A stretch of DNA of 64,000 bases from Aminobacter anthyllidis (GTDB lineage: Bacteria; Pseudomonadota; Alphaproteobacteria; Rhizobiales; Rhizobiaceae), in NCBI RefSeq assembly GCF_018555685.1, contig NZ_JAFLWW010000001.1, positions 682,001-746,000 on the forward strand. Reading direction: 5' to 3'. The position numbers and the translations under genes are program-made. Positions 1 to 64,000 of the stretch are shown in pieces (position 1 is the stretch's first letter; each line of letters begins with the position of its first letter). The notes beneath the pieces are model-generated. The model saw only the letters and a list, made by a program, of their open reading frames with translations. It was not told where the DNA came from and did no database searches.

Positions 1-477
1 GATCACCTGCGCCACCTTGCCGGTCAGCACATAACCGCCCGCCGATTTCACCGCCTTGACCGAAGTGACCGCCAGCGGGTCTGCCACGGAAAGATCGCCA
101 AAAGCGACAGTCGCGGCGATCTCGCCTGCGGCGATGGCACCGAGATAGCGCGTCTTGGCGTCCTCGCTTCCGGCCGCCTCGATGAGTGGTGCCGCCAGGC
201 ACACCGTCGACCAGAATGGCACGCAGGCAAGTCGCGCACCGGTAAGTTCCATCAGCATCGCCACTTCGGTCGCGCCGAGCCCCAGCCCGCCAAACTCCTC
301 GGGGATTGCCATGGCGCACCAGCCAAGCTCGTGCGAAATGCTGTTCCACAAGCCGACATCGTGGCTTGCGCCGGCATCGACGACCCGCCTGGTAGCCTCG
401 GAGGAAGACTGTTCGCGTAAGAAGCGCTGCGCTTCCTCGCGGATCATCTGCTGGTCGGGTGTGAATTCGATGATCAT
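1..477 (-). CDS. Acyl-CoA dehydrogenase, 3' part beyond the window
   Basis: N-terminal 159 residues of an acyl-CoA dehydrogenase, cut by the left edge. The helical N-terminal domain begins MIIEFTPDQQMIREEAQRFL, a typical start, followed by a PEEFGGLGLG motif as in FadE proteins. The visible part ends at the beginning of the beta-domain (GGYVLTGKV). The catalytic region lies outside, so activity cannot be judged. The ATG at 477 follows AGGA. It should oxidise an acyl-CoA thioester in the alpha-beta position using FAD. An operator-like site at 575-594 lies 97 nt upstream, between it and the divergent SDR gene. Confidence 0.85.
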   Translation of the reverse strand, partial: MIIEFTPDQQMIREEAQRFLREQSSSEATRRVVDAGASHDVGLWNSISHELGWCAMAIPEEFGGLGLGATEVAMLMELTGARLACVPFWSTVCLAAPLIEAAGSEDAKTRYLGAIAAGEIAATVAFGDLSVADPLAVTSVKAVKSAGGYVLTGKVAQVI

Positions 478-574
478 GCGGTCCTGTCGGGCACGAAATG
501 GGGCGGCGCCGCGGCTCCAAGAGGACATCGCAACGAAACACTTCATGCCGGATGCCATCTGCCAGCGCCAGCAA

Positions 575-594
575 CATCGTCCAAATGTGGGATG
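575..594 (+). promoter_or_regulatory. Operator-like motif, copy 1 (GGGATG subclass)
   Basis: CATCGTCCAAATGTGGGATG. It lies between the divergent acyl-CoA dehydrogenase (97 nt) and SDR (73 nt) genes. It differs at three central positions from copy 3 at 2517-2536. The regulatory role is inferred from recurrence. Confidence 0.65.
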
Positions 595-667
595 CTGGTA
601 CGCTGCCCCGGCTAGTCTACTCCGAGCCATCGGCCCGAAGCGGTCGCACGCTGCACGGGAGGTGACT

Positions 668-1435
668 ATGGCGCTCAAGCGTTTCGACAACAAGGTGGTG
701 CTCGTCACCGGAGCCGCATCGGGCATCGGCCGCGCCACGGCACTGCGCCTGGCCTGCGAGGGCGCGACGCTGATCCTCGCCGACCGCAACTTCGAAGGCG
801 CAAGGCAGGTCTGCGCCTTGGCCAGCGAACAGTTCGGAATCCGCGCGGATGCGCTTGCCTATGACGCTGCCGACAAGATTTCAGCGCGCAGGATGGTGGA
901 CGGCGCGCTCGCGCTCCACGGCCGCCTCGACAGCCTGATCAACAACGCCGGCATCTACCGGCGCGACCACTTCGCCAACCAGACCGGCGACGACTGGTCG
1001 CTGGTGTTCGGCATCAATCTCGAAAGTGTCTTCCACATCGTGCATCAGGCTTTGCCGGCGCTCATCGCCTCGCGCGGCAATGTCGTCTCCACGGCATCCA
1101 CCGCAGGCCTGCAAGGCATCGCATATGCCGCAGCCTACGCCGCCTCCAAGGCCGGCATCATCGCCATGACCAAGTCGCTTGCGACTGAATACGCGCCCAA
1201 GGGCGTGCGCTTTAATGCCATTTGCCCCGGCCGGGTCCGCACTGAGATCGGCACCGGGCTGCAGCCGATCGAAGACCAGAATCATGATATCATGGTCAAG
1301 CCACCCAAGCTTGCCGGCAAGGAAAGCGGCGAGCCCGAAGACATCGCCAGCGCCTTCGCCTATCTGGCATCCGACGAGGCCTGTTTCGTCACCGGCGCGG
1401 TCCTGGTTGTCGACGGCGCCCAGACGGTCGGCTGA
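668..1435 (+). CDS. SDR-family oxidoreductase (classical)
   Basis: 255-residue NAD(P)-dependent short-chain dehydrogenase. The Rossmann motif TGAASGIG is at residues 14-21, NNAG near 92-95, and the catalytic Ser144, Tyr157 and Lys161 (YAASK) are intact. It probably oxidises or reduces a hydroxyl/keto group of a cyclic intermediate or a 3-hydroxyacyl-CoA; the substrate is not evident. The ATG at 668 follows a strong GGGAGGTG ribosome binding site. It is divergent from the acyl-CoA dehydrogenase and converges on the NTF2-like gene with a 7-bp gap. Operator copy 1 lies 73 nt upstream. Confidence 0.88.
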   Translation: MALKRFDNKVVLVTGAASGIGRATALRLACEGATLILADRNFEGARQVCALASEQFGIRADALAYDAADKISARRMVDGALALHGRLDSLINNAGIYRRDHFANQTGDDWSLVFGINLESVFHIVHQALPALIASRGNVVSTASTAGLQGIAYAAAYAASKAGIIAMTKSLATEYAPKGVRFNAICPGRVRTEIGTGLQPIEDQNHDIMVKPPKLAGKESGEPEDIASAFAYLASDEACFVTGAVLVVDGAQTVG

Positions 1436-1442
1436 GCGCGGT

Positions 1443-1856
1443 TCAGCTGGAGCGAAAGGTCATGTCGGTTCGCCGGTGGGCGAAGCGCCACCCGTCCATG
1501 GTGCGGACGAAGCGGTCGAAATAGCGGCCGACGACGCGCGGCACAGTCGCCTTCGGATCGTCGCAGCTGGTTCCGAAATAGGCGAATGCGGCGACGCCGG
1601 TGGCGTGGTTCTCGTCAACCAAATCGATGACGATGTTGTGGGCGATGTGGATCGTCGTGTCGGTCTGAGCCTTGGCGTCGAGATAGGCGCGCATCTCGGC
1701 ATGACCGTTGAGCGGGCCCTTCCAGGTCTCCCACAGTCCGTCAGCCGCCCACAGCGCCACAAGTTCTTCGTGCCTGTATTCGTCGACAAGGATACAGTAG
1801 CGCTGCACCAGCTTGGCGCATTCGTGCTCGGCCGCGATCCGCTCTGCCAGGTCCAT
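1443..1856 (-). CDS. SnoaL/NTF2-like protein
   Basis: 137-residue protein of the cone-fold SnoaL-like (NTF2) superfamily, which includes ketosteroid isomerases, scytalone dehydratases and non-catalytic members. The N-terminal helix pattern (CAKLVQRYCILVDE) and the end (GWRFAHRRTDMTFRSS) fit family members that act with SDR catabolic enzymes. Function cannot be read from sequence; an isomerase or dehydratase acting on a cyclic intermediate is a guess from the neighbours. ATG at 1856 after GGGGAGGACTGA. It is divergent from a second NTF2-like gene, with operator copy 2 between them. Confidence 0.75.
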   Translation of the reverse strand: MDLAERIAAEHECAKLVQRYCILVDEYRHEELVALWAADGLWETWKGPLNGHAEMRAYLDAKAQTDTTIHIAHNIVIDLVDENHATGVAAFAYFGTSCDDPKATVPRVVGRYFDRFVRTMDGWRFAHRRTDMTFRSS

Positions 1857-1906
1857 TCAGTCCTCCCCTGAAATCAGGCCAGCGTTGCGTCAGATCAAAG
1901 CAGCTT

Positions 1907-1926
1907 CATCCCCCAAACGAACGATG
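1907..1926 (-). promoter_or_regulatory. Operator-like motif, copy 2 (GGGATG subclass)
   Basis: Read on the minus strand: CATCGTTCGTTTGGGGGATG. It is placed almost centrally between two divergent NTF2-like genes, 50 nt from the left start and 56 nt from the right start, so one site could serve both. Confidence 0.65.
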
Positions 1927-1982
1927 GCGGACGCGCCGGGTGCGGCAGCTATAGGGCCGACGAACAAGGCAGAGGGCAAGAC

Positions 1983-2471
1983 ATGTCGGATATCGAAGCA
2001 CGGTTTGCGGCGCTGGAGGCGCGCATCAAGGGGCTGGAGGACCAGCTCGACATCTACCAGCTGTTTGCGACCTATGGCCCCTCTGTCGACAGCCGCACCG
2101 GCAGCGTCACGGCCTCGCTCTGGGCCAAGGATGGCACCTATGATTTCGGCGGCGACCCGCTTGTCGGTGCCGGGAACGTCGGCTCGCTGGTCGACATCGA
2201 GCCGCATATCCATTACGTCGCCGACGGCTGTGCCCATGTATTGAGCATGCCGCATATCGCTGTCGACGGCGACCGTGCGGTGGCGACAGGCTATTCGCGT
2301 GTCTACCTCAATCAAGGCGACCATTGGCGTGTCGAGCGTGCCAGCGCCAACCGCTGGGAACTTGTCCGCACCCCTGAAGGATGGCGGGTGCAGAACCGAG
2401 TCAATCGCTTGCTCGACGGCCAGCCGGAGGCCCGCGATTTGCTGTCGAGCGGAGTGACCCAGAGCAGCTGA
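1983..2471 (+). CDS. SnoaL/NTF2-like protein
   Basis: 162-residue SnoaL-like protein. It has an N-terminal heptad-like helix (IEARFAALEARIKGLEDQL), the usual DIYQLFATYGPSVDS first helix of the fold, then beta-strands rich in aromatic residues (IHYVADGCAHVL, GDRAVATGYSRVYL) and a WRVQNRVNRLL strand. Homologues often accompany SDR and aromatic/steroid degradation genes. Catalytic role and substrate are unknown. ATG at 1983 follows GAGGGCAAG. It is a distant paralogue of the divergent neighbour at 1443-1856. Confidence 0.72.
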   Translation: MSDIEARFAALEARIKGLEDQLDIYQLFATYGPSVDSRTGSVTASLWAKDGTYDFGGDPLVGAGNVGSLVDIEPHIHYVADGCAHVLSMPHIAVDGDRAVATGYSRVYLNQGDHWRVERASANRWELVRTPEGWRVQNRVNRLLDGQPEARDLLSSGVTQSS

Positions 2472-2516
2472 CCCGGTTTTCTTCCTCCTCAGGCCCCAGG
2501 ATGCGTTCGCCGCCGG

Positions 2517-2536
2517 CATCGTCCGAACGTGGGATG
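2517..2536 (+). promoter_or_regulatory. Operator-like motif, copy 3 (GGGATG subclass)
   Basis: CATCGTCCGAACGTGGGATG, 47 nt before the SDR start at 2584. The stretch from CATC to GATG is imperfectly palindromic with a CGAACG centre. Confidence 0.68.
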
Positions 2537-2583
2537 CCCCGACGGCACCGCCCCCTCATGGTGGCAGGCCGGGAGGACACGCA

Positions 2584-3462
2584 ATGAATTCACTTCAAGG
2601 CAAGTCGGTGGTGATCACCGGCGCCGGGTCAGGGCTGGGAGCAGCCTATTCGCGCCATGCCGCGCGCCTTGGTGCTGCGGTCGTCGTCAACGACATCAGC
2701 GCCCAGGCGGCGCAGGCGACTGTCGATTCGATCATGGCTGCTGGCGGCAAGGCTGTTGCCCACGCTGGCGACGTCTCGTCCTGGAGCTATGCCCATTCGC
2801 TCGTCGATGCCTGCATCGACGCCTTCGGCGCCATATCAGGCATCGTCAACAATGCCGGCATCCTTCGGATCGGCAAGATCCTCGACCTCACCGAGGCTGA
2901 CATGCGCCGCATGGTCGAGATCAACCTCATCGGTACCGCCGCCTGCGCCAGCCACGCCGCGCGGCGCATGCTCGCCGCCGGCCAAGGGGGCTCGATCGTC
3001 AATGTCGCGTCGGGCTCTCAAGCCGGTGACGTCGCACTCGGCGGCTACGGTGCCACCAAGGGAGGGGTCGCTTCGCTGACCTACAGCTGGGCCATGGAGC
3101 TGCGCGGCTCGGGCGTGCGCGTCAATGCGCTGTCACCACTGGCCGAAACCGCAATGGCTGCCCAGAACAAGGCCTTGATGGCCGAGCAGGCCGCCAGCCG
3201 CGAGGTGCACTACGCCGCCCTGCCCGATCCCGAGATCAACGCGCCGGTCGTTAGCTTCCTGCTTTCCGATGCGTCGGAGAAGATCAACGGCCAGGTCGTT
3301 CGCATCGCCGGCAAGCAGCTGTCCTTCGTCACCCATCCGCTGATCGCCGATCCGGTGCTCGAAGGCGACTGGACCTACGCAGCCGTCGGAGCAGCCTTCG
3401 CCGAGACGTTGGCCGGCAAGCAGCAGCCGCTTGGCCTCGGCTATGCGAGGAAGCCGAATTGA
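2584..3462 (+). CDS. SDR-family oxidoreductase with C-terminal extension
   Basis: 292-residue classical SDR. TGAGSGLG is at 12-19, NNAG near 89-92, with catalytic Ser143, Tyr155 and Lys159 (YGATK). It is about 40 residues longer than a minimal SDR; the tail (WTYAAVGAAFAETLAGKQQPLGLGYARKPN) resembles that of 17-beta-HSD4-type SDRs acting on acyl-CoA or steroid substrates. The LSPLAETAMA segment replaces the usual PG motif. The ATG follows GGGAGGACACGCA. Translation of the next SDR is coupled by a TTGA overlap. Confidence 0.85.
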   Translation: MNSLQGKSVVITGAGSGLGAAYSRHAARLGAAVVVNDISAQAAQATVDSIMAAGGKAVAHAGDVSSWSYAHSLVDACIDAFGAISGIVNNAGILRIGKILDLTEADMRRMVEINLIGTAACASHAARRMLAAGQGGSIVNVASGSQAGDVALGGYGATKGGVASLTYSWAMELRGSGVRVNALSPLAETAMAAQNKALMAEQAASREVHYAALPDPEINAPVVSFLLSDASEKINGQVVRIAGKQLSFVTHPLIADPVLEGDWTYAAVGAAFAETLAGKQQPLGLGYARKPN

Positions 3463-4352
3463 GCAGCGCAGAAAAGTCCCGCCCGGTCGCCGTCGTCACC
3501 GGCGCCAGCCGTGGCCTCGGCCGAGGCATCGCCATCGCACTCGGCGAGGCCGGCTTCACCGTCTATTGCACCGGTCGCAGCGACCGAAAGGCTATCGGCC
3601 CATGGGGTGGGACTGTTCGCGATACCGCCGAAGCCACAGATAAGTCCGGCGGCAAGGGCATCGCCGCTATCTGCGATCACCTTGACGACAGCCAGACCGA
3701 AGCTCTGTTCAAGCGCGTCGATGCCGAACGAGGCCGGCTCGACCTCCTGGTCAATAACGCCTTCGCCATGCCCGACTGGGCAGTGCCCGACGGCAATTTC
3801 TGGGAACGCCCGCTGTCGCTGTGGCGCGACATGATCGATGTCGGCCTGCGCTCGAGCTATGCCGCCAGCCATTTCGCAGCCTCGATCATGGTTCGCCAGC
3901 GCTCCGGGCTGATCGCCAACACCTCCGGGCCTGGCGGCAAGATTTATCGCCACAGCCTGCCCTACGGTGTCGGCAAAGCCGGCCAGGACAAGCTAGCCCA
4001 CGACATGGCGCATGAACTGAGGCCGTTCGGCGTTGCGGCAATATCGCTGTGGCCGGGACTGATCGGCACCGAACGCACGCTGGCGGGCATCGCCGCCGGC
4101 GGCGTGGTCGGTGACAACGCCGGCAACCTGCCGCATATCGAAACGCCGTTCTTCATCGGCCGCGTCCTGGCGGCCATCCATGCCGCGGGGGATGCCATGG
4201 CGCTCACCGGCGGTACCTTCTATTCGACCGAACTGGCAGGCCGCTATGGCGTCGTCGACGCCGACGGCCGATTGCCCGCATCGCGCCGCCCCATGTTCGG
4301 CGCCCCGCTGTATCGACCGCTTTCCGGCGATCTCGGTGAAGCAAAATCGTGA
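3459..4352 (+). CDS. SDR-family oxidoreductase, DHRS1-like
   Basis: 297-residue SDR with TGASRGLG at 14-21 and catalytic Ser156, Tyr169 and Lys173 (YGVGK). The long region after the Rossmann motif (RSDRKAIGPWGGTVRDTAEA) and the NNAF instead of NNAG motif are features of the DHRS1-like subgroup. The start is a TTG overlapping the preceding TGA stop (TTGA), so translation is probably coupled; the first ATG in frame is much further in and would destroy the cofactor fold. The substrate is unknown; human DHRS1 reduces steroids and xenobiotics. Confidence 0.82.
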   Translation: MSSAEKSRPVAVVTGASRGLGRGIAIALGEAGFTVYCTGRSDRKAIGPWGGTVRDTAEATDKSGGKGIAAICDHLDDSQTEALFKRVDAERGRLDLLVNNAFAMPDWAVPDGNFWERPLSLWRDMIDVGLRSSYAASHFAASIMVRQRSGLIANTSGPGGKIYRHSLPYGVGKAGQDKLAHDMAHELRPFGVAAISLWPGLIGTERTLAGIAAGGVVGDNAGNLPHIETPFFIGRVLAAIHAAGDAMALTGGTFYSTELAGRYGVVDADGRLPASRRPMFGAPLYRPLSGDLGEAKS

Positions 4353-4432
4353 CACAGATGCCAGACGACACAAATCCTGCATCACGGCAGGCTTACAGAA
4401 ACGCGAACCGTATTATATTCGATCCGGCCAGC

Positions 4433-4452
4433 AGCGTGCCCTTCGGGCGATT
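4433..4452 (-). promoter_or_regulatory. Weak half-conserved operator-like site before the TetR gene
   Basis: Read on the minus strand: AATCGCCCGAAGGGCACGCT. Twelve of the first 14 positions match copy 6 (CATCGTCCGAAGGG) but the right half does not. It lies 72 nt upstream of the TetR start and would fit weak autoregulation; it may be chance. Confidence 0.3.
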
Positions 4453-4524
4453 CGACCTCCGGTTGTCGAACAGTCCGGCGAGTATCCAGGGCGTGGAGCT
4501 GCGGCCTTGAGCAGGATAGCGCGT

Positions 4525-5262
4525 ATGGCACAGATGGACGGCGGCGCAGGCGCAGAATATCTAGATCGCGATGCTTCCGCGCGCGCGACAACCAATCCGC
4601 GCAAGGAGTTGGTGCGCGAGCAACTGATCGACATTGCCGCCGAGCTGTTCGACAGCAAGGGCTATGTCCAGACCAGCATCAACGACATCGCCCAGGCGCT
4701 CGGCCTCGGCCGTTCGGCGGTCTATCACTACTTCCGCAACAAGGAAGAAATGCTGGCGGCACTGGTCGAATCGGAGGCGCTGACGCCTTCGCACCGGCTG
4801 CAGGAACTGATGGCCGAGCCCGGCTTGTCGGCGTCGGAGCGGCTGCGCCGCGCCATCGTCGACGGCATCGTTCGCCGCCTCTCGTCAGGCTCGCGCTTCA
4901 TCCTCCTGTCGCGGCTCGAAACCCAGATTCCCGAAGCCCTCGGCCCGCTCTACAACCAGGGCCGCCGCCATATCTATGATTTCTATGTCCGCTGCATATC
5001 GGACGGGATCGCCAGCGGCGAGTTCCGGACCGTCGACCCCAAGGTCACGGCCTTCGCGGTGATCGGCATGGCCAACTGGACATCGCGCTGGTATTCCCCC
5101 TCGGGCGCAAAGACACCCCAGGAGATCGGCGAGATCATCGCTGACATGGCGCTTGCCGGCCTGCGCGCCCACGAAGACCGCCCACGCGACGCCGAAGCCG
5201 TGCGCCAGACGATCTCTGGCCTGCGCCAGCAGATCGACGAGCTGGAAAAACTGGTCAAATAG
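4525..5262 (+). CDS. TetR-family transcriptional regulator, KstR2-reminiscent
   Basis: 245-residue TetR repressor-type protein. The N-terminal helix-turn-helix spans about residues 35-80 (AAELFDSKGYVQTSINDIAQ, then LGLGRSAVYHYFRNKEEM). The C-terminal ligand domain carries NWTSRWYSPSGAKTPQEIG, which resembles the VRWYRPGGPLTAQQVG segment of mycobacterial KstR2, the HIP-CoA-responsive repressor of steroid C/D-ring genes; this is from memory. The C-terminus is a short coiled coil (TISGLRQQIDELEKLVK). ATG 4525 was chosen because AGGA lies 9 nt upstream and the TetR domain begins shortly after; the frame is open much further upstream but without homology. It is a candidate regulator of the operator set. 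Confidence 0.85.
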   Translation: MAQMDGGAGAEYLDRDASARATTNPRKELVREQLIDIAAELFDSKGYVQTSINDIAQALGLGRSAVYHYFRNKEEMLAALVESEALTPSHRLQELMAEPGLSASERLRRAIVDGIVRRLSSGSRFILLSRLETQIPEALGPLYNQGRRHIYDFYVRCISDGIASGEFRTVDPKVTAFAVIGMANWTSRWYSPSGAKTPQEIGEIIADMALAGLRAHEDRPRDAEAVRQTISGLRQQIDELEKLVK

Positions 5263-5268
5263 AAAACT

Positions 5269-5291
5269 GCCGCCGGTTCCCGACGGCCTTT
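5269..5291. terminator. Bidirectional terminator between TetR and VOC genes
   Basis: Hairpin GCCGCCGGTTCCCGACGGC followed by CTTTC on the plus strand; on the minus strand GCAGTTTTCT follows. It separates two convergent genes. Confidence 0.5.
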
Positions 5292-5309
5292 CTTCGCGCA
5301 AGGGCTGGA

Positions 5310-5915
5310 TCAGTCGAACGTAACGCCTGCGTGCTGGATGAAGGCGCTGTAGGTATCGAAACGGATGATTGGATCGGTGCCGGTGTAGGTGCGGATATGC
5401 TCCAGCACCGCCTGGCGCGACCGGCGCCACATCGGCGGAACAATCTCCAGCATCGGGCCGTAAACTGACGGCGACTTGTAGTAGATGATCGACTGCGTCT
5501 GGCCGGCGACCCGGATCTCGTAGTCGCGCGCGTAGCCAGCCGCCTCGACCCTGGCGGTCGCCTCGTCATGATCATGCACCCAGAAGCCCAGGTGCTGCAG
5601 GCCTTCGCGGCCTTCGTTCAGGAAATCCGTATAGGGCGACGAGGCGTCGTTGGTCTGTTCGATCAGCTCGATCTGGACGTCGCCCATATAGGCGAATGCC
5701 AGCCTGAGTTCGACCTGCACCGCTTGTCCGCGATGATAGGTCGTGCCGACCGGCTGGCTGACACCGCGCTCCATGAAGATGAAAGGACCGACGCCAAACA
5801 CGTCGATCCAGTGGCGCATGGCCTCTTCGATGTCGCGGACGACAAATCCGAGCTGTGTTGCGGGTCCGAGTATGGGCCTGAGACCCTGTTGAATTTCGAT
5901 CTCAGTTCCAGTCAT
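5310..5915 (-). CDS. VOC/glyoxalase-family protein
   Basis: 201-residue vicinal-oxygen-chelate protein. The first beta-alpha-beta-beta-beta unit starts near TQLGFVVRDIEEAMRHWIDV and includes VELRLAFAYMGDVQIELIEQ; the second starts at LQHLGFWVHDHDEATARVEA. His and Glu residues in IELIEQ and LQHLGFWVHD fit metal ligands of the glyoxalase fold, as in methylmalonyl-CoA epimerase or extradiol-type members. The reaction is unknown. ATG at 5915 after GGGAGGGTTCG; it is the second gene of a two-gene operon 23 bp behind the thiolase. Confidence 0.8.
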   Translation of the reverse strand: MTGTEIEIQQGLRPILGPATQLGFVVRDIEEAMRHWIDVFGVGPFIFMERGVSQPVGTTYHRGQAVQVELRLAFAYMGDVQIELIEQTNDASSPYTDFLNEGREGLQHLGFWVHDHDEATARVEAAGYARDYEIRVAGQTQSIIYYKSPSVYGPMLEIVPPMWRRSRQAVLEHIRTYTGTDPIIRFDTYSAFIQHAGVTFD

Positions 5916-5938
5916 CGAACCCTCCCGGTTTTTTCTGG

Positions 5939-7144
5939 TTAGTTGAAGATTTCGAACAGGCCGGCGGCCCCCATGCCGCCGCCGACGCACATGGTGACGA
6001 CGCCGTATTTCACGCCGCGACGACGGCCTTCGATCAGCACATGGCCCGTGGTGCGCGCGCCGGTCATGCCGAACGGATGGCCGACGGCGATGGCGCCGCC
6101 ATTGACGTTGAGCTTGTCGGGATCGATGCCGAGCGTATCGCGGCAGTAGACGGCCTGGCTGGCGAAAGCCTCGTTGAGTTCCCACAGGCCGATGTCGTCG
6201 ACCTTGAGGCCGTGCTTTTGCAACAGTTTCGGCACCGCGAAGATCGGGCCGATGCCCATCTCCTCAGGCGCGCAACCGGCCACTGTCATGCCGCGATAGG
6301 CGCCCAGCGGCTTGAGGCCGAGCTGTTCGGCGCGCCTGGCTTCCATGACCACGAGTGCCGCAGCACCATCCGAAAGCTGCGATGAATTGCCGGCGGTGAC
6401 GTATTCGCCTGTCTTGATCACCTCGCCGTCGGCGAAGACAGGCTTCAGCTTGGCCAGGCCTTCGAGGTTGGTGTCGGCGCGGAAGCCCTCGTCCTGCATC
6501 AGCGTCACGTCCTGGAAGCTGGTCTCGTTGGTTTCCTTGTTGACCAACATCTTGCGCGACGCCATCGGCACGATCTCGTCGTCGAAGCGGCCGGCCTGGT
6601 GGGCGGCAGCTGTGCGCAGCTGGCTGGCCAGCGAAAACTCGTCCTGTGCGTCGCGGCTGATGCCATACTTCCTGGCGACGATCTCGGCGGTCTCGATCAT
6701 CGTCATGTACATGTGCGGCCACTGTTCGACCACGGCCTGCGAACGCGCGCGAAAAGTGTTCTTGTGCTTGTTCTGGGTCAGGCTGATCGATTCGACACCG
6801 CCGGCGACAACCGTCTCCATGCCATCGACGATGATCTGCTTGGCGGCGATCGACACAGCCATCAGGCCCGACGAGCACATGCGGTCGATGGACATGCCGG
6901 GCACGCTGTCCGGCAGGCCGGCGGCGGCTGCGGTCAGGCGGCCGATGTTGTAGCCCTGCGTGCCCTGCTGGGCAGAACAACCCAGAATGACATCTTCGAT
7001 GGCGTCGGGCGCTATGCCGGCACGCTTGACCGCTTCGCGCACCACATGACCGGACAGCGCGGGAGCCTCGGTGTCGTTGAAGGCGCCACGAAAGGCTTTG
7101 CCGATGGGGGTGCGGGCGACGGAAACGATGACGGCTTCACGCAA
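5939..7144 (-). CDS. Acetyl-CoA acyltransferase (thiolase)
   Basis: 401-residue type I/II thiolase of the degradative FadA type. The nucleophile Cys90 is in [10 protein letters not shown], and the second active-site pair is His356 ([15 protein letters not shown]) and Cys386 ([11 protein letters not shown]). It should cleave a 3-oxoacyl-CoA with free CoA in the last step of a beta-oxidation turn. It differs clearly from the FadA6-like thiolase at 38,936-40,087, so the island encodes two thiolases with different likely substrates. It is the first gene of an operon with the VOC protein; operator copy 4 lies 125 nt upstream. Confidence 0.93.
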
Positions 7145-7269
7145 AGGACTGCTCCAGAAGAGTTGTTTTCGGCAAGAAACCGGGCAACAAACGCGGCGAT
7201 CAAATCTGCTGCGAAGGGTCCGGAACCGAAGTTTTCCAACTACTTGCTAGGAGCGGCAGGGCTGCCAAA

Positions 7270-7289
7270 CATCGTCTGAAAAGACTACC
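7270..7289 (+). promoter_or_regulatory. Operator-like motif, copy 4
   Basis: CATCGTCTGAAAAGACTACC contains the inverted repeat GTCT-N4-AGAC. It lies 125 nt upstream of the minus-strand thiolase start, oriented as at other minus-strand units (CATCG end towards the gene). Confidence 0.68.
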
Positions 7290-7340
7290 GCATCGGTCCG
7301 ACATCGATGGCGGAGAGCACGATGCGCCTGGAAGACAGCG

Positions 7341-7362
7341 GCGCGGGCGTTTTTGCCCGCGC
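7341..7362. terminator. GC-rich hairpin after SDR gene
   Basis: Perfect 8-bp stem GCGCGGGC/GCCCGCGC with a GTTTTT loop, 11 bp past the stop of the minus-strand SDR. It lacks a following T run, so it may be a weak terminator or an mRNA 3'-end stabiliser between two operons. Confidence 0.4.
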
Positions 7363-7373
7363 GAGAATTGCGG

Positions 7374-8150
7374 TCAGACGTGGTAGCCGCCGTCGACATT
7401 GATCACCTCGCCCGAGATGAACCCGGCGCGACTCGACGCCAGGAACGACACGGCCTCGGCGATGTCGATCGCCTTGCCGTTGGGGCGCAGTGGCGTGGCC
7501 ATGGCGGCTGCCTGCATGTACTTGTCGTCGATGTAGCCGAGCTTGCTGAGCTCGGTGTGCTGGCCGGTCTCGATGATCCCGAGCGCCACGCCATTGGAGC
7601 GGATGCCGTAGCGCCCCTCTTCCTTGGCGACGCCCTTCATCAGTGCATGCACGGCCGATTTCGGCACCACCGACAGGCCGTCGGCGGCGGCAAATCGATA
7701 CTGCGCGGAACTCTGGCAGGCGACGAAAGACCCGCGCGTCTTGCGTAGATGCGGGATGGCATAATGGACGACGTTGAAGAAGCCGAAAGCGTCCTGCATC
7801 AGGTGCTTGCGCATCTGCTCGGGCTCGATCTTGCTGAGATGGATCAGCGGCACAAGCGGCCCGGCGGCATAGACCACCGTATGAATGCCGCCAGCCTCGG
7901 CCACGCCGTCGATGAAGGTACGGGTCGCCTCGACATCTTCGATGTTGAGCTTGTGGGTGGATGCCTTGCGGCCCTCGCCACGCACGGCCTCCGCAGCGGC
8001 CTCCGCCTTGGCCTGGTTGCTGTGATAGGTCAGCGCCACGTCGCAGCCGTCGCGTGCCAGCACCCGGCAGATCTCGGCGCCTACACCGCCGCTGCCGCCA
8101 ATAACGATGGCCGTGCCTTCGACCGGATACAGCGTCTGCGTCGTGCTCAT
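7374..8150 (-). CDS. SDR-fold protein lacking the catalytic tyrosine
   Basis: 258-residue SDR with an intact dinucleotide motif (IGGSGGVG, 18-25) and Lys164, but the usual YxxxK reads SVVPK, with Ser160 at the Tyr position; the NNAG motif is also changed to YAAGP. The upstream Ser (CQSSAQY) is kept. It may be a non-classical reductase using another acid or a non-catalytic partner. The start was set at ATG 8150, about 10 nt after AGGGGGA; ATG 8159 is too close to that site. Last gene of the operon starting at 15,361. Confidence 0.8.
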   Translation of the reverse strand: MSTTQTLYPVEGTAIVIGGSGGVGAEICRVLARDGCDVALTYHSNQAKAEAAAEAVRGEGRKASTHKLNIEDVEATRTFIDGVAEAGGIHTVVYAAGPLVPLIHLSKIEPEQMRKHLMQDAFGFFNVVHYAIPHLRKTRGSFVACQSSAQYRFAAADGLSVVPKSAVHALMKGVAKEEGRYGIRSNGVALGIIETGQHTELSKLGYIDDKYMQAAAMATPLRPNGKAIDIAEAVSFLASSRAGFISGEVINVDGGYHV

Positions 8151-8164
8151 GCGGCTCATTCCCC

Positions 8165-9235
8165 CTATGATTTCATCGCCAGTTCGGCGTAGTGCCAGCC
8201 AAATTCGGCCACAGGCCTCGCCAGCGCGCCGGCTTCGCGGGCATGCGCATTCGCAGCGTTGCCGTCGACCACACGCTTCATGATGCCCTGGCGGATCCCG
8301 GCAACGCGAAACAGGCTGTAGGCGAGATAGGCATACCAATGGCGGTCCGACACGCCGTCCTGCCCGGTCGCCTTGAGATAGGCGTCGCGATATGTGCGCT
8401 CGTCAGGAATGCCGAGAGCGGCAATGTCGAGGTCGCCGAGCCCGCGATAGGGCTTGTTTGGAAAGCGCCATGTCAGCATGTGATAGGCAAAGTCCGCTAT
8501 CGGCTCGCCGAGCGTCGACAGCTCCCAGTCGACGAGCGCCAGAACCCGCGGCTCGGTCGGATGGAACAGCATGTTGTCGATGCGGAAATCGCCGTGGATC
8601 AGTGATGTGCGTGTTTCAGGTGGAATGTTGGTGGGAAGCCAGTCGATCAGCCGGTCCATTGCCTCGATGGTTTCGGTCTCCGAGGCGCGATACTGCTTGG
8701 ACCAGCGCGCCACCTGTCTGGCGACATATTCTCCCGGTTTGCCGAAGCTTTCGAGCCCTACAGCCCTGTAGTCGGTGTTGTGGAGCGCCGCCGCGACGCG
8801 GTTCATCTCCATGTAGATGGCGCGGCGCTCCGCCGGCGATTGATCTGGCAGTGAAGGCGACCAGAACGAGCGGCCCTCGACGAAATCCATGACATAGAAC
8901 ATCGCACCGACAATGCTCTCGTCCTCGCACAAAAGCTTGGCGCCCGCGACTGGCACGTCGGTTTCGCGCAGCGCGCTGATGACGCGGAATTCGCGGTCGA
9001 CCGCGTGCGCCGACGGCAACAATATGCCGTCGGGCTTCTTGCGCAGCACCAGACGACGCTTGCCATCGAACGACAGCAGCATCGTCGGGTTGGACTGGCC
9101 GCCACGGAAGCGCTCGACGGTAAGTGCACCCTCGCAGCCTTCGATGTTGGCCCTGAGATAGGCATGCAGCCGCGCGACGTCGATCTTGCTGTCGGCGGCA
9201 AGCGGCTCGGTGCCGACGAAACGGCTGGCATCCAT
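8165..9235 (-). CDS. APH-family phosphotransferase, LvaA/ACAD10-11 kinase-like
   Basis: 356-residue aminoglycoside-phosphotransferase-fold protein. The N-lobe holds RFRGGQSNPTM and the lysine strand RRLVLRKKP; the catalytic loop is LIHGDFRIDNMLF and the metal motif VDWELSTLGEP. Proteins of this type in acyl-CoA gene clusters include LvaA of Pseudomonas levulinate catabolism and the kinase domain of ACAD10/11, which phosphorylate the gamma-hydroxyl of 4-hydroxyacyl-CoA. It is followed, within the same operon, by an SDR and preceded 16 bp upstream by an acyl-CoA dehydrogenase of the matching type, which supports that role. ATG at 9235. Confidence 0.85.
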   Translation of the reverse strand: MDASRFVGTEPLAADSKIDVARLHAYLRANIEGCEGALTVERFRGGQSNPTMLLSFDGKRRLVLRKKPDGILLPSAHAVDREFRVISALRETDVPVAGAKLLCEDESIVGAMFYVMDFVEGRSFWSPSLPDQSPAERRAIYMEMNRVAAALHNTDYRAVGLESFGKPGEYVARQVARWSKQYRASETETIEAMDRLIDWLPTNIPPETRTSLIHGDFRIDNMLFHPTEPRVLALVDWELSTLGEPIADFAYHMLTWRFPNKPYRGLGDLDIAALGIPDERTYRDAYLKATGQDGVSDRHWYAYLAYSLFRVAGIRQGIMKRVVDGNAANAHAREAGALARPVAEFGWHYAELAMKS

Positions 9236-9250
9236 GGCGCGCCTCCCCGG

Positions 9251-10453
9251 TCAGTCCAAGTATTTGGCGAGTTCGATGCGCCCGATCTGGTTGCGGTGTA
9301 CCTCGTCGGGGCCGTCGGCGAAACGCAGCTTGCGGGCATGCGCATAATAGTTGGCGAGCACGAAATCCTGCGACACGCCGGCCGCGCCATGCGCCTGGAT
9401 CGCCCAGTCGATGACCTTGCAGGCCATGTTGGGCGCCGCGACCTTGATCATGCCGATCTCGGCGCGCGCGGCCTTGTTGCCGACAGTGTCCATCATGTAG
9501 GCGGCCTTCAGCGTCAGAAGGCGTGCCTGGTCAATCATGATGCGGGACTCGGCGATGCGCTCCAGCGTCACCGACTGCTCGCCGATCGGCCGGCCGAAGG
9601 CAATGCGGTTCTTCACGCGCCTGCACATCAGCTCAAGGCAACGTTCGGCCAGGCCGATCAGGCGCATGCAGTGGTGGATGCGGCCGGGCCCGAGACGGCC
9701 TTGCGCGATTTCAAAGCCACGGCCTTCGCCGAGCAGCATGTTGGTTGCCGGCACGCGGACGTTCTCGAACGTCATGTCCATGTGACCGTGCGGTGCGTCG
9801 TCATAGCCGAACACTGTCATCGGGCGCAGCACCTTGATGCCGGGCGTGTCCATCGGCACCAGGATCATCGACTGCTGCTGGTGCTTGGCAGCACTTGGAT
9901 CGGTCTTGCCCATGAAGATCAGCAGTTCGCAATGGCGGTCGCCGACGCCCGAGATCCACCACTTGCGGCCATTGATGACGTAGTCGTCGCCGTCGCGGAC
10001 GATCGAACTCTGGATGTTGGTGGCGTCGCTCGAAGCGACATCGGGCTCGGTCATGGCGAAGGCGGAGCGGATCGAACCGTCGAGCATACCAGGCAGCCAG
10101 CGCGCCTTCTGCTCTTCGGTGCCATAGCGCTCTATGGTTTCCATGTTGCCGGTGTCAGGTGCCGAACAATTGAATATCTGCGACGAGAAATGCACCCGGC
10201 CCATGACTTCGCAGAGCGGCGCGTATTCGGTGTTGGTGAGGCCCGCGCCATGACGGGATTCCGGCAGGAACAGGTTCCACAGTCCGGCGGCCTTGGCTTT
10301 TGCCTTCAGTTCTTCAAGGACGGCCGGATGACCCCAGCGATCGGCTTCCACTTCCTCGTGATAGCGGTGTTCGTTTGGATAGACGTGCTCATCCATGAAA
10401 GCATTGAGACGCTCGAGCAGGTCTTTGGTCTTTGCGCTGTATTCGAAGTCCAT
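9251..10453 (-). CDS. Acyl-CoA dehydrogenase, ACAD10/11- or LvaC-like
   Basis: 400-residue acyl-CoA dehydrogenase of the longer ACAD10/11 type. Landmarks are [15 protein letters not shown] in the beta-domain, NGRKWWISG, and the C-terminal [18 protein letters not shown], where Glu384 is the catalytic-base candidate. Relatives such as LvaC and ACAD11 work with a phosphotransferase to convert a phosphorylated 4-hydroxyacyl-CoA into an enoyl-CoA. A plain alpha-beta dehydrogenase is the alternative. A perfect hairpin at 10,486-10,509 lies just upstream. Confidence 0.9.
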
Positions 10454-10485
10454 ATTCCGTCCGCCGCTGGTATTTCGAGAGAGGT

Positions 10486-10509
10486 GCCGCCGGCTGTTTC
10501 ACCGGCGGC
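10486..10509. other. Perfect intercistronic hairpin
   Basis: GCCGCCGG stem, 8-nt loop, CCGGCGGC stem in the 65-bp gap between the ipdB-like and acyl-CoA dehydrogenase genes. No T run follows on the minus strand, so an attenuator or an mRNA-processing/stability element is more likely than a full terminator. Confidence 0.45.
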
Positions 10510-10518
10510 GCGTGCGCA

Positions 10519-11319
10519 TCAGGCAGCGCGAACGCCGGCAGGATTGCCCTTCAGCACCGTGGCGCGGACATTGTGCGGGTCGAGCCTGGCGATGATCGCC
10601 AGCTGTTCTTCGGTCGGTGCCGCCGTGGTGGTCATGCCTTCGGCACGCAGCAGCGGGAAACCGGTCGCCTCCTGCACCTGCTCGAAGGTCACGCCCGGAT
10701 GCAGCGACAGCACCTGGGCTGCATGGTCAGGACCGTTGAAGTCGAACACGCAAAGGTCGGTGATGACCACGCCGAGCTTGACGTCGGCAGGCTTGGCGCC
10801 TTCCGGCCAGTTCTTGGCGTTGTAGCCGACGCTTGCCACCACATCGACTTCACCTTCGACGAAGGTGCGCTTGGAGTGGTTGGGCAGGAACATCGAGTTC
10901 TTGTGGCAGATCGAATTACCCGGGAAACCGCGAACGCCCAGCATCGCCACCTTCGGCTTCTTGAAATCGCCGCCGAGAGCGGAGATGTTGCCCTGGCCGT
11001 AGCGATCGACCTGAACCGGCGTCACCATGGCATGGCGGCGGCCGCTCCAGACGCTGTCGAAGACGCGGCTGTAGGGCATCCAGCCGGAAAGCTTCGGCTT
11101 GTAGTCGCCGCGCGGTCCAAGCGGGATCGGGTCCTCGACGAGGTAGGCTTCGCCGTCGGTCATCATGATGCCCGGAGCGCAAGTCAGCTTGGCAAGGCCA
11201 GCCGCAAGGCGCGGCAACGGGCCGATGCCGGTGGCCAGAACTTCGCCATCCGCCGCCCAGGTTTGCGCGCCGGTGGCGATGATAAGTTCGGCAAGAGTGA
11301 ATTCTTTTGCAGTCGTCAT
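10519..11319 (-). CDS. ipdB: IpdB-like ring-opening hydrolase, beta subunit
   Basis: 266-residue class I CoA-transferase-fold protein. It carries the segments that I recall from IpdB of Mycobacterium (Rv3552): LTCAPGIMMTDGEA, WMPYSRVFDSVWSGRRHAM, QVDRYGQGNISALGG, GVRGFPGNSICH, and VFDFNGPDHAAQVLSLHPGV. IpdAB hydrolyses the last steroid ring (COCHEA-CoA) rather than transferring CoA. It lies 11 bp behind its partner ipdA. Ordinary PcaIJ/GctAB transferases lack several of these segments, so IpdB is preferred, though the exact ring substrate here is inferred. Confidence 0.85.
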   Translation of the reverse strand: MTTAKEFTLAELIIATGAQTWAADGEVLATGIGPLPRLAAGLAKLTCAPGIMMTDGEAYLVEDPIPLGPRGDYKPKLSGWMPYSRVFDSVWSGRRHAMVTPVQVDRYGQGNISALGGDFKKPKVAMLGVRGFPGNSICHKNSMFLPNHSKRTFVEGEVDVVASVGYNAKNWPEGAKPADVKLGVVITDLCVFDFNGPDHAAQVLSLHPGVTFEQVQEATGFPLLRAEGMTTTAAPTEEQLAIIARLDPHNVRATVLKGNPAGVRAA

Positions 11320-11330
11320 GTCGTATCCGA

Positions 11331-12209
11331 TCAGAAAATGGGGAGCGGCAGGGCGCGGATCTGGGCTTCGCCGCCCACGCTCGCGATGTAGCTGGCCTCA
11401 TCGCCCTTCACGTATTGGTCGACATAGCCCTGCCAGCCGCCCTCTTCGGTTGCCGACGCGGCATAGGCCTTGAGGTGCCCCATGTCCCAGCCATAGGCAT
11501 CGTGAGCCGCCGTCGGGTGTGCACCGAGCGGCGCCTTGACCACGCCGGTGACCAGGCAACGCTCGAACAGGTTCGACTTGGCCTTGTCGGAATATTCGTC
11601 GCCGATGCGGTCGACCAGAACTTCAGTGGTGACAAACACCTTGTCGGCGGCGCGTGCGAACAGGCCGTCGAAGAACGGGTCCGGACCATCGGTCTGGGTG
11701 TTGCCCAGCCGGTCGGCACGGCTGGTGTGTATCAAAGCCACGTCGAGCTTGATCGCGGGCATGGCGAGCAGCACTTCGCCGTCGTCATAGGGTGACTTCA
11801 CAGTCTTGAAGTGCGGATTGTACTTCATGACGTCCGAGCCAAGCCCGACGCGCGTCGCGGCGAACGGCAAATTGTGGCCGGCTGCCTGCAGGCCGAGCAG
11901 GAGGAGGCCTTCGTCCAGCTCGGAAACCTCGACTGCACCGGCTTCGCGCGCCTTGCGGAAATAGGGCTCGATCGGCATCGCATCGAGCGACACGAAGCCG
12001 TACATCAGTTTCTTGACCTTGCCGGCCGCACACAGCATGCCGATCTCGGGGCCACCATAGGCGACCAGCGTCAGGTCCTTGAGGTCCGAGCGCAGAATCT
12101 CGCGCACCAGCGCCATCGGCTTGCGGCGTGGACCCCAGCCGCCAAAGCCGATCGTCATGCCGTCGCGCAAATCGCCAACGACCGCTTTCAGGTCCATTTC
12201 CTTGTTCAT
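11331..12209 (-). CDS. ipdA: IpdA-like ring-opening hydrolase, alpha subunit
   Basis: 292-residue CoA-transferase-fold alpha subunit. Its N-terminal half matches what I recall of IpdA (Rv3551) closely: LRDGMTIGFGGWGPRRKPM, ALVREILRSD, VAYGGPEIGMLCAAGKVKK and YGFVSLD. The following SELDEGLLLLGLQAAGHNLPF block is also shared. With IpdB it should form the heteromeric hydrolase that opens the remaining ring during HIP-CoA (steroid C/D-ring) degradation. ATG at 12,209. It lies between a bifunctional FadB-like gene and ipdB. Confidence 0.86.
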   Translation of the reverse strand: MNKEMDLKAVVGDLRDGMTIGFGGWGPRRKPMALVREILRSDLKDLTLVAYGGPEIGMLCAAGKVKKLMYGFVSLDAMPIEPYFRKAREAGAVEVSELDEGLLLLGLQAAGHNLPFAATRVGLGSDVMKYNPHFKTVKSPYDDGEVLLAMPAIKLDVALIHTSRADRLGNTQTDGPDPFFDGLFARAADKVFVTTEVLVDRIGDEYSDKAKSNLFERCLVTGVVKAPLGAHPTAAHDAYGWDMGHLKAYAASATEEGGWQGYVDQYVKGDEASYIASVGGEAQIRALPLPIF

Positions 12210-12260
12210 AGATACCTAATCCGTTTGTTCTTCGTAATGTTTCGGCAAGGATCCACGGCG

Positions 12261-14354
12261 TCAGCCGTAAAGGCCCCTGCCCTCGGCTACCAGCCGCTCT
12301 ATGAGCGCGGCCGGCTTGAAATATTGATCGCCCACGAGGCCCGCATACTTGTCGAGCGCCGCCTTGACCTTCGGCAGGCCGACTTGGTCGGCATAAAACA
12401 TCGGTCCGCCCAGATAGGTCGGGAAGCCGAAGCCGTTGGTCCAGATGACGTCGATATCGCTCGGCCGTGCGGCCGCACCTTCATCGAGGATCTTGGCTGC
12501 CTCGTTGACCATGGCGTAGAGGCAGCGTTCGAGGATTTCCTCATCGGTGATGGTGCGCGCGGTGAAGCCGCGTTCGCGGCGGTGCGCGTCGAGCATTTCG
12601 TCCACTGCGGGGTCATGCGAGGCCTTCCGGTTCTCGTCATAGACATAGTAGCCGGCGCCCGACTTCTGGCCGAGGCGGCCAGCTGCCACCAGGCGGTCGA
12701 CGATGTTGCACTGCTGCTCGCGCGGCGACATGCGGGCGACACGCGCGGCCCGTGCCGCTGCCATGATGTCCATGCCGGCGAGATCCGCCAGCGCGAACGG
12801 GCCGATGGGAAAGCCGAAGGCGGTTAGCACGCGGTCGACCTGCTGCGGTGTCGCACCGTCCTCAAGCAAAAACTGTGCTTCGCGCGTCCGCTTGGAAAGC
12901 ATGCGGTTGGCAACGAAACCCTCGGAACGCCCGACCATGACAGGCACCTTGCCGAGGCGCTTGCCCAGCGCAGTGGTGGTGGCGAGCACGTCGGGAGCCG
13001 TCTTCGCCGCCCGGACGTTTTCGAGCAGCTTCATGACATTGGCCGGATTGAAGAAGTGCATGCCGGCAACCCGGGTCGCATTCTTGCTGGTCGCCGCCAG
13101 TTCCTCGATGTCGAGGAACGAGGTGTTGGTTGCGATGATCGCATCGTCGCGCAAGACAGCGTCGAGCTTGGCAAACACCTCTTTCTTGACGTCGAGCTGT
13201 TCGGTTACCGCCTCGATCACCAGGTCGACGTCGCCAATACCGTCATAGGACGTCGTCGGCGTCAGCAGCGCCATGCGGCGCTCCATCTCTTCGGCCGTCA
13301 GGCTGCCGCGCTTGACTGAGCCTTCATAGATCTTGCCAATCGCCTTGGTAGCGGAAGCCAGGCCTTCGTCCGTGAGGCCGATCAGCGTCACCGGAATGCC
13401 GATGTTGAGGAAGCAAGCGGCGATGCCCCGACCCATCGTGCCAGGACCGACGATCGCAACCTTCTTGATGTCGCGCGGCTTCACCTCGGCACCGACGCCG
13501 TCAATCTTCAACGCCTCGCGCTCGGCGGCGAAGATATGGCGCAGTGCCTTGGACTGCGGCGAAACCAGCAGTTCCTTGCAGGTCTTGTATTCGATCGCAG
13601 TCGCCTCCGCGACTGGCGTCTCGGTGACCATTCTGATCAGGTCAACCGCAACAAGAGGTGCCTTGAAACCTTTGTATTTCTTGGACAATGCCGTGCGGCT
13701 TGTCTCCAGTACGGCCGGATCGAAGGCAGGCACCGGCAAGTCGCTGGTGCGGCGAACCTTTGCGCCATCGGCAATCACCTTCTCGGCAAAGGCAATGGCC
13801 GCAGCCTTGAGGTCCCCTGACACAACTTCATCGACGATGCCCTTTTCGCGGGCGTCGCGCACCGAAATCTGGCCGCCTTCGCTGATCATCGTCAGGGCCT
13901 GTTCGACACCTGCCAGGCGTGGCAGGCGAACCGTGCCGCCCGAACCCGGAAGAATGCCGAGCTTGACCTCAGGCAGGCCGACCTTGGCGCCGTCGAGTGC
14001 GATGCGATAGCTGCAGGCGAGCGCCACTTCGAGACCACCACCGAGAGCCGTGCCGTGGATGGCGGCGACGATCGGCTTGGTGGCGGCGTCCAGGGTGTCG
14101 ATCACCTCGCCCAGCAGCGGCGCCACCATAGGCTTCTTGAACTCGTGGATGTCGGCGCCGGCAATGAAGGTGCGGCCCGCGCAGACGATGACCATGGCGC
14201 GTGCTTCCGCGTCGCTTTCCAGCGCCTGAACGGCCTCGATCAGCCCGGCGCGCACCGAATGCGACAGCGCGTTGACGGGCGGATTGTCGACGGTGGCGAC
14301 GACGATGTTGCCACACTTTGCGACCGAGACGGTCTTGACGAGTTGCTCGGTCAT
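12261..14354 (-). CDS. Bifunctional enoyl-CoA hydratase/3-hydroxyacyl-CoA dehydrogenase
   Basis: 697-residue FadB/FadJ-type protein. Residues 1 to about 190 are an enoyl-CoA hydratase domain (oxyanion motifs GRTFIAGADIHEF and HGTALGGGLEVALA, catalytic Glu in LPEVKLGILPGSGG). From about 295 follows the NAD-binding dehydrogenase domain (VAIVGPGTMGRGIA), with NTSFLDIEELA, and the catalytic His-Glu region GMHFFNPANVMKLLE. Two C-terminal 3HCDH domains follow. It hydrates an enoyl-CoA and oxidises the product to 3-oxoacyl-CoA. ATG 14,354 overlaps the stop of the quinone reductase gene (ATGA). Confidence 0.95.
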   Translation of the reverse strand: MTEQLVKTVSVAKCGNIVVATVDNPPVNALSHSVRAGLIEAVQALESDAEARAMVIVCAGRTFIAGADIHEFKKPMVAPLLGEVIDTLDAATKPIVAAIHGTALGGGLEVALACSYRIALDGAKVGLPEVKLGILPGSGGTVRLPRLAGVEQALTMISEGGQISVRDAREKGIVDEVVSGDLKAAAIAFAEKVIADGAKVRRTSDLPVPAFDPAVLETSRTALSKKYKGFKAPLVAVDLIRMVTETPVAEATAIEYKTCKELLVSPQSKALRHIFAAEREALKIDGVGAEVKPRDIKKVAIVGPGTMGRGIAACFLNIGIPVTLIGLTDEGLASATKAIGKIYEGSVKRGSLTAEEMERRMALLTPTTSYDGIGDVDLVIEAVTEQLDVKKEVFAKLDAVLRDDAIIATNTSFLDIEELAATSKNATRVAGMHFFNPANVMKLLENVRAAKTAPDVLATTTALGKRLGKVPVMVGRSEGFVANRMLSKRTREAQFLLEDGATPQQVDRVLTAFGFPIGPFALADLAGMDIMAAARAARVARMSPREQQCNIVDRLVAAGRLGQKSGAGYYVYDENRKASHDPAVDEMLDAHRRERGFTARTITDEEILERCLYAMVNEAAKILDEGAAARPSDIDVIWTNGFGFPTYLGGPMFYADQVGLPKVKAALDKYAGLVGDQYFKPAALIERLVAEGRGLYG

Positions 14355-15361
14355 GCCGGCACTCCTTCCCTGCTATTTCCTGAATTGCCTGTCACCAGAA
14401 CGACCTTGCCCTTCACGGCACGCTCCATCACCACGTCGAGCGCTTCGGCGAAGCGTTCGAGTGGATACTCGGCCGAGATATGCGGCCTGAGCTTGCCTTG
14501 GGCGAACCAGTCCATCAGCTCGGCGATGTTTGCTGCGTTCTTTTCCGGCGCCGAGCGCGCATAAGCGCCCCAGAACACGCCGAGCAACGCCGACTGCTTG
14601 AGCAGCAGAAGGTTGAGCGCGATCTTGGGAATGTCGCCGGCGGCAAAGCCGATCACCAGATGGCGACCGAACAGTGCGAGATTGCGCACCGCCGTTTCGG
14701 TCAGCGCGCCGCCGACCGGATCATAGACGACGTCGACGCCCTGCCCGTTCGTCAGCTCCTTGAGCCGCTGGCGAAGGTCCTCGGTCGAGTAATTGATGGT
14801 CTCGTCGGCGCCGTACTGGCGGCAAAGCGCCAGCTTCTCGTCGCTGGAGGCGGCGGCGATAACGCGTGCGCCCATCTGCTTGCCGAGCTCGACTGTGGTC
14901 AATCCGACGCCACCGGCGGCCCCCAGTACGAGCAGGGTCTCGCCCGGCTTGATCTGCGCCCGATCCTTCAATGCGTGATGCGAAGTCGCATAGGTAATGA
15001 GAAAACCGGCGGCCTCGACGAAGCTCATCTCGGCAGGGATCGGAAACACCTTCCAGGCATCGACCGCGACCTGTTCGCCATAGCCGCCGATGCCGGCGAA
15101 GGCCAGGACGCGCATGCCCACCTTCAGACGTTCGACGCCTGAGCCGACCGAGATGATGACGCCAGCGGCTTCGCTGCCCGGCGTGAAAGGCAGTTCAGGC
15201 TTGGTCTGGTACTTGCCCTCGACCATCAGCCCGTCGAAGAAGTTGATGCCGCATGCCTCGATGCGGATCACCACCTGCCCGGGCTTTGCCACGGGTGCCG
15301 GGACTTCTTCTATCCTGAGCTCAGCCCTTGGGGCGAACTCCCTGCAGATGACTGCCTTCAT
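14351..15361 (-). CDS. Zinc-independent MDR-family quinone/enoyl reductase
   Basis: 336-residue medium-chain reductase of the NADPH:quinone oxidoreductase group. The GroES-like half includes ACGINFFDGLMVEGKYQ and FTPGSEAAGVI; the Rossmann half has VLGAAGGVGLTTVELGKQMGA. No cysteine cluster for structural zinc is seen. Related proteins reduce quinones or activated enones and 2-enoyl thioesters. As first gene of the operon with fadB-like and ipdAB genes it may reduce an alpha-beta unsaturated intermediate. Operator copy 5 lies 84 nt upstream of the ATG. Confidence 0.88.
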   Translation of the reverse strand: MKAVICREFAPRAELRIEEVPAPVAKPGQVVIRIEACGINFFDGLMVEGKYQTKPELPFTPGSEAAGVIISVGSGVERLKVGMRVLAFAGIGGYGEQVAVDAWKVFPIPAEMSFVEAAGFLITYATSHHALKDRAQIKPGETLLVLGAAGGVGLTTVELGKQMGARVIAAASSDEKLALCRQYGADETINYSTEDLRQRLKELTNGQGVDVVYDPVGGALTETAVRNLALFGRHLVIGFAAGDIPKIALNLLLLKQSALLGVFWGAYARSAPEKNAANIAELMDWFAQGKLRPHISAEYPLERFAEALDVVMERAVKGKVVLVTGNSGNSREGVPA

Positions 15362-15445
15362 TTCCCTACGCCGCTTCTTGCTGCCATTTCGGCACTGCCA
15401 AATTCTTCAATCGAGTCAAGGAATGGGACAGGGGCAGACCGACAA

Positions 15446-15465
15446 CATCGTCTGATGGGACTAGT
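15446..15465 (+). promoter_or_regulatory. Operator-like motif, copy 5
   Basis: CATCGTCTGATGGGACTAGT, 84 nt upstream of the minus-strand quinone reductase operon. It forms a back-to-back pair with copy 6 in the same divergent region. Confidence 0.72.
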
Positions 15466-15515
15466 CGCAAGGAACCCCGCCTTTGGGCTGCGAAACGGTG
15501 GAATTGCGCGGCGGC

Positions 15516-15535
15516 GTTAGTCCCTTCGGACGATG
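15516..15535 (-). promoter_or_regulatory. Operator-like motif, copy 6
   Basis: Read on the minus strand: CATCGTCCGAAGGGACTAAC, the best match to consensus, with the inverted repeat GTCC-N4-GGAC. It lies 52 nt before the SDR start at 15,588. Confidence 0.75.
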
Positions 15536-15587
15536 TTGCCGGCGCTGACGCGCGCAGGTTCGCGGGTACGTTTCGAGGAGAACAAGC

Positions 15588-16343
15588 ATGGCCCGTCTGG
15601 CAGGCAAAATTGCATTCATATCAGGCGCCACCGGCGGCATCGGCGAGGCGGCGGCACGGCTGTTCGCGCAGGAAGGTGCCAGGGTCGCGGTCGCAGGTCG
15701 CAGCCGCGACAAGGGCGAGGCCATCGCCGCCTCCATCAACGGCTCGGGCGGCACTGCCCTCTATGTGGAGACCGACGTGACTGAACCCGAAAGCGTCGAG
15801 GCCGCGTTCAAGACGGTGATGGGCACATGGGGCCGGCTCGACGTGCTCTACAACAATGCCGGCGGCTCAAGCTCCGCGGATGGCCCGGTGACGGTAGCGC
15901 CGTTCGAGGAGTTCTGGCGTTGCATCAAGCTCGACCTCTTCGGCACCTGGGTCTGCTGCCGCAATGCCATCCCGTTGATGCAGCAGTCGGGTGGCGGCTC
16001 GATCGTCAACTGCTCGTCCATCGTCGGCGCCATGGGCATCCCCAATCGTGACGCCTATTCGGCGGCCAAGGGCGGCGTCATCTCGCTGACCCGCTCGATG
16101 GCGGTGGAATTCGCCAAGGACAACATCCGCGTCAACGTGCTGGTGCCGGGTGCCGTCGCCACCGACCGGGTGCTCGGCTTTTTCGAGCGCGAGCCGCATC
16201 TCAAGGCCCAGTTCGACGCCTATCTGCTTGGCATTGCCGAGCCGATCGACGTTGCCAATGCGGCGCTTTACCTGGCCTCGGACGAATCGCGGAAGATGAC
16301 CGGGCATCAGCTGCCCATCGACGGCGGCATCCTGATTTCGTGA
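15588..16343 (+). CDS. SDR-family oxidoreductase (classical)
   Basis: 251-residue SDR with SGATGGIG at 12-19, NNAG at 89-92, catalytic Ser143/144, Tyr157 and Lys161 (YSAAK) and a C-terminal LPIDGG motif. An acidic Asp/Glu after the second strand is not obvious (VAVAGRSRD), so NADP use is possible. Likely acts on a hydroxyl/keto group in the pathway; substrate not evident. ATG after GAGGAGAACAAGC. It is followed by a CoA-ligase gene that has its own operator copy, so the two are probably separate but co-regulated units. Confidence 0.88.
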   Translation: MARLAGKIAFISGATGGIGEAAARLFAQEGARVAVAGRSRDKGEAIAASINGSGGTALYVETDVTEPESVEAAFKTVMGTWGRLDVLYNNAGGSSSADGPVTVAPFEEFWRCIKLDLFGTWVCCRNAIPLMQQSGGGSIVNCSSIVGAMGIPNRDAYSAAKGGVISLTRSMAVEFAKDNIRVNVLVPGAVATDRVLGFFEREPHLKAQFDAYLLGIAEPIDVANAALYLASDESRKMTGHQLPIDGGILIS

Positions 16344-16361
16344 CCGCCGCGCCGGATATCA

Positions 16362-16381
16362 TTTAGTCTGTGCAGACGATG
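16362..16381 (-). promoter_or_regulatory. Operator-like motif, copy 7
   Basis: Read on the minus strand: CATCGTCTGCACAGACTAAA, with a perfect GTCTGTGCAGAC-type palindrome in the centre. It lies 65 nt before the CoA-ligase start. Confidence 0.72.
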
Positions 16382-16446
16382 TCCGGCTTTCCGGCCGGGT
16401 TCTCTAGTCGGCGCAGAATCCCAATTTCGACTGCAGGAATACGAGC

Positions 16447-17985
16447 ATGGAAATCCTGAGCCAGGTGCTGGCGCGGAACGCGCGGCTGATCGGCGAGCGC
16501 AACTTCATCGTCACCGACAAGGAAACGATCACCTATGCGCGCTTCGCCGAACTGACCGCCCAGCTGGCCAGTGTTTTGAAGGCGCGCGGCGTGGCCAAGG
16601 GCGACCGCGTCGGCCTCTATCTGCCGAGCACGCCGATGATGGCGATCGGCTTCTGGGCCTGCCAGCGGCTCGGCGCGATCCCTGCTCCGTTGAGCGCCAT
16701 GTTCCGTCATGCCGAGCTGCGCAAGATCGTCACCCAGACCGGCATGAAGGCATTGGTCGCCGATGGCTCGACCTGGTCCTATTTCTCGCAAATCCGCAAC
16801 GAGTTCACCGACCTCGCCCACTGCCTTGTCGCCTCCGGCAACGGCGGGGCAGATGATCTATCGACGCTGATGGCTCAGGCACCCTCGACCTTCGAGGATG
16901 TAGCCTGCCACATCGACGACATCTGCGCCCTGTTCTTCACCTCGGGCACGACGGGTGCCCCAAAGGGTGCTGCGCAATCGCAGCTCAACCAGTGCTCGAC
17001 GCTGCGCGACATGATGGTGTCGCACCGGACGCGCTTTGCCGAGGAAACCTACCTTTGCGCCGTGCCGCTGTTCACCAATTTCGGCCTGACGGTGACGCTG
17101 AACCTGTGCCTCTACACCGGCGGCACCATCGTTCTGCACGAGCGTTGGGACACGCAGCGCGTTCTCGCCGACATCGGCCGCTACAAGGCCACCTATTTTG
17201 GCGGCACACCGACCATGTATGTCTACATGGTCAATGAGGTCGACCCGGCAAAGCATGACTTGTCTTCGCTGCGCATCTGCACGACGGGCGGCTCGCCCGT
17301 GCCGCAGCCTGTCATCCGCCGCTTCGAGGAGCTTTCGGGCGCCCGTGTCACCCAGGTCTACGGCTCGACCGAAACCAGCGGGCAGAACGTCATGGAGCCG
17401 ACATCAGGCATCCGCAAGGCGGGTTCGGCAGGCCTTGCCGTCGGCAGTTCACGTATCTCGATCGTCGACGATGAGGGCAATGCCATCCCGCAAGGCGAGA
17501 TCGGCGAGGTCATCATCTCGGGCGATTGCGTCGCCCAGGGCTACTGGCAGGACGAAAAGGCGACTGCCGAGGCGTTCGGCAATGGCGGCTGGAAATCCGG
17601 CGACCTCGGCTATGTCGACGAGGACGGCTACCTGTTCATCGTCGACCGCAAGAAGGACGTCATCATCGCCGGCGGCCATAACGTCTATCCGCTCGAGATC
17701 GAGGCGCTGCTCTACAAGCATCCTGCTGTCGCCATGTGCGCGGTCGTCGGCGCGCCCGACGAGAGCAAGGGCGAAATCCCGGTCGCAGTCATCGTCAAGG
17801 CCTCCGGGCACGACGCGACGGCCGAAGAACTGATCCGCTACTGCCGCGAGAGCCTCGCCGCCTACAAGGCCCCGCGCGCTGTCCACTTCATCGACACCAT
17901 GCCGGTGGAAGCCGCCAAGATCCGCAAGCGCGAGCTGGTGCTGGCACTGCGGGAAAACCGCATCGCCGATTTCAGGAACAAGTGA
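16447..17985 (+). CDS. AMP-forming acyl-CoA ligase
   Basis: 512-residue ANL-superfamily ligase. P-loop FFTSGTTGAPKGA at about 163-175, A5 motif YGSTET, hinge region GWKSGDLGYVDEDGYLF followed by DRKKDVIIAGGHNVYP, and the C-terminal lysine near 491 (VEAAKIRKREL, a diverged form of the usual PxTxxGK). It activates a carboxylic acid as acyl-AMP and transfers it to CoA. It is distinct from the FadD3-like ligase at 35,632-37,218, so two entry acids are likely. Side-chain or other steroid-derived acid is possible but not shown. Confidence 0.92.
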   Translation: MEILSQVLARNARLIGERNFIVTDKETITYARFAELTAQLASVLKARGVAKGDRVGLYLPSTPMMAIGFWACQRLGAIPAPLSAMFRHAELRKIVTQTGMKALVADGSTWSYFSQIRNEFTDLAHCLVASGNGGADDLSTLMAQAPSTFEDVACHIDDICALFFTSGTTGAPKGAAQSQLNQCSTLRDMMVSHRTRFAEETYLCAVPLFTNFGLTVTLNLCLYTGGTIVLHERWDTQRVLADIGRYKATYFGGTPTMYVYMVNEVDPAKHDLSSLRICTTGGSPVPQPVIRRFEELSGARVTQVYGSTETSGQNVMEPTSGIRKAGSAGLAVGSSRISIVDDEGNAIPQGEIGEVIISGDCVAQGYWQDEKATAEAFGNGGWKSGDLGYVDEDGYLFIVDRKKDVIIAGGHNVYPLEIEALLYKHPAVAMCAVVGAPDESKGEIPVAVIVKASGHDATAEELIRYCRESLAAYKAPRAVHFIDTMPVEAAKIRKRELVLALRENRIADFRNK

Positions 17986-18004
17986 GCCCGTAAGCGCCAA
18001 AGCG

Positions 18005-18033
18005 AAAGGCCGTGCACTGCGCAGCCTTTTCTT
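18005..18033 (+). terminator. Terminator after the CoA-ligase gene
   Basis: AAAGGC-rich stem pairing with GCAGCCTTTT, ACT loop, followed by TTTTCTTT on the plus strand; 20 bp after the ligase stop and before the convergent SDR gene. Confidence 0.65.
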
Positions 18034-18082
18034 TATCTGTCAGTATGTTGGCGATATTTTTTGATGAACCAATGGAGCTTTA

Positions 18083-18868
18083 TCAGGCGCTGGCTACGTC
18101 GCCAGCGCCACCGAACGCGCTCCAGCCGCCATCGACCGGCAGCACGGTGCCCGTAATGTAGGAGGCCCAGTCCGACAGCAGGAACACGGCCGCCTGCGCC
18201 ATTTCCGTCGGCAGCGCCAGCCGGCCGAGCGGCGTGCGTCGTTCGAGGATCGTCGGATCGAACGCCTTGCGCTCGAGCAGTGCCTCGACCATCGGCGTGC
18301 GCGTATAGGCCGGCGCGATCGCGTTGACCCGGATGCCCGACGGCCCCCATTCGCAGGCCAGCGTATGCGTCAGGTGGTTGATGCCGGCCTTGGCCGCCGC
18401 ATAGGCCGAGCGCCTTGGAAAGCCGCCGATCCCCACGATGGACGACACGTTGACGATCGCCCCTCGCTTCTGTGCCAGCATGGGACGCGACGCCGCCCGG
18501 CACATCAAGTAGGTGCCGCCCAGATTGACGTCGACCACGCGCTGCCAACGCTCCACCGACTGCTCATGCAGCGGCACCAGATCGTCACCAATGCCGGCTG
18601 AATTGAACACCAGATCGAGGCCGCCGAGCATGGCAATCGCTTCGCTTGCCATGCGTTCCGCATCGGCTTCGCTGGCGACATCGCCTTGGGTCGCCCCGAC
18701 CGCGCCCGTGCGCAACGCGGCCCCGTCGAGGTTCGCCCGGCTAAGATCAGCAATGACCACCCGTGCGCCGAGATCCGACAGCAGCTTGGCTGCCGTCTCG
18801 CCGATGCCGCTTGCGCCGCCTGTTACCAGTGCCCGCATGCCGTCGAAGCGGATCGCGGGCACAGTCAT
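18083..18868 (-). CDS. SDR-family oxidoreductase (classical)
   Basis: 261-residue SDR with TGGASGIG at 16-23, NSAG at 89-92 (Asn to Ser change at the second Asn), catalytic Ser142/143, Tyr156 and Lys160 (YAAAK), and the LPVDGG end. Asp41 after the second strand suggests NAD preference. It is the last gene of the transporter operon beginning at 24,623. Its ATG overlaps the previous stop as ATGA, so translation is coupled to the atypical SDR before it. The substrate is unknown. Confidence 0.88.
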   Translation of the reverse strand: MTVPAIRFDGMRALVTGGASGIGETAAKLLSDLGARVVIADLSRANLDGAALRTGAVGATQGDVASEADAERMASEAIAMLGGLDLVFNSAGIGDDLVPLHEQSVERWQRVVDVNLGGTYLMCRAASRPMLAQKRGAIVNVSSIVGIGGFPRRSAYAAAKAGINHLTHTLACEWGPSGIRVNAIAPAYTRTPMVEALLERKAFDPTILERRTPLGRLALPTEMAQAAVFLLSDWASYITGTVLPVDGGWSAFGGAGDVASA

Positions 18869-19620
18869 GCGTCCGGGTCTCCGCCGTCCGCGGCGTCGGC
18901 CCGGAAATGGAAGTCCGGGCTCCACTGCTCACGCGGCTGGACGTGCAAGTGCCAGTAGGCGTCGGCGATGAGATCGTGGTCGTAAGGCGTTCCGGCCTGC
19001 ATCGTGCCATGGATGGCGACGGTCGACACCTGGATGCCCGCAGGAGACAGCTCCTTCTCCAGCGAATGCCCGAGGCTGCGGAGTGCTGCCTTGCCGAGCG
19101 AAGTCACGCCCCATTCGATCCAGGGTCCGAAGGCGAGCACACCACCAGTCAGCAGGATCGTGCCCCGGCCGCGCTCGATCATCCTGGGTGCCACCGCCTG
19201 CGCGGCATGCAGCGCTCCGGCGACATTGGTCCTGAAGGCATCCACGACGTAGTCGACGCTGGCCGCTTCGCCATGCGAGCGCCAGCCGTCGGCCGTGCCA
19301 TATTTCACCTCGTCCATGCGGGACGGCGTGACAAAGCGGGCCGGCTCGACGATTGCAGCATTGTAGAGCAACACGTCCGCATCGCCATGCTGCTCGCGGA
19401 TAGAGGCATGAACCCGGTCCATGTCCTTTGGTTTGCCGGCGTCGCCGACAAACCCGGCAACGTCTAGCCCCTCGGACCGCAGCTCGTGCTCATATCGCGC
19501 TATCGCCTCGGCGCGCCGCCCGACGAAGGCTACGCGGTGGCCTTCGCGGGCAAATTTCTTGACCAGGGCCTGGCCGAGGCCAGGCCCCATGCCGATGACT
19601 ACGGTCGATGGAATGCTCAC
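18865..19620 (-). CDS. Atypical SDR-fold protein without YxxxK
   Basis: 251-residue Rossmann protein. The cofactor motif GMGPGLGQAL (10-19) is a variant of TGxxxGxG, and VGRRAEAIARYEHEL follows as in SDRs. Around the active site it reads TGGVLAFGPWIEWGVTSLGK, with Thr173 four residues before Lys177 where a Tyr is expected; NNAG is YNAA. It may be an SDR using a different acid or a non-catalytic partner of the coupled classical SDR. ATG 19,620 overlaps the permease stop (ATGA). Confidence 0.75.
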   Translation of the reverse strand: MSIPSTVVIGMGPGLGQALVKKFAREGHRVAFVGRRAEAIARYEHELRSEGLDVAGFVGDAGKPKDMDRVHASIREQHGDADVLLYNAAIVEPARFVTPSRMDEVKYGTADGWRSHGEAASVDYVVDAFRTNVAGALHAAQAVAPRMIERGRGTILLTGGVLAFGPWIEWGVTSLGKAALRSLGHSLEKELSPAGIQVSTVAIHGTMQAGTPYDHDLIADAYWHLHVQPREQWSPDFHFRADAADGGDPDA

Positions 19621-21565
19621 TGTGCGGCCTCGGTCTTGGCAACGGCTTCGGTGGTCTTGACGCCCTTCTGCGCCTTGCGCTCGGCACGGTTCGACAGGAA
19701 TTCCTCAAGCGTGCCGACAATGCCCTTGCGCAGGAACAGCACGCAAAGCACGAAGATCGCCCCCTGTACAACCACCACCCAGGCGCCGAGCGTCGCAAGT
19801 TCGCGCTGCAGCGTCACCAGAACAGCCGCACCGACCACCGGTCCGAGCAGGGTGCCGACGCCGCCGATCAGCGTCATCAACAGCACGTCCGCCGAGGTCA
19901 TGAAGAACACGTCGGCCAGCGACGCCAGCTGGAAGATGATCGCCTTGAGGCCGCCTGCGACGCCTGACAGCATCGCCGAAAGCGTGAACGCGATCAGCTT
20001 GAAGCGGTCGGTCGAATAGCCGAGCGAAATGGCGCGCGGCTCGTTCTCGCGGATCGACTTCAGCGTCTGGCCGAAGGGCGAATGGATGATGCGGTAGACG
20101 AAGGCGAAGCCGACAAGGAACACGACGAGCGTGACGTAATACATGTTCAGCGTGTTGGAGAGGTCGATGAGGCCGAACAGCGTGCCGCGCGGCACCGACT
20201 GGATGCCGTCCTCGCCATGGGTCCACGGCGCCTGCACGGCGTAGAAATAGATGATCTGCGCCAGCGCCAGCGTGATCATGGCGAAGTAGAGCCCCTGCCG
20301 GCGGATTGCCAGCCACCCGAACAGAACGCCGATGGCGGTGGCAACCGAAACGCCGAGCAGGATGCAAAGCTCGGTCGGCAGCCCCCAGGCAGCGGCCGCG
20401 TGGGCCGTCACATAAGACGAGGCGCCATAGAAGGCGGCATGGCCGAAAGCGAGCAGGCCGACATAGCCGAAGATCAGATTGTAGGCGAGTGCAAACAGCG
20501 CCAGAACCAGGATCTTCATGCCCATGACTGGGTAGATCACGAACGGCAGCAGGCCGCCTCCGATGGCGAAGATCGCCAACCACAGGCGGCCGTTTTCAAG
20601 GAAACTGCCGGAGCGGCCCGACGAGACGTCGGCGACAGAATGGCTGGTCGTTTCCTTGCCGAACAGGCCTGCCGGGCGGAAGATCAGCACCAGTGCCATG
20701 ATGATGAAGATGACCGTCGACGACGCCTGCGGATAAAACACCTTGGTCAGGCCTTCGATCACGCCCAGCATCAGGCCCGAGACAATCGCACCGAAGATCG
20801 AGCCCATGCCGCCGATCACAACCACCGCGAAGATGGTGATGATGATGCCCTGCCCCATCTGCGGGCTGACCTGGTAGATCGGTGCGGCCATGACGCCGGC
20901 AAAACCGGCGAGGCCGACGCCGAAGGCGTAGGTCAGCATCAGAAGACGCGGCACGTTGATGCCGAAAGCGCGCACGAGGTCGGGATTTTCGGTCGCGGCG
21001 CGCAGGTAGGAGCCGAGCTTGGTGCGCTCGACGACATACCAGGTGCCGAAGCAGACGACGATTGCCACCGCGATCACCCAGGCACGGTAGATCGGCAGGA
21101 ACATGAAGCCGAGATTGATGCCGCCCTTCAGCGTATCAGGCACGCCATACATCTGACCGGCCGCACCGTAATAGACGTTGAACGCACCTTCGATCGCCAT
21201 GGCCAGGCCGACGGTTAAGAGCAGGCCATAGGCATGATCGAGATCGTAGACGCGGCGAATGAAGATGCGCTCCATCAGCGCGCCGATGACGGCCACCACC
21301 AGCGGCACGATGACCAGCGCCCACCAGTAGCCGATGGATGGCAGGCCGAGGCCGGGAAACAGCTCGGGCAGGCGCATGAGATACCACGCGCCGAACGCGC
21401 CCAGCATATACTGCGCGCCATGAACGAAGTTGCCGATGCGCAGCATGCCGAAGATGATCGCCACGCCGAGGCTCATCATTGCGTAGAACGAGCCGTTGAT
21501 GAGGCCGACGAGAAGCTGGCCGAAAAGCAGTGCAGGCGGAACGCCAATCAGGTCCATCATGGCCA

Positions 21566-21566
<1 letters not shown>
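19617..21566 (-). CDS. Fused branched-chain-type ABC permease (LivH-LivM)
   Basis: 649-residue inner-membrane protein joining both permeases of a HAAT-type importer. Residues 1 to about 300 are LivH-like (LINGSFYAMMSLGVAIIFGM, EAA-loop region AATENPDLVRAFGINVPRL). A linker near 310-330 (KETTSHSVADVSSGRSGSF) leads to a LivM-like half (LALFALAYNLIFGYVGLLAF, SIRENEPRAISLGYSTDRFK). The charged tail ends KTEAAQ. Separate livH and livM genes are the usual arrangement. GTG 21,569 or ATG 21,566 could start it; ATG overlaps the upstream stop (TGATG). Confidence 0.9.
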
Positions 21567-22271
<705 letters not shown>

Positions 22272-22279
<8 letters not shown>

Positions 22280-23051
22280 CTGCGCCACCGATGTAGGCTT
22301 CGATTACGCGCGGGTCGCGCGACACGGTCTCGTAATTGCCCTCGGCGAGCACACGCCCCTGCGCCAGCACAGTGATGGTGTCGGAAAGTGCGGCAACGAC
22401 CGACAGATTGTGCTCGACCATCAGGATGGTGCGGTCGCTTGATACCTTGCGGATCAGTTCGGCGATGCGGTCGACATCCTCGTGGCCCATGCCCGAGGTC
22501 GGCTCGTCAAGCAGCAGCATCTCGGGATCGAGCGCCAGCGTCGTTGCGATCTCCAGCGCGCGCTTGCGCCCGTAAGGCAGGTTGACTGCGACGTGATCGC
22601 GATAGTTGAGCATGCCGACGGAATCGAGCAACTCGTCGATGCGGTCGTTGAGCACCCCAAGCGTGCGTTCGCTCTGCCAGAAGCGGTAGGAAGTACCCGT
22701 CGGCCGCTGTAGCGCCATGCGCACGTTCTCGCGCACGCTCATGCGCGGGAACACCGCCGAGATCTGGAACGAACGCACGATGCCCTTGCGCGCCACCTCT
22801 TCCGGCTTCAGCGCGGTGATGTCCTCGCCATTGTAGCGGATCGTGCCTTCGCTCGGCGAAAGGAACTTGGTGATCAGGTTGAACGTCGTCGTCTTGCCGG
22901 CGCCATTGGGGCCGATCAGCGCGTGGATAGTGTTGCGCCGGACCTTGAGGTCAACGTCCTTCACGGCTGCGAAGCCGTAGAAATACCGGCTCAGCCCGGA
23001 CGCCTCGATGATGTAGTCGTCCGCAGTGCCTTGTCGCACCTTGTCCTCCAC
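22272..23051 (-). CDS. Branched-chain-type ABC transporter ATPase (LivG)
   Basis: 259-residue ATPase. Walker A IGPNGAGKTTTFN, LPYGRKRALEIATTLAL in place of the canonical LSxGxQ signature, as common in LivG proteins, Walker B MLLLDEPTSGMGHED and switch His in LMVEHNLSVV. It pairs with the LivF-like ATPase on the fused permease. The start is GTG 23,051 (GTGGAGGAC), preceded by AGAGAAC; no ATG is suitable. It follows the DUF1330-like gene by 33 bp in the same operon. Confidence 0.9.
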
Positions 23052-23084
23052 GTTCTCTAGAAAATGCGCGGCAGGGGCCGTTCG

Positions 23085-23369
23085 TCATGCATCGACGAGA
23101 ATGCCCTTGCCGCGTGATGCCAGCTGCCGCAGCCCCACCACCTTCTGGTAGCCGGCTGAATGGTAGAAGCGGCGGGCATCGTCAGTGCTCGGGAACTCGA
23201 CCACTGAGATCGACGCCGGCTGCCAGCCGCCCTCGAGGCTTTCGATGCGATCGCTCGACAAGACGAAACGCCCGCCGCTTGCAGCCATGATCGGCCCGGC
23301 AAACTCGCGATAGTGCCTCCAGGCCGCCTCGTCGGTAACCTCGATCTCGAAGATCAGATAGCCCGGCAC
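23085..23369 (-). CDS. DUF1330-like small protein
   Basis: 94-residue protein with the DUF1330 (dimeric alpha-beta barrel) pattern: GYLIFEIEVTDEAAWRHYRE, GGRFVLSSDRIESLEGGW, SISVVEFPSTDDARRFYHSAGYQKV. Members are small cytoplasmic proteins of unknown role. A GTG start at 23,369 with GGGAG 9 nt upstream fits the family N-terminus (usually MPGYLI); the frame is open a little further upstream but without similarity. It lies between binding-protein and ATPase genes of an uptake operon, so a role in the catabolic pathway is likely. Confidence 0.72.
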   Translation of the reverse strand: MPGYLIFEIEVTDEAAWRHYREFAGPIMAASGGRFVLSSDRIESLEGGWQPASISVVEFPSTDDARRFYHSAGYQKVVGLRQLASRGKGILVDA

Positions 23370-23426
23370 GTCGTTGCTCCCACAGGTCGAATGCCGGACC
23401 GCGATATCGCAGCCCGGCATCGAGGC

Positions 23427-24623
23427 TCAGCTCTTGCCCAGCTTGCAGGCGCTCTTGTCGATAGAGCGGAAGGCCTGGTCGGCCGGGACAGTGGTCACGA
23501 CCTTGAACACGTCCTGCGCGTCTGCCGCTTCACCGGGCGCACGCACTTCGAGCAGTTGCATGTCGTGCGCCAGGCGGCCGTTGGGCAAAAGCGTCGCGTT
23601 CTTGGCGAACAGGTCGTTGATCTTGCCTTCGCGCAGCTTGGCGAGCACGGCGGTCGGCTCGTCGGTGCCGGCCGCCTTGACGGCGTTGAGGTAGTTGGTG
23701 GCAGCCGAATAGGCGCCAGCTGCGACCCAGCCCGGCGCGTTGCCGGTTTTCTTCTGCATCTCTTCCTTGAAGTGCTTGGAAGCGTCATCGGTGTTCCAGT
23801 ACCAGGCGGCGGCGAACTGGATGCCTTTCAGCGCCTCGAGTCCGATGGCGCGCGCGTCCGACTGGTGCAGCACGGTCACCGCCACACGCATGCCCTGGTC
23901 GATCAGGCCGAACTCCTGCACCTGCTTAAGCGCGTTGATCAATTCGGGACCGTTGACGGTCAGCGCCAGCACCTTGGCGCCGGACGCCTGGGCCTGGAGG
24001 ATGTAGGACGAGAAATCGGTGGTGCCGAGCGGCGCGCGCACCTGGCCGAGTATCTTGCCGCCTTCGTCTTCGACCGCGGTCTTGACGCCGGCTTCCATCA
24101 CCTTGCCGGCCTCGTAGTCGGGCGACAGGATGAACCAGGTCTCGCCACCTGCCTTGAGCTGGGCGCTGACCGACGAACGCACCTGCGAATAGGCGTCATA
24201 GGCCCAGGCAAGGCCGTAGCCGTTGCAGTCGGCCTCGGTCATCTTGTCGGTCATCGGCGAGACGAAGAAGCCGAGCTTCTTTTGCTCGCCAAGCAAGTTG
24301 TTGACCGAAAGCGCGATCGCCGAGTTGGCAACGTCGAACAGCGCATCGACATTGTCACGCTCCAGCCATTCGCGGGCGATCGAAAGCGCGATTTCCGGCT
24401 TGTTCTGGTGGTCGGCCGACACCAGTTCGACCGGCTTGCCAAGCACTTCGCCGCCGAAGTCGGAAATGGCGAGCTTGACCGCCTCGGTCACCTCGGTGCC
24501 GCCGAGCGCGGAGAAAGACGAGCTCTGGTCGTTGAGCACGCCGAGCTTGACGCTGGCATCCTGCGCGGCGGCAGTCAGCGCGGTCGACAGCAGCAGGGCT
24601 GCCGCGAGAATGGATTTCTTCAT
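23427..24623 (-). CDS. Branched-chain-type ABC substrate-binding protein
   Basis: 398-residue periplasmic binding protein of the Peripla_BP_6 (LivJ/HAAT) family. A signal peptide (MKKSILAAALLLSTALTAAAQ) precedes VKLGVLNDQSSSFSALGGTEV and the two-lobed domain. It heads the operon with DUF1330, LivG, LivF and LivHM, so it is the likely specificity determinant of that importer. Related HAAT systems import aromatic or cyclic carboxylates as well as amino acids; a steroid-derived acid is a plausible but unproven ligand. Operator copy 8 lies 134 nt upstream. Confidence 0.9.
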   Translation of the reverse strand: MKKSILAAALLLSTALTAAAQDASVKLGVLNDQSSSFSALGGTEVTEAVKLAISDFGGEVLGKPVELVSADHQNKPEIALSIAREWLERDNVDALFDVANSAIALSVNNLLGEQKKLGFFVSPMTDKMTEADCNGYGLAWAYDAYSQVRSSVSAQLKAGGETWFILSPDYEAGKVMEAGVKTAVEDEGGKILGQVRAPLGTTDFSSYILQAQASGAKVLALTVNGPELINALKQVQEFGLIDQGMRVAVTVLHQSDARAIGLEALKGIQFAAAWYWNTDDASKHFKEEMQKKTGNAPGWVAAGAYSAATNYLNAVKAAGTDEPTAVLAKLREGKINDLFAKNATLLPNGRLAHDMQLLEVRAPGEAADAQDVFKVVTTVPADQAFRSIDKSACKLGKS

Positions 24624-24757
24624 GTCATTCCTCCCCAGGAACTTAGGCTTCAACTGCCGGTCTGGATGCGCGCCGGCATTCGAATGCGCGCAAGGCCGCC
24701 ACGCGGCATGGCGTGACGACTCCTCAGGGTGAAATCACAGGATGCGCGAAGGCCAAA

Positions 24758-24777
24758 CATCGTCCATGCGGACTAGC
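24758..24777 (+). promoter_or_regulatory. Operator-like motif, copy 8
   Basis: CATCGTCCATGCGGACTAGC with GTCC-N4-GGAC symmetry, upstream of the minus-strand transporter operon (134 nt to the start codon). Confidence 0.74.
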
Positions 24778-24817
24778 GCACATTCTGGCCCATCTGGACC
24801 GCTGCCACCCTCGCCCG

Positions 24818-24837
24818 GGTAGTTCGTTTGCGGGATG
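24818..24837 (-). promoter_or_regulatory. Diverged operator-like motif, copy 9
   Basis: Read on the minus strand: CATCCCGCAAACGAACTACC; on the plus strand 16 of 20 positions equal copy 2. It lies 32 nt before the GMC oxidoreductase start. Confidence 0.5.
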
Positions 24838-24869
24838 CGAGCGGCCACAGGTGGTCCAGACATCGCGGC

Positions 24870-26474
24870 ATGAGCGAATTCGACACCATCATCGTCGGCG
24901 CCGGCTCGGCCGGCTGCGTGCTGGCCAGCAGGCTGAGCGAAGATCCGGGACACAGGGTGCTTGTGCTGGAGGCCGGTCCGTCCGACCTTCATCTCTTCGT
25001 CCGCATGCCCCGGGCATGGGTCAAATTGACAAAACACCCCAAGCGCTCCTGGAACTTTCCTGTCGAGCATGAAAAGGACCGGCCTCGGGACGAAACCTGG
25101 GCGCGCGGCCGCGGATTGGGCGGATCGAGCTCGATCAACGGCATGCTTTATTGCCGCGGCGCGCCCGAGGACTACGACAGCTGGGCGAGCTTCGGCGTGA
25201 GCGGCTGGAGCTGGTCGGACATTGCACCGGTTTTCCGCAAGATCGAGAAGCACCAGCTTGGTGGCAATGCCATCAGGGGCGGCGATGGCCCGCTGCAAGT
25301 GAGCAGCCATCCACTCGGCGATCCGTTAGGCAAAGCCATCCTCGACGCCGGCGCCTCACTTGGGCTTGAGCATCTCGACGATCTCAACGGCGACAGGCGC
25401 GAAGGCATCGGCGCCTACACCCACACGGTCGACCACCGGGGTCGGCGCATGAGTGCCGCGCGAGCGTTCCTGCGCCCGGCGATGAAACGCAAGAACCTCG
25501 TCGTGCGTACAGGTGCGCAGGTGCAACGCATCCTGTTCGAGGGCCAGCGGGCTGTCGGCGTCGAATATCTTGCTGGCGGCAAAAGGCGCATCGCTCGCGC
25601 CTCACAGGAGGTCATCGTCGCCTGCGGCGCGATCCAGTCGCCGCAATTGCTGCAGGTCTCCGGTATCGGCCGGCCGGAAGTGCTCTCGGCAGCCGGTGTC
25701 GGGATCGTGGCCGAACTGCCCGGAGTCGGCCGGAACTTCGCCGAGCATCTGGTCGTCGCACTGCCCTATCGCCTCGCTGGGCTTCACGGCCACAATCGCC
25801 GGCTCGGCGGCCTGCGCCTGATCGGTGAAGTCCTGCGCTACTACCTCGCCGGCACGGGGCTGATGAGTTTTGGCGCGTCCGAAATGGGCGGCTTTGTCCG
25901 CTCATCGCCCGATGTCGACTATGCCGACCTGCAGCTGTCGCTGTCGCCCTATACCTTCGCCCGGGGGCTGCTGCAGGGACAGCTGAAGCTGGAGGACAAG
26001 CCAGGCCTCACCATCATCGGCTACGCCCTGCGGCCAGAGAGCCGCGGCGAGGTCACGATCCGCACGCCTGACATGGATGACATGCCCTCGATACGGCCGA
26101 ACTGGCTGGCGACCGAGCACGACAGGCGCACAGCGGTTGCCATGATGCGTATCATGCGCAACTTCGTTGCCCAGCCGGCCTTGCACCCCTTCGTCAAGGA
26201 AGAGCTGTGGCCGGGCAAGGCCCTTCAAACCGACGACGAGTTGCTGGCAGCCTTCCGCTCGACCTTCGTGTCGGGGCTGCATGCGGTCGGCACCTGCCGG
26301 ATGGGCAACGACGCCGATGCCGTTGTCGACGAGCGGCTGCGCGTCCGCGGCCTCGAAGGTTTGCGTGTCATCGATGCCTCGGTGATCCCGGTGCCGATCT
26401 CGGGCAATACCAACGGCCCCGTCATGGCGCTGGCCTGGCGCGCCGCCGACCTGATCCTCGAGGAAAGACGATGA
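24870..26474 (+). CDS. GMC-family FAD-dependent oxidoreductase
   Basis: 534-residue choline-dehydrogenase-type GMC protein. FAD-binding TIIVGAGSAGCVLASRLSED at the N-terminus, GMC signature 1 around GRGLGGSSSINGMLYCRG, signature 2 near GAIQSPQLLQVSGIG, and the C-terminal active-site region LHAVGTCRMG ... NTNGPVMALAWRAADLI. It oxidises a primary or secondary alcohol. The start ATG 24,870 gives MSEFDTIIVGAG; the 14 residues upstream in frame have no family similarity. It converges on the NTF2-like gene with 4 bp between stops. A second GMC protein is encoded at 44,369-45,982. Confidence 0.9.
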   Translation: MSEFDTIIVGAGSAGCVLASRLSEDPGHRVLVLEAGPSDLHLFVRMPRAWVKLTKHPKRSWNFPVEHEKDRPRDETWARGRGLGGSSSINGMLYCRGAPEDYDSWASFGVSGWSWSDIAPVFRKIEKHQLGGNAIRGGDGPLQVSSHPLGDPLGKAILDAGASLGLEHLDDLNGDRREGIGAYTHTVDHRGRRMSAARAFLRPAMKRKNLVVRTGAQVQRILFEGQRAVGVEYLAGGKRRIARASQEVIVACGAIQSPQLLQVSGIGRPEVLSAAGVGIVAELPGVGRNFAEHLVVALPYRLAGLHGHNRRLGGLRLIGEVLRYYLAGTGLMSFGASEMGGFVRSSPDVDYADLQLSLSPYTFARGLLQGQLKLEDKPGLTIIGYALRPESRGEVTIRTPDMDDMPSIRPNWLATEHDRRTAVAMMRIMRNFVAQPALHPFVKEELWPGKALQTDDELLAAFRSTFVSGLHAVGTCRMGNDADAVVDERLRVRGLEGLRVIDASVIPVPISGNTNGPVMALAWRAADLILEERR

Positions 26475-26478
26475 ACTT

Positions 26479-26934
26479 TCAGAAATCGAAGAATTCAGAG
26501 CGTGCGCTGCTGAACGCCTTTTCAAGTCGATGCAGCATGCGCCAGCCGGTTTCAGTCCTGCGATAGCGCACGTCGTACTGGCCGCAGGCGGTGCGGCTCA
26601 TCGTGTGGTTCGTCCCGAGACGGCCGATGGCGACGAACTGGAAATGCAGGTGCCCCGTGGCCTCGTCGCCGTCGATTTCGAGCAACGGCAGCCCCGGCAC
26701 GTGCACGCCGGTGAATTTTGACGTGAAATCCAGGCAGAAAGTCGACAGCTGGTCCTTGCCCTCGACCTTGAGCGCCGGGCGGTCGCCGACCGCGGCTATC
26801 TCGAACACGCCGTCGCCAGTGAACACATCGGCCCAGGCATTGCCGTCGCCGCAGTCCCAGGCGCGGGCATAACACGCCTCGAGCGCGATGATGTCGAGCA
26901 TTGCCTCGGCACGCGCCAACCGTTGCTCCAGCAT
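26479..26934 (-). CDS. SnoaL/NTF2-like protein (third copy)
   Basis: 151-residue SnoaL_4-type protein: MLDIIALEACYARAWDCGDGNAWADVFTGDGVF forms the first helix and strand, and VPGLPLLEIDGDEATGHLHFQFVAIG follows. The pattern fits ring-hydroxylase beta-subunit/SnoaL-like folds, but there is no alpha subunit nearby. Role unknown. The ATG at 26,934 is one nucleotide past the hydrolase stop (TGA-G-ATG), so the two genes are translationally coupled; the frame upstream overlaps the hydrolase gene and was not used. Confidence 0.75.
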   Translation of the reverse strand: MLEQRLARAEAMLDIIALEACYARAWDCGDGNAWADVFTGDGVFEIAAVGDRPALKVEGKDQLSTFCLDFTSKFTGVHVPGLPLLEIDGDEATGHLHFQFVAIGRLGTNHTMSRTACGQYDVRYRRTETGWRMLHRLEKAFSSARSEFFDF

Positions 26935-26935
26935 C

Positions 26936-27877
26936 TCAGCCCCTCGCAGCGAATGCATCACGCAGTCTCGCGCCGGCGTGGTCGATGGCGAGCCGCGCCT
27001 TGCCGACCAGCCCGACCATGCTGGCAAAGCCGTGCGAGACGCCGTCATAATGTCGCGCCTCGATATCGACGCCCGCCTCGGCCAGCGCCATGCAGAAGGC
27101 CTCGACTTCGCTGCGCAACGGGTCGAATTCGGCAATGGCTACTGTCATCTCAGGCAAGTTGGCGATGTCGCCAGACCTCAGCAGCGCCACCCGCGGATCG
27201 ACCAGATCGGCCGGCTCGCCGACATATTGGCGCCAGTACCAGCGCATCATCTCTGCGCTGAGGAACGGCGTCTGCGGATAGGTCTCGTAGCTCGCGCCTG
27301 AGGCCGTGGGGTCTGCGGCGGGATAAAACAGCACGAGGTGCCGCAGCACCCGGCGCGCATCAGGCGACGCATGCAGCGCCGCTGCTGCCGCCAGGTTGCC
27401 GCCGGCGCTGTCTCCGGCAAGCGCGAGCCGTTGCGGATCGCAGCCCAGCGCTGCCGCATTGGCTACGGCCCATTCAAACGCGGTCTGCGCGTCCTCATAG
27501 GCCGCCGGAAACCTGTGCTCAGGCGCTAGCCGGTAATCGACAGACAGGACCGCGCAGTCTCCCGCCTTGGCCAGCGCCCGGCAGAAATTGTCATGCGTTT
27601 CTAGCGAGCACAGCACGAACCCGCCGCCATGCAGGAAAACGAGCAGCGGCAGAGTGTCGTCTTGTCGAGGCTTGTAGAGCCGCGCCGGTATCGTACCAAC
27701 GCCACCGGCGACACTGATATCTTCGACCGAGGCCATCTCGGTGCGTTCCGTCGGCCATCCCGCCGCATTCACTGCCGCGCGCAGGGCCGGGATATCGACA
27801 TTGGCAAGGTTGAGCGGTGGCCGCCTGGCGATGATCTCCGCCATGGCAGCGATATCCGCATCGAGCGTCATGTCCAT
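26936..27877 (-). CDS. Alpha/beta hydrolase, hormone-sensitive-lipase family
   Basis: 313-residue HSL (family IV) esterase. Oxyanion motif HGGG at 83-86, nucleophile Ser157 in GDSAGG, acid Asp in EFDPLRSE and His in DGVSHGF. These enzymes hydrolyse esters and some lactones. ATG 27,877 follows GGGAGGTCGACG. A longer frame reaching 27,988 runs through the operator and terminator and is rejected. It shares the TTCGAWCGGGYGAG operator subclass with the LLM monooxygenase and flavin reductase, hinting that it opens a lactone formed by them. Confidence 0.9.
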   Translation of the reverse strand: MDMTLDADIAAMAEIIARRPPLNLANVDIPALRAAVNAAGWPTERTEMASVEDISVAGGVGTIPARLYKPRQDDTLPLLVFLHGGGFVLCSLETHDNFCRALAKAGDCAVLSVDYRLAPEHRFPAAYEDAQTAFEWAVANAAALGCDPQRLALAGDSAGGNLAAAAALHASPDARRVLRHLVLFYPAADPTASGASYETYPQTPFLSAEMMRWYWRQYVGEPADLVDPRVALLRSGDIANLPEMTVAIAEFDPLRSEVEAFCMALAEAGVDIEARHYDGVSHGFASMVGLVGKARLAIDHAGARLRDAFAARG

Positions 27878-27929
27878 CGTCGACCTCCCACTTTTCCGCC
27901 TGAATGAAGGACGGCCCCGCAGCCAGTCG

Positions 27930-27949
27930 CATCGTTCGATCGGGTGAGC
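27930..27949 (+). promoter_or_regulatory. Operator-like motif, copy 10 (GGGTGAGC subclass)
   Basis: CATCGTTCGATCGGGTGAGC, 52 nt before the hydrolase start. It is identical to copy 11, which is also 52 nt before its gene. Confidence 0.72.
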
Positions 27950-27954
27950 CCACG

Positions 27955-27983
27955 AAAAAGCGCCGCCGGATTCCGGCGACGCC
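27955..27983 (-). terminator. Terminator after truncated binding-protein gene
   Basis: GCCGCCGG-ATT-CCGGCG hairpin followed on the minus strand by TTTTT, 25 bp past the stop of the binding-protein gene. It directly abuts operator copy 10. Confidence 0.75.
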
Positions 27984-28008
27984 TTCAACAGATGAACCGT
28001 TCTGCTGC

Positions 28009-29157
28009 TTACTGCGCGCAGTCGGCGCGCTCAACGAGGCCGTCCTCGCGTGGCTGGTCCGGGTTCCTGACGATCTTCAGGCTGGTTGCAGGTGGCAGAA
28101 AGTGATTGCTGGAGCTGGCCGACAGCCTGCCAACTATGGTGTCCACCGTCTGGACGTTGTTTTCCAACCAGGCAGTCAGCGTCGGTCCGTCGGTCTTACC
28201 TGAGCCATTCATCGCAGCTGCCAGCAGATAGGGCTGGATGTAGTAGAGCTGAAGCGATGCTGGCCCACCGATACGTTCGAGATCCGGGACAGCGGCCTTG
28301 GCGCGCTTGGTGTATTGCGCAAACAGCGACCCGCCAAGCGGATCTCCATCGCAATAGGTCAGCCCTTCGAACTGCAGGCTGTAAACACCCTCGAACGGTT
28401 CATGTCCGAGGACTGTTGCGTTGCCCACGGCAGTCGTTGTCATCGCCGGGCTGGCCAGCACCGGCACGTTCCAGCCAATATCCATCCGGTTTTCGAGGAA
28501 CTTGCGGGCATCGTCTCCAGTCGAATTCATCAAAACCAGAACTTCTGCCCCGGAACCTCGTAGCCCCAGCAATTGGGGCGTCATGTCTTCGGTGCGGAAG
28601 GTGAATTCCTGCACGCCAGAAGGTTCGACGCCTTTGTCCTTCATGTAGGGAACAATGTCGGCAATGGCTGATTTCGCCGCCCCGCCATTGTCGGAGATCA
28701 ATCCGATCCTGGTGACCTTCAAAGTGTTGAGCGCATAATCGATGCTGGGAATGAGTTGGTTGGCACCCCGTGGCGACGTGGTGAAATGATACGGTGCCGT
28801 TTCCACCGTAATCTGGGTCGATGCGGCGGTTGAAATCTGCGTCACCTTGCCGGCGGTGGTCACAGCAAGTGTCGGCACCGTTTCCTGGCTTGTCGCCGGA
28901 CCGAGCACGGCCTCCACCTTTTCGCTATCGACCAGGCGCCGCGCCTCGTTCAGGGCGTGCGTCGGATCACTCATCGTGTCGGCCATGACCAACTCGATTT
29001 TCTTGCCCAACACACCGCCTGACGCATTGATCTCGTCGATCGCCAGCCTCCAAGCGGTCTCGGCAATCTTGCCGATCGATGCCGCGCCTCCGGTGACCGA
29101 CACCAGGCCGCCGATCTTGATGGTATCTTCGGCCTTGGCGCTTCCGGCACCCAGCAT
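28009..29157 (-). CDS. Branched-chain-type binding protein with damaged signal peptide
   Basis: Up to 382 residues. From AEDTIKIGG onwards it is a complete Peripla_BP_6 binding protein, roughly 60% identical to the intact paralogue at 30,116-31,324, and ends with the same LVERADC tail. The N-terminus is abnormal: the best ATG gives MLGAGSAKAEDTIK, retaining only the cleavage-site end of a signal peptide; the n- and h-regions are replaced by proline-rich sequence continuous with the end of the upstream SDR gene. It is either a cytosolic relic, uses an unrecognised start, or is a recent pseudogene. No stop or frameshift interrupts the mature part. Confidence 0.65.
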   Translation of the reverse strand: MLGAGSAKAEDTIKIGGLVSVTGGAASIGKIAETAWRLAIDEINASGGVLGKKIELVMADTMSDPTHALNEARRLVDSEKVEAVLGPATSQETVPTLAVTTAGKVTQISTAASTQITVETAPYHFTTSPRGANQLIPSIDYALNTLKVTRIGLISDNGGAAKSAIADIVPYMKDKGVEPSGVQEFTFRTEDMTPQLLGLRGSGAEVLVLMNSTGDDARKFLENRMDIGWNVPVLASPAMTTTAVGNATVLGHEPFEGVYSLQFEGLTYCDGDPLGGSLFAQYTKRAKAAVPDLERIGGPASLQLYYIQPYLLAAAMNGSGKTDGPTLTAWLENNVQTVDTIVGRLSASSSNHFLPPATSLKIVRNPDQPREDGLVERADCAQ

Positions 29158-29218
29158 CGCCGGCGGACCGTCGGGTGGGCCAGTAAGTTTCCAGGATGTT
29201 TGTTGGTTGATGCCCGAT

Positions 29219-29983
29219 TCAGCGAGCCAAGAACCCGCCATCGACCGGCAGGCAGACGCCGTTGACATAGGCGGCGGCTGACGAGCACAGCCATACGACC
29301 GCTTCCGCAAGATCGTTCGGCTGACCGAAGCGTGATTGCGGGATCGTTGCCAGTGCCGCTCGGCCAATATCGGCATTTTCGAAGAAGCGCCTGGTCATGG
29401 GCGTTTCGACGACGCCTGGCGCAACTGCGTTGCAGCGGATGTTACGTGAGGCGTATTCCTCGCAGACCACCTTGGTGAGGCCCAGCACCCCATGCTTGGC
29501 CGCGACATAGGCTGCGATATTGGGACTGCTGCGAAACCCCATGATCGAGCTCGTGTTGACGATCGCCCCGCCACCGCCCTCCAGCATCAGCGGGAGCTCG
29601 TATTTCGTGCAGTAGAAAACGCCCGACAAATTGATGTCCATGACCTTGCGCCATACATCGAGATCGTAGGCAGCAACATCGGCGCGGTCTGGCCCACCGC
29701 CGGAAATGCCGGCGTTGTTGAAAGCCATGTCGAGGCGGCCAAAACGCTTGCGTGTGGCCTCGACCATGTTCTTGCACTGCTCGGCATCGCCAACGTTGGT
29801 CGAGACCGCGATCGCCTCGCCGCCCACCTTGTCAATTTCATTGGCCAAGGCACGAATGCCGGCTTCGTCCGTGTCAGCAAGAACCACCGACGCGCCCCGG
29901 CTGGCGAAAGCGAGTGCCGTGGCGCGACCGATTCCGTTGGCAGCGCCAGTCACCAACGCCACCCTGCCCTTCATTTCGGCCAT
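29219..29983 (-). CDS. SDR-family oxidoreductase (classical)
   Basis: 254-residue SDR. TGAANGIG at 12-19, Asp37 for NAD preference, NNAG at 89-92, catalytic Ser145/146, Tyr159 and Lys163 (YVAAK), and LPVDGG near the end. ATG 29,983 follows GGAGGAGTTG. It probably interconverts an alcohol and a ketone in the branch controlled by the GGGTGAGC operator subclass. It lies 61 bp upstream of the truncated binding-protein gene, suggesting a rearrangement placed that gene behind it. Confidence 0.88.
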   Translation of the reverse strand: MAEMKGRVALVTGAANGIGRATALAFASRGASVVLADTDEAGIRALANEIDKVGGEAIAVSTNVGDAEQCKNMVEATRKRFGRLDMAFNNAGISGGGPDRADVAAYDLDVWRKVMDINLSGVFYCTKYELPLMLEGGGGAIVNTSSIMGFRSSPNIAAYVAAKHGVLGLTKVVCEEYASRNIRCNAVAPGVVETPMTRRFFENADIGRAALATIPQSRFGQPNDLAEAVVWLCSSAAAYVNGVCLPVDGGFLAR

Positions 29984-30035
29984 CAACTCCTCCCTGATAC
30001 CTGGCTTCGATTGAAGCCAACCAAGGGCGTTGCAG

Positions 30036-30055
30036 CATCGTTCGATCGGGTGAGC
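30036..30055 (+). promoter_or_regulatory. Operator-like motif, copy 11 (GGGTGAGC subclass)
   Basis: CATCGTTCGATCGGGTGAGC, identical to copy 10 and again 52 nt before the start codon of its gene (SDR at 29,983). Confidence 0.72.
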
Positions 30056-30060
30056 CCACG

Positions 30061-30090
30061 AAAAAGGCGCCGCCGGAAACCGGCGACACC
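30061..30090 (-). terminator. Terminator after intact binding-protein gene
   Basis: GCCGCCGG-AAA-CCGGCG hairpin followed on the minus strand by TTTTT, 25 bp past the binding-protein stop and next to operator copy 11. Confidence 0.75.
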
Positions 30091-30115
30091 TTCAACAGAT
30101 GAACCGTTCTTCTGC

Positions 30116-31324
30116 TTACTTTACGCAGTCGGCGCGCTCGACCAGGCCATCCTCGCGCAACTGATACGGGTTCTTGACAACCTTGAGGCTCTCCACCGAC
30201 GGCAGGAAGTGGTTGTCGGCGCTGGCAGCCAGCTTGCCGGTCAGCGTCTTGATCTCGCCCGCATTGGCCTCGATCCAGGCCGCCACCGACTTGCCGTCGG
30301 TCTTGCCCGAGCCGTTCATCGCGGCCGCCAGGATGAAGGGCTGGATGTAGTAGGGCACCAGCGCCGAAGGCCCGCCCATGCGGTCGAGGTCGGCGATGTC
30401 GGCCTTGGCCTTCTCGGCGAACTTGGCGAATGCCTTTTCGCCGAGCGCATCGCCCGGGCAATAGGTCATGCCTTCGAACTGCACGGAATAGATGCCTTCG
30501 AACGGCTCGGTGCCGATCGTGGCGGCGTTGCCGACGGCATAGTTGGTCATGGTCAGGCTTGCCAGTACCGGCACGTCCCAGCCGATATCGTAGCGGTTTT
30601 CCAGCATCTTGCGCGCGTCGTCGCCGATCGAGTTGATCAGCAGCACAGCTTCCGCCTCGGAGTTGCGCAGCGAAAACAGCTGCGGGGTCATATCCTCGGT
30701 GCGGAAGGCGAATTCCTGGATGGCGACCGGCTCGACGCCCTTGCTCTTCATGTAGTTGACGATGTCGGTCACCGCCGCCTTCGACATACCGCCATTGTCC
30801 GAGATCAGCGCCAGCTTGGTCAGCTTCAGCGTGTCGAGCGCATAGGCGATGTTCGGGATCATCTGGTTCTCGCCGATCGGCGAGGTCGAGAAGTGGTAAG
30901 GGCCGACCTGCGGGGTCAGCTGCGTCGAGGCAGCACTCGAAATCTGGGCGATGTTGGCCTCGGTGCCAATTGGCATCAGCGGCGTTGTTTCCTGGCTGGT
31001 CGCAGGACCGACAACCGCCTGCACCTTCTCGCTTTCGATCAGGCGGCGCATCTCGCTCACGCCATGCGTCGGGTCGGTCATGGTGTCGGCAAGCACCAGC
31101 TCGACCTTCTTGCCCAGGATGCCCCCGGCGGCGTTGATATCGTCGACGGCGCGCTTCCACGCCACTTCGGCATTCTTGCCGATCGATGCACCCGCGCCGG
31201 TCAGCGACATGATGCCGCCGATCTTGATTGTCTCCTCGGCCTGGGCTGCGCCTGCGCCGGCAAGGGCGGTGAACGACATCAGGGCGGCGATGAGCGCGCG
31301 CCGGCTGCGAATGCTGGAAGTCAT
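30116..31324 (-). CDS. Branched-chain-type ABC substrate-binding protein
   Basis: 402-residue Peripla_BP_6 protein with an intact signal peptide (MTSSIRSRRALIAALMSFTA ... GAAQA) and mature start EETIKIGGIMSLTGAGASIG. GPATSQETTPLMPIGTEANI and DNGGMSKAAVTDIVNYMKSKG mark the two lobes; one Cys pair is possible (MTYCPGD, ERADCVK). It is a single-gene unit with its own operator (copy 12) and terminator. No permease is adjacent; the LivH/LivMG/LivF set at 46.5-49.9 kb lacks a binding protein and is the obvious partner. Confidence 0.9.
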   Translation of the reverse strand: MTSSIRSRRALIAALMSFTALAGAGAAQAEETIKIGGIMSLTGAGASIGKNAEVAWKRAVDDINAAGGILGKKVELVLADTMTDPTHGVSEMRRLIESEKVQAVVGPATSQETTPLMPIGTEANIAQISSAASTQLTPQVGPYHFSTSPIGENQMIPNIAYALDTLKLTKLALISDNGGMSKAAVTDIVNYMKSKGVEPVAIQEFAFRTEDMTPQLFSLRNSEAEAVLLINSIGDDARKMLENRYDIGWDVPVLASLTMTNYAVGNAATIGTEPFEGIYSVQFEGMTYCPGDALGEKAFAKFAEKAKADIADLDRMGGPSALVPYYIQPFILAAAMNGSGKTDGKSVAAWIEANAGEIKTLTGKLAASADNHFLPSVESLKVVKNPYQLREDGLVERADCVK

Positions 31325-31379
31325 AGTCTGGTCTCCACGGAAATCGATGCCGCCGTTTCGGCCTAACGCGATTGCCACA

Positions 31380-31399
31380 CATCGTCCATAAGGACCATT
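31380..31399 (+). promoter_or_regulatory. Operator-like motif, copy 12
   Basis: CATCGTCCATAAGGACCATT with GTCC-N4-GGAC symmetry, 55 nt before the binding-protein start. Confidence 0.7.
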
Positions 31400-31455
31400 G
31401 AATTGAGCCAGCGCGTTTCCGTTCTGGCCCAACAGCCGCCGCCCTGCGGCAACGC

Positions 31456-31475
31456 CCTCACCCGATCGAACGATG
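31456..31475 (-). promoter_or_regulatory. Operator-like motif, copy 13 (GGGTGAGC subclass)
   Basis: Read on the minus strand: CATCGTTCGATCGGGTGAGG, 19 of 20 identical to copies 10 and 11. It lies 73 nt before the LLM monooxygenase start. Confidence 0.72.
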
Positions 31476-31548
31476 AATTTCCGGGGCTCCCGCCAGAAAG
31501 TTGTGCCCATGCCGAGAGGGCATTTGTCTCAAGCGGAGGAGCCTGCCA

Positions 31549-32697
31549 GTGAAATTTTCCATGATCTACGAGGCACAGATCGCCGAAACCCATCGCGAGG
31601 CCGAACAGCAGGTGTTTCGCGAGATGGCCGAGCAATGCGTCCAGCTCGACAGGCATGGTTTCGACGGCGTCTGGTGCGTCGAGCACCACGGATTGACCCA
31701 ATATTCGCACATGTCAGCGCCGGAGACGTTCCTGGCCTTCGTCGCCGGCCAGACGAAGAAGCTCGAGATCGGCCATGGCGTCGTCTGCCTGCCGCCGGCG
31801 ATGAACCACCCGATCAAGGTGGCCGAACGCGTCGCCATGCTTGACATCCTGTCGAACGGTCGCGTCAATTTCGGCGTTGGCAAGGGCGGCAGCCAGCAGG
31901 AAGCCGGCGCCTTCGGCTACCAGCTGTCCGACCTGCAGCCGCTGATCGACGAGAGCATGTACCTGATCCCACGCCTCTTCACCGAAGACAGCGTCGAGCA
32001 TGACGGCCAGTACATCAAGTTCCCCGCCCGCCCGGTGCACCCCAAGCCGCTGCAGCAACCGCATCCTCGCATGTACATGGCCTGCACGCGTTGGGAAGCG
32101 GTGGTGACGGCAGGTTCGCGCGGCCTCGGCGCACTGGTCATGGGTTTCGGCGGACCTGACGAGATCAAGACCAAGAGCGACGCCTATCGCAAGGCCTTCG
32201 CCGAGCGCAAGCCAGAGGATCAGGTCGGCTTCCGCCCGACCGAGCACCTGTCGGCGCTGTGCCCGGCCATCGTCATGCGCGACCGCGACAAGGCTCGCCG
32301 CATCGGCCTGCGCGGCCAGCGCTTCTTTGCCGAGGCTCTTTCCCACTGGTACCAGGGTGGCCCAAAGCCGAAGGTCGACGACATGAGCCCGCAAGAGCAT
32401 CTGGCCGCGCTCGACAAGGTGCGCGAGCACAAGTTCGCCAAGCTCGGCGAAGACAAGATCGCCTACAATCCACAGGCCTATGGCTATCTCGACGACATCA
32501 ACGATGCCTACGGCACGCCTGACGACTGCATCCGCTATGTCGAACGGCTGTTCGAGGCTGGCGCCGACGAGATCATGTTCCTGTCGCAGATGGGCACGGT
32601 ACCGCACGAAGCGATCATGGAAACGATCGAACTGATCGGCTCCGAAGTCATCCCCCATTTCCGCGGCAAGAAGCTGCGCGTCGCCGCTGCCGAATGA
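31549..32697 (+). CDS. LLM-class (luciferase-like) flavin monooxygenase
   Basis: 382-residue bacterial-luciferase-family protein. TIM-barrel features include KFSMIYEAQIAETHREAE, FDGVWCVEHHGLTQYSHMSA, LEIGHGVVCLPPAMNHPIKV and GRVNFGVGKGGSQQEAGAFG. Family members are the large component of FMNH2-dependent two-component monooxygenases, including type II Baeyer-Villiger enzymes. The start is GTG 31,549 after GCGGAGGAGCC; the in-frame ATG at 31,501 is upstream of this site. It converges with the FMN reductase across one shared terminator; both carry the same operator subclass. Confidence 0.88.
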   Translation: MKFSMIYEAQIAETHREAEQQVFREMAEQCVQLDRHGFDGVWCVEHHGLTQYSHMSAPETFLAFVAGQTKKLEIGHGVVCLPPAMNHPIKVAERVAMLDILSNGRVNFGVGKGGSQQEAGAFGYQLSDLQPLIDESMYLIPRLFTEDSVEHDGQYIKFPARPVHPKPLQQPHPRMYMACTRWEAVVTAGSRGLGALVMGFGGPDEIKTKSDAYRKAFAERKPEDQVGFRPTEHLSALCPAIVMRDRDKARRIGLRGQRFFAEALSHWYQGGPKPKVDDMSPQEHLAALDKVREHKFAKLGEDKIAYNPQAYGYLDDINDAYGTPDDCIRYVERLFEAGADEIMFLSQMGTVPHEAIMETIELIGSEVIPHFRGKKLRVAAAE

Positions 32698-32750
32698 TCC
32701 GTACACGCGACCGGTACATCCGGCCGGTCGCTTGTCTCTGCCATCAAACG

Positions 32751-32779
32751 AAAAGGCCGGCACTAGATGCCGGCCTTTT
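32751..32779. terminator. Bidirectional terminator
   Basis: AAAAGGCCGGCA ... TGCCGGCCTTTT perfect stem with an A/T tract on both sides, between convergent LLM and flavin reductase genes. Confidence 0.88.
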
Positions 32780-32804
32780 CATCTGTGGGTCTTACGAACC
32801 ATGG

Positions 32805-33302
32805 TCACATGGAAAGATGGGCCCCGACATAACGGGAATCGGCATAGATCAGCGGTTCGATGCTGCCGAACAGTGCGACGTCGGTGACCCGTCCGACGAA
32901 CACGCCGTGGGTGCCGTAATAGAACTCGCCGTCATTGGCGCAGAAAATGTTGGCCTGCGCATCGCCGAGATAGGGAATGCCGTCACGCTCGCGCCAATCG
33001 CCCTCGGCAAAGCGGGCCTCGCCCTTCACCTGGCCGCCGCAGCGTTGCGCCAATGCTTCATGATTGCGCGCCAATATGTTGACGCAGAAAGGCGACTTCG
33101 CCTGGAAGGCGGCAAAGATCGACGCGCTGCGATTGACGCATGCAAGCAACGATGGCGGCTCCATGCTCAGGCTGTCGACGGCGGTTGCCGCCATGGCCAG
33201 CCGCTGGCCATGGTAATTCGTGGTCAGGATGACGACCGATTTTGCCAGCCGGCGCATCGCCGCCCGCGTGTCCGTCACCAGCTCGTTGATCTCAACGGAC
33301 AT
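32805..33302 (-). CDS. Flavin reductase (HpaC/HsaB-like domain)
   Basis: 165-residue flavin reductase-like protein: RLAKSVVILTTNYHGQRLAM, ATAVDSLSMEPPSLLACVN, SPFCVNILARNHEALAQRCG and the end GVFVGRVTDVALFGSIEPLIYADSRY are the usual FMN-binding split-barrel segments. It would use NAD(P)H to supply reduced flavin to a partner monooxygenase. The only monooxygenase in the window is the convergent LLM protein; HsaB of steroid ring A degradation is a similar reductase but no HsaA is here. ATG at 33,302. Confidence 0.88.
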   Translation of the reverse strand: MSVEINELVTDTRAAMRRLAKSVVILTTNYHGQRLAMAATAVDSLSMEPPSLLACVNRSASIFAAFQAKSPFCVNILARNHEALAQRCGGQVKGEARFAEGDWRERDGIPYLGDAQANIFCANDGEFYYGTHGVFVGRVTDVALFGSIEPLIYADSRYVGAHLSM

Positions 33303-33364
33303 TTCGCGCTCCTCCTGCCGACGTCCTTCAATGAACGGATCATCGCGCAGGGCTCGCCTTGCGG

Positions 33365-33384
33365 CATCGTTCGAACGGGCGAGC
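33365..33384 (+). promoter_or_regulatory. Operator-like motif, copy 14 (GGGTGAGC subclass)
   Basis: CATCGTTCGAACGGGCGAGC, 62 nt before the flavin reductase start; it belongs with copies 10, 11 and 13. Confidence 0.72.
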
Positions 33385-33448
33385 CAAGCAACTCCAGGAA
33401 AAGTGTGGCGCGGTTTTCCGTGCGGAGTTGCGTCAGGGCGAGAAGCTG

Positions 33449-33485
33449 GAGCCTTGCCGCGTTTCGTAGAAAAGCGGAAAGGCTC
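33449..33485. terminator. Hairpin at the end of the LuxR gene
   Basis: GAGCCTTGCCGC pairs imperfectly with GCGGAAAGGCTC across TTTCGTAGAAAA, touching the LuxR stop codon. No T run follows on the minus strand; likely a weak terminator. Confidence 0.4.
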
Positions 33486-34618
33486 TAGCTCAGTTCGTCG
33501 ACCGAGCGCAAAAGCAGCCGGACCAGCTCGCTCTGCCTGGAAACGCCGGTCTTGGAAAACACCATGCGCAGATGTGCCTTGGCCGTGTTCTTGGTGACGC
33601 CGAGGGCTGCGCTGGCGTCGTCGAGGTCGAGGCCCTGCCCCATCAGTGCGGCGAGTTCGGCTTCGGCCGGCGTCAGGCCGAACAGCCGGACGAGGATCGC
33701 CGGCTGCGGCGCCACCGTGCTGCCGGCGTCGGCGATGATGACGAGTGCCGCCCCGCGCAATGGCGCATGCAGCTTGGCGGAATGTGGTGCCGGCCGGACG
33801 ACGAGGCCGAGCGCTTCGCCGCTGGAGCGATGGATCGAAAACGCCCGCGAGCCGGCAAAGGAGGCGGGGTCCGCTTCGGCGATCTCCGCGACGGCCGCGG
33901 TGAACGCACCGCTCGGACCTGCATCATCGAGCAGGCGCAGCCGGCCGCGGTCGTTCTTCAGCACGTCCTTTTCGGCCAGGATCGCCTCGGCCTGCGGCGT
34001 TGCCTGCAGGATGCGGCACTCCTTGTCGACGATGATCGCACCGACCGCCAGCCGTCCAAGCGCGCCGGCAAAAAGCTCGCGTTCGGATTCAAGGCCGTTG
34101 AGCCGCAGGAACAGGCTCATCGCTTGCGTCAGATGCGGCAGCAGCCGCTGGAACGTCTCGCGCTCACTTGTTCCGAAATTGTCGCGGCCCAGCACCCGCG
34201 TTGCGCGCATCCGCACCCTTGCACCCGACGCCTCGACGATATCGGCGCCCACGACATGCATCCAGCCAGAGCCGGTCATGAAATTTGTCATGAACTCCGA
34301 ATGCGAAAAACCTTCCTCGCCAACGAGCTCGGCCAGCGTCGTCACCTTGCCAAGCGGCAGGTCGATGAAGGGATCTTGCTTGTAAAGTGCATTGTAGCGG
34401 GCGATGCGTTCCTCGGAGGCCGCGCCGGAATAGATGGCGCCCGGCCTGTCGCGGCGCTGGCGCTCGATGATCAGCGTGCTGCTCTCGGCATCGACGGCCG
34501 CGCGCAACGCCTTGAGGAAACCGTCGAACGGACTGGCCTCGCTGATGCCGGCATAAAGCAACACGACCAGCTGGTCGTGATCGGGCACGGCGCCTTGAGC
34601 TTCCGCCCGATCGGCCAC
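33485..34618 (-). CDS. LuxR-type transcriptional regulator
   Basis: 377-residue regulator. Residues about 15-170 look GAF-like and about 180-300 PAS-like (LAVGAIIVDKECRILQATPQ); the C-terminal GerE/LuxR HTH (about 310-372) reads FGLTPAEAELAALMGQGLDL, then ALGVTKNTAKAHLRMVFSKT. No response-regulator receiver or acyl-homoserine-lactone domain is seen. In Comamonas testosteroni a LuxR-type activator (TeiR/TesR) controls steroid genes; this protein could act likewise and bind the 20-bp operator. The start is GTG 34,618, two nucleotides after the stop of the preceding SDR gene, so it is co-transcribed with it. Confidence 0.87.
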   Translation of the reverse strand: MADRAEAQGAVPDHDQLVVLLYAGISEASPFDGFLKALRAAVDAESSTLIIERQRRDRPGAIYSGAASEERIARYNALYKQDPFIDLPLGKVTTLAELVGEEGFSHSEFMTNFMTGSGWMHVVGADIVEASGARVRMRATRVLGRDNFGTSERETFQRLLPHLTQAMSLFLRLNGLESERELFAGALGRLAVGAIIVDKECRILQATPQAEAILAEKDVLKNDRGRLRLLDDAGPSGAFTAAVAEIAEADPASFAGSRAFSIHRSSGEALGLVVRPAPHSAKLHAPLRGAALVIIADAGSTVAPQPAILVRLFGLTPAEAELAALMGQGLDLDDASAALGVTKNTAKAHLRMVFSKTGVSRQSELVRLLLRSVDELS

Positions 34619-34620
34619 CG

Positions 34621-35424
34621 TCAGCTCGCGTCCGGTGCGTAACGCTTGATCAGGTCGAGGAACAATGGCGTCTCGCCGCCGCCATGCACCTCGAGCGTCG
34701 CGCCGGTGACGAAGGTCGCCGTCGGGCTGGCGAGATAGAGTGCGGCGCGCGCGATATCATCGCCGCGGCCCATGCGCTGCATCGGCACGGATGCGGCGAT
34801 CGCCTGCTGCGCCTCGCGCGAACCATAAGTCTCGTCGGCCTTTTCGGTTTCGATCAACCCGACGATGATGGCGTTGACGCGTACCTTGGGCGCCCATTCC
34901 TGGGCAAGGCTTGTGGTCAGGCTGAGCAGGCCGGCTTTGGCCGCGCCGTAGACCGAGGTGCCCGGCGACGGCCGACGGCCGGAAACGCTGGCGATATTGA
35001 TGATGTTGCCGCCCTCCGGCAGCCTGGCCATCCAGTGGTAGACCGCCTGTGAAAGGTAGACAGGCGCCATCAGGTTGAGGTTGACGATGGCGTCGGAGAA
35101 GCGTGGCGACACGGTGGCTGCGTCGACATGGGGGGAGCCGCCGGCATTGTTGACCAGAACGTCGATCCGGCCATGCTCTTCGCCGACACGGTCGACAAGC
35201 TCCTTGCAGGCCTGCGCCGTGCGAACGTCGCATTGCATGAAGATCGCCCGGCGCCCGTTCGAATGCGGCAGACTGTCCGGCTCGGTGCGGGCGCAGACGA
35301 CAACGGTGGCGCCTGCACCCAGGAAGCCCTCGGCAATCGCCCGGCCGATGCCCTTGGTGCCGCCGGTGACGAGGACAACCCTTCCCTCGAAGGTCGCCAG
35401 GGCCGGTTGCGGGGCGTTGCTCAT
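34621..35424 (-). CDS. SDR-family oxidoreductase (classical)
   Basis: 267-residue SDR. TGGTKGIG at 20-27, NNAG at 92-95, Ser146, Tyr159 and Lys163 (YGAAK). The C-terminal half has IIVGLIETEKAD in place of the usual PG motif and ends LDLIKRYAPDAS. ATG 35,424 gives a ten-residue leader before FEGRVVLVTG; a frame extension upstream is unlikely. It is divergent from the FadD3-like ligase and precedes the LuxR gene, so regulator and enzyme share one transcript. Substrate unknown; a C/D-ring hydroxyl is suggested by the neighbouring ligase. Confidence 0.87.
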   Translation of the reverse strand: MSNAPQPALATFEGRVVLVTGGTKGIGRAIAEGFLGAGATVVVCARTEPDSLPHSNGRRAIFMQCDVRTAQACKELVDRVGEEHGRIDVLVNNAGGSPHVDAATVSPRFSDAIVNLNLMAPVYLSQAVYHWMARLPEGGNIINIASVSGRRPSPGTSVYGAAKAGLLSLTTSLAQEWAPKVRVNAIIVGLIETEKADETYGSREAQQAIAASVPMQRMGRGDDIARAALYLASPTATFVTGATLEVHGGGETPLFLDLIKRYAPDAS

Positions 35425-35511
35425 GTCGAAACTCCAGGCTGCTCGGGCGTCGTCGCGCATCTGCCGTTGCGCGCAGTTCTACACGGCTTTAAGTCGATCT
35501 TTGGCGGGATT

Positions 35512-35531
35512 ATTCGTCCCTTCGGACGATG
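35512..35531 (-). promoter_or_regulatory. Operator-like motif, copy 15
   Basis: Read on the minus strand: CATCGTCCGAAGGGACGAAT, 17 of 20 identical to copy 6. It lies in the divergent region, 100 nt before the FadD3-like ligase and 87 nt before the SDR-LuxR unit. Confidence 0.72.
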
Positions 35532-35631
35532 CCGGGCGGCCTCCCATGCCTATGTTCCGGCAAACTAGCCCGGTTGGCACACAAGCGCCCAGCCAAATCG
35601 TCGTATCGGCCCGCGCCGGACAGGTAACCAG

Positions 35632-37218
35632 ATGATATCAGAAGACGCCGACTGGAAATTCACCACCATTCAAAATCTCTGCGCGCGCGCAGCCGAAGTT
35701 TATGGCACGCGGATGGCGGTCGAGGATGGCGGCGTTACGTTGAACTTCGTCGAGCTCGACGCCATGCGCCGCCGCGTTGCGAAGGCGATGGTCGCCGCCG
35801 GCGTGCAGAAAGGCGACCGGATCATGATCTGGGCTCCCAACACCTGGCAGTGGTTCGCCACGGCGCTCGGCCTGGTTACCGCAGGCGCTGTCCTGATCCC
35901 GGCCAGCACGCGCTTCAAGGGCATCGAAATCGCCGAACTGGTCAAGCGCAGCGGCACCTCGATGCTGTTTTCTGCCGGTACGTTCCTGGGGACCTACTAC
36001 CCCGACCAGCTGAAGGCCGAAACGCGCGACACCCTGCGCCAGGTCGTGGTCATCGGCGATACACGCAACGGCGACCAGAACTGGGACAGCTTCGTTGCCG
36101 CAGGCGACGGCGTCAGCGACGCCGAGCTGGCCGAGCGCGAGGCGTCGGTCGGTCCCGACGATCTCTGCGACATGCTCTTCACCTCTGGCACCACGGGTTA
36201 CCCGAAGGGCGTCATGTACGGCCACCAGCAGTGCCTCAAGGCCATTGACGCTTGGGCGACGCGCGTCGGCATCCGCGAGCATGACCGCATCCTGGTCATC
36301 CCACCCTTCTTCCACGCTTTCGGCTACCGCTCGGGTGCCATCGTTTCGATGATGCGTGGCGCCGTTCTGATGCCGCACCTCACTTACGATGCCGGCGAGA
36401 TCCTCAAGCGCGTCTCGGAGGAAAAGATCAGCGTCATCCCCGGTCCGCCCGCCATTTTCCAGGGCATGCTGCAGCATCCTGAGTTGGCGAAGTTCGACAC
36501 GTCAAGCCTGCGCCTCGGCGTCACCGGCGGTGCGGTTGTGCCCTCGATCCTGATCCGCCGCATGCGCGAGGAACTCGGCTTTGCCGGCGTCGTCAACGGC
36601 TACGGCCTGACCGAATGCGGCGGCTACGGCACCATGTGCCTGGCGACCGACAGCGACGACGTCATCGCCAACACGGCAGGCAAGGCCGCACCCGGCGTCG
36701 AAGTCCGCATCATGGACGACCACAGGAATTTCCTGCCAGACGGCCAGCCCGGCGAGGTCGTCATCCGCGGTTACATCGTCATGAAGGGCTATTTCAACGA
36801 CCCCGAAGCGACCGCCAGGACCATCGACGCCGAGGGCTGGCTGCACACCGGCGACGTCGGCTACTTCGACGCGGACGGCAATTTGCGCATCGAGGACCGC
36901 CTCAAGGACATGTACATCACCGGCGGCTTCAACTGCTATCCGGCCGAGATCGAACGCATGCTCAGCACGCATCCGGCGATCGGCATCGTCGCCGTCATCG
37001 GCGTGCCGGACGAGCGTCTCGGCGAAGTCGGCAAGGCCTATGTGGTGCTTCGTCCAGGCACCAGCGCCACCGAAAAGGAAATCATCGACTGGTCGCGCGC
37101 CAACATGGCGAACTACAAATGCCCGCGCAGCGTCGAGATCCGCCCGTCACTACCGACCAGCCCTCAAGGCAAGGTGCTCAAGAACCTCTTGCGCGAAGAG
37201 GTCCCCCAAGACGCCTGA
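35632..37218 (+). CDS. fadD3: FadD3-like acyl-CoA ligase (HIP-CoA synthetase candidate)
   Basis: 528-residue AMP-forming ligase. P-loop LFTSGTTGYPKG at about 183-193, A5 YGLTECGG, hinge GWLHTGDVGYFDADGNL then EDRLKDMYITGGFNCYP, and catalytic Lys near 514 (PQGKVLKNLL). Segments IWAPNTWQWFATALGL, FFHAFGYRSG, LMPHLTYDAGE and ISVIPGPPAIFQGMLQHPE recall mycobacterial FadD3, which activates the steroid C/D-ring acid HIP; this is from memory and should be checked. It would start degradation of the last two rings, later opened by IpdAB. ATG 35,632 after ACAGGTAACC. Confidence 0.88.
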   Translation: MISEDADWKFTTIQNLCARAAEVYGTRMAVEDGGVTLNFVELDAMRRRVAKAMVAAGVQKGDRIMIWAPNTWQWFATALGLVTAGAVLIPASTRFKGIEIAELVKRSGTSMLFSAGTFLGTYYPDQLKAETRDTLRQVVVIGDTRNGDQNWDSFVAAGDGVSDAELAEREASVGPDDLCDMLFTSGTTGYPKGVMYGHQQCLKAIDAWATRVGIREHDRILVIPPFFHAFGYRSGAIVSMMRGAVLMPHLTYDAGEILKRVSEEKISVIPGPPAIFQGMLQHPELAKFDTSSLRLGVTGGAVVPSILIRRMREELGFAGVVNGYGLTECGGYGTMCLATDSDDVIANTAGKAAPGVEVRIMDDHRNFLPDGQPGEVVIRGYIVMKGYFNDPEATARTIDAEGWLHTGDVGYFDADGNLRIEDRLKDMYITGGFNCYPAEIERMLSTHPAIGIVAVIGVPDERLGEVGKAYVVLRPGTSATEKEIIDWSRANMANYKCPRSVEIRPSLPTSPQGKVLKNLLREEVPQDA

Positions 37219-37274
37219 CCGCACCCGCCTGCCCTCCGACGCTGGGTCCGGAGCGGCATGCACAGAGTTCGATC

Positions 37275-37304
37275 AAAGGGCGGTGCGCAAGCGCCGCCCT
37301 TTTT
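37275..37304 (+). terminator. Terminator after FadD3-like gene
   Basis: AAAGGGCGGTGC ... GCGCCGCCCTTTTT: strong GC stem followed by a T run, 57 bp past the ligase stop. Confidence 0.85.
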
Positions 37305-37359
37305 CCTGGCCGGCCCTGCCGTGCGACCGCCACCGTTTCGGGAGAGCTGTCTGGCAAAG

Positions 37360-37390
37360 AAAAAAGGGCGCCGGTTGCCCGACGCCCTTT
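37360..37390 (-). terminator. Terminator of the beta-oxidation operon
   Basis: AAGGGCG ... CGCCCTT stem followed on the minus strand by TTTTTTC, about 25 bp past the stop of the Hsd4A-like SDR gene. Confidence 0.8.
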
Positions 37391-37413
37391 CGACTACTTC
37401 CCGGTATGCTCGT

Positions 37414-38319
37414 CTATGCGCCGTAGACGGCCTTCGGTGCCGGGCGCTCTGCGACCAGTTCCTTGATCTTGTCTCCAAGCGCTGCTGCTTCCCAGCGGCT
37501 GCCCTTCTCGAACTCAGGGCCGTCGTTCCAGCCGAGCGTCACGCGGATCTTGCCGCCGATCAGCTCGAAGATCTGGCCGGTCACATCGGCCGATGCCGAG
37601 CTGCACAGCCAGGCGACGAGCGGTGCCGTGTTTTCCGGAGCAAAGATGTCGAACTCGCCATCCTTCGCCTGCATGGCATCGGCAAAGGCGGTTTCGGTCA
37701 TGCGCGTGCGCGCGTTCGGCGCCAAGCCGTTGGCGGTGATGCCATAGCGGCGAAGCTCAGCTGCCTGCACCAAGGTCAGCGAGGCGATGCCGCCCTTGGC
37801 CGCCGAATAGGCGCTCTGGCCGACGCTGCCCTGCAGGCCGGCACCCGACGAGGTGTTGACGATGCGTGCGTCGACCGGCTTGCCCGCCTTCTGCTGGGCG
37901 CGCCAGTAGTCGACAGCGTGGCGGCTGGTGCAGAAATGGCCACGCAGATGCACGCGCAGCACCGCATCCCACTCTTCAGGTGTGCACGATACGAACATGC
38001 GGTCGCGCACGAAGCCGGCATTGTTGACCACGGCATGCAGGTCGCCAAAGGCATCGAGCGCTGCCTTGACGATGCGGCCGCCGGCCTCGAAATCGGTGAC
38101 GTCGTCATAGTTGGCAACGGCCTGTCCACCCATCGCTCTGATCTCGTCGACCACCTGCTGCGCCGGCGTCTCCGTCGTCGCGTCGCCATGGGTGCCAACG
38201 CCGAGATCGTTGACCACGACCTTGGCGCCTTCGGCGGCGAGGCCGAGCGCATAGGCGCGGCCCAGGCCGCGGCCAGCACCGGTGACGATCACAACCCTGT
38301 TTTCGCAGATCCCTGCCAT
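37414..38319 (-). CDS. 17-beta-HSD4/Hsd4A-like SDR
   Basis: 301-residue SDR of the type found in peroxisomal multifunctional enzyme 2. VIVTGAGRGLGRAYALGLAA (10-29), VVNDLGVGTHGD with a long insertion, NNAG at 99-102, Ser157/158, Tyr171 and Lys175 (YSAAK), and a C-terminal tail ending PKAVYGA. Hsd4A and Rv3502c relatives oxidise 17-hydroxysteroids and the beta-hydroxyacyl-CoA in sterol side-chain beta-oxidation. Last gene of the operon with a hydratase, two dehydrogenases and a thiolase, which supports a 3-hydroxyacyl-CoA dehydrogenase role. ATG 38,319 gives the family-typical start; the frame upstream is unused. Confidence 0.88.
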   Translation of the reverse strand: MAGICENRVVIVTGAGRGLGRAYALGLAAEGAKVVVNDLGVGTHGDATTETPAQQVVDEIRAMGGQAVANYDDVTDFEAGGRIVKAALDAFGDLHAVVNNAGFVRDRMFVSCTPEEWDAVLRVHLRGHFCTSRHAVDYWRAQQKAGKPVDARIVNTSSGAGLQGSVGQSAYSAAKGGIASLTLVQAAELRRYGITANGLAPNARTRMTETAFADAMQAKDGEFDIFAPENTAPLVAWLCSSASADVTGQIFELIGGKIRVTLGWNDGPEFEKGSRWEAAALGDKIKELVAERPAPKAVYGA

Positions 38320-38330
38320 GTCAGTCCTTC

Positions 38331-38933
38331 TCACTTTGTCCCAGTCGACAGCCGCACGGCGCGCGCCTGCCCGGCATTGCGCTTGCGCTCTGGCTCCGCC
38401 GCACGCAGCGGTTCACATTCCACGAGATCGGCAAGCGACCTGTCGGCCAGCCTTTGATATTCGCCGTCGCCATTGTTGCGCCAGATGATCGCGGCTTCCG
38501 GCATCTCCTTGATCACCTTGGCCGGATTGCCGGCAATCAGGCTGCGCGGCGGCGTCACCACCTCGTTCTTCACCAGGCTGAGTGCCGCCACCAGGCTGTC
38601 GTCGCCGATGACCGCACCATCGAGCACCACGGCATTCATGCCGATCAGCGCGTTTTCGCCCACCGTGCAGCCATGCAGGATCGCGCCATGGCCCACGGTA
38701 GCACCTCGGCCGACGACGCAGTCGGAACCCGCGCCGGTGTGCAAGGTGCAGTTATCCTGCACGCTGGCATCGCCAATCACCGCGATACGGCCAAAATCCC
38801 CCCGCAGCGAAGCGCCCGGGCCGATGTAGCAGCGCGGCCCGATGGTCACGTCGCCGATCAGCACGGCCGTCGGATGCAGGTATGTGCTCGGATCGACCAC
38901 AGGCACGATGCCCTCGAAGGAATAGACCGGCAT
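38331..38933 (-). CDS. Hexapeptide-repeat protein, PaaY/gamma-carbonic anhydrase-like
   Basis: 200-residue left-handed beta-helix protein. Hexapeptide turns include YLHPTAVLIGDVTIGPRCYI, GPGASLRGDFGRIAVIGDA and CVVGRGATVGHGAILHGC, with His residues (LHTG, VGHG, LHG) as metal ligands like those of gamma-carbonic anhydrases. PaaY of phenylacetate degradation is a thioesterase of this group that removes stalled CoA intermediates; CaiE is another relative. In this operon a CoA-salvage thioesterase role is reasonable. The last about 40 residues are charged and unlike the repeat. It starts two bp after the thiolase stop. Confidence 0.85.
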   Translation of the reverse strand: MPVYSFEGIVPVVDPSTYLHPTAVLIGDVTIGPRCYIGPGASLRGDFGRIAVIGDASVQDNCTLHTGAGSDCVVGRGATVGHGAILHGCTVGENALIGMNAVVLDGAVIGDDSLVAALSLVKNEVVTPPRSLIAGNPAKVIKEMPEAAIIWRNNGDGEYQRLADRSLADLVECEPLRAAEPERKRNAGQARAVRLSTGTK

Positions 38934-38935
38934 GG

Positions 38936-40087
38936 TCAGAGCCTTTCGATGATCGTCACGTTAGCCTGGCCGCCGCCTTCGCACATGGTCTGGAGCGCAT
39001 AGCGCCCCTTGCGGCGCTCGAGCTCGTTCAGCATCGTCGTCATGATGCGTGCGCCCGTGGCGCCCAGCGGGTGGCCGAGCGCGATGGCGCCGCCATTGAC
39101 GTTGACCTTGTCGCGCGGCACGCCAAGATCCTTGATCCAGGCGAGCGGGATCGAGGCAAACGCCTCGTTGCATTCGAACAGGTCGATGTCCTCGATCTTC
39201 AGTCCGGTCTTGGCCAGCGCATGGCGCGTTGCCGGGATCGGTGCGGTCAGCATCCAGATGGGATCGTCGCCGCGCACGCTGATGTGGTGGATGCGGGCGC
39301 GCGGCTTGAGGTTGTGGTCCTTCACCGCCTGCTCCGAGGCGATCAGCAGTGCCGCCGACGCATCGGAATTCTGGCTGGCAACACCTGCATGCACGCGGCC
39401 GCCCTCGATCAGTGTCTTCAACGTCGCCATCTTCTCAAGCGTCGTGTCGCGGCGCGGCGTCTCGTCCACGGCGAAGTCGCCGATCGGAACAATCTCGTTT
39501 ACGAAACGGCCTGCGTCGATGGCGGCAATCGCCCGCTGGTGGCTTTCGAGCGCGAACTGCTCCATTTCCTCGCGGCTGCACTGCCACTTCTCGGCGATCA
39601 TCTCGGCCGAACGGAACTGGCCGACCTCCTGGTCGCCGTAGCGGGCAAGCCAGCCCGGCGAGGTGCTGAACGGATCGGGGAAGCCGAATTGCGGTCCGAC
39701 CAGCATGGCCGACGCCATCGGGATCATGTTCATGTTCTGCACGCCGCCGGCGATCACCAGGTCCTGCGTGCCGCTCATCACCGCCTGGGCGGCGAAATGC
39801 ACCGCCTGCTGGGCCGAACCGCACTGGCGATCAACGGTCACGCCAGGCACATGGTCGGGCAGGCCAGCCACCAGCCAACAGGTGCGGGCAATGTCGCCGG
39901 CCTGCGAGCCGATCGTGTCGGTGCAGCCGTAGATAACGTCATCGACCGCATTCGGATCGACGCCGGTGCGCGCCATCAGCGCCTTGATCGGCTGAGCACC
40001 GAGATCAGCGGAGTGCATCTGCGCGAGCGCGCCCTTCTTGCGGCCGACCGGCGTGCGGACGGCGTCGACGATATAGGCTTCAGGCAT
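38936..40087 (-). CDS. FadA6-like thiolase
   Basis: 383-residue thiolase. Start MPEAYIVDAVRTPVGRKKGA, nucleophile Cys89 in VTVDRQCGSAQQ, and the end GGAIALGHPLGATGARIMTT ... QTMCEGGGQANVTIIERL carry the active-site His and second Cys. Segments GDIARTCWLVAGLPDHVPGV, GGVQNMNMIPMASAM and IHHISVRGDDPIWMLTAPIP recall mycobacterial FadA6, the thiolase of HIP catabolism; this is from memory. It should release acetyl-CoA or another unit from a 3-oxoacyl-CoA. ATG 40,087 overlaps the dehydrogenase stop by 8 bp; the frame upstream is not used. Confidence 0.92.
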   Translation of the reverse strand: MPEAYIVDAVRTPVGRKKGALAQMHSADLGAQPIKALMARTGVDPNAVDDVIYGCTDTIGSQAGDIARTCWLVAGLPDHVPGVTVDRQCGSAQQAVHFAAQAVMSGTQDLVIAGGVQNMNMIPMASAMLVGPQFGFPDPFSTSPGWLARYGDQEVGQFRSAEMIAEKWQCSREEMEQFALESHQRAIAAIDAGRFVNEIVPIGDFAVDETPRRDTTLEKMATLKTLIEGGRVHAGVASQNSDASAALLIASEQAVKDHNLKPRARIHHISVRGDDPIWMLTAPIPATRHALAKTGLKIEDIDLFECNEAFASIPLAWIKDLGVPRDKVNVNGGAIALGHPLGATGARIMTTMLNELERRKGRYALQTMCEGGGQANVTIIERL

Positions 40088-41144
40088 GTTCGGCCTCTCT
40101 GGCAAAGGTGTGTTCGGGTCCGAGCGGACGCGCGAAAACGCGGGCGGCGACACGCTCGCGGTGGAAGGCGGGGCCGCCCCACCAGTTGGTGAGCGCAATG
40201 CCGCGCTTGAGGAAGAAGTGCACGTCCACCTCCCAGGAATAGCCCATGGCGCCGTGAACCTGGATCGAGGTGCGGGCGGCAACGTCGGAAGCGTCGGTGC
40301 AGGCGAGCTTGGCCTGCGAAATGCGGGCGCGGCTGTAGAGGTCGGCGTTCTCCAGCTGTGCAGCTGCCGCATGCAGCACCGGCCGGGCGAACTCGATCTT
40401 CACCTGGGCGGTGGCGAGATGGTGCTTCACCGCCTGATAGGAGCCGATCGGCTTGCCAAATTGCTGGCGTTCCTTGGCATAGGCGACGCCGAGATCGACG
40501 CAGCGCTGGGCAATGCCCTGCATTTGGGCAGCCGCAAACAGCGCGCCACGGTCGAGCGCGGCGGCCAGCGGCCCTGCGGCCTCATCGGCGCCAGCGATCA
40601 GCGTTGCGTCGCTCGGCTCGAACTCGACCGTGAACAGCCGGCGGAACGGATCGACACTGGGCTGCGCCACGATCTTCGCCTTGGCGGTTTCGATCAGATG
40701 CACGGCACCGTCTCGAACGACGAGCACCGCCTCGGCGGTATCGGCATCGGCGACGAACGGATTGGTCGGGTGCGCCACCGTGACAGTGACGTCGCCAACA
40801 AGAGCGCTTTCAAGCAGTGCGGCCGCCCGGCCGTTGGCGGAGAAGGCCGCGAGCAGCGGCAACACCACACCCGCATTCTCGACAAGCGGCTCCGGCAGCC
40901 CGGCGTAGCCGCAAGCCTCGGCGATCTGCACGAAGTCGATTGCCGACAAGCCGAGCCCGCCCTTGTCTTCGGCGACCAGCGCGCCGGCGAGCCCCATCTC
41001 GACAATCTTGGTCCATCGCGCCTCGTCGCGGGCAACGCCAGCGCCCATTAGCCGGCGGAGGTCGGCCGGCTGGCAGACATCGGCGAGCAGCTCGCGCACC
41101 ACATCCGCCGTCATCGTCTGTTCTTCGGAGAAACGGAAATCCAT
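40080..41144 (-). CDS. Acyl-CoA dehydrogenase subunit lacking the usual catalytic Glu
   Basis: 354-residue acyl-CoA dehydrogenase-fold protein. N-terminal MDFRFSEEQTMTADVVRELL and VAEDKGGLGLSAIDFVQIAE are typical; the C-terminal ARTSIQVHGAMGYSWEVDVH region is kept, but the final helix reads FLKRGIALTNWWGGPAFHRE without the GxNEI-type Glu. Sterol-degrading dehydrogenases are often alpha2-beta2 pairs in which one subunit lacks a full active site. The partner is the adjacent gene at 41,159-42,322, 14 bp upstream. ATG 41,144 after GGGGAGGCG. Confidence 0.9.
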   Translation of the reverse strand: MDFRFSEEQTMTADVVRELLADVCQPADLRRLMGAGVARDEARWTKIVEMGLAGALVAEDKGGLGLSAIDFVQIAEACGYAGLPEPLVENAGVVLPLLAAFSANGRAAALLESALVGDVTVTVAHPTNPFVADADTAEAVLVVRDGAVHLIETAKAKIVAQPSVDPFRRLFTVEFEPSDATLIAGADEAAGPLAAALDRGALFAAAQMQGIAQRCVDLGVAYAKERQQFGKPIGSYQAVKHHLATAQVKIEFARPVLHAAAAQLENADLYSRARISQAKLACTDASDVAARTSIQVHGAMGYSWEVDVHFFLKRGIALTNWWGGPAFHRERVAARVFARPLGPEHTFAREAEHA

Positions 41145-41158
41145 CTTTTCGCCTCCCC

Positions 41159-42322
41159 TTATGCGCGCGGCAGACCGAGCATGCGCTCGGCGATGATGTT
41201 GCGCTGGATCTCGTTCGAGCCGGCATAGATCGGCCCGGCCAGCGAGAAGAAGTAGCCGTCGAGCCAGCGGCCGATGTCGCCGGCTTCGGGCGCCGTGCGC
41301 AGCAGCTCCGCGCGCGCGCCCAGGATCGACAATGCCGCCTTGTGCATGGCGATGTCCATTTCCGACCAGAAGATCTTGTTGGTGCTGGCCTCGGCGCCGA
41401 TATGGCCGCCGGCGGCGAGCCGCGAGGCTGTGGCATAGATCGACAGCGCGTAGGCCTCGGCGTCCATCCAGGATTGCAGCACCGCCGCGCGCACCGTCGG
41501 CTCTACTTCCGCCTCATGCGCCTTGAACAGTTCGACCAGCTTGCGCGCCGCCACCTGGAAGCGCGCCGGGCTGCGCAGCATCAGCCCGCGCTCGAAGCCG
41601 GCGGTTGCCATGCAGATGTTCCAGCCCTCGCCTTCGCCGCCGAGGCGGTTGAAGGCAGGCACGCGCACATCGTCGAGGAAGATTTCGGCAAAGCCGGTCT
41701 CTCCGTCGATCTGCGGGATCGCCTGCACGCGCACACCGGGCGCGTTGAGCGGGAAGAAGATCAGCGACAGGCCCTTGTGGCGTTGCGAGGCCGGATCGGT
41801 GCGGAACAGGCCGAAGGCCCAGTCGGCGAAGACGGCGCGCGAGGACCAGATCTTGTGGCCCTTGAGTACATATTCGTCGCGTTCGAGAATGGCTGTTGCG
41901 CGCACGGCAGCAAGGTCGGAACCGGCCTGCGGCTCTGACCAGGCCTGCGCCCAGATTTCGTCGCCCGAGGCCATCGCCGTCAGGAAGCGGGCCTTCTGCT
42001 CCTCCGTGCCGTACTCCATCAGCGTCGGCCCGAGCAGGAAGATGCCGTTCTGGTTGACGCGCAGAGGTGCACCGGCGCGGTAATATTCTTCCTCGAAGAT
42101 CAGCCACTGGATCAGGTCGAGCCCGCGTCCGCCATAGCTTTCCGGCCAGGTCACCATGCCCCAGCGGCCGTCGGCCAGCACGCGTTCCCAGGCGCGATGC
42201 GCCTCAAAACCCTCGCGGCTGGTGTCGAAGGACGGCAGCGGCTTGCCGGGAACATGCTTTTCGAGCCAGGAGCGCACTTCCTGGCGGAAGGCCTTCTGCT
42301 GTTCGGTGTAATCAAGATCCAC
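41159..42322 (-). CDS. Acyl-CoA dehydrogenase, catalytic subunit
   Basis: 387-residue acyl-CoA dehydrogenase. WPESYGGRGLDLIQWLIFEE near the N-terminus, WAQAWSEPQAGSDLA and VLKGHKIWSSRAVFADWAFG in the beta-domain, and the C-terminal YAGSNEIQRNIIAERMLGLP, where Glu371 is the catalytic-base candidate. With its adjacent partner lacking this Glu it probably forms a heteromeric FAD enzyme for a bulky cyclic acyl-CoA. The start is GTG 42,322 preceded by CGGGAA; no nearby ATG preserves MDLDYTEQQ-like residues. Confidence 0.92.
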   Translation of the reverse strand: MDLDYTEQQKAFRQEVRSWLEKHVPGKPLPSFDTSREGFEAHRAWERVLADGRWGMVTWPESYGGRGLDLIQWLIFEEEYYRAGAPLRVNQNGIFLLGPTLMEYGTEEQKARFLTAMASGDEIWAQAWSEPQAGSDLAAVRATAILERDEYVLKGHKIWSSRAVFADWAFGLFRTDPASQRHKGLSLIFFPLNAPGVRVQAIPQIDGETGFAEIFLDDVRVPAFNRLGGEGEGWNICMATAGFERGLMLRSPARFQVAARKLVELFKAHEAEVEPTVRAAVLQSWMDAEAYALSIYATASRLAAGGHIGAEASTNKIFWSEMDIAMHKAALSILGARAELLRTAPEAGDIGRWLDGYFFSLAGPIYAGSNEIQRNIIAERMLGLPRA

Positions 42323-42356
42323 GCTTGGAAATTCCCGTTGGTCGTAAGCGGCGGGC

Positions 42357-43253
42357 TCAGGCCTCGCCGGCCTGCTTCTTGTTGGCGGCGGCCATGCTCT
42401 TGGCGTCCTGCCCGCCCAGCGTGTTGCCGGTGGTCAGGTCGTTCTGGGCATGGGCGAAATGATGCATGTGGTAATGCGCGTCCATGGCGGTGCGCTTGCC
42501 GCGCAGGTCCTCGACATGGTTGATCGCCTGCTTCGACAGCCACAGGCCAAGGCGCGGGTACTGCGCCAGCTTCTCGGCCATGGCCCGGCCGGCCCCTTCG
42601 AGCTCGTCGCGGGTCACCACCTTGTTGACCATGCCGAACTGCTCGGCCCGTGCTGCCGGCATGCGCTCGCCCATCATCAGGAATTCCTTGGCCACGCGCG
42701 GCGGCAGCTCGAAGGCATGCGCAAAGTATTCGACGCCGGGAATGCCCATGCGCACCACCGGATCCTGGAAGAACGCATCGTCGGTGGCGACGATGAAGTC
42801 GCAGACCCAGGCAAGCATCAGCCCACCGGCGACGCAGGCGCCCTGCACCAGCGCGATCGTCGGCTTGGGAATGTCGCGCCAGCGCCGGCACATGCCGAGA
42901 TAGACCTCGTGCTCCCTGGTGTAGAGCATTTCGGCTGCCGGCTTGTTGGTGTGGTCTGCCCACATCAGGCGGCGGTCGAAACTCTTGTTGACGTCGCGGC
43001 CCGGCGTGCCGATATCGTGGCCGGCCGAAAAATGCTTGCCCGCGCCGCGCAGGATGATGACCTTGACCGCATCGTCGTCGACGGCGCGCCTGAAGGCGTC
43101 GTCGAGCGCATAGGTCATCTGCGAGTTCTGGGCGTTGTTGAACGTCGGGCGGTTCATCGTCACCCAGGCGATCGGCCCCTCGGTTTCATAGAGAACCGGC
43201 TCAGCCGTCTCATAGGTGATGTCTGCCGTGCGCGGCTCAACCAGATCGCTCAT
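42357..43253 (-). CDS. Enoyl-CoA hydratase/isomerase family protein
   Basis: 298-residue crotonase-fold protein. Oxyanion-hole segments GKHFSAGHDIGTPG and VQGACVAGGLMLAWVCDFIV are clear, with ATDDAFFQDPVVRMGIPGVE where the catalytic Glu normally sits; here Asp and Val (QDPVVRMG) occupy that stretch, so mechanism may differ from classic hydratases. A long insertion (NKSFDRRLMWADHTNKPAAE) and a C-terminal extension enlarge it by about 40 residues. It is the first gene of the operon. ATG 43,253 was preferred; a TTG at 43,274 in frame is an alternative. Operator copy 16 is 68 nt upstream. Confidence 0.87.
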   Translation of the reverse strand: MSDLVEPRTADITYETAEPVLYETEGPIAWVTMNRPTFNNAQNSQMTYALDDAFRRAVDDDAVKVIILRGAGKHFSAGHDIGTPGRDVNKSFDRRLMWADHTNKPAAEMLYTREHEVYLGMCRRWRDIPKPTIALVQGACVAGGLMLAWVCDFIVATDDAFFQDPVVRMGIPGVEYFAHAFELPPRVAKEFLMMGERMPAARAEQFGMVNKVVTRDELEGAGRAMAEKLAQYPRLGLWLSKQAINHVEDLRGKRTAMDAHYHMHHFAHAQNDLTTGNTLGGQDAKSMAAANKKQAGEA

Positions 43254-43321
43254 ATCAAGGGTTTCCGCTGACAATCCAACTTGGTAGCTGACGGGAAACT
43301 ACGTTCCCCGCCAAGGGGTGC

Positions 43322-43341
43322 AATCGTCCAAAGGGACTAAC
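43322..43341 (+). promoter_or_regulatory. Operator-like motif, copy 16
   Basis: AATCGTCCAAAGGGACTAAC, differing from copy 6 at two positions. It lies 68 nt before the ATG of the hydratase-led operon and just after the aldo/keto reductase stop. Confidence 0.74.
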
Positions 43342-43368
43342 GCGCCGGCAACCTTGTGCGCCGCACAA

Positions 43369-44313
43369 TCACTTGCAGATCGTGTCGATTTCGGTGAGCT
43401 CGGCTACCGTCAGTTTCCATGAGGCAGCAGCCGCATTAGCCACCACCTGCTCCGCACGGGTGGCGCCGGCGATGACACTGGAAACGATCGGCTGGCAGGC
43501 CAGCCAGGAGAACGCCAGTTCGAGGATGGTGCGCCCACGTGCCTCGCTGAAGGCGATCAGCTTTTCGACCTTGTCGAGATTGGCGTCGGTCAGGCCGGAC
43601 TTGAAATAGGCCATGTTCATGCGCGTGTCCTCGGGCAGCGCCTGGCCCTTGCGGTATTTGCCGGTCAGAAGGCCGCTCGCCAGCGGGAAATAGGGCAGAA
43701 GTGTCATGCCGGTGCGGCGCATCGCCGGGAACAGCTCGGTCTCGGCCATGCGCGAGATCAGGTTGTACTCCGCCTGGGTGGACTGCAGGCTGTGCAGATT
43801 GTGATGGCGCGAGGTCCAGCTGGCATCGACCAGCATCCACGCCGGCAGGTTCGAGCAGCCGAGATAACGCACCTTGCCCTGCTTCACGAGATCGTCCAGC
43901 GCCCGGAGTGTCTCTTCGATAGGCGTCTGCGGGTCAGGGAAATGGTACTGGTAGAGGTCGACGTAGTCGGTCTTGAGCCGGCGCAGGCTGTCTTCGACAG
44001 CATTCATGATGTAGCCGCGCGAGCCATTGTAGCGGCTGCTCTTCTCGCGGTTGAGCGGAGAGGCAAACTTGGTCGCCAGCACCACGTCCTTGCGGCGGTC
44101 GCCGAGGACCTGGCCCAGCGTAGTCTCCGACCCGCCGTTGATGCCGTAGGAATCCGAGGTGTCGAGCAGCGTGATGCCGGCATCGAGCGCCGCATGCACC
44201 ACCTTCCGCGCACCCTCGGTGTCGAGCGCCTTGATCATGCCGCCAAAGTTGTTGCAGCCGAGACCGACCACCGAAACCTCGAGGCCCGTGCGGCCGAGAA
44301 CGCGCTTTTCCAT
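43369..44313 (-). CDS. Aldo/keto reductase
   Basis: 314-residue AKR-family TIM barrel. Catalytic tetrad candidates are Asp and Tyr in LLDTSDSYGINGG, Lys in VVLATKFASPL and His in LYQYHFPDPQTP; the NADPH-binding end is FSWLACQPIVSSVIAGATRA. It reduces a carbonyl group with NADPH or works in reverse. Related AKR proteins reduce 3-ketosteroids among many substrates, so specificity is open. Last gene of the operon starting with LivH at 49,911, 55 bp behind the GMC gene. Confidence 0.9.
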   Translation of the reverse strand: MEKRVLGRTGLEVSVVGLGCNNFGGMIKALDTEGARKVVHAALDAGITLLDTSDSYGINGGSETTLGQVLGDRRKDVVLATKFASPLNREKSSRYNGSRGYIMNAVEDSLRRLKTDYVDLYQYHFPDPQTPIEETLRALDDLVKQGKVRYLGCSNLPAWMLVDASWTSRHHNLHSLQSTQAEYNLISRMAETELFPAMRRTGMTLLPYFPLASGLLTGKYRKGQALPEDTRMNMAYFKSGLTDANLDKVEKLIAFSEARGRTILELAFSWLACQPIVSSVIAGATRAEQVVANAAAASWKLTVAELTEIDTICK

Positions 44314-44368
44314 CTCGTCTACTCCATCATGTTCATTCGATAACTATCGTAATTCGTTGGCAAACTGC

Positions 44369-45982
44369 CTAGGCTGCGGCCTTGATCATGTCCGCAGCCT
44401 TCTCCGCGATCATGACGGTCGCCGCATAGGTATTGCCGTTGACCAGCACCGGCATGATCGACGCATCCGCCACGCGCAGCCTCTCGACCCCACGCACCCG
44501 CAACTGCGGATCGACCACCGAGTCGGCGTCCGCGCCCATCCGGCACGTGCCGGCGGCATGGTAGTGCGTCACCGCTGTCGCCAAAATGTCTTCGGCGATG
44601 TCGTCGAGCGAACGGATCGGCCGCGCTGGCAACAGCTCCTTGTCGAGCACGCTGCGCAGCGCCGGCTGGTTGACGATGGCGCGGGTCCGGTCGGCTCCCT
44701 CGGTCAGGATGCGCAAGTCGCGCGGATCGGAGAAATAGTTCGGCGAGATCGCCGCATGCGCCATCGGATCAGCCGACTTCAGCGTCACCTGCCCGCGGCT
44801 GTAGGGCGAACCATGGTTGAGCAGCAGCGTGAAGCCGTGCTCCCGCGGCAGGATGCCCAGCACGCCCGGGCCTCGCCTGATGACCGTTGCCGGCGCCATG
44901 CAGACCTGGATCTCGCTGCCCGGGTCGCCTTCGATGGCATGGAAATAGCCCGACGTCGGAAACAGCCCGCGGCTCAGTACGCCCCGGCGCCTCAGCGCAT
45001 ACTGCGCCCCAGCCTTCAAAGCGCCCCAAGGCCTGACGTGACTGTAGGCGCTGACCGGTTTGGTCGTCGTGTACATCAGCCGGTACATCGGATGGTTCTG
45101 CAGGTTCCGCCCGACCTCGGGCCGGTCGGCGGTTACCTTGATGCCCAGGCGTTGCAAACTGCCGGCGTCGCCGACGCCCGACAGCATCAGCAGTTGTGGC
45201 GAGTTGACCGCGCCACCGCTGAGGATAACTTCCTTGACCGCGCGCGCCACGCGAGGCCGGCCCTGATGAAAGAACACCACGCCGGTCGCGATTCCTGCCT
45301 CGATCACGACCCGCTTGACCGGCGCGTCGACGATAAGCGTCAGGTTCGGCCGCTTCAGCGCTGGGTGAAGAAAGGCGGCAGCCGTGCTCGACCGTTTGCC
45401 TTTGCCGATGGTCAGGTCGACATGGCCGAAGGCTTCTGCCGCATCCTTGTTGAGGTCGTCGGTCAGCGGCAGGCCTTCCTGCGCCGCCGCGTCGAGGAAC
45501 ATGTCGCAGACCGGTGCGGTGCCCTGCCCCTTCGACACCTGCATCGGTCCGCTGTCGCCATGGATGTCGCTGGCGCCGCGCTCGTTGGTCTCGGACTTCT
45601 TGAAATACGGCAGGACGTCGTCATAGCCCCAGCCGTCGTTGCCCAGCGCCTTCCAGTTGTCGTAGTCGCGCCGGTGGCCGCGCATGTACATCATGCCGTT
45701 GATCGAGCTCGATCCGCCGACAATCCTGCCCTGCGCCCAGTAGAGCTTGCGCCCCCCCAGCGCTTCCACCGGTTCGCTCTCGTAGCTCCAATTATAGGCC
45801 GGGTGCGTGCCGGTCACGACATTGGCGCCAGGAATGCGGATCAGCATGCCCTTGTCGAGCCCGCCGGCCTCGATGACCGCGACCCGAACATTCGGATTTT
45901 CGGACAGGCGGGCAGCGAGCACGCAGCCGGCAGCGCCCGCGCCGACAACGACGTAGTCGAACTCGAGATCGGCGAAGCTCAC
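44369..45982 (-). CDS. GMC-family FAD-dependent oxidoreductase
   Basis: 537-residue GMC protein: FAD motif YVVVGAGAAGCVLAARLSEN, signature 1 GRIVGGSSSINGMMYMRGHR, signature 2 GGAVNSPQLLMLSGVG, and the active-site region THYHAAGTCRMG ... NGNTYAATVMIAEKAAD. It oxidises an alcohol. The start is GTG 45,982, overlapping the thioesterase stop (GTGA) and placing VSFADLEFDYVVVGAG at the N-terminus; the longer frame upstream overlaps the thioesterase. It is a distant paralogue of the GMC protein at 24,870-26,474. Confidence 0.9.
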   Translation of the reverse strand: MSFADLEFDYVVVGAGAAGCVLAARLSENPNVRVAVIEAGGLDKGMLIRIPGANVVTGTHPAYNWSYESEPVEALGGRKLYWAQGRIVGGSSSINGMMYMRGHRRDYDNWKALGNDGWGYDDVLPYFKKSETNERGASDIHGDSGPMQVSKGQGTAPVCDMFLDAAAQEGLPLTDDLNKDAAEAFGHVDLTIGKGKRSSTAAAFLHPALKRPNLTLIVDAPVKRVVIEAGIATGVVFFHQGRPRVARAVKEVILSGGAVNSPQLLMLSGVGDAGSLQRLGIKVTADRPEVGRNLQNHPMYRLMYTTTKPVSAYSHVRPWGALKAGAQYALRRRGVLSRGLFPTSGYFHAIEGDPGSEIQVCMAPATVIRRGPGVLGILPREHGFTLLLNHGSPYSRGQVTLKSADPMAHAAISPNYFSDPRDLRILTEGADRTRAIVNQPALRSVLDKELLPARPIRSLDDIAEDILATAVTHYHAAGTCRMGADADSVVDPQLRVRGVERLRVADASIMPVLVNGNTYAATVMIAEKAADMIKAAA

Positions 45983-46521
45983 GTCCTGGTCCTGAAATCT
46001 CGTCGCGCCACGCCCTTCGGCCAAGGTAGCCGCGCATGTTCCTGGGCGAGCCTGTTCAGCGGATCGGCCACGTCGCGCTCGACAATGCGGGCCGCCTTGC
46101 GCAGGCGCAGGTCGACATGGATCGACAGGCCCTCGAGGGTTGCCGCGCGATAATTCTGGTCGACATTCCACAGTTCGTGGAAATGGTGGACGCGCTTGAG
46201 GTCGGTCCACAGCACGACGCTGCGTGCCTCGAGCCTGGCGTCGGGCATCAGCTCGCGCGCGTAACGAACGCTCTTCTCCAACCGGAAAAAGCTGTAGCTG
46301 GTGCGCCTGATATACGCGTCATGGATGCCGAACACCTCGAACAGGTCGCTTTCGGCGATGTCGAAGACGTGGTCGTACCACGACACGTTCATATGACGGT
46401 TGACGTCGAGCCAGTGCGGCTCGACCTTGCCACGGAAGCTGATGTAAGGGCGCGGTGCGTTCTCGGCGTCGACGGCATTGGCGCCCGACACCTCGTCCCC
46501 CACAGCGCCCTCGTCTTTCAT
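45979..46521 (-). CDS. Hotdog-fold thioesterase
   Basis: 180-residue 4HBT-type thioesterase. The core motif VEPHWLDVNRHMNVSWYDHV matches the D-x-N/G-H-hx-N pattern of acyl-CoA thioesterases; the long strand pairs TSYSFFRLEKSVRYARELMP and LEARSVVLWTDLKRVHHFHE follow. Closest recognisable relatives sit beside carnitine or branched-chain catabolic genes. It may release CoA from dead-end thioesters. The first about 30 residues are low-complexity. ATG 46,521; TTG 46,524 is the frame limit. It overlaps the GMC gene start by four bp. Confidence 0.85.
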   Translation of the reverse strand: MKDEGAVGDEVSGANAVDAENAPRPYISFRGKVEPHWLDVNRHMNVSWYDHVFDIAESDLFEVFGIHDAYIRRTSYSFFRLEKSVRYARELMPDARLEARSVVLWTDLKRVHHFHELWNVDQNYRAATLEGLSIHVDLRLRKAARIVERDVADPLNRLAQEHARLPWPKGVARRDFRTRT

Positions 46522-46527
46522 CAACCC

Positions 46528-47232
46528 TTACTCCGCCGCTTGCGCGGGAGCGTTGAGCTTCTCGTCGAGTTCCGAGGCGAGGCAGGAGAACTTGACCTGG
46601 CCCCGTTCGATGATCATCGCGCGGTCGGCATATGGTGCAGTCACCGCCAGATGCTGCTCGACGATGACCACCGCCGTGCCGGTCTGTGCCCAGCGGCGCA
46701 GAAAGGCAAGGATCGGCGGCAGCAGCGCCTGGGCGAGGCCCATGGACGGCTCGTCGCAGAGCAACACTTTGGGCTGGGCGATGAAGGCCTGGCCGAGCGC
46801 CAGCATCTGCTGCTGGCCGCCCGACAGATCGCGGGCGTAGAGCTTCTGCTTCTCCTTCAGGATCGGGAAGACCGAGTAGATCTCCTCGACCGCGTTGTTG
46901 AAGCCGGCGCGATCGCCGCGCCGCGCCGCCGCCCCCATGCGCAGATTGTCGAACACGCTGAGCTCAGGGAATACGCGGTGGCCGTCGAGCACCAGGCGCA
47001 GGCCCGACTGCGCGATCTTTTCAGGGGCCTGCCCGCCGATCACCTTGCCGTCGAGCAGGATCTCGCCGCTGTCGGGCTTGTTGAAGCCGGCGATCGCCCG
47101 CATCAGCGTCGACTTGCCGGCACCATTCTCGCCGCCGATGAGCAGGATTTCGCCCGCCTTGGCCGTCAGCGACACATCGCGCAGAACCGGGATGGTGCCG
47201 TAACCGGCAACCAGATTTTTGACCTCAAGCAT
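46528..47232 (-). CDS. Branched-chain-type ABC transporter ATPase (LivF)
   Basis: 234-residue ATPase. Walker A GGENGAGKSTLMRA, signature LSGGQQQMLALGQA, Walker B VLLCDEPSMGLAQ and VVIVEQHLAV. It belongs to the second Liv-type importer of the island. ATG 47,232 overlaps the fused permease-ATPase stop by 8 bp. The unusual LDGHRVFPELSVFDNLRMG segment replaces the EGR motif (PEGRxxFxxLTV) common in LivF proteins. Confidence 0.9.
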   Translation of the reverse strand: MLEVKNLVAGYGTIPVLRDVSLTAKAGEILLIGGENGAGKSTLMRAIAGFNKPDSGEILLDGKVIGGQAPEKIAQSGLRLVLDGHRVFPELSVFDNLRMGAAARRGDRAGFNNAVEEIYSVFPILKEKQKLYARDLSGGQQQMLALGQAFIAQPKVLLCDEPSMGLAQALLPPILAFLRRWAQTGTAVVIVEQHLAVTAPYADRAMIIERGQVKFSCLASELDEKLNAPAQAAE

Positions 47233-49030
47233 GGCGCGACCCCACGAACATATGTTGCACAGCAGGGTCCTTGGCGACCACGTCCGGCTTGCCTGAGGAA
47301 ACCACGCGGCCCTGCTCCAGCACCGTGATCGTGTCGGCAATGCCCCACACCAGGTCGAGATCGTGCTCGACCAGGATGACGGTCTTGCCCATTTGGCGGC
47401 TCAGGAACCTGACGAGATTGGCGAAATTGGTGCGCTCGCCCTGCGACAGGCCGGCGGCCGGTTCGTCGAACAAGACGATCGTGGCTTCCTTCAGCACCGT
47501 GCGCATCACCTCGACGAGACGGCGCTGTCCGTGAGACAGCAGCGTCGCGCTGTCCTGGCCAAAGGTTTCCTCCATCGCCTTGGCGAGCGCCGTGATGTCG
47601 GCGCTTGCCGGGCCGACGCGGGCGTCCACGCCGATCTTCAGATTGTCCCACAGCGACAGCTGGCTGAAGATGCGCGGCGCCTGGAACGTGCGGCCGAGGC
47701 TCATGTTGGCGATGCGGTCGGCGGCCATGTTGGTGGCGTCGACACCGTTGATGGTGAACGAGCCGGAGTTCAGGCGCGACAGGCCGCTCAGCACATTGAG
47801 CAGGCTGGTCTTGCCCGAACCGTTGGCGCCGATCAGGCCGTGGACCTCTCCCTTGCGGACCTTGAGGTCGACCGCGCTGACGGCAACGACTTCGCCGAAC
47901 TTCTTGGTGCCGTTGCGCACCTCGACGGCGATCTCCTCGGACGGCGAGCGCGCCACCTTGCCAGACTGGAGGTTGGCAAGGAAACCGTCGATGCGGAAGG
48001 CCTGCTCGCCGCCACCGGTCTGCTTGCGCTTGGCGCGCAGACGCTCGATCGAACCGACGATCCCGTCGGGGAAAATCAGCACCGCCAGCAGCGTCAGTGT
48101 GCCGTACATCAGCAGCCGGTATTCGACGAACTGGGCCAGCAGGATATTGGGCAGGATGAAGACGATCCAGATGCCGATGATCGGCCCGAGCATCTGCCCG
48201 CGTCCGCCGACGACGACGGCGAAGAAGAACACGAAGGACAGCTCGATGTTGAAGCCCTGGGGGCTGACGAAGGCCACCGTCGGCAGATAGAGGATGCCGC
48301 AGATGCCGGTGCCGATCGAAGCGACGATGAAGGCGGTGAAGCGCATCACGCCGGGCTTTATGCCGAGGGACCGTGCCGCCTCGGGGCTCAGTGCGGCCAC
48401 GAACATGCTGCGGCCGAGCTTCGAGCGGCGGATGCCGTAGTGAGCGAACAGCGCGATCATCGGGAACACAGCAACCGCGATCGCCAGCGGCGACATGCCG
48501 AACACGACCGGGTTGGTCAGCTCGGGCACGGAAACACTGATGCCATTGATGCCGTTGGTCCACTTGTCGAGCGTCACAAGCAGCTGCGGGAAGACGATCG
48601 CAGCGCTCATGGTGACGAAGCCGAGATGGAAACCCTGCACGCGCAGCGCCGGGAGCGCAAACAGCAGGCCGCCCAGGACGGCAGCGACAATGCCGCCGAG
48701 CGCTGCCAGTGCGAAGGGCCAGTCATGCAGGCCATAGAGGATTGCAGCACCATAGGCGGCAAGCCCGAGGATCGCGCCCTGGCCAAAAGACTTCTGGCCG
48801 GCATCGACGAACAGCATGTTCTGGAAGATCGCCGCGGCGATGTAGATGTTGACCAGCTGGAACGTATGGATCCAGTAGGAATTGCCAAGGATCACCGGGC
48901 CGAAGCCGGTGATGGCGATCAGCGCCACCCCGATCCAGACCTGCGTCAGGTCGGAATTGAAACGGCCTTTCGGCTTGCTTTCGACGGCCATGGTAACGGG
49001 TCCGGTCTGCACGTTTGCATTCGCCTGCAT
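47225..49030 (-). CDS. Fused LivM permease and LivG ATPase
   Basis: 601-residue protein combining an inner-membrane permease and an ATPase. Residues 1 to about 330 are LivM-like with around eight to ten membrane segments (for example IYIAAAIFQNMLFVDAGQKS, FGQGAILGLAAYGAAILYGL; EAA-type loop ALSPEAARSLGIKPGVMRF). A charged linker (RAKRKQTGGGEQAFRIDG) leads to an ATPase with Walker A IGANGSGKTSLLN, LLSHGQRRLVEVMR and Walker B IVLFDEPAAGLSQGE. It pairs with LivH and LivF of the same operon. ATG 49,030 after CACACCATG-free sequence is the natural start. Confidence 0.9.
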   Translation of the reverse strand: MQANANVQTGPVTMAVESKPKGRFNSDLTQVWIGVALIAITGFGPVILGNSYWIHTFQLVNIYIAAAIFQNMLFVDAGQKSFGQGAILGLAAYGAAILYGLHDWPFALAALGGIVAAVLGGLLFALPALRVQGFHLGFVTMSAAIVFPQLLVTLDKWTNGINGISVSVPELTNPVVFGMSPLAIAVAVFPMIALFAHYGIRRSKLGRSMFVAALSPEAARSLGIKPGVMRFTAFIVASIGTGICGILYLPTVAFVSPQGFNIELSFVFFFAVVVGGRGQMLGPIIGIWIVFILPNILLAQFVEYRLLMYGTLTLLAVLIFPDGIVGSIERLRAKRKQTGGGEQAFRIDGFLANLQSGKVARSPSEEIAVEVRNGTKKFGEVVAVSAVDLKVRKGEVHGLIGANGSGKTSLLNVLSGLSRLNSGSFTINGVDATNMAADRIANMSLGRTFQAPRIFSQLSLWDNLKIGVDARVGPASADITALAKAMEETFGQDSATLLSHGQRRLVEVMRTVLKEATIVLFDEPAAGLSQGERTNFANLVRFLSRQMGKTVILVEHDLDLVWGIADTITVLEQGRVVSSGKPDVVAKDPAVQHMFVGSRHA

Positions 49031-49032
49031 GG

Positions 49033-49911
49033 TCACACCCGCCTTGCGCCGACGCGACCGAACAAGCCTTGCGGCCTGAACATCAAGATGATCACCAGCA
49101 CCAGAAGCGATGCCAGGTCCTGGTAGGCGCCGCCGACCTTGTAGGCCGTCAGCATGGCGACGACGCCGACAAGTGGGCCGCCGATCAGCGTGCCGGCGTT
49201 GGAGCCGATGCCGCCAACCACGGCTGCAACGAAGCCGTTGAGCACGTATTTCAGGCCGGCGTCGGGGCTGACCGAGATCACCGGAGCGACGAGGAAGCCG
49301 ACGGTACCGACCATCAGGCCGCTGATGGCGAACGAAATCAGCTGCAGGCGGCGAACCGGCAGGCCAGCTGCCCGTGCGGCGTCGAAGTCCTGCGACAGCG
49401 CGCTGATGGCGAGCCCGATGAAGGTCTTGCGCAGGAAGAAGCGCAACGCGAAGAACCAGAAGATCATTGCCGCAATCGCCAGCGCATAAGCACCCGGCGT
49501 GCGCGTGCCGAGGATGCGGAAGCTCGGCACCACGCTCTGGACAGAATACGCAAACGGCCCCTGCGTGATCATCAGGAGTGCCGCGACGATGACCGAGACC
49601 GAAACCGTCGAGATCAGCCAGCTGTCCTGCTCGACCGAGGAGCGCAGCGGCAGCAGCGTGATGTAGCCCTGGATGGTGACCAAGGCGGCGATCAGCAGCC
49701 CGGCCAGCACAAGCATCAGCGTCCACTGGCCGAACCCCACTTGGTTGGCCAGGAAATAGGCGGCGAAACCGCCCAGGATGAACATGTTGCCCTGGGCAAA
49801 ATTGAAGATGTTCGTCGCACCATGAACGATATTGAAGCTCATCGCGATGGTGGCGAAGATCGACCCTATGGCGATCCCACGTATCACGATGATCAGTATT
49901 TCACTGAGCAT
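49033..49911 (-). CDS. Branched-chain-type ABC permease (LivH)
   Basis: 292-residue membrane protein: EILIIVIRGIAIGSIFATIA, MSFNIVHGATNIFNFAQGNM, and the EAA-like loop AISALSQDFDAARAAGLPVRRLQLISF. About eight membrane segments. With the fused LivM-LivG and LivF proteins it forms a complete importer core, but no binding protein is in the operon. ATG 49,911 after GGGAGGCGAGCTT. It is the first gene of the six-gene operon running to the aldo/keto reductase; operator copy 17 lies 120 nt upstream. Confidence 0.9.
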   Translation of the reverse strand: MLSEILIIVIRGIAIGSIFATIAMSFNIVHGATNIFNFAQGNMFILGGFAAYFLANQVGFGQWTLMLVLAGLLIAALVTIQGYITLLPLRSSVEQDSWLISTVSVSVIVAALLMITQGPFAYSVQSVVPSFRILGTRTPGAYALAIAAMIFWFFALRFFLRKTFIGLAISALSQDFDAARAAGLPVRRLQLISFAISGLMVGTVGFLVAPVISVSPDAGLKYVLNGFVAAVVGGIGSNAGTLIGGPLVGVVAMLTAYKVGGAYQDLASLLVLVIILMFRPQGLFGRVGARRV

Positions 49912-50031
49912 AAGCTCGCCTCCCTGACCACACTTATGAACCCGCCCTTGCCTGCACCGCGGGCAAGCCCGGAACGCTGACGAAGAAGGGGTATTTTGAG
50001 GTCAGCTTATGCGTGGCAGCCGTGGTCGCAA

Positions 50032-50051
50032 CATCGTTCGAACGGACTAAC
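50032..50051 (+). promoter_or_regulatory. Operator-like motif, copy 17
   Basis: CATCGTTCGAACGGACTAAC, combining the TTCGAAC centre of one subclass with the GGACTAAC end of another. It lies 120 nt before the LivH operon. Confidence 0.73.
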
Positions 50052-50165
50052 GAAAAATGCTTGCAATGGCGGCATTTGATCACCCGCCATGGAGACATCG
50101 AACGGCCAGCGTCCGGATGCTTCACCGCCACCAGACCGGCATCCGCAACCGCAACGTCGGTGATG

Positions 50166-51002
50166 TCACGAGAAACAGCTTCTGGTCGTGTCGAACGACA
50201 ACTTGGCCGCTTTTTGCAGGTCGAGCGCCGCGAGGTCAGGCGAAATCACTTCGATGCTGAAAGGTACGGCAACGCCCATGGCATCAAGCGTTGCGGCAAA
50301 GCCGGCTAGATCGAAACCACCCTGCCCGCACAGTCTGCGGTTCATCGTTTCCGAAGCGAGCGCTCCCGTCGGCATCGCGTCGGCGTCGTTGACCTGAACG
50401 CACAGCACCTTGTCGGCAGGTATCCGCTTGAGATCCGCAAGCGGCATACCAGCACGGAAGACATGCCACGAATCGATGACCAGGCCGGCGTTGGGAATTT
50501 CGCCAATGATTGCCAGTGCCGTGTCGACGTCCTTAACATTGCCCCAGGCAACCAGTTCCAGTGCGATGGCGATGTCATGCGCGGCAGCCCGGCCGCAGAG
50601 CGCGCGAAACCGCTGCTGCATCGTGTCCAGCGGGATGCCGCGCCCGCCAAGATCGGGACCGACATTGAGCACCTTGGCGCCGAAGGCCGTGGCCGCCCTG
50701 AAAGCCGTCTCCTCGTTGCGGCGCGAAAGCAGCCCCGCCTCACCGTCCATGAACCAGTCGGTAAGGAACTCGACCGAAACGTGCTTCATGCCATGCACTT
50801 CGAGGATGGAACGCAGCTCGCCGTCACCGAAACCGCGCGCCCGCTGCTCGGCATAATCGCGGAAATGCAGGCACATGCCGGTGTAGCCTGCTGTGGCACA
50901 TGCCTCGACTCGGGACGCAAAACCATGGCGCGATGCCACCGGGCTGCCGGGCATCACGCCGCTGACGGTATGCGAGCTGCAGATGAATTCGCGTGATTTC
51001 AT
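50166..51002 (-). CDS. Xylose-isomerase-like TIM-barrel protein
   Basis: 278-residue AP-endonuclease-2/sugar-phosphate-isomerase-fold protein. Barrel strands and metal-ligand candidates are visible in CLHFRDYAEQ, HVSVEFLTDWF, LNVGPDLGGRG, IALELVAWGNVKDVDTALAI, LVIDSWHVFRAG and VNDADAMP, with Glu, Asp and His in the usual places. Many such proteins are isomerases or dehydratases of sugars, inositols or cyclic acids; function is not identifiable. ATG 51,002 after GGGAACATC. It is a single-gene unit at the right edge of the island with a diverged operator upstream. Confidence 0.8.
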   Translation of the reverse strand: MKSREFICSSHTVSGVMPGSPVASRHGFASRVEACATAGYTGMCLHFRDYAEQRARGFGDGELRSILEVHGMKHVSVEFLTDWFMDGEAGLLSRRNEETAFRAATAFGAKVLNVGPDLGGRGIPLDTMQQRFRALCGRAAAHDIAIALELVAWGNVKDVDTALAIIGEIPNAGLVIDSWHVFRAGMPLADLKRIPADKVLCVQVNDADAMPTGALASETMNRRLCGQGGFDLAGFAATLDAMGVAVPFSIEVISPDLAALDLQKAAKLSFDTTRSCFS

Positions 51003-51059
51003 GATGTTCCCGGGTGGTGCTGCCGTCGATGCCCAAAATGTCCCTCCAACAACCGGCAT

Positions 51060-51079
51060 ACAGGTCCATTCGGACTAGA
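51060..51079 (+). promoter_or_regulatory. Diverged operator-like motif, copy 18
   Basis: ACAGGTCCATTCGGACTAGA matches copy 8 at 14 of 20 positions, keeping the GTCC-N4-GGAC core and the ACTAG end but not the CATCG end. It lies 57 nt before the TIM-barrel gene and is the last copy recognised. Confidence 0.5.
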
Positions 51080-51103
51080 CATGGGTTCGCGAGGCACTGA
51101 AAC

Positions 51104-51138
51104 AAAAAACCCCCGGCAAAACCGGGGGTTCTTTTTTT
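51104..51138. terminator. Strong bidirectional terminator at the island edge
   Basis: AAAAAACCCCCGG, short loop, CCGGGGGTTCTTTTTTT. It ends the minus-strand BMP transporter transcript and separates it from the TIM-barrel promoter region. Confidence 0.9.
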
Positions 51139-51170
51139 GAGCAAGAAACGCGCTCGGCAATGTCAGCCGA

Positions 51171-52241
51171 TTACTGCGGCAGCTTGTCGTCCACGCCCTT
51201 GACGTAGAAGTTGAGGCCGAGCAGCACGCCGTTCTCGGCCACTTCACCGGCCTTGAGCCATTCCGTGCCATCCTGCTTGGTGATCGGCCCGGTGAACGGA
51301 TTGAATTCCCCGGACTTGATCTTGGCCGCGGTTTCCTCGGCCAGTTTCTTGACGTCGTCGGGCATGTTGGCGAACGGCGCCATCACGACATGGCCTTCCT
51401 TCATGCCGCCCCAGACGTCCTGCTGCTTCCAGGTCCCGTCGACGACCGCCTTGACACGCTCGACGTAATACGGGCCCCAATCATCGACGATCGAGGTCAG
51501 CTGCGTGGTCGGGCCGAACTTGATCATGTCGGAAGCCTGGCCGAACGCCTTGATGCCACGCTCGGTCGCCACCTGCATCGGTGCCGTCGAGTCGGTGTGC
51601 TGGGTGATGATGTCGACGCCCTGGTCGATCAGCGCCTTGGCGGCGTCGGCTTCCTTGCCCGGGTCGAACCAGGTGTTGGCCCACACCACCTTGACCTTGA
51701 AGTCCGGGTTGACCGACTGCGCGCCGAGCACGAAGGCGTTGATACCCATCACCACTTCGGGGATCGGAAACGAAGCGATGTAGCCCGCGACGCCTGCCTT
51801 GGACATCTTGGCGGCGATCACGCCCTGGATGTAGCGACCTTCATGGAACTTCGAATTGTAGGTCGCGACATTCGGGTGCTCACGCTTGTAGCCCGTGGCG
51901 TGCTCGAACTTCACATCGGGAAACTTGCCCGCTACCTTGTTGGTCGGATCCATGTAGCCGAAGGACGTGGTGAAGATGATGTTGCAGCCTGAACGTGCGA
52001 AACGTTCGATCGCACGCTCGGCGTCGGCGCCTTCGGGAACGCTTTCGAGATAGGCGGTCTCGACCTGATCGCCGAGTTCCTTCTTCATGTGTTCGAGGCC
52101 TTGATGATGCTGGTAGGACCAGCCGAAATCGCCGATTGGCCCGACATAGACAAAGCAGGCCTTGGTCGCGGCTTCCGCCGCCATCGTGCCGAAAGACATC
52201 ACGGCGGCAGCCGCGGCAAACGACAAAATTGTCTTCTTCAT
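51171..52241 (-). CDS. BMP-family (PnrA-like) substrate-binding protein
   Basis: 356-residue basic-membrane-protein-family binding protein. Signal peptide MKKTILSFAAAAAVMSFGTM ... AEA, then KACFVYVGPIGDFGWSYQHH and TTSFGYMDPTNKVAGKFPDV. The PnrA/BMP family binds purine nucleosides and related compounds in the periplasm. It is downstream of two permease genes and a double ATPase on the same strand (52,355-55,939), the usual arrangement. ATG 52,241; the long upstream frame has no similarity. No copy of the 20-bp operator is found nearby. Confidence 0.9.
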   Translation of the reverse strand: MKKTILSFAAAAAVMSFGTMAAEAATKACFVYVGPIGDFGWSYQHHQGLEHMKKELGDQVETAYLESVPEGADAERAIERFARSGCNIIFTTSFGYMDPTNKVAGKFPDVKFEHATGYKREHPNVATYNSKFHEGRYIQGVIAAKMSKAGVAGYIASFPIPEVVMGINAFVLGAQSVNPDFKVKVVWANTWFDPGKEADAAKALIDQGVDIITQHTDSTAPMQVATERGIKAFGQASDMIKFGPTTQLTSIVDDWGPYYVERVKAVVDGTWKQQDVWGGMKEGHVVMAPFANMPDDVKKLAEETAAKIKSGEFNPFTGPITKQDGTEWLKAGEVAENGVLLGLNFYVKGVDDKLPQ

Positions 52242-52354
52242 GCTTTTGTTCCTCTTAGTGGTTGCCCGGGGCACTATCCCATCCTTTTTATAGTCCCTGT
52301 ACATGGCCCGCCTCGAAAGCCGTTCAAAACGACTTTCGAATCGGCGCCATGGTC

Positions 52355-53269
52355 TTAGCGATCTGGCACAAACGGCCGCCCCAATGAAGCCGGAGTGTTC
52401 ACCATCGTCAGTCGTCTGTTGCGCGAGATTAGGACAAGGACAACGATGGTTGCCAGATAGGGTAGCGAAGAAAGAAGTTGCGACGGCACGCCGATGCCCA
52501 ACGCCTGGGCATGCAGCTGGCCGATCGAAACCGCTCCGAACAGATAGGCGCCGGCCAGCACGCGCCACGGCCGCCACGATGCGAACACCACCAGCGCCAA
52601 GGCAATCCAGCCCCGGCCTGCGGTCATGTTTTCGATCCACTGCGGCGTGTAGACGAGCGACAGATAGGCGCCGGCAAGTCCCGCGCACGCGCCGCCGAAC
52701 ATGACGGCGAGGTAGCGGATGGCGATGACCTTGATGCCGAGTGCGTGCGCCGAAGTGTGGTTGTCGCCGATCGAGCGCAATGTCAGCCCTGCCCGCGTGC
52801 GGAACAGGAAGTAGGCGACGCCGGCGGTCAACAGCAGCGACACGTAAAACAGTGGATCCTGCCCGAACAACAGCTTGCCCACAAACGGCAGTTCGCTGAG
52901 GAAGGGAATGTGGATGTAGTCCATTTTAATGCCTGGCAGGCCGACGAAACTTTCGCCCAGCATGCCTGACAGGCCCAGGCCGAGCAGCGTCAGTGCCAGG
53001 CCTGTCGCCACTTGGTTGGTCACCAGCGTCAGCGTCAGGAAGCCGAACAGCAGCGAAAACAGCGCGCCGACGATGATCGCGGCCAAGACGCCGAGCCAGG
53101 GCGAGCCGGTCGTCAGCGCGACGCCGAAGCCGGTCACAGCCCCCATCACCATCATGCCTTCGACGCCGAGATTGAGCACGCCCGAGCGCTCGACCACCAC
53201 TTCGCCGACGGATGCGATCAACAGCGGAGTTGCCGCCGTCGCAATCGTTATCAGGATGTCTTCAAACAT
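52355..53269 (-). CDS. ABC permease of BMP/nucleoside transporter, second subunit
   Basis: 304-residue inner-membrane permease (YufQ/NupQ-like). Membrane segments such as ITIATAATPLLIASVGEVVV, GVLNLGVEGMMVMGAVTGF and the conserved loop FRTRAGLTLRSIGDNHTSAH are characteristic. About eight to ten membrane spans. ATG 53,269 overlaps the preceding permease stop by 8 bp; the longer frame upstream runs into that gene and is not used. With its partner at 53,262-54,362 it forms the transmembrane channel. Confidence 0.9.
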   Translation of the reverse strand: MFEDILITIATAATPLLIASVGEVVVERSGVLNLGVEGMMVMGAVTGFGVALTTGSPWLGVLAAIIVGALFSLLFGFLTLTLVTNQVATGLALTLLGLGLSGMLGESFVGLPGIKMDYIHIPFLSELPFVGKLLFGQDPLFYVSLLLTAGVAYFLFRTRAGLTLRSIGDNHTSAHALGIKVIAIRYLAVMFGGACAGLAGAYLSLVYTPQWIENMTAGRGWIALALVVFASWRPWRVLAGAYLFGAVSIGQLHAQALGIGVPSQLLSSLPYLATIVVLVLISRNRRLTMVNTPASLGRPFVPDR

Positions 53270-54362
53270 TTTGCGTGGCCTCCACGGTCTTTGCAGCAGA
53301 GGCGCCGACAAAGCGGATGCGGTAAAGGATGAGCGTGTCGCAAGCGAGCACGAAGAACAGCAGCATGCCCTGGAAGGCGCGCACCACCTTGTCGGACACA
53401 CCGAGCGAGATCTGAGCTGCTTCACCGCCGAGATAAGACAGTGCCAGGACGAGGCCCGCGGCGATGATGCCGAGCGGGTTCAGGCGTCCGAGGAAAGCAA
53501 CGATGATCGCGGCAAAGCCATAGCCGGGCGAGATCGTCGGCCGCAGTTGACCGATGGCACCCGAGACTTCGGAGATGCCGGCGAGGCCTGCGAGACCGCC
53601 GGAGACCAGGAAGGCGAAGAAGACCATCCGCGACTGCGAGAAGCCTGCAAAGCGCCCTGCTCGCGGGCTTTGCCCCAGCACCAGCACCTCGAAGCCTTTC
53701 AACGTACGCGACAGCATGAACCACAGGGCGATTGCCGCGACGATGGCGAAGACAAAACCCCAGTTGGCGCGGCCCGAAGCCGACCAGATCTCGGGCAGCA
53801 CGGCACTCGGGCTGAAGGTCCGCGTCTCCGGAAAGTTCATGCCTGCCGGGTTGCGCCACGGACCGCGCACCATCCAGTCGAGGAACAGCTGCGCGACATA
53901 GACCAGCATCAAGCTGGTCAGGATCTCGTTGGTGTTGAAGCGCACCTTGAGATAGGCCGGGATGGCGCCGTAGAGCGCGCCCCCGGCGATGCCCATCAGC
54001 AGCATCAGCGGCAGGACGATCCACGACTGGAAGTCGGGGAACATCACCGGCAGGATCGATCCCATGATCGCACCGACGATGAACTGGCCTTCGGCGCCGA
54101 TGTTCCAGTTGTTCGAGAGGTAGCAGATCGACAGGCCGACGGCGATCAGGATCAGCGGAGCTGCCTTGACCGCCAGCTCATGCAGCGACCAGACCTCGCG
54201 CAGCGGATCGATGAAGTAGTAATACAGCGCTTCGACAGGGTTCTTGCCGAGCAGCGAGAACATGATCGCACCGGCGATCAGCGTCAGCCCAAGCGCGATG
54301 AAGGGCGAAAGCGCGGCGAAGAGCGCCGAGCGCTCCGGACGTTTGACGAGTTCGATCCGCAT
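53262..54362 (-). CDS. ABC permease of BMP/nucleoside transporter, first subunit
   Basis: 366-residue membrane permease (YufP/NupP-like). It starts MRIELVKRPERSALFAALSP, followed by ALGLTLIAGAIMFSLLGKNP and the conserved ICYLSNNWNIGAEGQFIVGA and LKVRFNTNEILTSLMLVYVA segments typical of the family. ATG 54,362 overlaps the last base of the ATPase stop (TGATG) with GGAGGTCGCG upstream; GTG 54,365 is the alternative. Confidence 0.9.
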   Translation of the reverse strand: MRIELVKRPERSALFAALSPFIALGLTLIAGAIMFSLLGKNPVEALYYYFIDPLREVWSLHELAVKAAPLILIAVGLSICYLSNNWNIGAEGQFIVGAIMGSILPVMFPDFQSWIVLPLMLLMGIAGGALYGAIPAYLKVRFNTNEILTSLMLVYVAQLFLDWMVRGPWRNPAGMNFPETRTFSPSAVLPEIWSASGRANWGFVFAIVAAIALWFMLSRTLKGFEVLVLGQSPRAGRFAGFSQSRMVFFAFLVSGGLAGLAGISEVSGAIGQLRPTISPGYGFAAIIVAFLGRLNPLGIIAAGLVLALSYLGGEAAQISLGVSDKVVRAFQGMLLFFVLACDTLILYRIRFVGASAAKTVEATQNV

Positions 54363-55939
54363 CACGCGACCTCCTTCGCATGATCGGGATGACCCGGCTC
54401 GGCCCCACCCATAAGCAGCCCGATGCGTTCGAGCGTCGCTTCGGCGATCGGGATCGGCTTCGACAGCTCGCCATTGTGCATGACGGCGATCGAGTCGGAG
54501 ATTTCAAACAACTCGTCGAGATCCTGGCTGATGACCAGCACCGCCGAGCCGTTGCGGGCGAGCTCGATCAGCGCCTGGCGGATGCGCGCGGCGGCGCCGG
54601 CGTCGACGCCCCAGGTCGGCTGGTTGACGACCATCACGGCAGGGTTGCGGTCGAGCTCGCGGCCGATGATGAATTTCTGCAGATTGCCACCCGAAAGTGC
54701 GGCGGCTTCAGGATCGGGTGCGCTCTTGCGCACGTCCATTACCTCGATGATGCGCTGAGCCGCCTTCTGGATCGCGCCCGACTTGACCACACCGAGGCCA
54801 CTGACAAAGGCTTTGCCGTCAGTGGTGTGACGCGACAGCAGGAGGTTGTCCGACAGCCGCATGCGCGGTGCTGCACCGTGGCCGAGGCGCTCCTCAGGCA
54901 CGAAGGCAGCGCCCAACAGGCGGCGTGCCGAAATGCCCATGCGTCCAGCCGATTTGCCGCGAATGCGGATGGCATCGGCGCTTTCCTGCAGCGCTTCGCC
55001 CGAGATCGCTTCGAACAGCTCGCCCTGGCCGTTTCCGGCGACACCGGCAATGCCGATGACTTCGCCGCCGGCGATGCTCAGCCAGATGTTCTTGAGCGGC
55101 ATCGAGAACGGCCCAGCAGGCTTGCGGCTCATGCCGCAGATGCTGAGCAGTTCTTCGCCGCGCACCGATGCCGTGGTGCGCTCGGCGTTCTTGACCTCGG
55201 TGCCGACCATCATCCGTGCTAGCGAGGATGGCGTCTCGAGCCGGGGATTGCAGTGCCCCACAACCTTGCCGTGTCGCATGATCGTGGCGCTGTCGCACAG
55301 GCGGCGGACTTCGTCGAGGCGGTGCGAGATGTAGAGGATCGACTTGCCCTCGGAGCGCAGGCGCTCGAGCGTCTCGAACAGCTTGTCGGCTTCCTGCGGC
55401 GTCAGCACCGAAGTCGGTTCGTCGAGAATGATCAAATCAGGCGTCTGCAGCAGGCAGCGGATGATCTCGATACGCTGGCGTTCGCCGACCGAGAGGTCAC
55501 CGACCAGCGAGTCCGGATCGAGCGGCAGGCCGTAGCTATAGGACAGCGCGCGCGCCTTGGCTGCAATCGTGCTGATCGGCGTGTCATCGGCCAGCGAAAG
55601 CGCGATGTTTTCAGCAGCCGTCAGCGCTTCGAACAAAGAAAAGTGCTGGAAAACCATGCCGATGCCGAGCTTCTTGGCAACGCCGGGGCTGGTGATCATG
55701 ACCGGCTGGCCGTTCCAGTGAATTTCGCCGGCATTGGGCTCCAGAGAGCCGAACAGCATCTTCACCAGCGTCGACTTGCCCGCGCCGTTTTCGCCGAGCA
55801 GGGCATGGATTTCGCCCTTGGCAATGGTCAGGTCTACCTGATCGCACGCTTTGAGTGTGCCGAATACCTTCGTCAGGCCGCGAACCTCAAGCAGGTTCCG
55901 ACCATTGGCTAAAGGGGTTGTGTCCACAACGCCTCCCAT
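54362..55939 (-). CDS. Double-domain ABC ATPase of BMP/nucleoside transporter
   Basis: 525-residue ATPase with two nucleotide-binding domains. Domain 1: Walker A LGENGAGKSTLVKM, LSVGERQRIEIIRCL, LIILDEPTSVLTPQEAD. Domain 2: IAGVAGNGQGELFEAI as a degenerate Walker A, LSGGNLQKFIIGREL and VMVVNQPTWGVDAGAA (Asn for Asp-Glu), as in sugar and nucleoside importers, where the second site is often inactive. ATG 55,939; it heads the operon ABC-permease-permease-binding protein. Confidence 0.92.
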   Translation of the reverse strand: MGGVVDTTPLANGRNLLEVRGLTKVFGTLKACDQVDLTIAKGEIHALLGENGAGKSTLVKMLFGSLEPNAGEIHWNGQPVMITSPGVAKKLGIGMVFQHFSLFEALTAAENIALSLADDTPISTIAAKARALSYSYGLPLDPDSLVGDLSVGERQRIEIIRCLLQTPDLIILDEPTSVLTPQEADKLFETLERLRSEGKSILYISHRLDEVRRLCDSATIMRHGKVVGHCNPRLETPSSLARMMVGTEVKNAERTTASVRGEELLSICGMSRKPAGPFSMPLKNIWLSIAGGEVIGIAGVAGNGQGELFEAISGEALQESADAIRIRGKSAGRMGISARRLLGAAFVPEERLGHGAAPRMRLSDNLLLSRHTTDGKAFVSGLGVVKSGAIQKAAQRIIEVMDVRKSAPDPEAAALSGGNLQKFIIGRELDRNPAVMVVNQPTWGVDAGAAARIRQALIELARNGSAVLVISQDLDELFEISDSIAVMHNGELSKPIPIAEATLERIGLLMGGAEPGHPDHAKEVA

Positions 55940-56039
55940 TGTCTTACTTTTTATGTTCCCGAGAGCATGGTAGGCGCGTCCCGCTCTCGGAGCAAAGCAT
56001 GTCACAAGTTGAAAGAGCTTCAAGAATTCTAGCGAAAAC

Positions 56040-57017
56040 TCAAGGGATAAGTACGGTCGTCCCCGTCGTCTTCCGGCCTTCCAGATCGGCATGAGCCTGC
56101 GCCGCGTCGTGCAATGCAAACCGCTGGTTTATCCTGATCTCCACAGCGCCTTTCAGCACAACGTCAAACAGCGCTTCAGCCGACTTTACCATATCCTCGC
56201 GCCTGGCATTGTAGGCAAACAGCGTCGGCCGCGTGGCAAACAGCGAGCCCTTCTGCGCCAGCAGTGAAATATTGAACGGCGGGATCGGCCCCGACGACTG
56301 GCCGAAGCTGACGAACATGCCAAGCGGCCGCAGGCAGTCGAGCGAACCGGGAAAGGTATCGTTGCCGACGGAATCGTAGACGACGTCGCATTTCTTGCCG
56401 CCGGTGATGGCAGCCACCTCGGCGACGAAATCCTGGTCGCGATAATTGATCACGTGGTCGAAGCCATGCGCCAGGGCGAGGTCGCCCTTCTCCGTCGATC
56501 CGACAGTGCCGATGACAGTCGCACCAAGATGCTTGGCCCACTGGCCAAGGATCAGACCGACGCCGCCGGCCGCGGCATGATAGAGGATCGTATCGCCGGC
56601 CTTCACCTTGAAGGTGCGCAACAGCAGGTATTCGGCGGTCATGCCCTTCAGCATCATCGCTGCCGCCTGCTCGTCGGAGATGCCGTCAGGTATCTTGACC
56701 AGCCGGTCGGCGGCAATGACGCGTTGTTCGCAATAGGCGCCCGTCGGTACTGCATAGGCGATGCGATCGCCGACCTTGAGCCAGTCGACGCCGTCGCCCA
56801 GTTCGAGCACCACGCCAGCCGCTTCGCCACCTGGGGTCACCGGCATGCCGTTCGGCGCTGGGTAGAGGCCGGTGCGAAAATAGACGTCAATGAAGTTCAA
56901 ACCGATGGCGGTATGGCGGATGAGTGCCTGGCCGGGGCCAGGCCGGCCGACATCAGCCTCTTCGTAGGTCAGCGCTTCGGGGCCGCCATGGGCATGGACG
57001 CGTATGGCTTTGGGCAC
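56040..57017 (-). CDS. NADPH:quinone oxidoreductase-like MDR protein
   Basis: 325-residue medium-chain reductase of the QOR1 type. GLNFIDVYFRTGLYPAPNGM, TPGGEAAGVVLELGDGVDWL, and the cofactor region YHAAAGGVGLILGQWAKHLG identify it; the end is DLEGRKTTGTTVLIP, typical of bacterial QOR. It transfers electrons from NADPH to quinones. A GTG start at 57,017 follows AGAAAGACTGACGA. It lies 3 bp behind the pcs gene, so both are probably co-transcribed. Not part of the catabolic regulon by operator content. Confidence 0.92.
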   Translation of the reverse strand: MPKAIRVHAHGGPEALTYEEADVGRPGPGQALIRHTAIGLNFIDVYFRTGLYPAPNGMPVTPGGEAAGVVLELGDGVDWLKVGDRIAYAVPTGAYCEQRVIAADRLVKIPDGISDEQAAAMMLKGMTAEYLLLRTFKVKAGDTILYHAAAGGVGLILGQWAKHLGATVIGTVGSTEKGDLALAHGFDHVINYRDQDFVAEVAAITGGKKCDVVYDSVGNDTFPGSLDCLRPLGMFVSFGQSSGPIPPFNISLLAQKGSLFATRPTLFAYNARREDMVKSAEALFDVVLKGAVEIRINQRFALHDAAQAHADLEGRKTTGTTVLIP

Positions 57018-57020
57018 TCG

Positions 57021-57821
57021 TCAGTCTTTCTCTGTCTCGCTTGCTGGCTTGGCGCCAAGCTTGGGGAAGAACTGCATCACGCCGCCGATGAAGAACAGGT
57101 AGAGGCCGCTTACCGCAATGCCGACCTTGACCCATTCGCTGGCATCCATGTGCTGCCACAACGCCACCCCGCCAAAGGCGCACCAGATCAGCGTCATCGG
57201 AAGGTTGATGTTCCTCAGCCTGACGACACGCACCGGATGCAGGAAATTCATCGGCACGAAGGTCAGGACGCCGGCGATCACCACCACCGCGAACGATACC
57301 CATTGTCCCGGCTCGATGACGAACAGCGTGAACACCACCATGTTCCAGACGACCGGAAACCCCTTGAAGAAGTTCTCCTTGGTCTTCATGCCAGTGTCGG
57401 CATAGTAGATCGCGCTCGACACGACGATGATCGCGCCAGACAGGAACGACAGCCCCTCGCCCATGAAACCGCTCTGGTAGAGCGCGAAGGCCGGGATCAA
57501 TACGTAAGTGACGTAGTCGATGATGTTGTCGAGCAGTTCGCCCGACCATGTCGGCAGGATTTCCTTGACCTCGAGCTTGCGCGCGATCGGCCCGTCGATG
57601 CCGTCGACGAAAAGCGCCAGCCCCAGCCACCCGAACATCGCCGTCCAGCGCTCTTCGCTTGCGGCAACCAGCGACAGGAACGCCAGGAACGAACCCGACG
57701 CGGTGAGCAGATGCACCGAAAAGGCGCGGGCCTGGGGCCAAGTGACTTTTTTAGGCTTCACGGTTCCCGCCAATCGCGTTTCCAGCATCGAGCCGAATGG
57801 ATGAACATGACCACCAAGCAT
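57021..57821 (-). CDS. pcs: Phosphatidylcholine synthase
   Basis: 266-residue integral membrane CDP-alcohol phosphatidyltransferase. The signature is FVDGIDGPIARKLEVKEILP then SGELLDNIIDYVTY, matching D-x2-DG-x2-AR-xn-G-x3-D-x3-D. Length and sequence (PVVWNMVVFTLFVIEPGQW, FLHPVRVVRLRNINLPMTL) fit Pcs of rhizobia, which joins choline to CDP-diacylglycerol. ATG 57,821 was used; an internal ATG at 57,788 (MLETRLAG) is possible. This gene is a typical marker of Rhizobiales membranes. Confidence 0.9.
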   Translation of the reverse strand: MLGGHVHPFGSMLETRLAGTVKPKKVTWPQARAFSVHLLTASGSFLAFLSLVAASEERWTAMFGWLGLALFVDGIDGPIARKLEVKEILPTWSGELLDNIIDYVTYVLIPAFALYQSGFMGEGLSFLSGAIIVVSSAIYYADTGMKTKENFFKGFPVVWNMVVFTLFVIEPGQWVSFAVVVIAGVLTFVPMNFLHPVRVVRLRNINLPMTLIWCAFGGVALWQHMDASEWVKVGIAVSGLYLFFIGGVMQFFPKLGAKPASETEKD

Positions 57822-58131
57822 GCGCGAGAAATCTTCTGTGGCCGGGTCGCACGAATTCTTCCGTCATCGCGCAGTCCTGTTTGCCACCGATAGTCTCCCC
57901 CGCCATTCCGGCACTTAATAGCAGCACCGCTTTCCAGACAAGCCGAAAGCCGATCCGAAAATGCCCGGTTGCAGTGCCAGCACAGCTTCTTCCACTTCGG
58001 CGCGGGCGGCCGGCAGCGCTTCAAGCCGGCTGAAATTGCACCGGGAATAACGATTGCGACCGAATGGGATGAATCGCCGCGTTGATCAATGGCTTAGGCC
58101 TGCAATATACCAGGATAACTGAGGTGCGCGG
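57822..58131. other. Intergenic region between divergent pcs and ubiH-like genes
   Basis: 310 bp without a supportable gene. It must hold the divergent promoters. No operator copy, terminator or repeat is seen; short open frames on both strands have no recognisable similarity. Confidence 0.6.
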
Positions 58132-59388
58132 ATGGCACCAGGACAGCATGGGCGGCCGATGAGCGTCGACACGACAAACCGCATTCTGGTGGCAGGCACG
58201 GGGCCGGTCGGGCTGATATCCGCGCTTGCCTTTGCCGGGGCCGGCTTCGGCGTCGTGCTTGCCGGACCGCCCGCGCGCGCCGATGATGGCCGCACCACCG
58301 CGCTGATGGTGCCGGCGCTGAAATTCCTGGCCAGGCTCGGCGTGCTCGATCCGCTTGCCCCTGACGCCGCTCCCCTCAAGGTGATGCGCATCATCGACGG
58401 CACGGCGCGGCTGATCCGCAGTCCGATCGTCACCTTCCGCGCCGGCGAGATCGGCGAGGAACATTTCGGCCTCAATTTCCAGAATCGCGTCTTCAACGCG
58501 GTCCTCGAAAAGGCGGTCGAGGCCCATGCGGGCATCGAATGGCGCCGCGCCATGGTCGACAGCTGGGCCTTCGAGCCCAGCAGCGTGATTGCCTCGCTGT
58601 CTGACGGCACTGCAGTTGAAGCACCATTGGCAGTCGCCGCCGATGGCAGGAACTCGCCGGCACGCCAGGCTGCCGGCATCTCGGCGTCAGCGCGTGCGCT
58701 GCCGCAGGCCGCATTGGTACTGAACTTTTCTCACAGCCGCGACCACGCCTTCACCTCGACCGAGTTCCACACCGAAACCGGGCCGTTCACCCAGGTGCCG
58801 CTGCCAGGCCGCCGCTCCAGCCTCGTCTGGGTGCTGAGGCCGGAAACGGCGAAGGACTTGGCCAACCTCGATGACGCTGCCCTGTCGCTGCGCGTCGAAC
58901 AGCAGATGCAGTCGATGCTTGGACGCGTCACGGTCGAAGGCGGCCGCCAGATCTACCCGCTGTCGACGTCCTTGCCGCAGCGTTTCGCCCAGAACCGCGT
59001 CGCCCTTGTCGGCGAAGCCGCGCACGTGTTCCCGCCGATTGGCGCGCAAGGGCTCAATCTCGGCATCAGGGACGTCGACCAGCTCGTTGAAATTGCATCG
59101 AAACACCGCAACGATGCCGGCGCGGCGGAGGCGCTCGCCGCTTACGATTCCGCGCGACGCCCCGACATTCTGGCCCGCACCAGCGCGGTCAACCTGCTCA
59201 ACAGGTCGCTTTTGTCGGACATGCTTCCGGCACAGCTCGCCCGCAGTGCTGGGCTGAATGTCCTCGGTGGCTTCTCGCCGCTCCGCGCCTTCTTCATGCG
59301 CGAGGGCTTGCGCCCAGGCAGCGGCTTTTCGTCGATCGCATCCGGCTTGCGCTCGCCGCGCAAGGTGCGCGACGCCTCGACCGAATAG
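58132..59388 (+). CDS. UbiH/UbiF-type FAD-dependent hydroxylase
   Basis: 418-residue class A flavoprotein monooxygenase. FAD motif ILVAGTGPVGLISALAFAGA, the mid-protein VAADGRNSPARQAAG (DG fingerprint) and RVALVGEAAHVFPPIGAQGL (GD-type motif) followed by NLGIRDVDQLVE are those of ubiquinone-biosynthesis hydroxylases. It probably hydroxylates a ring position of a ubiquinone precursor. ATG 58,132 follows GAGGTGCGCGG with ideal spacing; ATG 58,159 (MSVDTTN) is a possible alternative. Confidence 0.9.
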   Translation: MAPGQHGRPMSVDTTNRILVAGTGPVGLISALAFAGAGFGVVLAGPPARADDGRTTALMVPALKFLARLGVLDPLAPDAAPLKVMRIIDGTARLIRSPIVTFRAGEIGEEHFGLNFQNRVFNAVLEKAVEAHAGIEWRRAMVDSWAFEPSSVIASLSDGTAVEAPLAVAADGRNSPARQAAGISASARALPQAALVLNFSHSRDHAFTSTEFHTETGPFTQVPLPGRRSSLVWVLRPETAKDLANLDDAALSLRVEQQMQSMLGRVTVEGGRQIYPLSTSLPQRFAQNRVALVGEAAHVFPPIGAQGLNLGIRDVDQLVEIASKHRNDAGAAEALAAYDSARRPDILARTSAVNLLNRSLLSDMLPAQLARSAGLNVLGGFSPLRAFFMREGLRPGSGFSSIASGLRSPRKVRDASTE

Positions 59389-59391
59389 CGT

Positions 59392-60354
59392 CTAAGGAAA
59401 GAGATCCGGCGGCAATATGCCATGCTGGATCATGTAGAGCAGTCCGGTCACCGTCAGCACCGACACGCATGTGGTGACAAGCACGCTCGCCGATGCCCGC
59501 TCGACCCACACGCCGTATTGCTGGGCGATGACGAACACGTTTGTCGCCGTCGGCAGTGCGGCCAGCAGCACCGCCGAGAACAGCCAGACCGGCGAGAAAT
59601 TGCCGACCCAGCTCAAAACGACGTAGCACAGCAGCGGATGCACGATCAGCTTGAGCAGGGCGATTGGCACGATCTCATGCGGCACGCGCTTCAATGGCCT
59701 GAGCGCCAGCGTCACGCCCATGGCAAACAAGGCGCAAGGCGCAGCCGCGCGCGACAGATATTCGAGAAACCGCTCGACCGGCAGCGGTGGCCGGAACTCC
59801 GCATAGGCCGCCAGCACACCGACGGCGGTTGCGATGATGAACGGGTGGAAGGCGATTTTCTTGACCACGTCGCTTGCGACGTTCATCGGCGATCGTGGCT
59901 CGTCGCCGGCCAGCGCCATCATCATCGGTGCGATGGTGAAATGCATGATGTTTTCGAAGCAGAAGATCAGCGCCACCGGCACAGCAGCCTCTTCGCCGAA
60001 GGCGAGCAGCGCCAGGCCGGGGCCCATGTAGCCGATATTGCCATAGGCGGAGGCCAGCCCCTTGATCGTCGATTCGGCAATCTCGCCACGCGCCCTGATG
60101 CAGCAAGCCGTAAACATCAGCATGAAGATGACGAAGGTCGAGAACACCGCGCCTGATATGTAGCCCCATTCGGTCAGCCGCTCGAACGGCGTCTTGGCCA
60201 GCAGCTGGAAAAACAGGGCCGGCAGCGCGACATAGACGATGAACGTCGTCATCCAGCCAAGCGCCTCCAGCGGCTGCCTGGTAATCCGGGCAACGACGAA
60301 ACCCATGAAGATCAGCCCGAAGAAGGGCAAGACCAGACCGATCACCTCAGACAT
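59392..60354 (-). CDS. AEC-family (auxin efflux carrier) transporter
   Basis: 320-residue membrane protein with about ten segments. MSEVIGLVLPFFGLIFMGFV, LASAYGNIGYMGPGLALLAF and ALPTATNVFVIAQQYGVWVE are family features. AEC permeases move organic acids such as malonate or malate. ATG 60,354 preferred over an in-frame GTG at 60,360, with GCGGGAA upstream. It converges on the hydroxylase gene with a 3-bp gap between stops. Confidence 0.88.
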   Translation of the reverse strand: MSEVIGLVLPFFGLIFMGFVVARITRQPLEALGWMTTFIVYVALPALFFQLLAKTPFERLTEWGYISGAVFSTFVIFMLMFTACCIRARGEIAESTIKGLASAYGNIGYMGPGLALLAFGEEAAVPVALIFCFENIMHFTIAPMMMALAGDEPRSPMNVASDVVKKIAFHPFIIATAVGVLAAYAEFRPPLPVERFLEYLSRAAAPCALFAMGVTLALRPLKRVPHEIVPIALLKLIVHPLLCYVVLSWVGNFSPVWLFSAVLLAALPTATNVFVIAQQYGVWVERASASVLVTTCVSVLTVTGLLYMIQHGILPPDLFP

Positions 60355-60621
60355 CGGCACTTTCCCGCTTGGCAGGGCTGGAAAAGACGCGTTCGCCGCC
60401 TGACGGCGACGGATGCGCGATGGAGCACTTCAGCCAGCCGGTATCGCGCCACCTGACCGGCAGTCAAGCAGCTATGCCATTGAAATACCTGCCTTGCTGC
60501 GCCAAATAGGAACTTGGAAGGGCGCGATTGGCCGGGCCGGAGAGTAACTTCGACCTCGGACGCGTCCTAAGCGATTGAAAGCGCGTGTGATTTGGCAGAT
60601 CTCGCGCGGCGCAGGTGATCC

Positions 60622-60945
60622 ATGAAGACGGCAAAGTTCTCGATCGGACAGGTGGTGCGCCACCGTGTCTTCCCGTTCCGGGGCGTGATCTTCGATGTCG
60701 ACCCCGAATTCGCCAACACCGAGGAGTGGTACGACGCGATTCCCGCTGCCGTGCGCCCGAGGCGCGACCAGCCTTTCTACCACCTGCTGGCGGAGAATTC
60801 GGAGACCGAATATGTCGCCTACGTCTCCGAGCAGAACCTGCTCGAGGATAGTTCCGGCGAGCCGGTCCGGCATCCCCAGGTGGGCGAGTATTTCGACAAG
60901 ACGCCAGATGGCCACTACGCCCCCAAGGCGCGCAGCAGCCACTAA
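60622..60945 (+). CDS. hspQ: HspQ-like (YccV) hemimethylated-DNA-binding protein
   Basis: 107-residue protein. FSIGQVVRHRVFPFRGVIFD, DVDPEFANTEEWYDAIP, QPFYHLLAENSETEYVAYVS and EQNLLEDSSGEPVRHPQVGE are near-invariant in HspQ. In enterobacteria HspQ is a heat-shock protein that affects DnaA turnover and Lon specificity; the same fold binds hemimethylated DNA. ATG 60,622 after CAGGTGATCC. A strong terminator follows at 60,968-60,996. The 267 bp upstream to the divergent AEC gene hold its promoter; no clear sigma-32 element could be assigned. Confidence 0.93.
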   Translation: MKTAKFSIGQVVRHRVFPFRGVIFDVDPEFANTEEWYDAIPAAVRPRRDQPFYHLLAENSETEYVAYVSEQNLLEDSSGEPVRHPQVGEYFDKTPDGHYAPKARSSH

Positions 60946-60967
60946 ACGCAACATATTGATACGCAAC

Positions 60968-60996
60968 AAAAAAGCGGGGCTGAACCCCGCTTTTTT
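60968..60996. terminator. Bidirectional terminator between hspQ and ialB-like genes
   Basis: AAAAAAGCGGGGC-TG-A-ACCCCGCTTTTTT perfect hairpin with A and T tracts on both sides, between two convergent genes. Confidence 0.92.
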
Positions 60997-61017
60997 CATT
61001 TCATGTTCGTCGGTCGA

Positions 61018-61650
61018 TCAGTTGGCCGTCTTGGCCTTGTCCTGCTCTTCCTTGAGCTTCTTGGCGAAGTCCTCGTTGTTCTTCGACACGAACTCCTGAA
61101 GCTTCTTCTGGCGATCTTCGAGATCCGACTGCTTCAGCGGCTCGCCGTCAAAGGCGCCTGTGAAGCCTGCGAGCGAAACCTTGATCGGGTTCGGCTGGTT
61201 CTGGAAGTTGATCGAGGTCAGCGTGAGATCGGTGCCCTTCTTGAACGAACCGACGAGCGCGTCGGTCAGGGCGATCTCGGCAACGCAACGGTCCGGGAAG
61301 CAGATCACGTATTCCAGCTTCTGCGCCTTGGCGCCATCGACCTGCAGGCCGATTCCCGGAGGAATGAGGCGGCCGCTCGGCACGGTGACCTGAAACACCT
61401 TGCGGTTGACCTTGCCCTTGAGCTCGATCATCGAGATGCCGGTGACCAGCTGGCCGTTGGAAGCGGTCAGGATATTCTGCACGTTGCAGATGTCGACGTC
61501 AGCCTGCTTGGAACAGGCCTTGAACCAGCCCTGCGGCACCTGCTGCTGCTGTGCAGCCGCAGGCGTAAGGCCCGACGCCAGCAGACCGGCAACGCCAGCC
61601 GCCAAGGCCGACAGGCGGAGACCGTCGAATTTCTGGCTCGTCATCTTCAT
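61018..61650 (-). CDS. Invasion-associated locus B (IalB) family protein
   Basis: 210-residue exported protein. A signal peptide of about 33 residues (LRLSALAAGVAGLLASGLTP then AAAQ) is followed by VPQGWFKACSKQADVDICNV and YVICFPDRCVAEIALTDALV, with four cysteines that can form two disulfides, as in IalB proteins. IalB was named from Bartonella but is widespread in Rhizobiales with unknown periplasmic role. The C-terminus is a charged coil (EDRQKKLQEFVSKNNEDFAK). ATG 61,650 after GAGAGGAATTC. Confidence 0.9.
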   Translation of the reverse strand: MKMTSQKFDGLRLSALAAGVAGLLASGLTPAAAQQQQVPQGWFKACSKQADVDICNVQNILTASNGQLVTGISMIELKGKVNRKVFQVTVPSGRLIPPGIGLQVDGAKAQKLEYVICFPDRCVAEIALTDALVGSFKKGTDLTLTSINFQNQPNPIKVSLAGFTGAFDGEPLKQSDLEDRQKKLQEFVSKNNEDFAKKLKEEQDKAKTAN

Positions 61651-61878
61651 GAATTCCTCTCAAACAATCCCGGGACCGGCCCAAGCCGTGTGTCGACGCT
61701 ACCTGTTGGGCAAATGAGGCAACAGCATGACTTCGCCGCGCGTGTTACACTGCTGCGGGCCGCGAATCCAGCCTGTTTGCTTGCATTTCTTGTGCCTTGA
61801 GCCGGCAATGGACGGGCCACATGCGCGTGCGCTACGCTTCGAATCATCAAAGCTTCCCCGAATTCGTGGAGAATCGTC

Positions 61879-63699
61879 GTGAGACGCACTCTTTCGCTGC
61901 TGGTTGCCACCGCCGCCATCGCATTTCTCGCTCCGCGCGCGGCCTTGGCTGAGCCGGTTCATGGCCTTTCCATGCATGGCACACCCGCATTGCCGGCCGA
62001 TTTCAAGAGCTTTCCCTACGCCAATCCCGACGCCCCCAAGGGCGGCAAGATCACCTATTGCGTCATCGGCAGCTTCGACAACCTCAACCCCTTCATCATC
62101 AAGAGCTTGCGCACCACCGCGCGCGGCATGATCGACACGATCTACGGCAATCTGGTCTTCGAATCGCTGATGCAGCGCAGCGCCGACGAAGCCTTCAGCA
62201 TCTACGGCCTGACCGCCAAGTCGGTCGACATCGACCCCGAGCGCAAGTGGATCGAGTTCAACCTCGACCCCGACGCCAAATGGTCGGACGGACAGGCAAT
62301 CACGCCTGACGACGTGATCTTCACTTATGAAGTCTTCACCGAAAAGGGCCGCCCGCCCTACTCCGACCGCATGGCCAAGATCGAGAAGATCGAAAAGACC
62401 GGCGACCACAGCGTCCGCTTCACCTTCAATGACAAGGCAGACCGCGAATTCCCGCTGATCATCGGGCTGACCCCGATCGTGCCCAAGCACGCTTTCTCCA
62501 AGGAAACGTTCGACCAGACCACGTTGAAGCCGCTCATCGGCAGCGGCCCCTACACGGTGTCAGAGGTGAAGCCAGGCGAACGCATCGTTTTCAAGCGCAA
62601 TCCCGAATACTGGGCACGCGACATCCCCTCGAAGCGCGGCTTCGACAACTACGACCAGATCACCATCGAGTACTTCCTCAACGCCGCCGCCCAGTTCGAG
62701 GCGTTCAAGAAGGGCATTTGCGACACCTTCATCGAAGCCGACCCGGTCAAGCGTGAACGCGGCTTCGATTTTCCAGCCTTCAAGAACGGCGACGTCGTCG
62801 CCGAAACCTTCAAGAGCGGCCTGCCGCCCGTCGTCACCGGCTTCATGTTCAACACCCGCCTGCCGCAATTCGCCAATCCGGTGGTCCGCCAGGCGCTCGG
62901 CATGCTTTACGACTTCGAATGGGCCAACCGGAACCTCTTCGCCGGCAAATACGAGCGCACCGTCAGCTATTGGCAGGGCTCGGAGCTTTCCGCTTTTGGC
63001 GTGCCGGCCAATGACAAGGAAAAGGCGCTGCTGGCGCCCTTCCCACATGCGGTACGCCCCGACGTCATGGACGGCACCTGGCGCCCACCCGTCACCGACG
63101 GCTCCGGCCAGGACCGCAAGGTGATGAAACAGGCCTTCGAACTGTTCAAGAGCGCTGGCTACACCTTGCAGGGCGGCAAGATGCTCGATGCCCAAGGCAA
63201 GCCCTTCGCCTTCGAGATATTGACCTCATCAGAGGCTGAGCAGCGGCTGGCCGCCATCTACCAGCGCACGCTGGAGAAGCTCGGCATTGCGGTCACCATT
63301 CGCGCGCTCGAGGCCGACCAGATCCAGTCGCGCAAGCAGGCCTTCGAATTCGACGCCCTGATCGGTGTGACCGGCTTCACCGGCACCTTGTCGCCAGGCA
63401 TCGAGCAGATCGGACGCTGGGGCTCATCCGCCGCCCAGAAGCCGGGTTCGTTCAATCTCGCCGGCGTCTCCAGCCCTGCCGTCGACGCCATGATCGACGC
63501 CATGCTCAAGGCGCGGGACAAGGACGACTTCGTCGCTGCGGTCCGCGCGCTCGACCGTCTGCTGATCTCCGGCAACTACATGGTGCCGTTCCAGCACAAT
63601 TCCGAGCAGTGGATCGCATTTGCCAAGAGACTAAAACATCCGGAAAAAACACCCATATTTGGCTATCAATTGCCGGTCTGGTGGAGTCAGGGCGGTTAA
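61879..63699 (+). CDS. Family 5 solute-binding protein, YejA-like
   Basis: 606-residue periplasmic SBP_bac_5 protein. A signal peptide (MRRTLSLLVATAAIAFLAPR ... ALA) precedes HGLSMHGTPALPADFKSFPY and the family motif ANPDAPKGGKITYCVIGSFD, then NLNPFIIKSLRTT. GIGSGPYTV-type binding-cleft sequence appears as LIGSGPYTVSEVKPGERIVF. YejA-type proteins bind oligopeptides such as microcin C. The start is GTG 61,879 after GTGGAGAATC. No permease genes follow in the window; a DsbA-family gene comes next. Confidence 0.9.
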   Translation: MRRTLSLLVATAAIAFLAPRAALAEPVHGLSMHGTPALPADFKSFPYANPDAPKGGKITYCVIGSFDNLNPFIIKSLRTTARGMIDTIYGNLVFESLMQRSADEAFSIYGLTAKSVDIDPERKWIEFNLDPDAKWSDGQAITPDDVIFTYEVFTEKGRPPYSDRMAKIEKIEKTGDHSVRFTFNDKADREFPLIIGLTPIVPKHAFSKETFDQTTLKPLIGSGPYTVSEVKPGERIVFKRNPEYWARDIPSKRGFDNYDQITIEYFLNAAAQFEAFKKGICDTFIEADPVKRERGFDFPAFKNGDVVAETFKSGLPPVVTGFMFNTRLPQFANPVVRQALGMLYDFEWANRNLFAGKYERTVSYWQGSELSAFGVPANDKEKALLAPFPHAVRPDVMDGTWRPPVTDGSGQDRKVMKQAFELFKSAGYTLQGGKMLDAQGKPFAFEILTSSEAEQRLAAIYQRTLEKLGIAVTIRALEADQIQSRKQAFEFDALIGVTGFTGTLSPGIEQIGRWGSSAAQKPGSFNLAGVSSPAVDAMIDAMLKARDKDDFVAAVRALDRLLISGNYMVPFQHNSEQWIAFAKRLKHPEKTPIFGYQLPVWWSQGG

Positions 63700-63728
63700 A
63701 TCGAACTGCTTGAGCTAAGGACTTTTCC

Positions 63729-64000
63729 ATGACTGAACAGAACCAGATCACCATCGACGTCGTCTCGGATGTCGTCTGCCCATGGTGTTTTCTTGGCATG
63801 AAGCGCCTGGAAAGCGCGCTTGCCAGCCTGCCTGACATCAAGGCCGAGGTGCATTGGCGGCCGTTCCAGCTCGATCCGACGATCCCGCCCGAGGGCAAGG
63901 AGCGCAAGGCCTACATGCTGGCGAAATTCAGCGACGAGAACCGGCTGAAGCAGGTCCACGCCAACCTGGTTTCGCTCGGTGCTGTCGAGGGCATCGCCTT
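63729..64000 (+). CDS. DsbA-family (FrnE-like) oxidoreductase, 5' part
   Basis: N-terminal 90 residues of a DsbA/2-hydroxychromene-2-carboxylate-isomerase-fold protein cut by the right edge. The thioredoxin-like motif SDVVCPWCFLGMKRLESALA has the CPWC pair of FrnE proteins, and VHWRPFQLDPTIPPEGKERK is the next conserved block. FrnE proteins are cytoplasmic dithiol-disulfide isomerases linked to oxidative stress. ATG 63,729, 29 bp after the binding-protein stop. Confidence 0.9.
   Translation, partial: MTEQNQITIDVVSDVVCPWCFLGMKRLESALASLPDIKAEVHWRPFQLDPTIPPEGKERKAYMLAKFSDENRLKQVHANLVSLGAVEGIA

What the first reader, a model, noticed from the sequence alone, without database searches (positions are those of the whole stretch)
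575..51079. A 20-bp operator-like motif precedes nearly every transcription unit of a 50-kb catabolic island
CATCGTYCGAWSGGRCKARC-like sequences occur at 575, 1907, 2517, 7270, 15446, 15516, 16362, 24758, 24818, 27930, 30036, 31380, 31456, 33365, 35512, 43322, 50032 and 51060 (start positions). Every copy is intergenic and most lie 47-73 nt before a start codon; the core is GTYC-N4-GRAC. In the 13 kb after 51,079 none was recognised. This looks like a single-regulator regulon with a dedicated binding site. I do not recall a described operator of this sequence, but that cannot be checked here.
Basis: seen in the sequence. Interest (0 to 1): 0.88.

Follow-up and report, generated by a model that had tools for sequence, protein, structure and literature searches.

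The report
Steroid-degradation switch site for LuxR regulators
A repeated 20-letter DNA signal sits in front of nearly every gene group of a bacterial steroid-breakdown region, and it looks like the docking site of a switch protein that turns these genes on, in this bacterium and in distant relatives.

Summary
The motif is real. A matrix from the 18 listed sites ranks them as the window's 18 best places, all intergenic, none after 51,079; 17 hold up, 51060 is doubtful. The island, in an Aminobacter-like genome, carries genes for the last two steroid rings: IpdAB- and FadD3-type and, just upstream, IpdC- and EchA20-type. Read toward the gene, the site is about NNTMGTYC-N4-GGACGATG, and a -10-like hexamer starts some 20 bp after it, so it centres near -42.5: activator geometry. 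The likeliest binder is not the window's TetR but a LuxR-type protein 8 kb before the window, of the TeiR/TesR kind. Sites accompany its orthologs in 30 of 30 fetched loci (124 intergenic, 1 coding) and relatives 35-42% identical in 15 of 22 loci, Beta- and Gammaproteobacteria included; the six whole genomes among these lack an ortholog-grade TetR. A site variant surrounds the window's own LuxR, beside a luciferase-like monooxygenase. I found no such operator in the paper listings and passages seen. Binding and activation are inferred, not shown.

The parts
575..594 (+). operator site before the SDR gene 668-1435 (variant with arm GTGGGATG)
   Evidence: 20.5 bits, intergenic; LOO 17.6; conserved in congeners
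1907..1926 (+). operator site between divergent SnoaL-like genes 1443-1856(-) and 1983-2471(+)
   Evidence: conserved in congeners
2517..2536 (+). operator site before the SDR-SDR-TetR unit 2584-5262
   Evidence: conserved in congeners
7270..7289 (-). operator site before the thiolase/glyoxalase-like unit 7144-5310(-)
   Evidence: conserved in congeners
15446..15465 (-). operator site before the 15292-7374(-) unit (ipdAB-like, 3HCDH/ECH, acyl-CoA dehydrogenase)
   Evidence: conserved in congeners
15516..15535 (+). operator site before SDR 15588-16343
   Evidence: best genome-wide hit of both models, and not among the training sites of R2
16362..16381 (+). operator site before acyl-CoA ligase 16447-17985; -10-like TCTAGT at 16403-16408
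   Evidence: conserved in congeners
24758..24777 (-). operator site before the ABC-transporter unit 24623-18083(-)
   Evidence: conserved in congeners
24818..24837 (+). operator site before GMC oxidoreductase 24870-26474; weak on its own (LOO 4.8)
   Evidence: orthologous sites of 16-19 bits in five congeners
27930..27949 (-). variant operator (GCTCACCCGATCGAACGATG) before hydrolase/SnoaL unit 27877-26479(-)
30036..30055 (-). variant operator before SDR/binding-protein unit 29983-28009(-)
31380..31399 (-). operator site before binding protein 31324-30116(-)
   Evidence: conserved in congeners
31456..31475 (+). variant operator before luciferase-like monooxygenase 31549-32697
33365..33384 (-). 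variant operator (GCTCGCCC arm) before flavin reductase 33302-32805(-)
35512..35531 (+). operator site before the FadD3-family ligase 35713-37218; may also serve the SDR/LuxR-1 unit 35424-33485(-)
   Evidence: conserved in congeners
43322..43341 (-). operator site before the 43253-37414(-) unit (enoyl-CoA hydratase, two acyl-CoA dehydrogenases, thiolase)
   Evidence: AATCGTCCAAAGGGACTAAC and close forms also in several other genera
50032..50051 (-). operator site before the 49911-43369(-) unit (ABC transporter, thioesterase, GMC, aldo-keto reductase)
   Evidence: same 20-mer in L116 and L126
   Evidence: LOO 1.4; weak counterpart in one of two congener stretches that cover the place; context
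33485..34588 (-). LuxR-1: LuxR-type regulator, 367 aa, beside the luciferase-like monooxygenase and flavin reductase
   Evidence: GerE below cut-off (19.8 of 23.5 bits); HTH aligned with LuxR-2
4525..5262 (+). TetR-family regulator (TetR_N, TetR_C_24)
   Evidence: orthologs
4451..4470 (+). TTCGAC-N8-GTCGAA palindrome before the TetR gene, a possible separate TetR operator
   Evidence: found with 2 or fewer mismatches in 7 of 7 same-genus orthologs, not in the other 21 except one chance-level match
10519..12209 (-). ipdB-like and ipdA-like CoA-transferase pair
   Evidence: best PDB matches 6con_B (8.9e-53) and 6co6_A (5.9e-81)
35713..37218 (+). FadD3-family acyl-CoA ligase
   Evidence: NF005801 662.1 bits, cut-off 657
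31549..32697 (+). luciferase-like monooxygenase
   Evidence: PF00296
40080..42322 (-). paired acyl-CoA dehydrogenases

Best explanation
The 20-bp sequence is the operator of a LuxR-type activator of steroid catabolism. In the direction of the controlled gene it reads about NNTMGTYC-N4-GGACGATG, an imperfect palindrome whose ideal form is CATCGTCC-N4-GGACGATG. The main binder is most likely LuxR-2, a protein with a PAS-like (perhaps also GAF-like) sensor part and a C-terminal LuxR helix-turn-helix, encoded about 8 kb before the window (G000:C1:672534-673598). It would bind as a dimer centred near -42.5, over the -35 place, and recruit RNA polymerase when its sensor part detects a steroid or a degradation intermediate. 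LuxR-1 in the window is probably a paralog that uses the same operator or its local variant (GCTCRCCCGWTCGAACGATG) around the luciferase-like monooxygenase module. Shown by computation: the motif, its placement, its conservation, the spacing to a -10-like hexamer, and its company with this LuxR family. Inferred: binding, activation, the ligand, and the division of labour between the paralogs.
For: (1) Sites: the 18 rank first in the window and are intergenic; 16 of 18 stay at 13.8 bits or more when left out of the matrix. (2) Geometry: a -10-like hexamer scores best about 17-22 bp after the site in the gene direction: 14 non-redundant site-gene pairs of the window, 33 of six genomes with the window included, 66 of 26 other alphaproteobacterial loci, and 24 of other orders and classes, where the best offset is exactly 20 in 13 of 24; 0 of 2000 rotations reached the observed value in each set. 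The sets overlap a little: the 33 hold the window's, and L121 of the 26 loci is the same contig as G023's. This puts the centre near -42.5. (3) LuxR company: 30 of 30 loci fetched around LuxR-2 orthologs carry sites, 124 intergenic and 1 coding at 16 bits or more; five of the 30 are contigs also seen as G002, G003, G004, G007 and G023. (4) Other orders and classes: of 22 loci around LuxR relatives, 15 carry 36 intergenic sites of 16 bits or more and 7 carry none; the LuxRs with sites are 35-42% identical to LuxR-2 over two thirds of its length. The six whole genomes among the 15 that could be searched (G881, G896, G1093, G1076, G777, G698) have no ortholog-grade TetR (best E 4e-21 to 4e-12, against 1e-104 or better for the 20 orthologs). 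(5) A TetR relative in G134 (45% identical) has no intergenic site of 14 bits in the 33 kb around it. (6) LuxR relatives with a clearly different recognition helix have no sites nearby; on a tree of 56 LuxRs the presence of sites needs 5 changes against 10.3 in shuffles, 0 of 500 as low. (7) LuxR-1 is not needed: sites persist in G004 and G023. (8) The variant site occurs 20 times, only in the six genomes with LuxR-1 or its remnant. (9) TeiR/TesR, LuxR-type, is needed for induction of steroid genes in Comamonas testosteroni (passages of PMC8700777 and PMC6678751).
Against: No binding or expression data. The TetR is also conserved in 20 of 23 genomes with LuxR-2 orthologs, so inside Rhizobiales the two cannot be told apart by company, and a TetR that diverged fast could escape the profile elsewhere. 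For the plasmid records TetR was sought only in the 25-31 kb stretch. 11 of 56 LuxR relatives have no site of 16 bits within 10 kb of the fetched DNA, including L192-L194, whose helices are rather similar. The genome-wide concentration is partly by construction: 10 of the 17 distinct R1 hits are its own training sites; of the 7 new ones 2 lie in the 12 kb before the window and 5 elsewhere, 2 of these in CDS. TeiR is reported as a membrane protein with kinase activity, which does not suit a simple DNA-binding activator. Searches scored at most 5 candidates per genome.
Confidence: 0.8

Rival explanations
1. The motif is the operator of the window's TetR, a KstR2-like repressor lifted by a CoA-thioester intermediate.
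For: TetR orthologs travel with the island in 20 of 23 genomes; TetR operators are often palindromes of about 20 bp (recalled); KstR2, a TetR, controls HIP genes in actinobacteria; distant sequence similarity to KstR2 (E 1.4e-11, with 13 better matches). A site stands before the SDR-SDR-TetR unit (2517).
Against: Six whole genomes carry the site beside LuxR genes but no ortholog-grade TetR. The TetR relative of G134 has no intergenic site near. The motif is missing (under 11 bits) from the 330 bp before the TetR gene in 26 of 28 orthologs. The TetR promoter of the same-genus genomes has another palindrome. A fixed centre near -42.5 is typical of activators (recalled).
Confidence: 0.1
2. The window's LuxR-1 is the single regulator of the whole island.
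For: It lies inside the island in a unit next to a site (35512), and its recognition helix resembles that of LuxR-2.
Against: Not found in G004 and G023, truncated in G003, with the main sites intact there; LuxR-2 is present in all eight genomes compared.
Confidence: 0.05
3. The motif is a promoter element of an alternative sigma factor rather than an activator site.
For: Fixed spacing to the -10-like hexamer and mostly fixed orientation (64 of 74 single-gene sites in alphaproteobacterial loci).
Against: It is a palindrome of about 20 bp, some divergent gene pairs seem to share one site (1907, 35512), and it goes with a LuxR family across classes. No sigma-factor gene was looked for.
Confidence: 0.03

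Closest known systems
TeiR/TesR of Comamonas testosteroni (LuxR-type activator of steroid degradation)
   Same: LuxR-type regulator coded in a steroid gene cluster and needed for induction of most identified steroid genes (passages)
   Different: No operator sequence for it was seen in the listings and passages that I could search; identity of LuxR-2 to TeiR itself was not measured; TeiR is reported as a membrane protein with kinase activity
pdc cluster of Caenibius tardaugens (Baeyer-Villiger enzyme, LLM, LuxR- and TetR-type genes, flavin reductase nearby)
   Same: LuxR-type gene next to a luciferase-like monooxygenase and near a flavin reductase, as at 31549-34588 here (passages)
   Different: In pNL2 of Novosphingobium aromaticivorans, which holds a pdc-type LLM/LuxR pair, the best place is one of 11.9 bits, 79 nt before the LLM gene; Novosphingobium ES2-1 has none of 11.5 or more
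KstR2 regulon of actinobacteria
   Same: Controls ipdAB, ipdC, echA20-type HIP genes (passages)
   Different: TetR-type repressor with another operator (operator recalled); here the evidence points to a LuxR-type activator
lux box of quorum-sensing LuxR proteins
   Same: 20-bp palindrome centred near -42.5 (recalled)
   Different: Different sequence; no autoinducer-binding domain among Pfam matches at E<=0.001 of LuxR-1 or LuxR-2

Membership tests
LuxR/GerE-type regulators (LuxR-2) | C-terminal GerE helix-turn-helix | tested here: met
   PF00196 30.8 bits, cut-off 23.5
LuxR/GerE-type regulators (LuxR-1) | C-terminal GerE helix-turn-helix | tested here: inconclusive
   PF00196 19.8 bits, below cut-off 23.5; aligns with LuxR-2 over the helix
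PAS-LuxR regulators | PAS sensor domain before the HTH | tested here: inconclusive
   PAS 21.1 bits, cut-off 22.6; a moderate model of the L102 ortholog (mean pLDDT 73, pTM 0.47) matches phytochromes, VqmA, SdiA and EL222, all with low TM-scores
TeiR/TesR-type steroid regulators | Coded within a steroid catabolic cluster | tested here: met
   IpdAB-, IpdC-, EchA20-, FadD3-type genes around it
TeiR/TesR-type steroid regulators | Sequence orthology with TeiR/TesR | not tested
   No named TeiR sequence was available to me; the 2004 paper is not held
TeiR/TesR-type steroid regulators | Required for steroid-induced expression | not testable with these tools
   needs mutants
Class II activator-dependent promoters | Activator site centred near -41 to -43 | tested here: met
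   Inferred from -10-like hexamers only; starts not mapped
KstR2 regulon | TetR-type regulator as the binder of the shared operator | tested here: inconclusive
   Sites occur without an ortholog-grade TetR in six whole genomes, but the TetR is kept with the island in 20 of 23 others; binding not tested
Quorum-sensing LuxR | Autoinducer-binding domain | tested here: not met
   Not among Pfam matches at E<=0.001 of LuxR-1 or LuxR-2

The most novel reading that the evidence does not exclude
One operator, NNTMGTYC-N4-GGACGATG at -42.5, is the shared control signal of steroid catabolism in Alpha-, Beta- and Gammaproteobacteria, read by a family of TeiR/TesR-like LuxR activators. Paralogs within one genome have split it into variants, so that a sub-operator marks a side module (here a luciferase-like monooxygenase with a flavin reductase). 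The site could then be used to find unrecognised steroid genes in many proteobacterial genomes.
Probability: 0.6. Interest if true: 0.75.

Novelty: new member of a known kind. Interest (0 to 1): 0.62.

Why it matters
[quoted passage not shown] A defined operator, its predicted geometry and its predicted regulator make the question testable with one protein and one promoter. The site also gives a search key for steroid genes outside known clusters, such as the C3 locus of this genome.

Tried and rejected
Iterating the matrix at a low threshold drifted into coding hits (rounds 1-3), so only the first matrix was used. The bare core GTYC-N4-GRAC was dropped as a signal: 365 places genome-wide. A one-mismatch pattern scan of the own genome listed only its first places and was used just to pick loci. 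A search for a conserved TetR operator outside the same-genus genomes found nothing alignable. HsaB of the A/B-ring pathway was sought in the own genome: 5 hits, 0 over the cut-off, so complete ring degradation is not shown. Two Novosphingobium plasmids with LLM-linked LuxRs had no convincing site. Searching papers for stretches of the site listed 15 of 1,627 papers, all unrelated by title. R2 was trained on 58 promoters chosen for having a -10-like hexamer, so it is no evidence for that hexamer; 12 of the 58 come from this island, and 10 of its 16 own-genome hits at E<=0.11 are such training sites. Rows dropped: two LuxR rows of L184 whose translation ran into a repeat, and two duplicates (L106, L121), before the tree; six loci without any site (L192-L194, L197, L210, L213) were left out of the base counts, and are counted as misses in the text. 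The fold search gave only weak whole-chain matches. Intergenic calls come from my own script, except for the three annotated records.


Full report
OBSERVATION. The 18 sequences are present as stated. A matrix made from them ranks these 18 first in the window and all are intergenic; the next place scores 10.9 bits and is coding. Left out one at a time, 16 of 18 still score 13.8 or more. Site 24818 is weak alone (4.8) but is conserved in five congeners. Site 51060 (1.4) abuts a start codon and is not counted. Shuffled windows average 1.7 hits of 13 bits or more against 17 real, and one shuffle reached 20.4. Over 1.40 Mb of loci, the window and some overlapping stretches included, 245 hits of 16 bits or more were found, against 2 in the reversed sequences.

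GENOME-WIDE. The window is G000:C1:682001-746000. A sequence-only model of the 18 sites found 17 distinct places at E<=10 (only 150 of 1522 first-look candidates were scored). Ten are its own training sites in the window. Of the seven new ones, two lie in the 12 kb before the window, both intergenic, three are intergenic elsewhere (C12:568263, C3:109739, C3:112154) and two lie in CDS (C12:145548, C28:155688). A 48-bp promoter model gave 16 places at E<=0.11: 13 in the island, of which 10 were training sites and 3 were not, and 3 elsewhere. So new hits are few and lean to the island, but the test is partly circular. The C3 sites stand before a gluconolactonase-like and an FAD-dependent monooxygenase-like gene, near a thiolase and an acyl-CoA ligase.

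WHAT THE ISLAND DOES. Pfam, NCBIfam and PDB comparisons give an IpdA/IpdB-like CoA-transferase pair at 11331-12209 and 10519-11319 (best matches 6co6_A at 5.9e-81 and 6con_B at 8.9e-53; that these entries are IpdAB is recalled), a FadD3-family ligase over its cut-off, paired acyl-CoA dehydrogenases (best PDB match of one of them 4x28), many SDRs, GMC oxidoreductases and branched-chain-type ABC transporters. In the 20 kb before the window lie a nitronate-monooxygenase-family protein (IpdC-like by family and place), an enoyl-CoA hydratase over the PRK07938 cut-off (that this is the EchA20 type is recalled), an old-yellow-enzyme-type protein and a MaoC protein. This resembles the gene set for the last two steroid rings (PMC5380842, passages). 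HsaB was not found over its cut-off, so A/B-ring degradation is not shown. The closest named relatives at LuxR-2 are Aminobacter ciceronei and A. carboxidus, 93-94%.

WHICH REGULATOR. Three candidates: the window TetR, the window LuxR (LuxR-1), and a second LuxR about 8 kb before the window (LuxR-2, L039:10534-11601). Among 61 genomes, LuxR-1 is full-length in G000, G001, G002, G007 and G009, truncated in G003, not found in G004 and G023; ortholog-grade TetR and LuxR-2 occur in all eight. Sites are kept in G003, G004 and G023, so LuxR-1 is not needed. Thirty loci around LuxR-2 orthologs, from Aminobacter, Microvirga, Bradyrhizobium, Devosia, Aquibium, Nitratireductor, Pseudaminobacter and alphaproteobacterial MAGs, all carry sites: 124 intergenic and 1 coding at 16 bits or more. 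The scan also held one locus around a TetR relative, L131, without any (104 kb intergenic and 488 kb coding DNA in all). TetR orthologs were found in 20 of 23 of the genomes that could be searched, so Rhizobiales alone cannot decide. The TetR relative of G134 (45%) has no intergenic site of 14 bits or more in 33 kb.

OTHER CLASSES SPEAK FOR LuxR. LuxR-2 relatives were found in 5 further genomes of a 385-genome class sample and 5 of a 398-genome phylum sample, one of them shared. Of the 16 stretches fetched around them, 11 have at least one intergenic site of 16 bits or more and 5 have none (L189, L192-L194, L197). Of 6 named plasmid records taken from the 42 hits have such sites (Cupriavidus necator, Caballeronia sp., Vibrio alfacsensis, and one of 17 bits in Burkholderia arboris) and 2 Novosphingobium have none. 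Together 15 of 22 loci carry 36 intergenic sites and at least 1 coding one (L214). The TetR profile finds no ortholog-grade match in the nine genomes searched (weak matches in 8, best E 4.3e-21). LuxR proteins with a clearly different recognition helix have no sites, and site presence follows the LuxR tree (5 changes, shuffles 10.3; near-copies help this number).

GEOMETRY. Read toward the gene, the conserved half GGACGATG is mostly proximal. A -10-like hexamer scores best about 17-22 bp after the site: the window (14 non-redundant pairs) and six genomes with the window included (33); 26 other alphaproteobacterial loci (66) and other orders/classes (24); none of 2000 random rotations reached the observed value in any set. 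The sets overlap slightly (the window within the 33; L121 is G023). With the hexamer at -12 to -7 the site spans about -52 to -33. This is the position of the lux box and of class II activators (recalled). The site covers the -35 place; -35 elements were not scored.

LuxR-1 AND THE VARIANT. Sites 27930, 30036, 31456 and 33365 share GCTCRCCCGWTCGAACGATG-type sequence. It occurs 20 times in all, only in the five genomes with LuxR-1 and in G003 with its remnant, not in the stretches of G004 and G023 or in 25 other loci. The congeners are syntenic, so these are not independent events. Sites 27930 and 30036 also share flanks and neighbour paralogous binding-protein genes, so part of this is local duplication. 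The module of LLM, flavin reductase and LuxR resembles the pdc cluster of Caenibius tardaugens (PMC12239570, passages).

TetR. Its same-genus promoters have a TTCGAC-N8-GTCGAA palindrome after a conserved TATTATA stretch (7 of 7 with 2 or fewer mismatches). It may repress itself and a smaller set; this is inference.

LITERATURE. Seven searches, for TeiR/TesR, LuxR and steroid degradation with binding site, palindrome, operator or motif, and for site letters, showed no such operator in what was listed; some were capped lists, and most subscription papers, including the 2004 TeiR paper, are not held. Papers were seen as passages only: PMC8700777, PMC8399759, PMC6678751, PMC12239570, PMC12882949, PMC5790920, PMC5380842.

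VERDICT. A real, island-wide operator, most likely of a TeiR/TesR-like LuxR activator of steroid catabolism, with the same site beside related LuxR genes in three proteobacterial classes. Binding and activation remain to be shown.

Noticed in passing
window 31549-34588: Luciferase-like monooxygenase, flavin reductase and LuxR-1 form a module like the pdc (progesterone) cluster of Caenibius tardaugens; not found in the stretches of G004 and G023, only a LuxR remnant in G003.
   Followed up: partly
window 4451-4470: Perfect TTCGAC-N8-GTCGAA palindrome before the TetR gene, conserved in same-genus genomes only.
   Followed up: partly
window 27880-31330: Two paralogous binding-protein genes (28009-29157 and 30116-31324), and near-identical flanks at sites 27930 and 30036, suggest a local duplication.
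   Followed up: no
L040:9739 and L040:12153 (G000:C3): Two strong intergenic sites outside the island by a gluconolactonase-like gene and an FAD monooxygenase-like gene, near a thiolase and an acyl-CoA ligase: a possible satellite steroid locus.
   Followed up: partly
L041:9262 (G000:C12:568263): Strong site between divergent LysR- and MarR-type genes, with no steroid genes recognised among those looked at.
   Followed up: partly
window 1443-1856, 1983-2471, 26479-26934; L039:12870-13505, 17591-18124: Five small SnoaL_4 (NTF2-like) proteins in one island, role not known.
   Followed up: no
window 8165-9235: APH/EcKL (ecdysteroid kinase-like) family protein within the unit that holds the ipdAB-like genes.
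   Followed up: no
window 51100-51140: Terminator-like hairpin with a T-run between the island end and the Bmp-type transporter unit.
   Followed up: no
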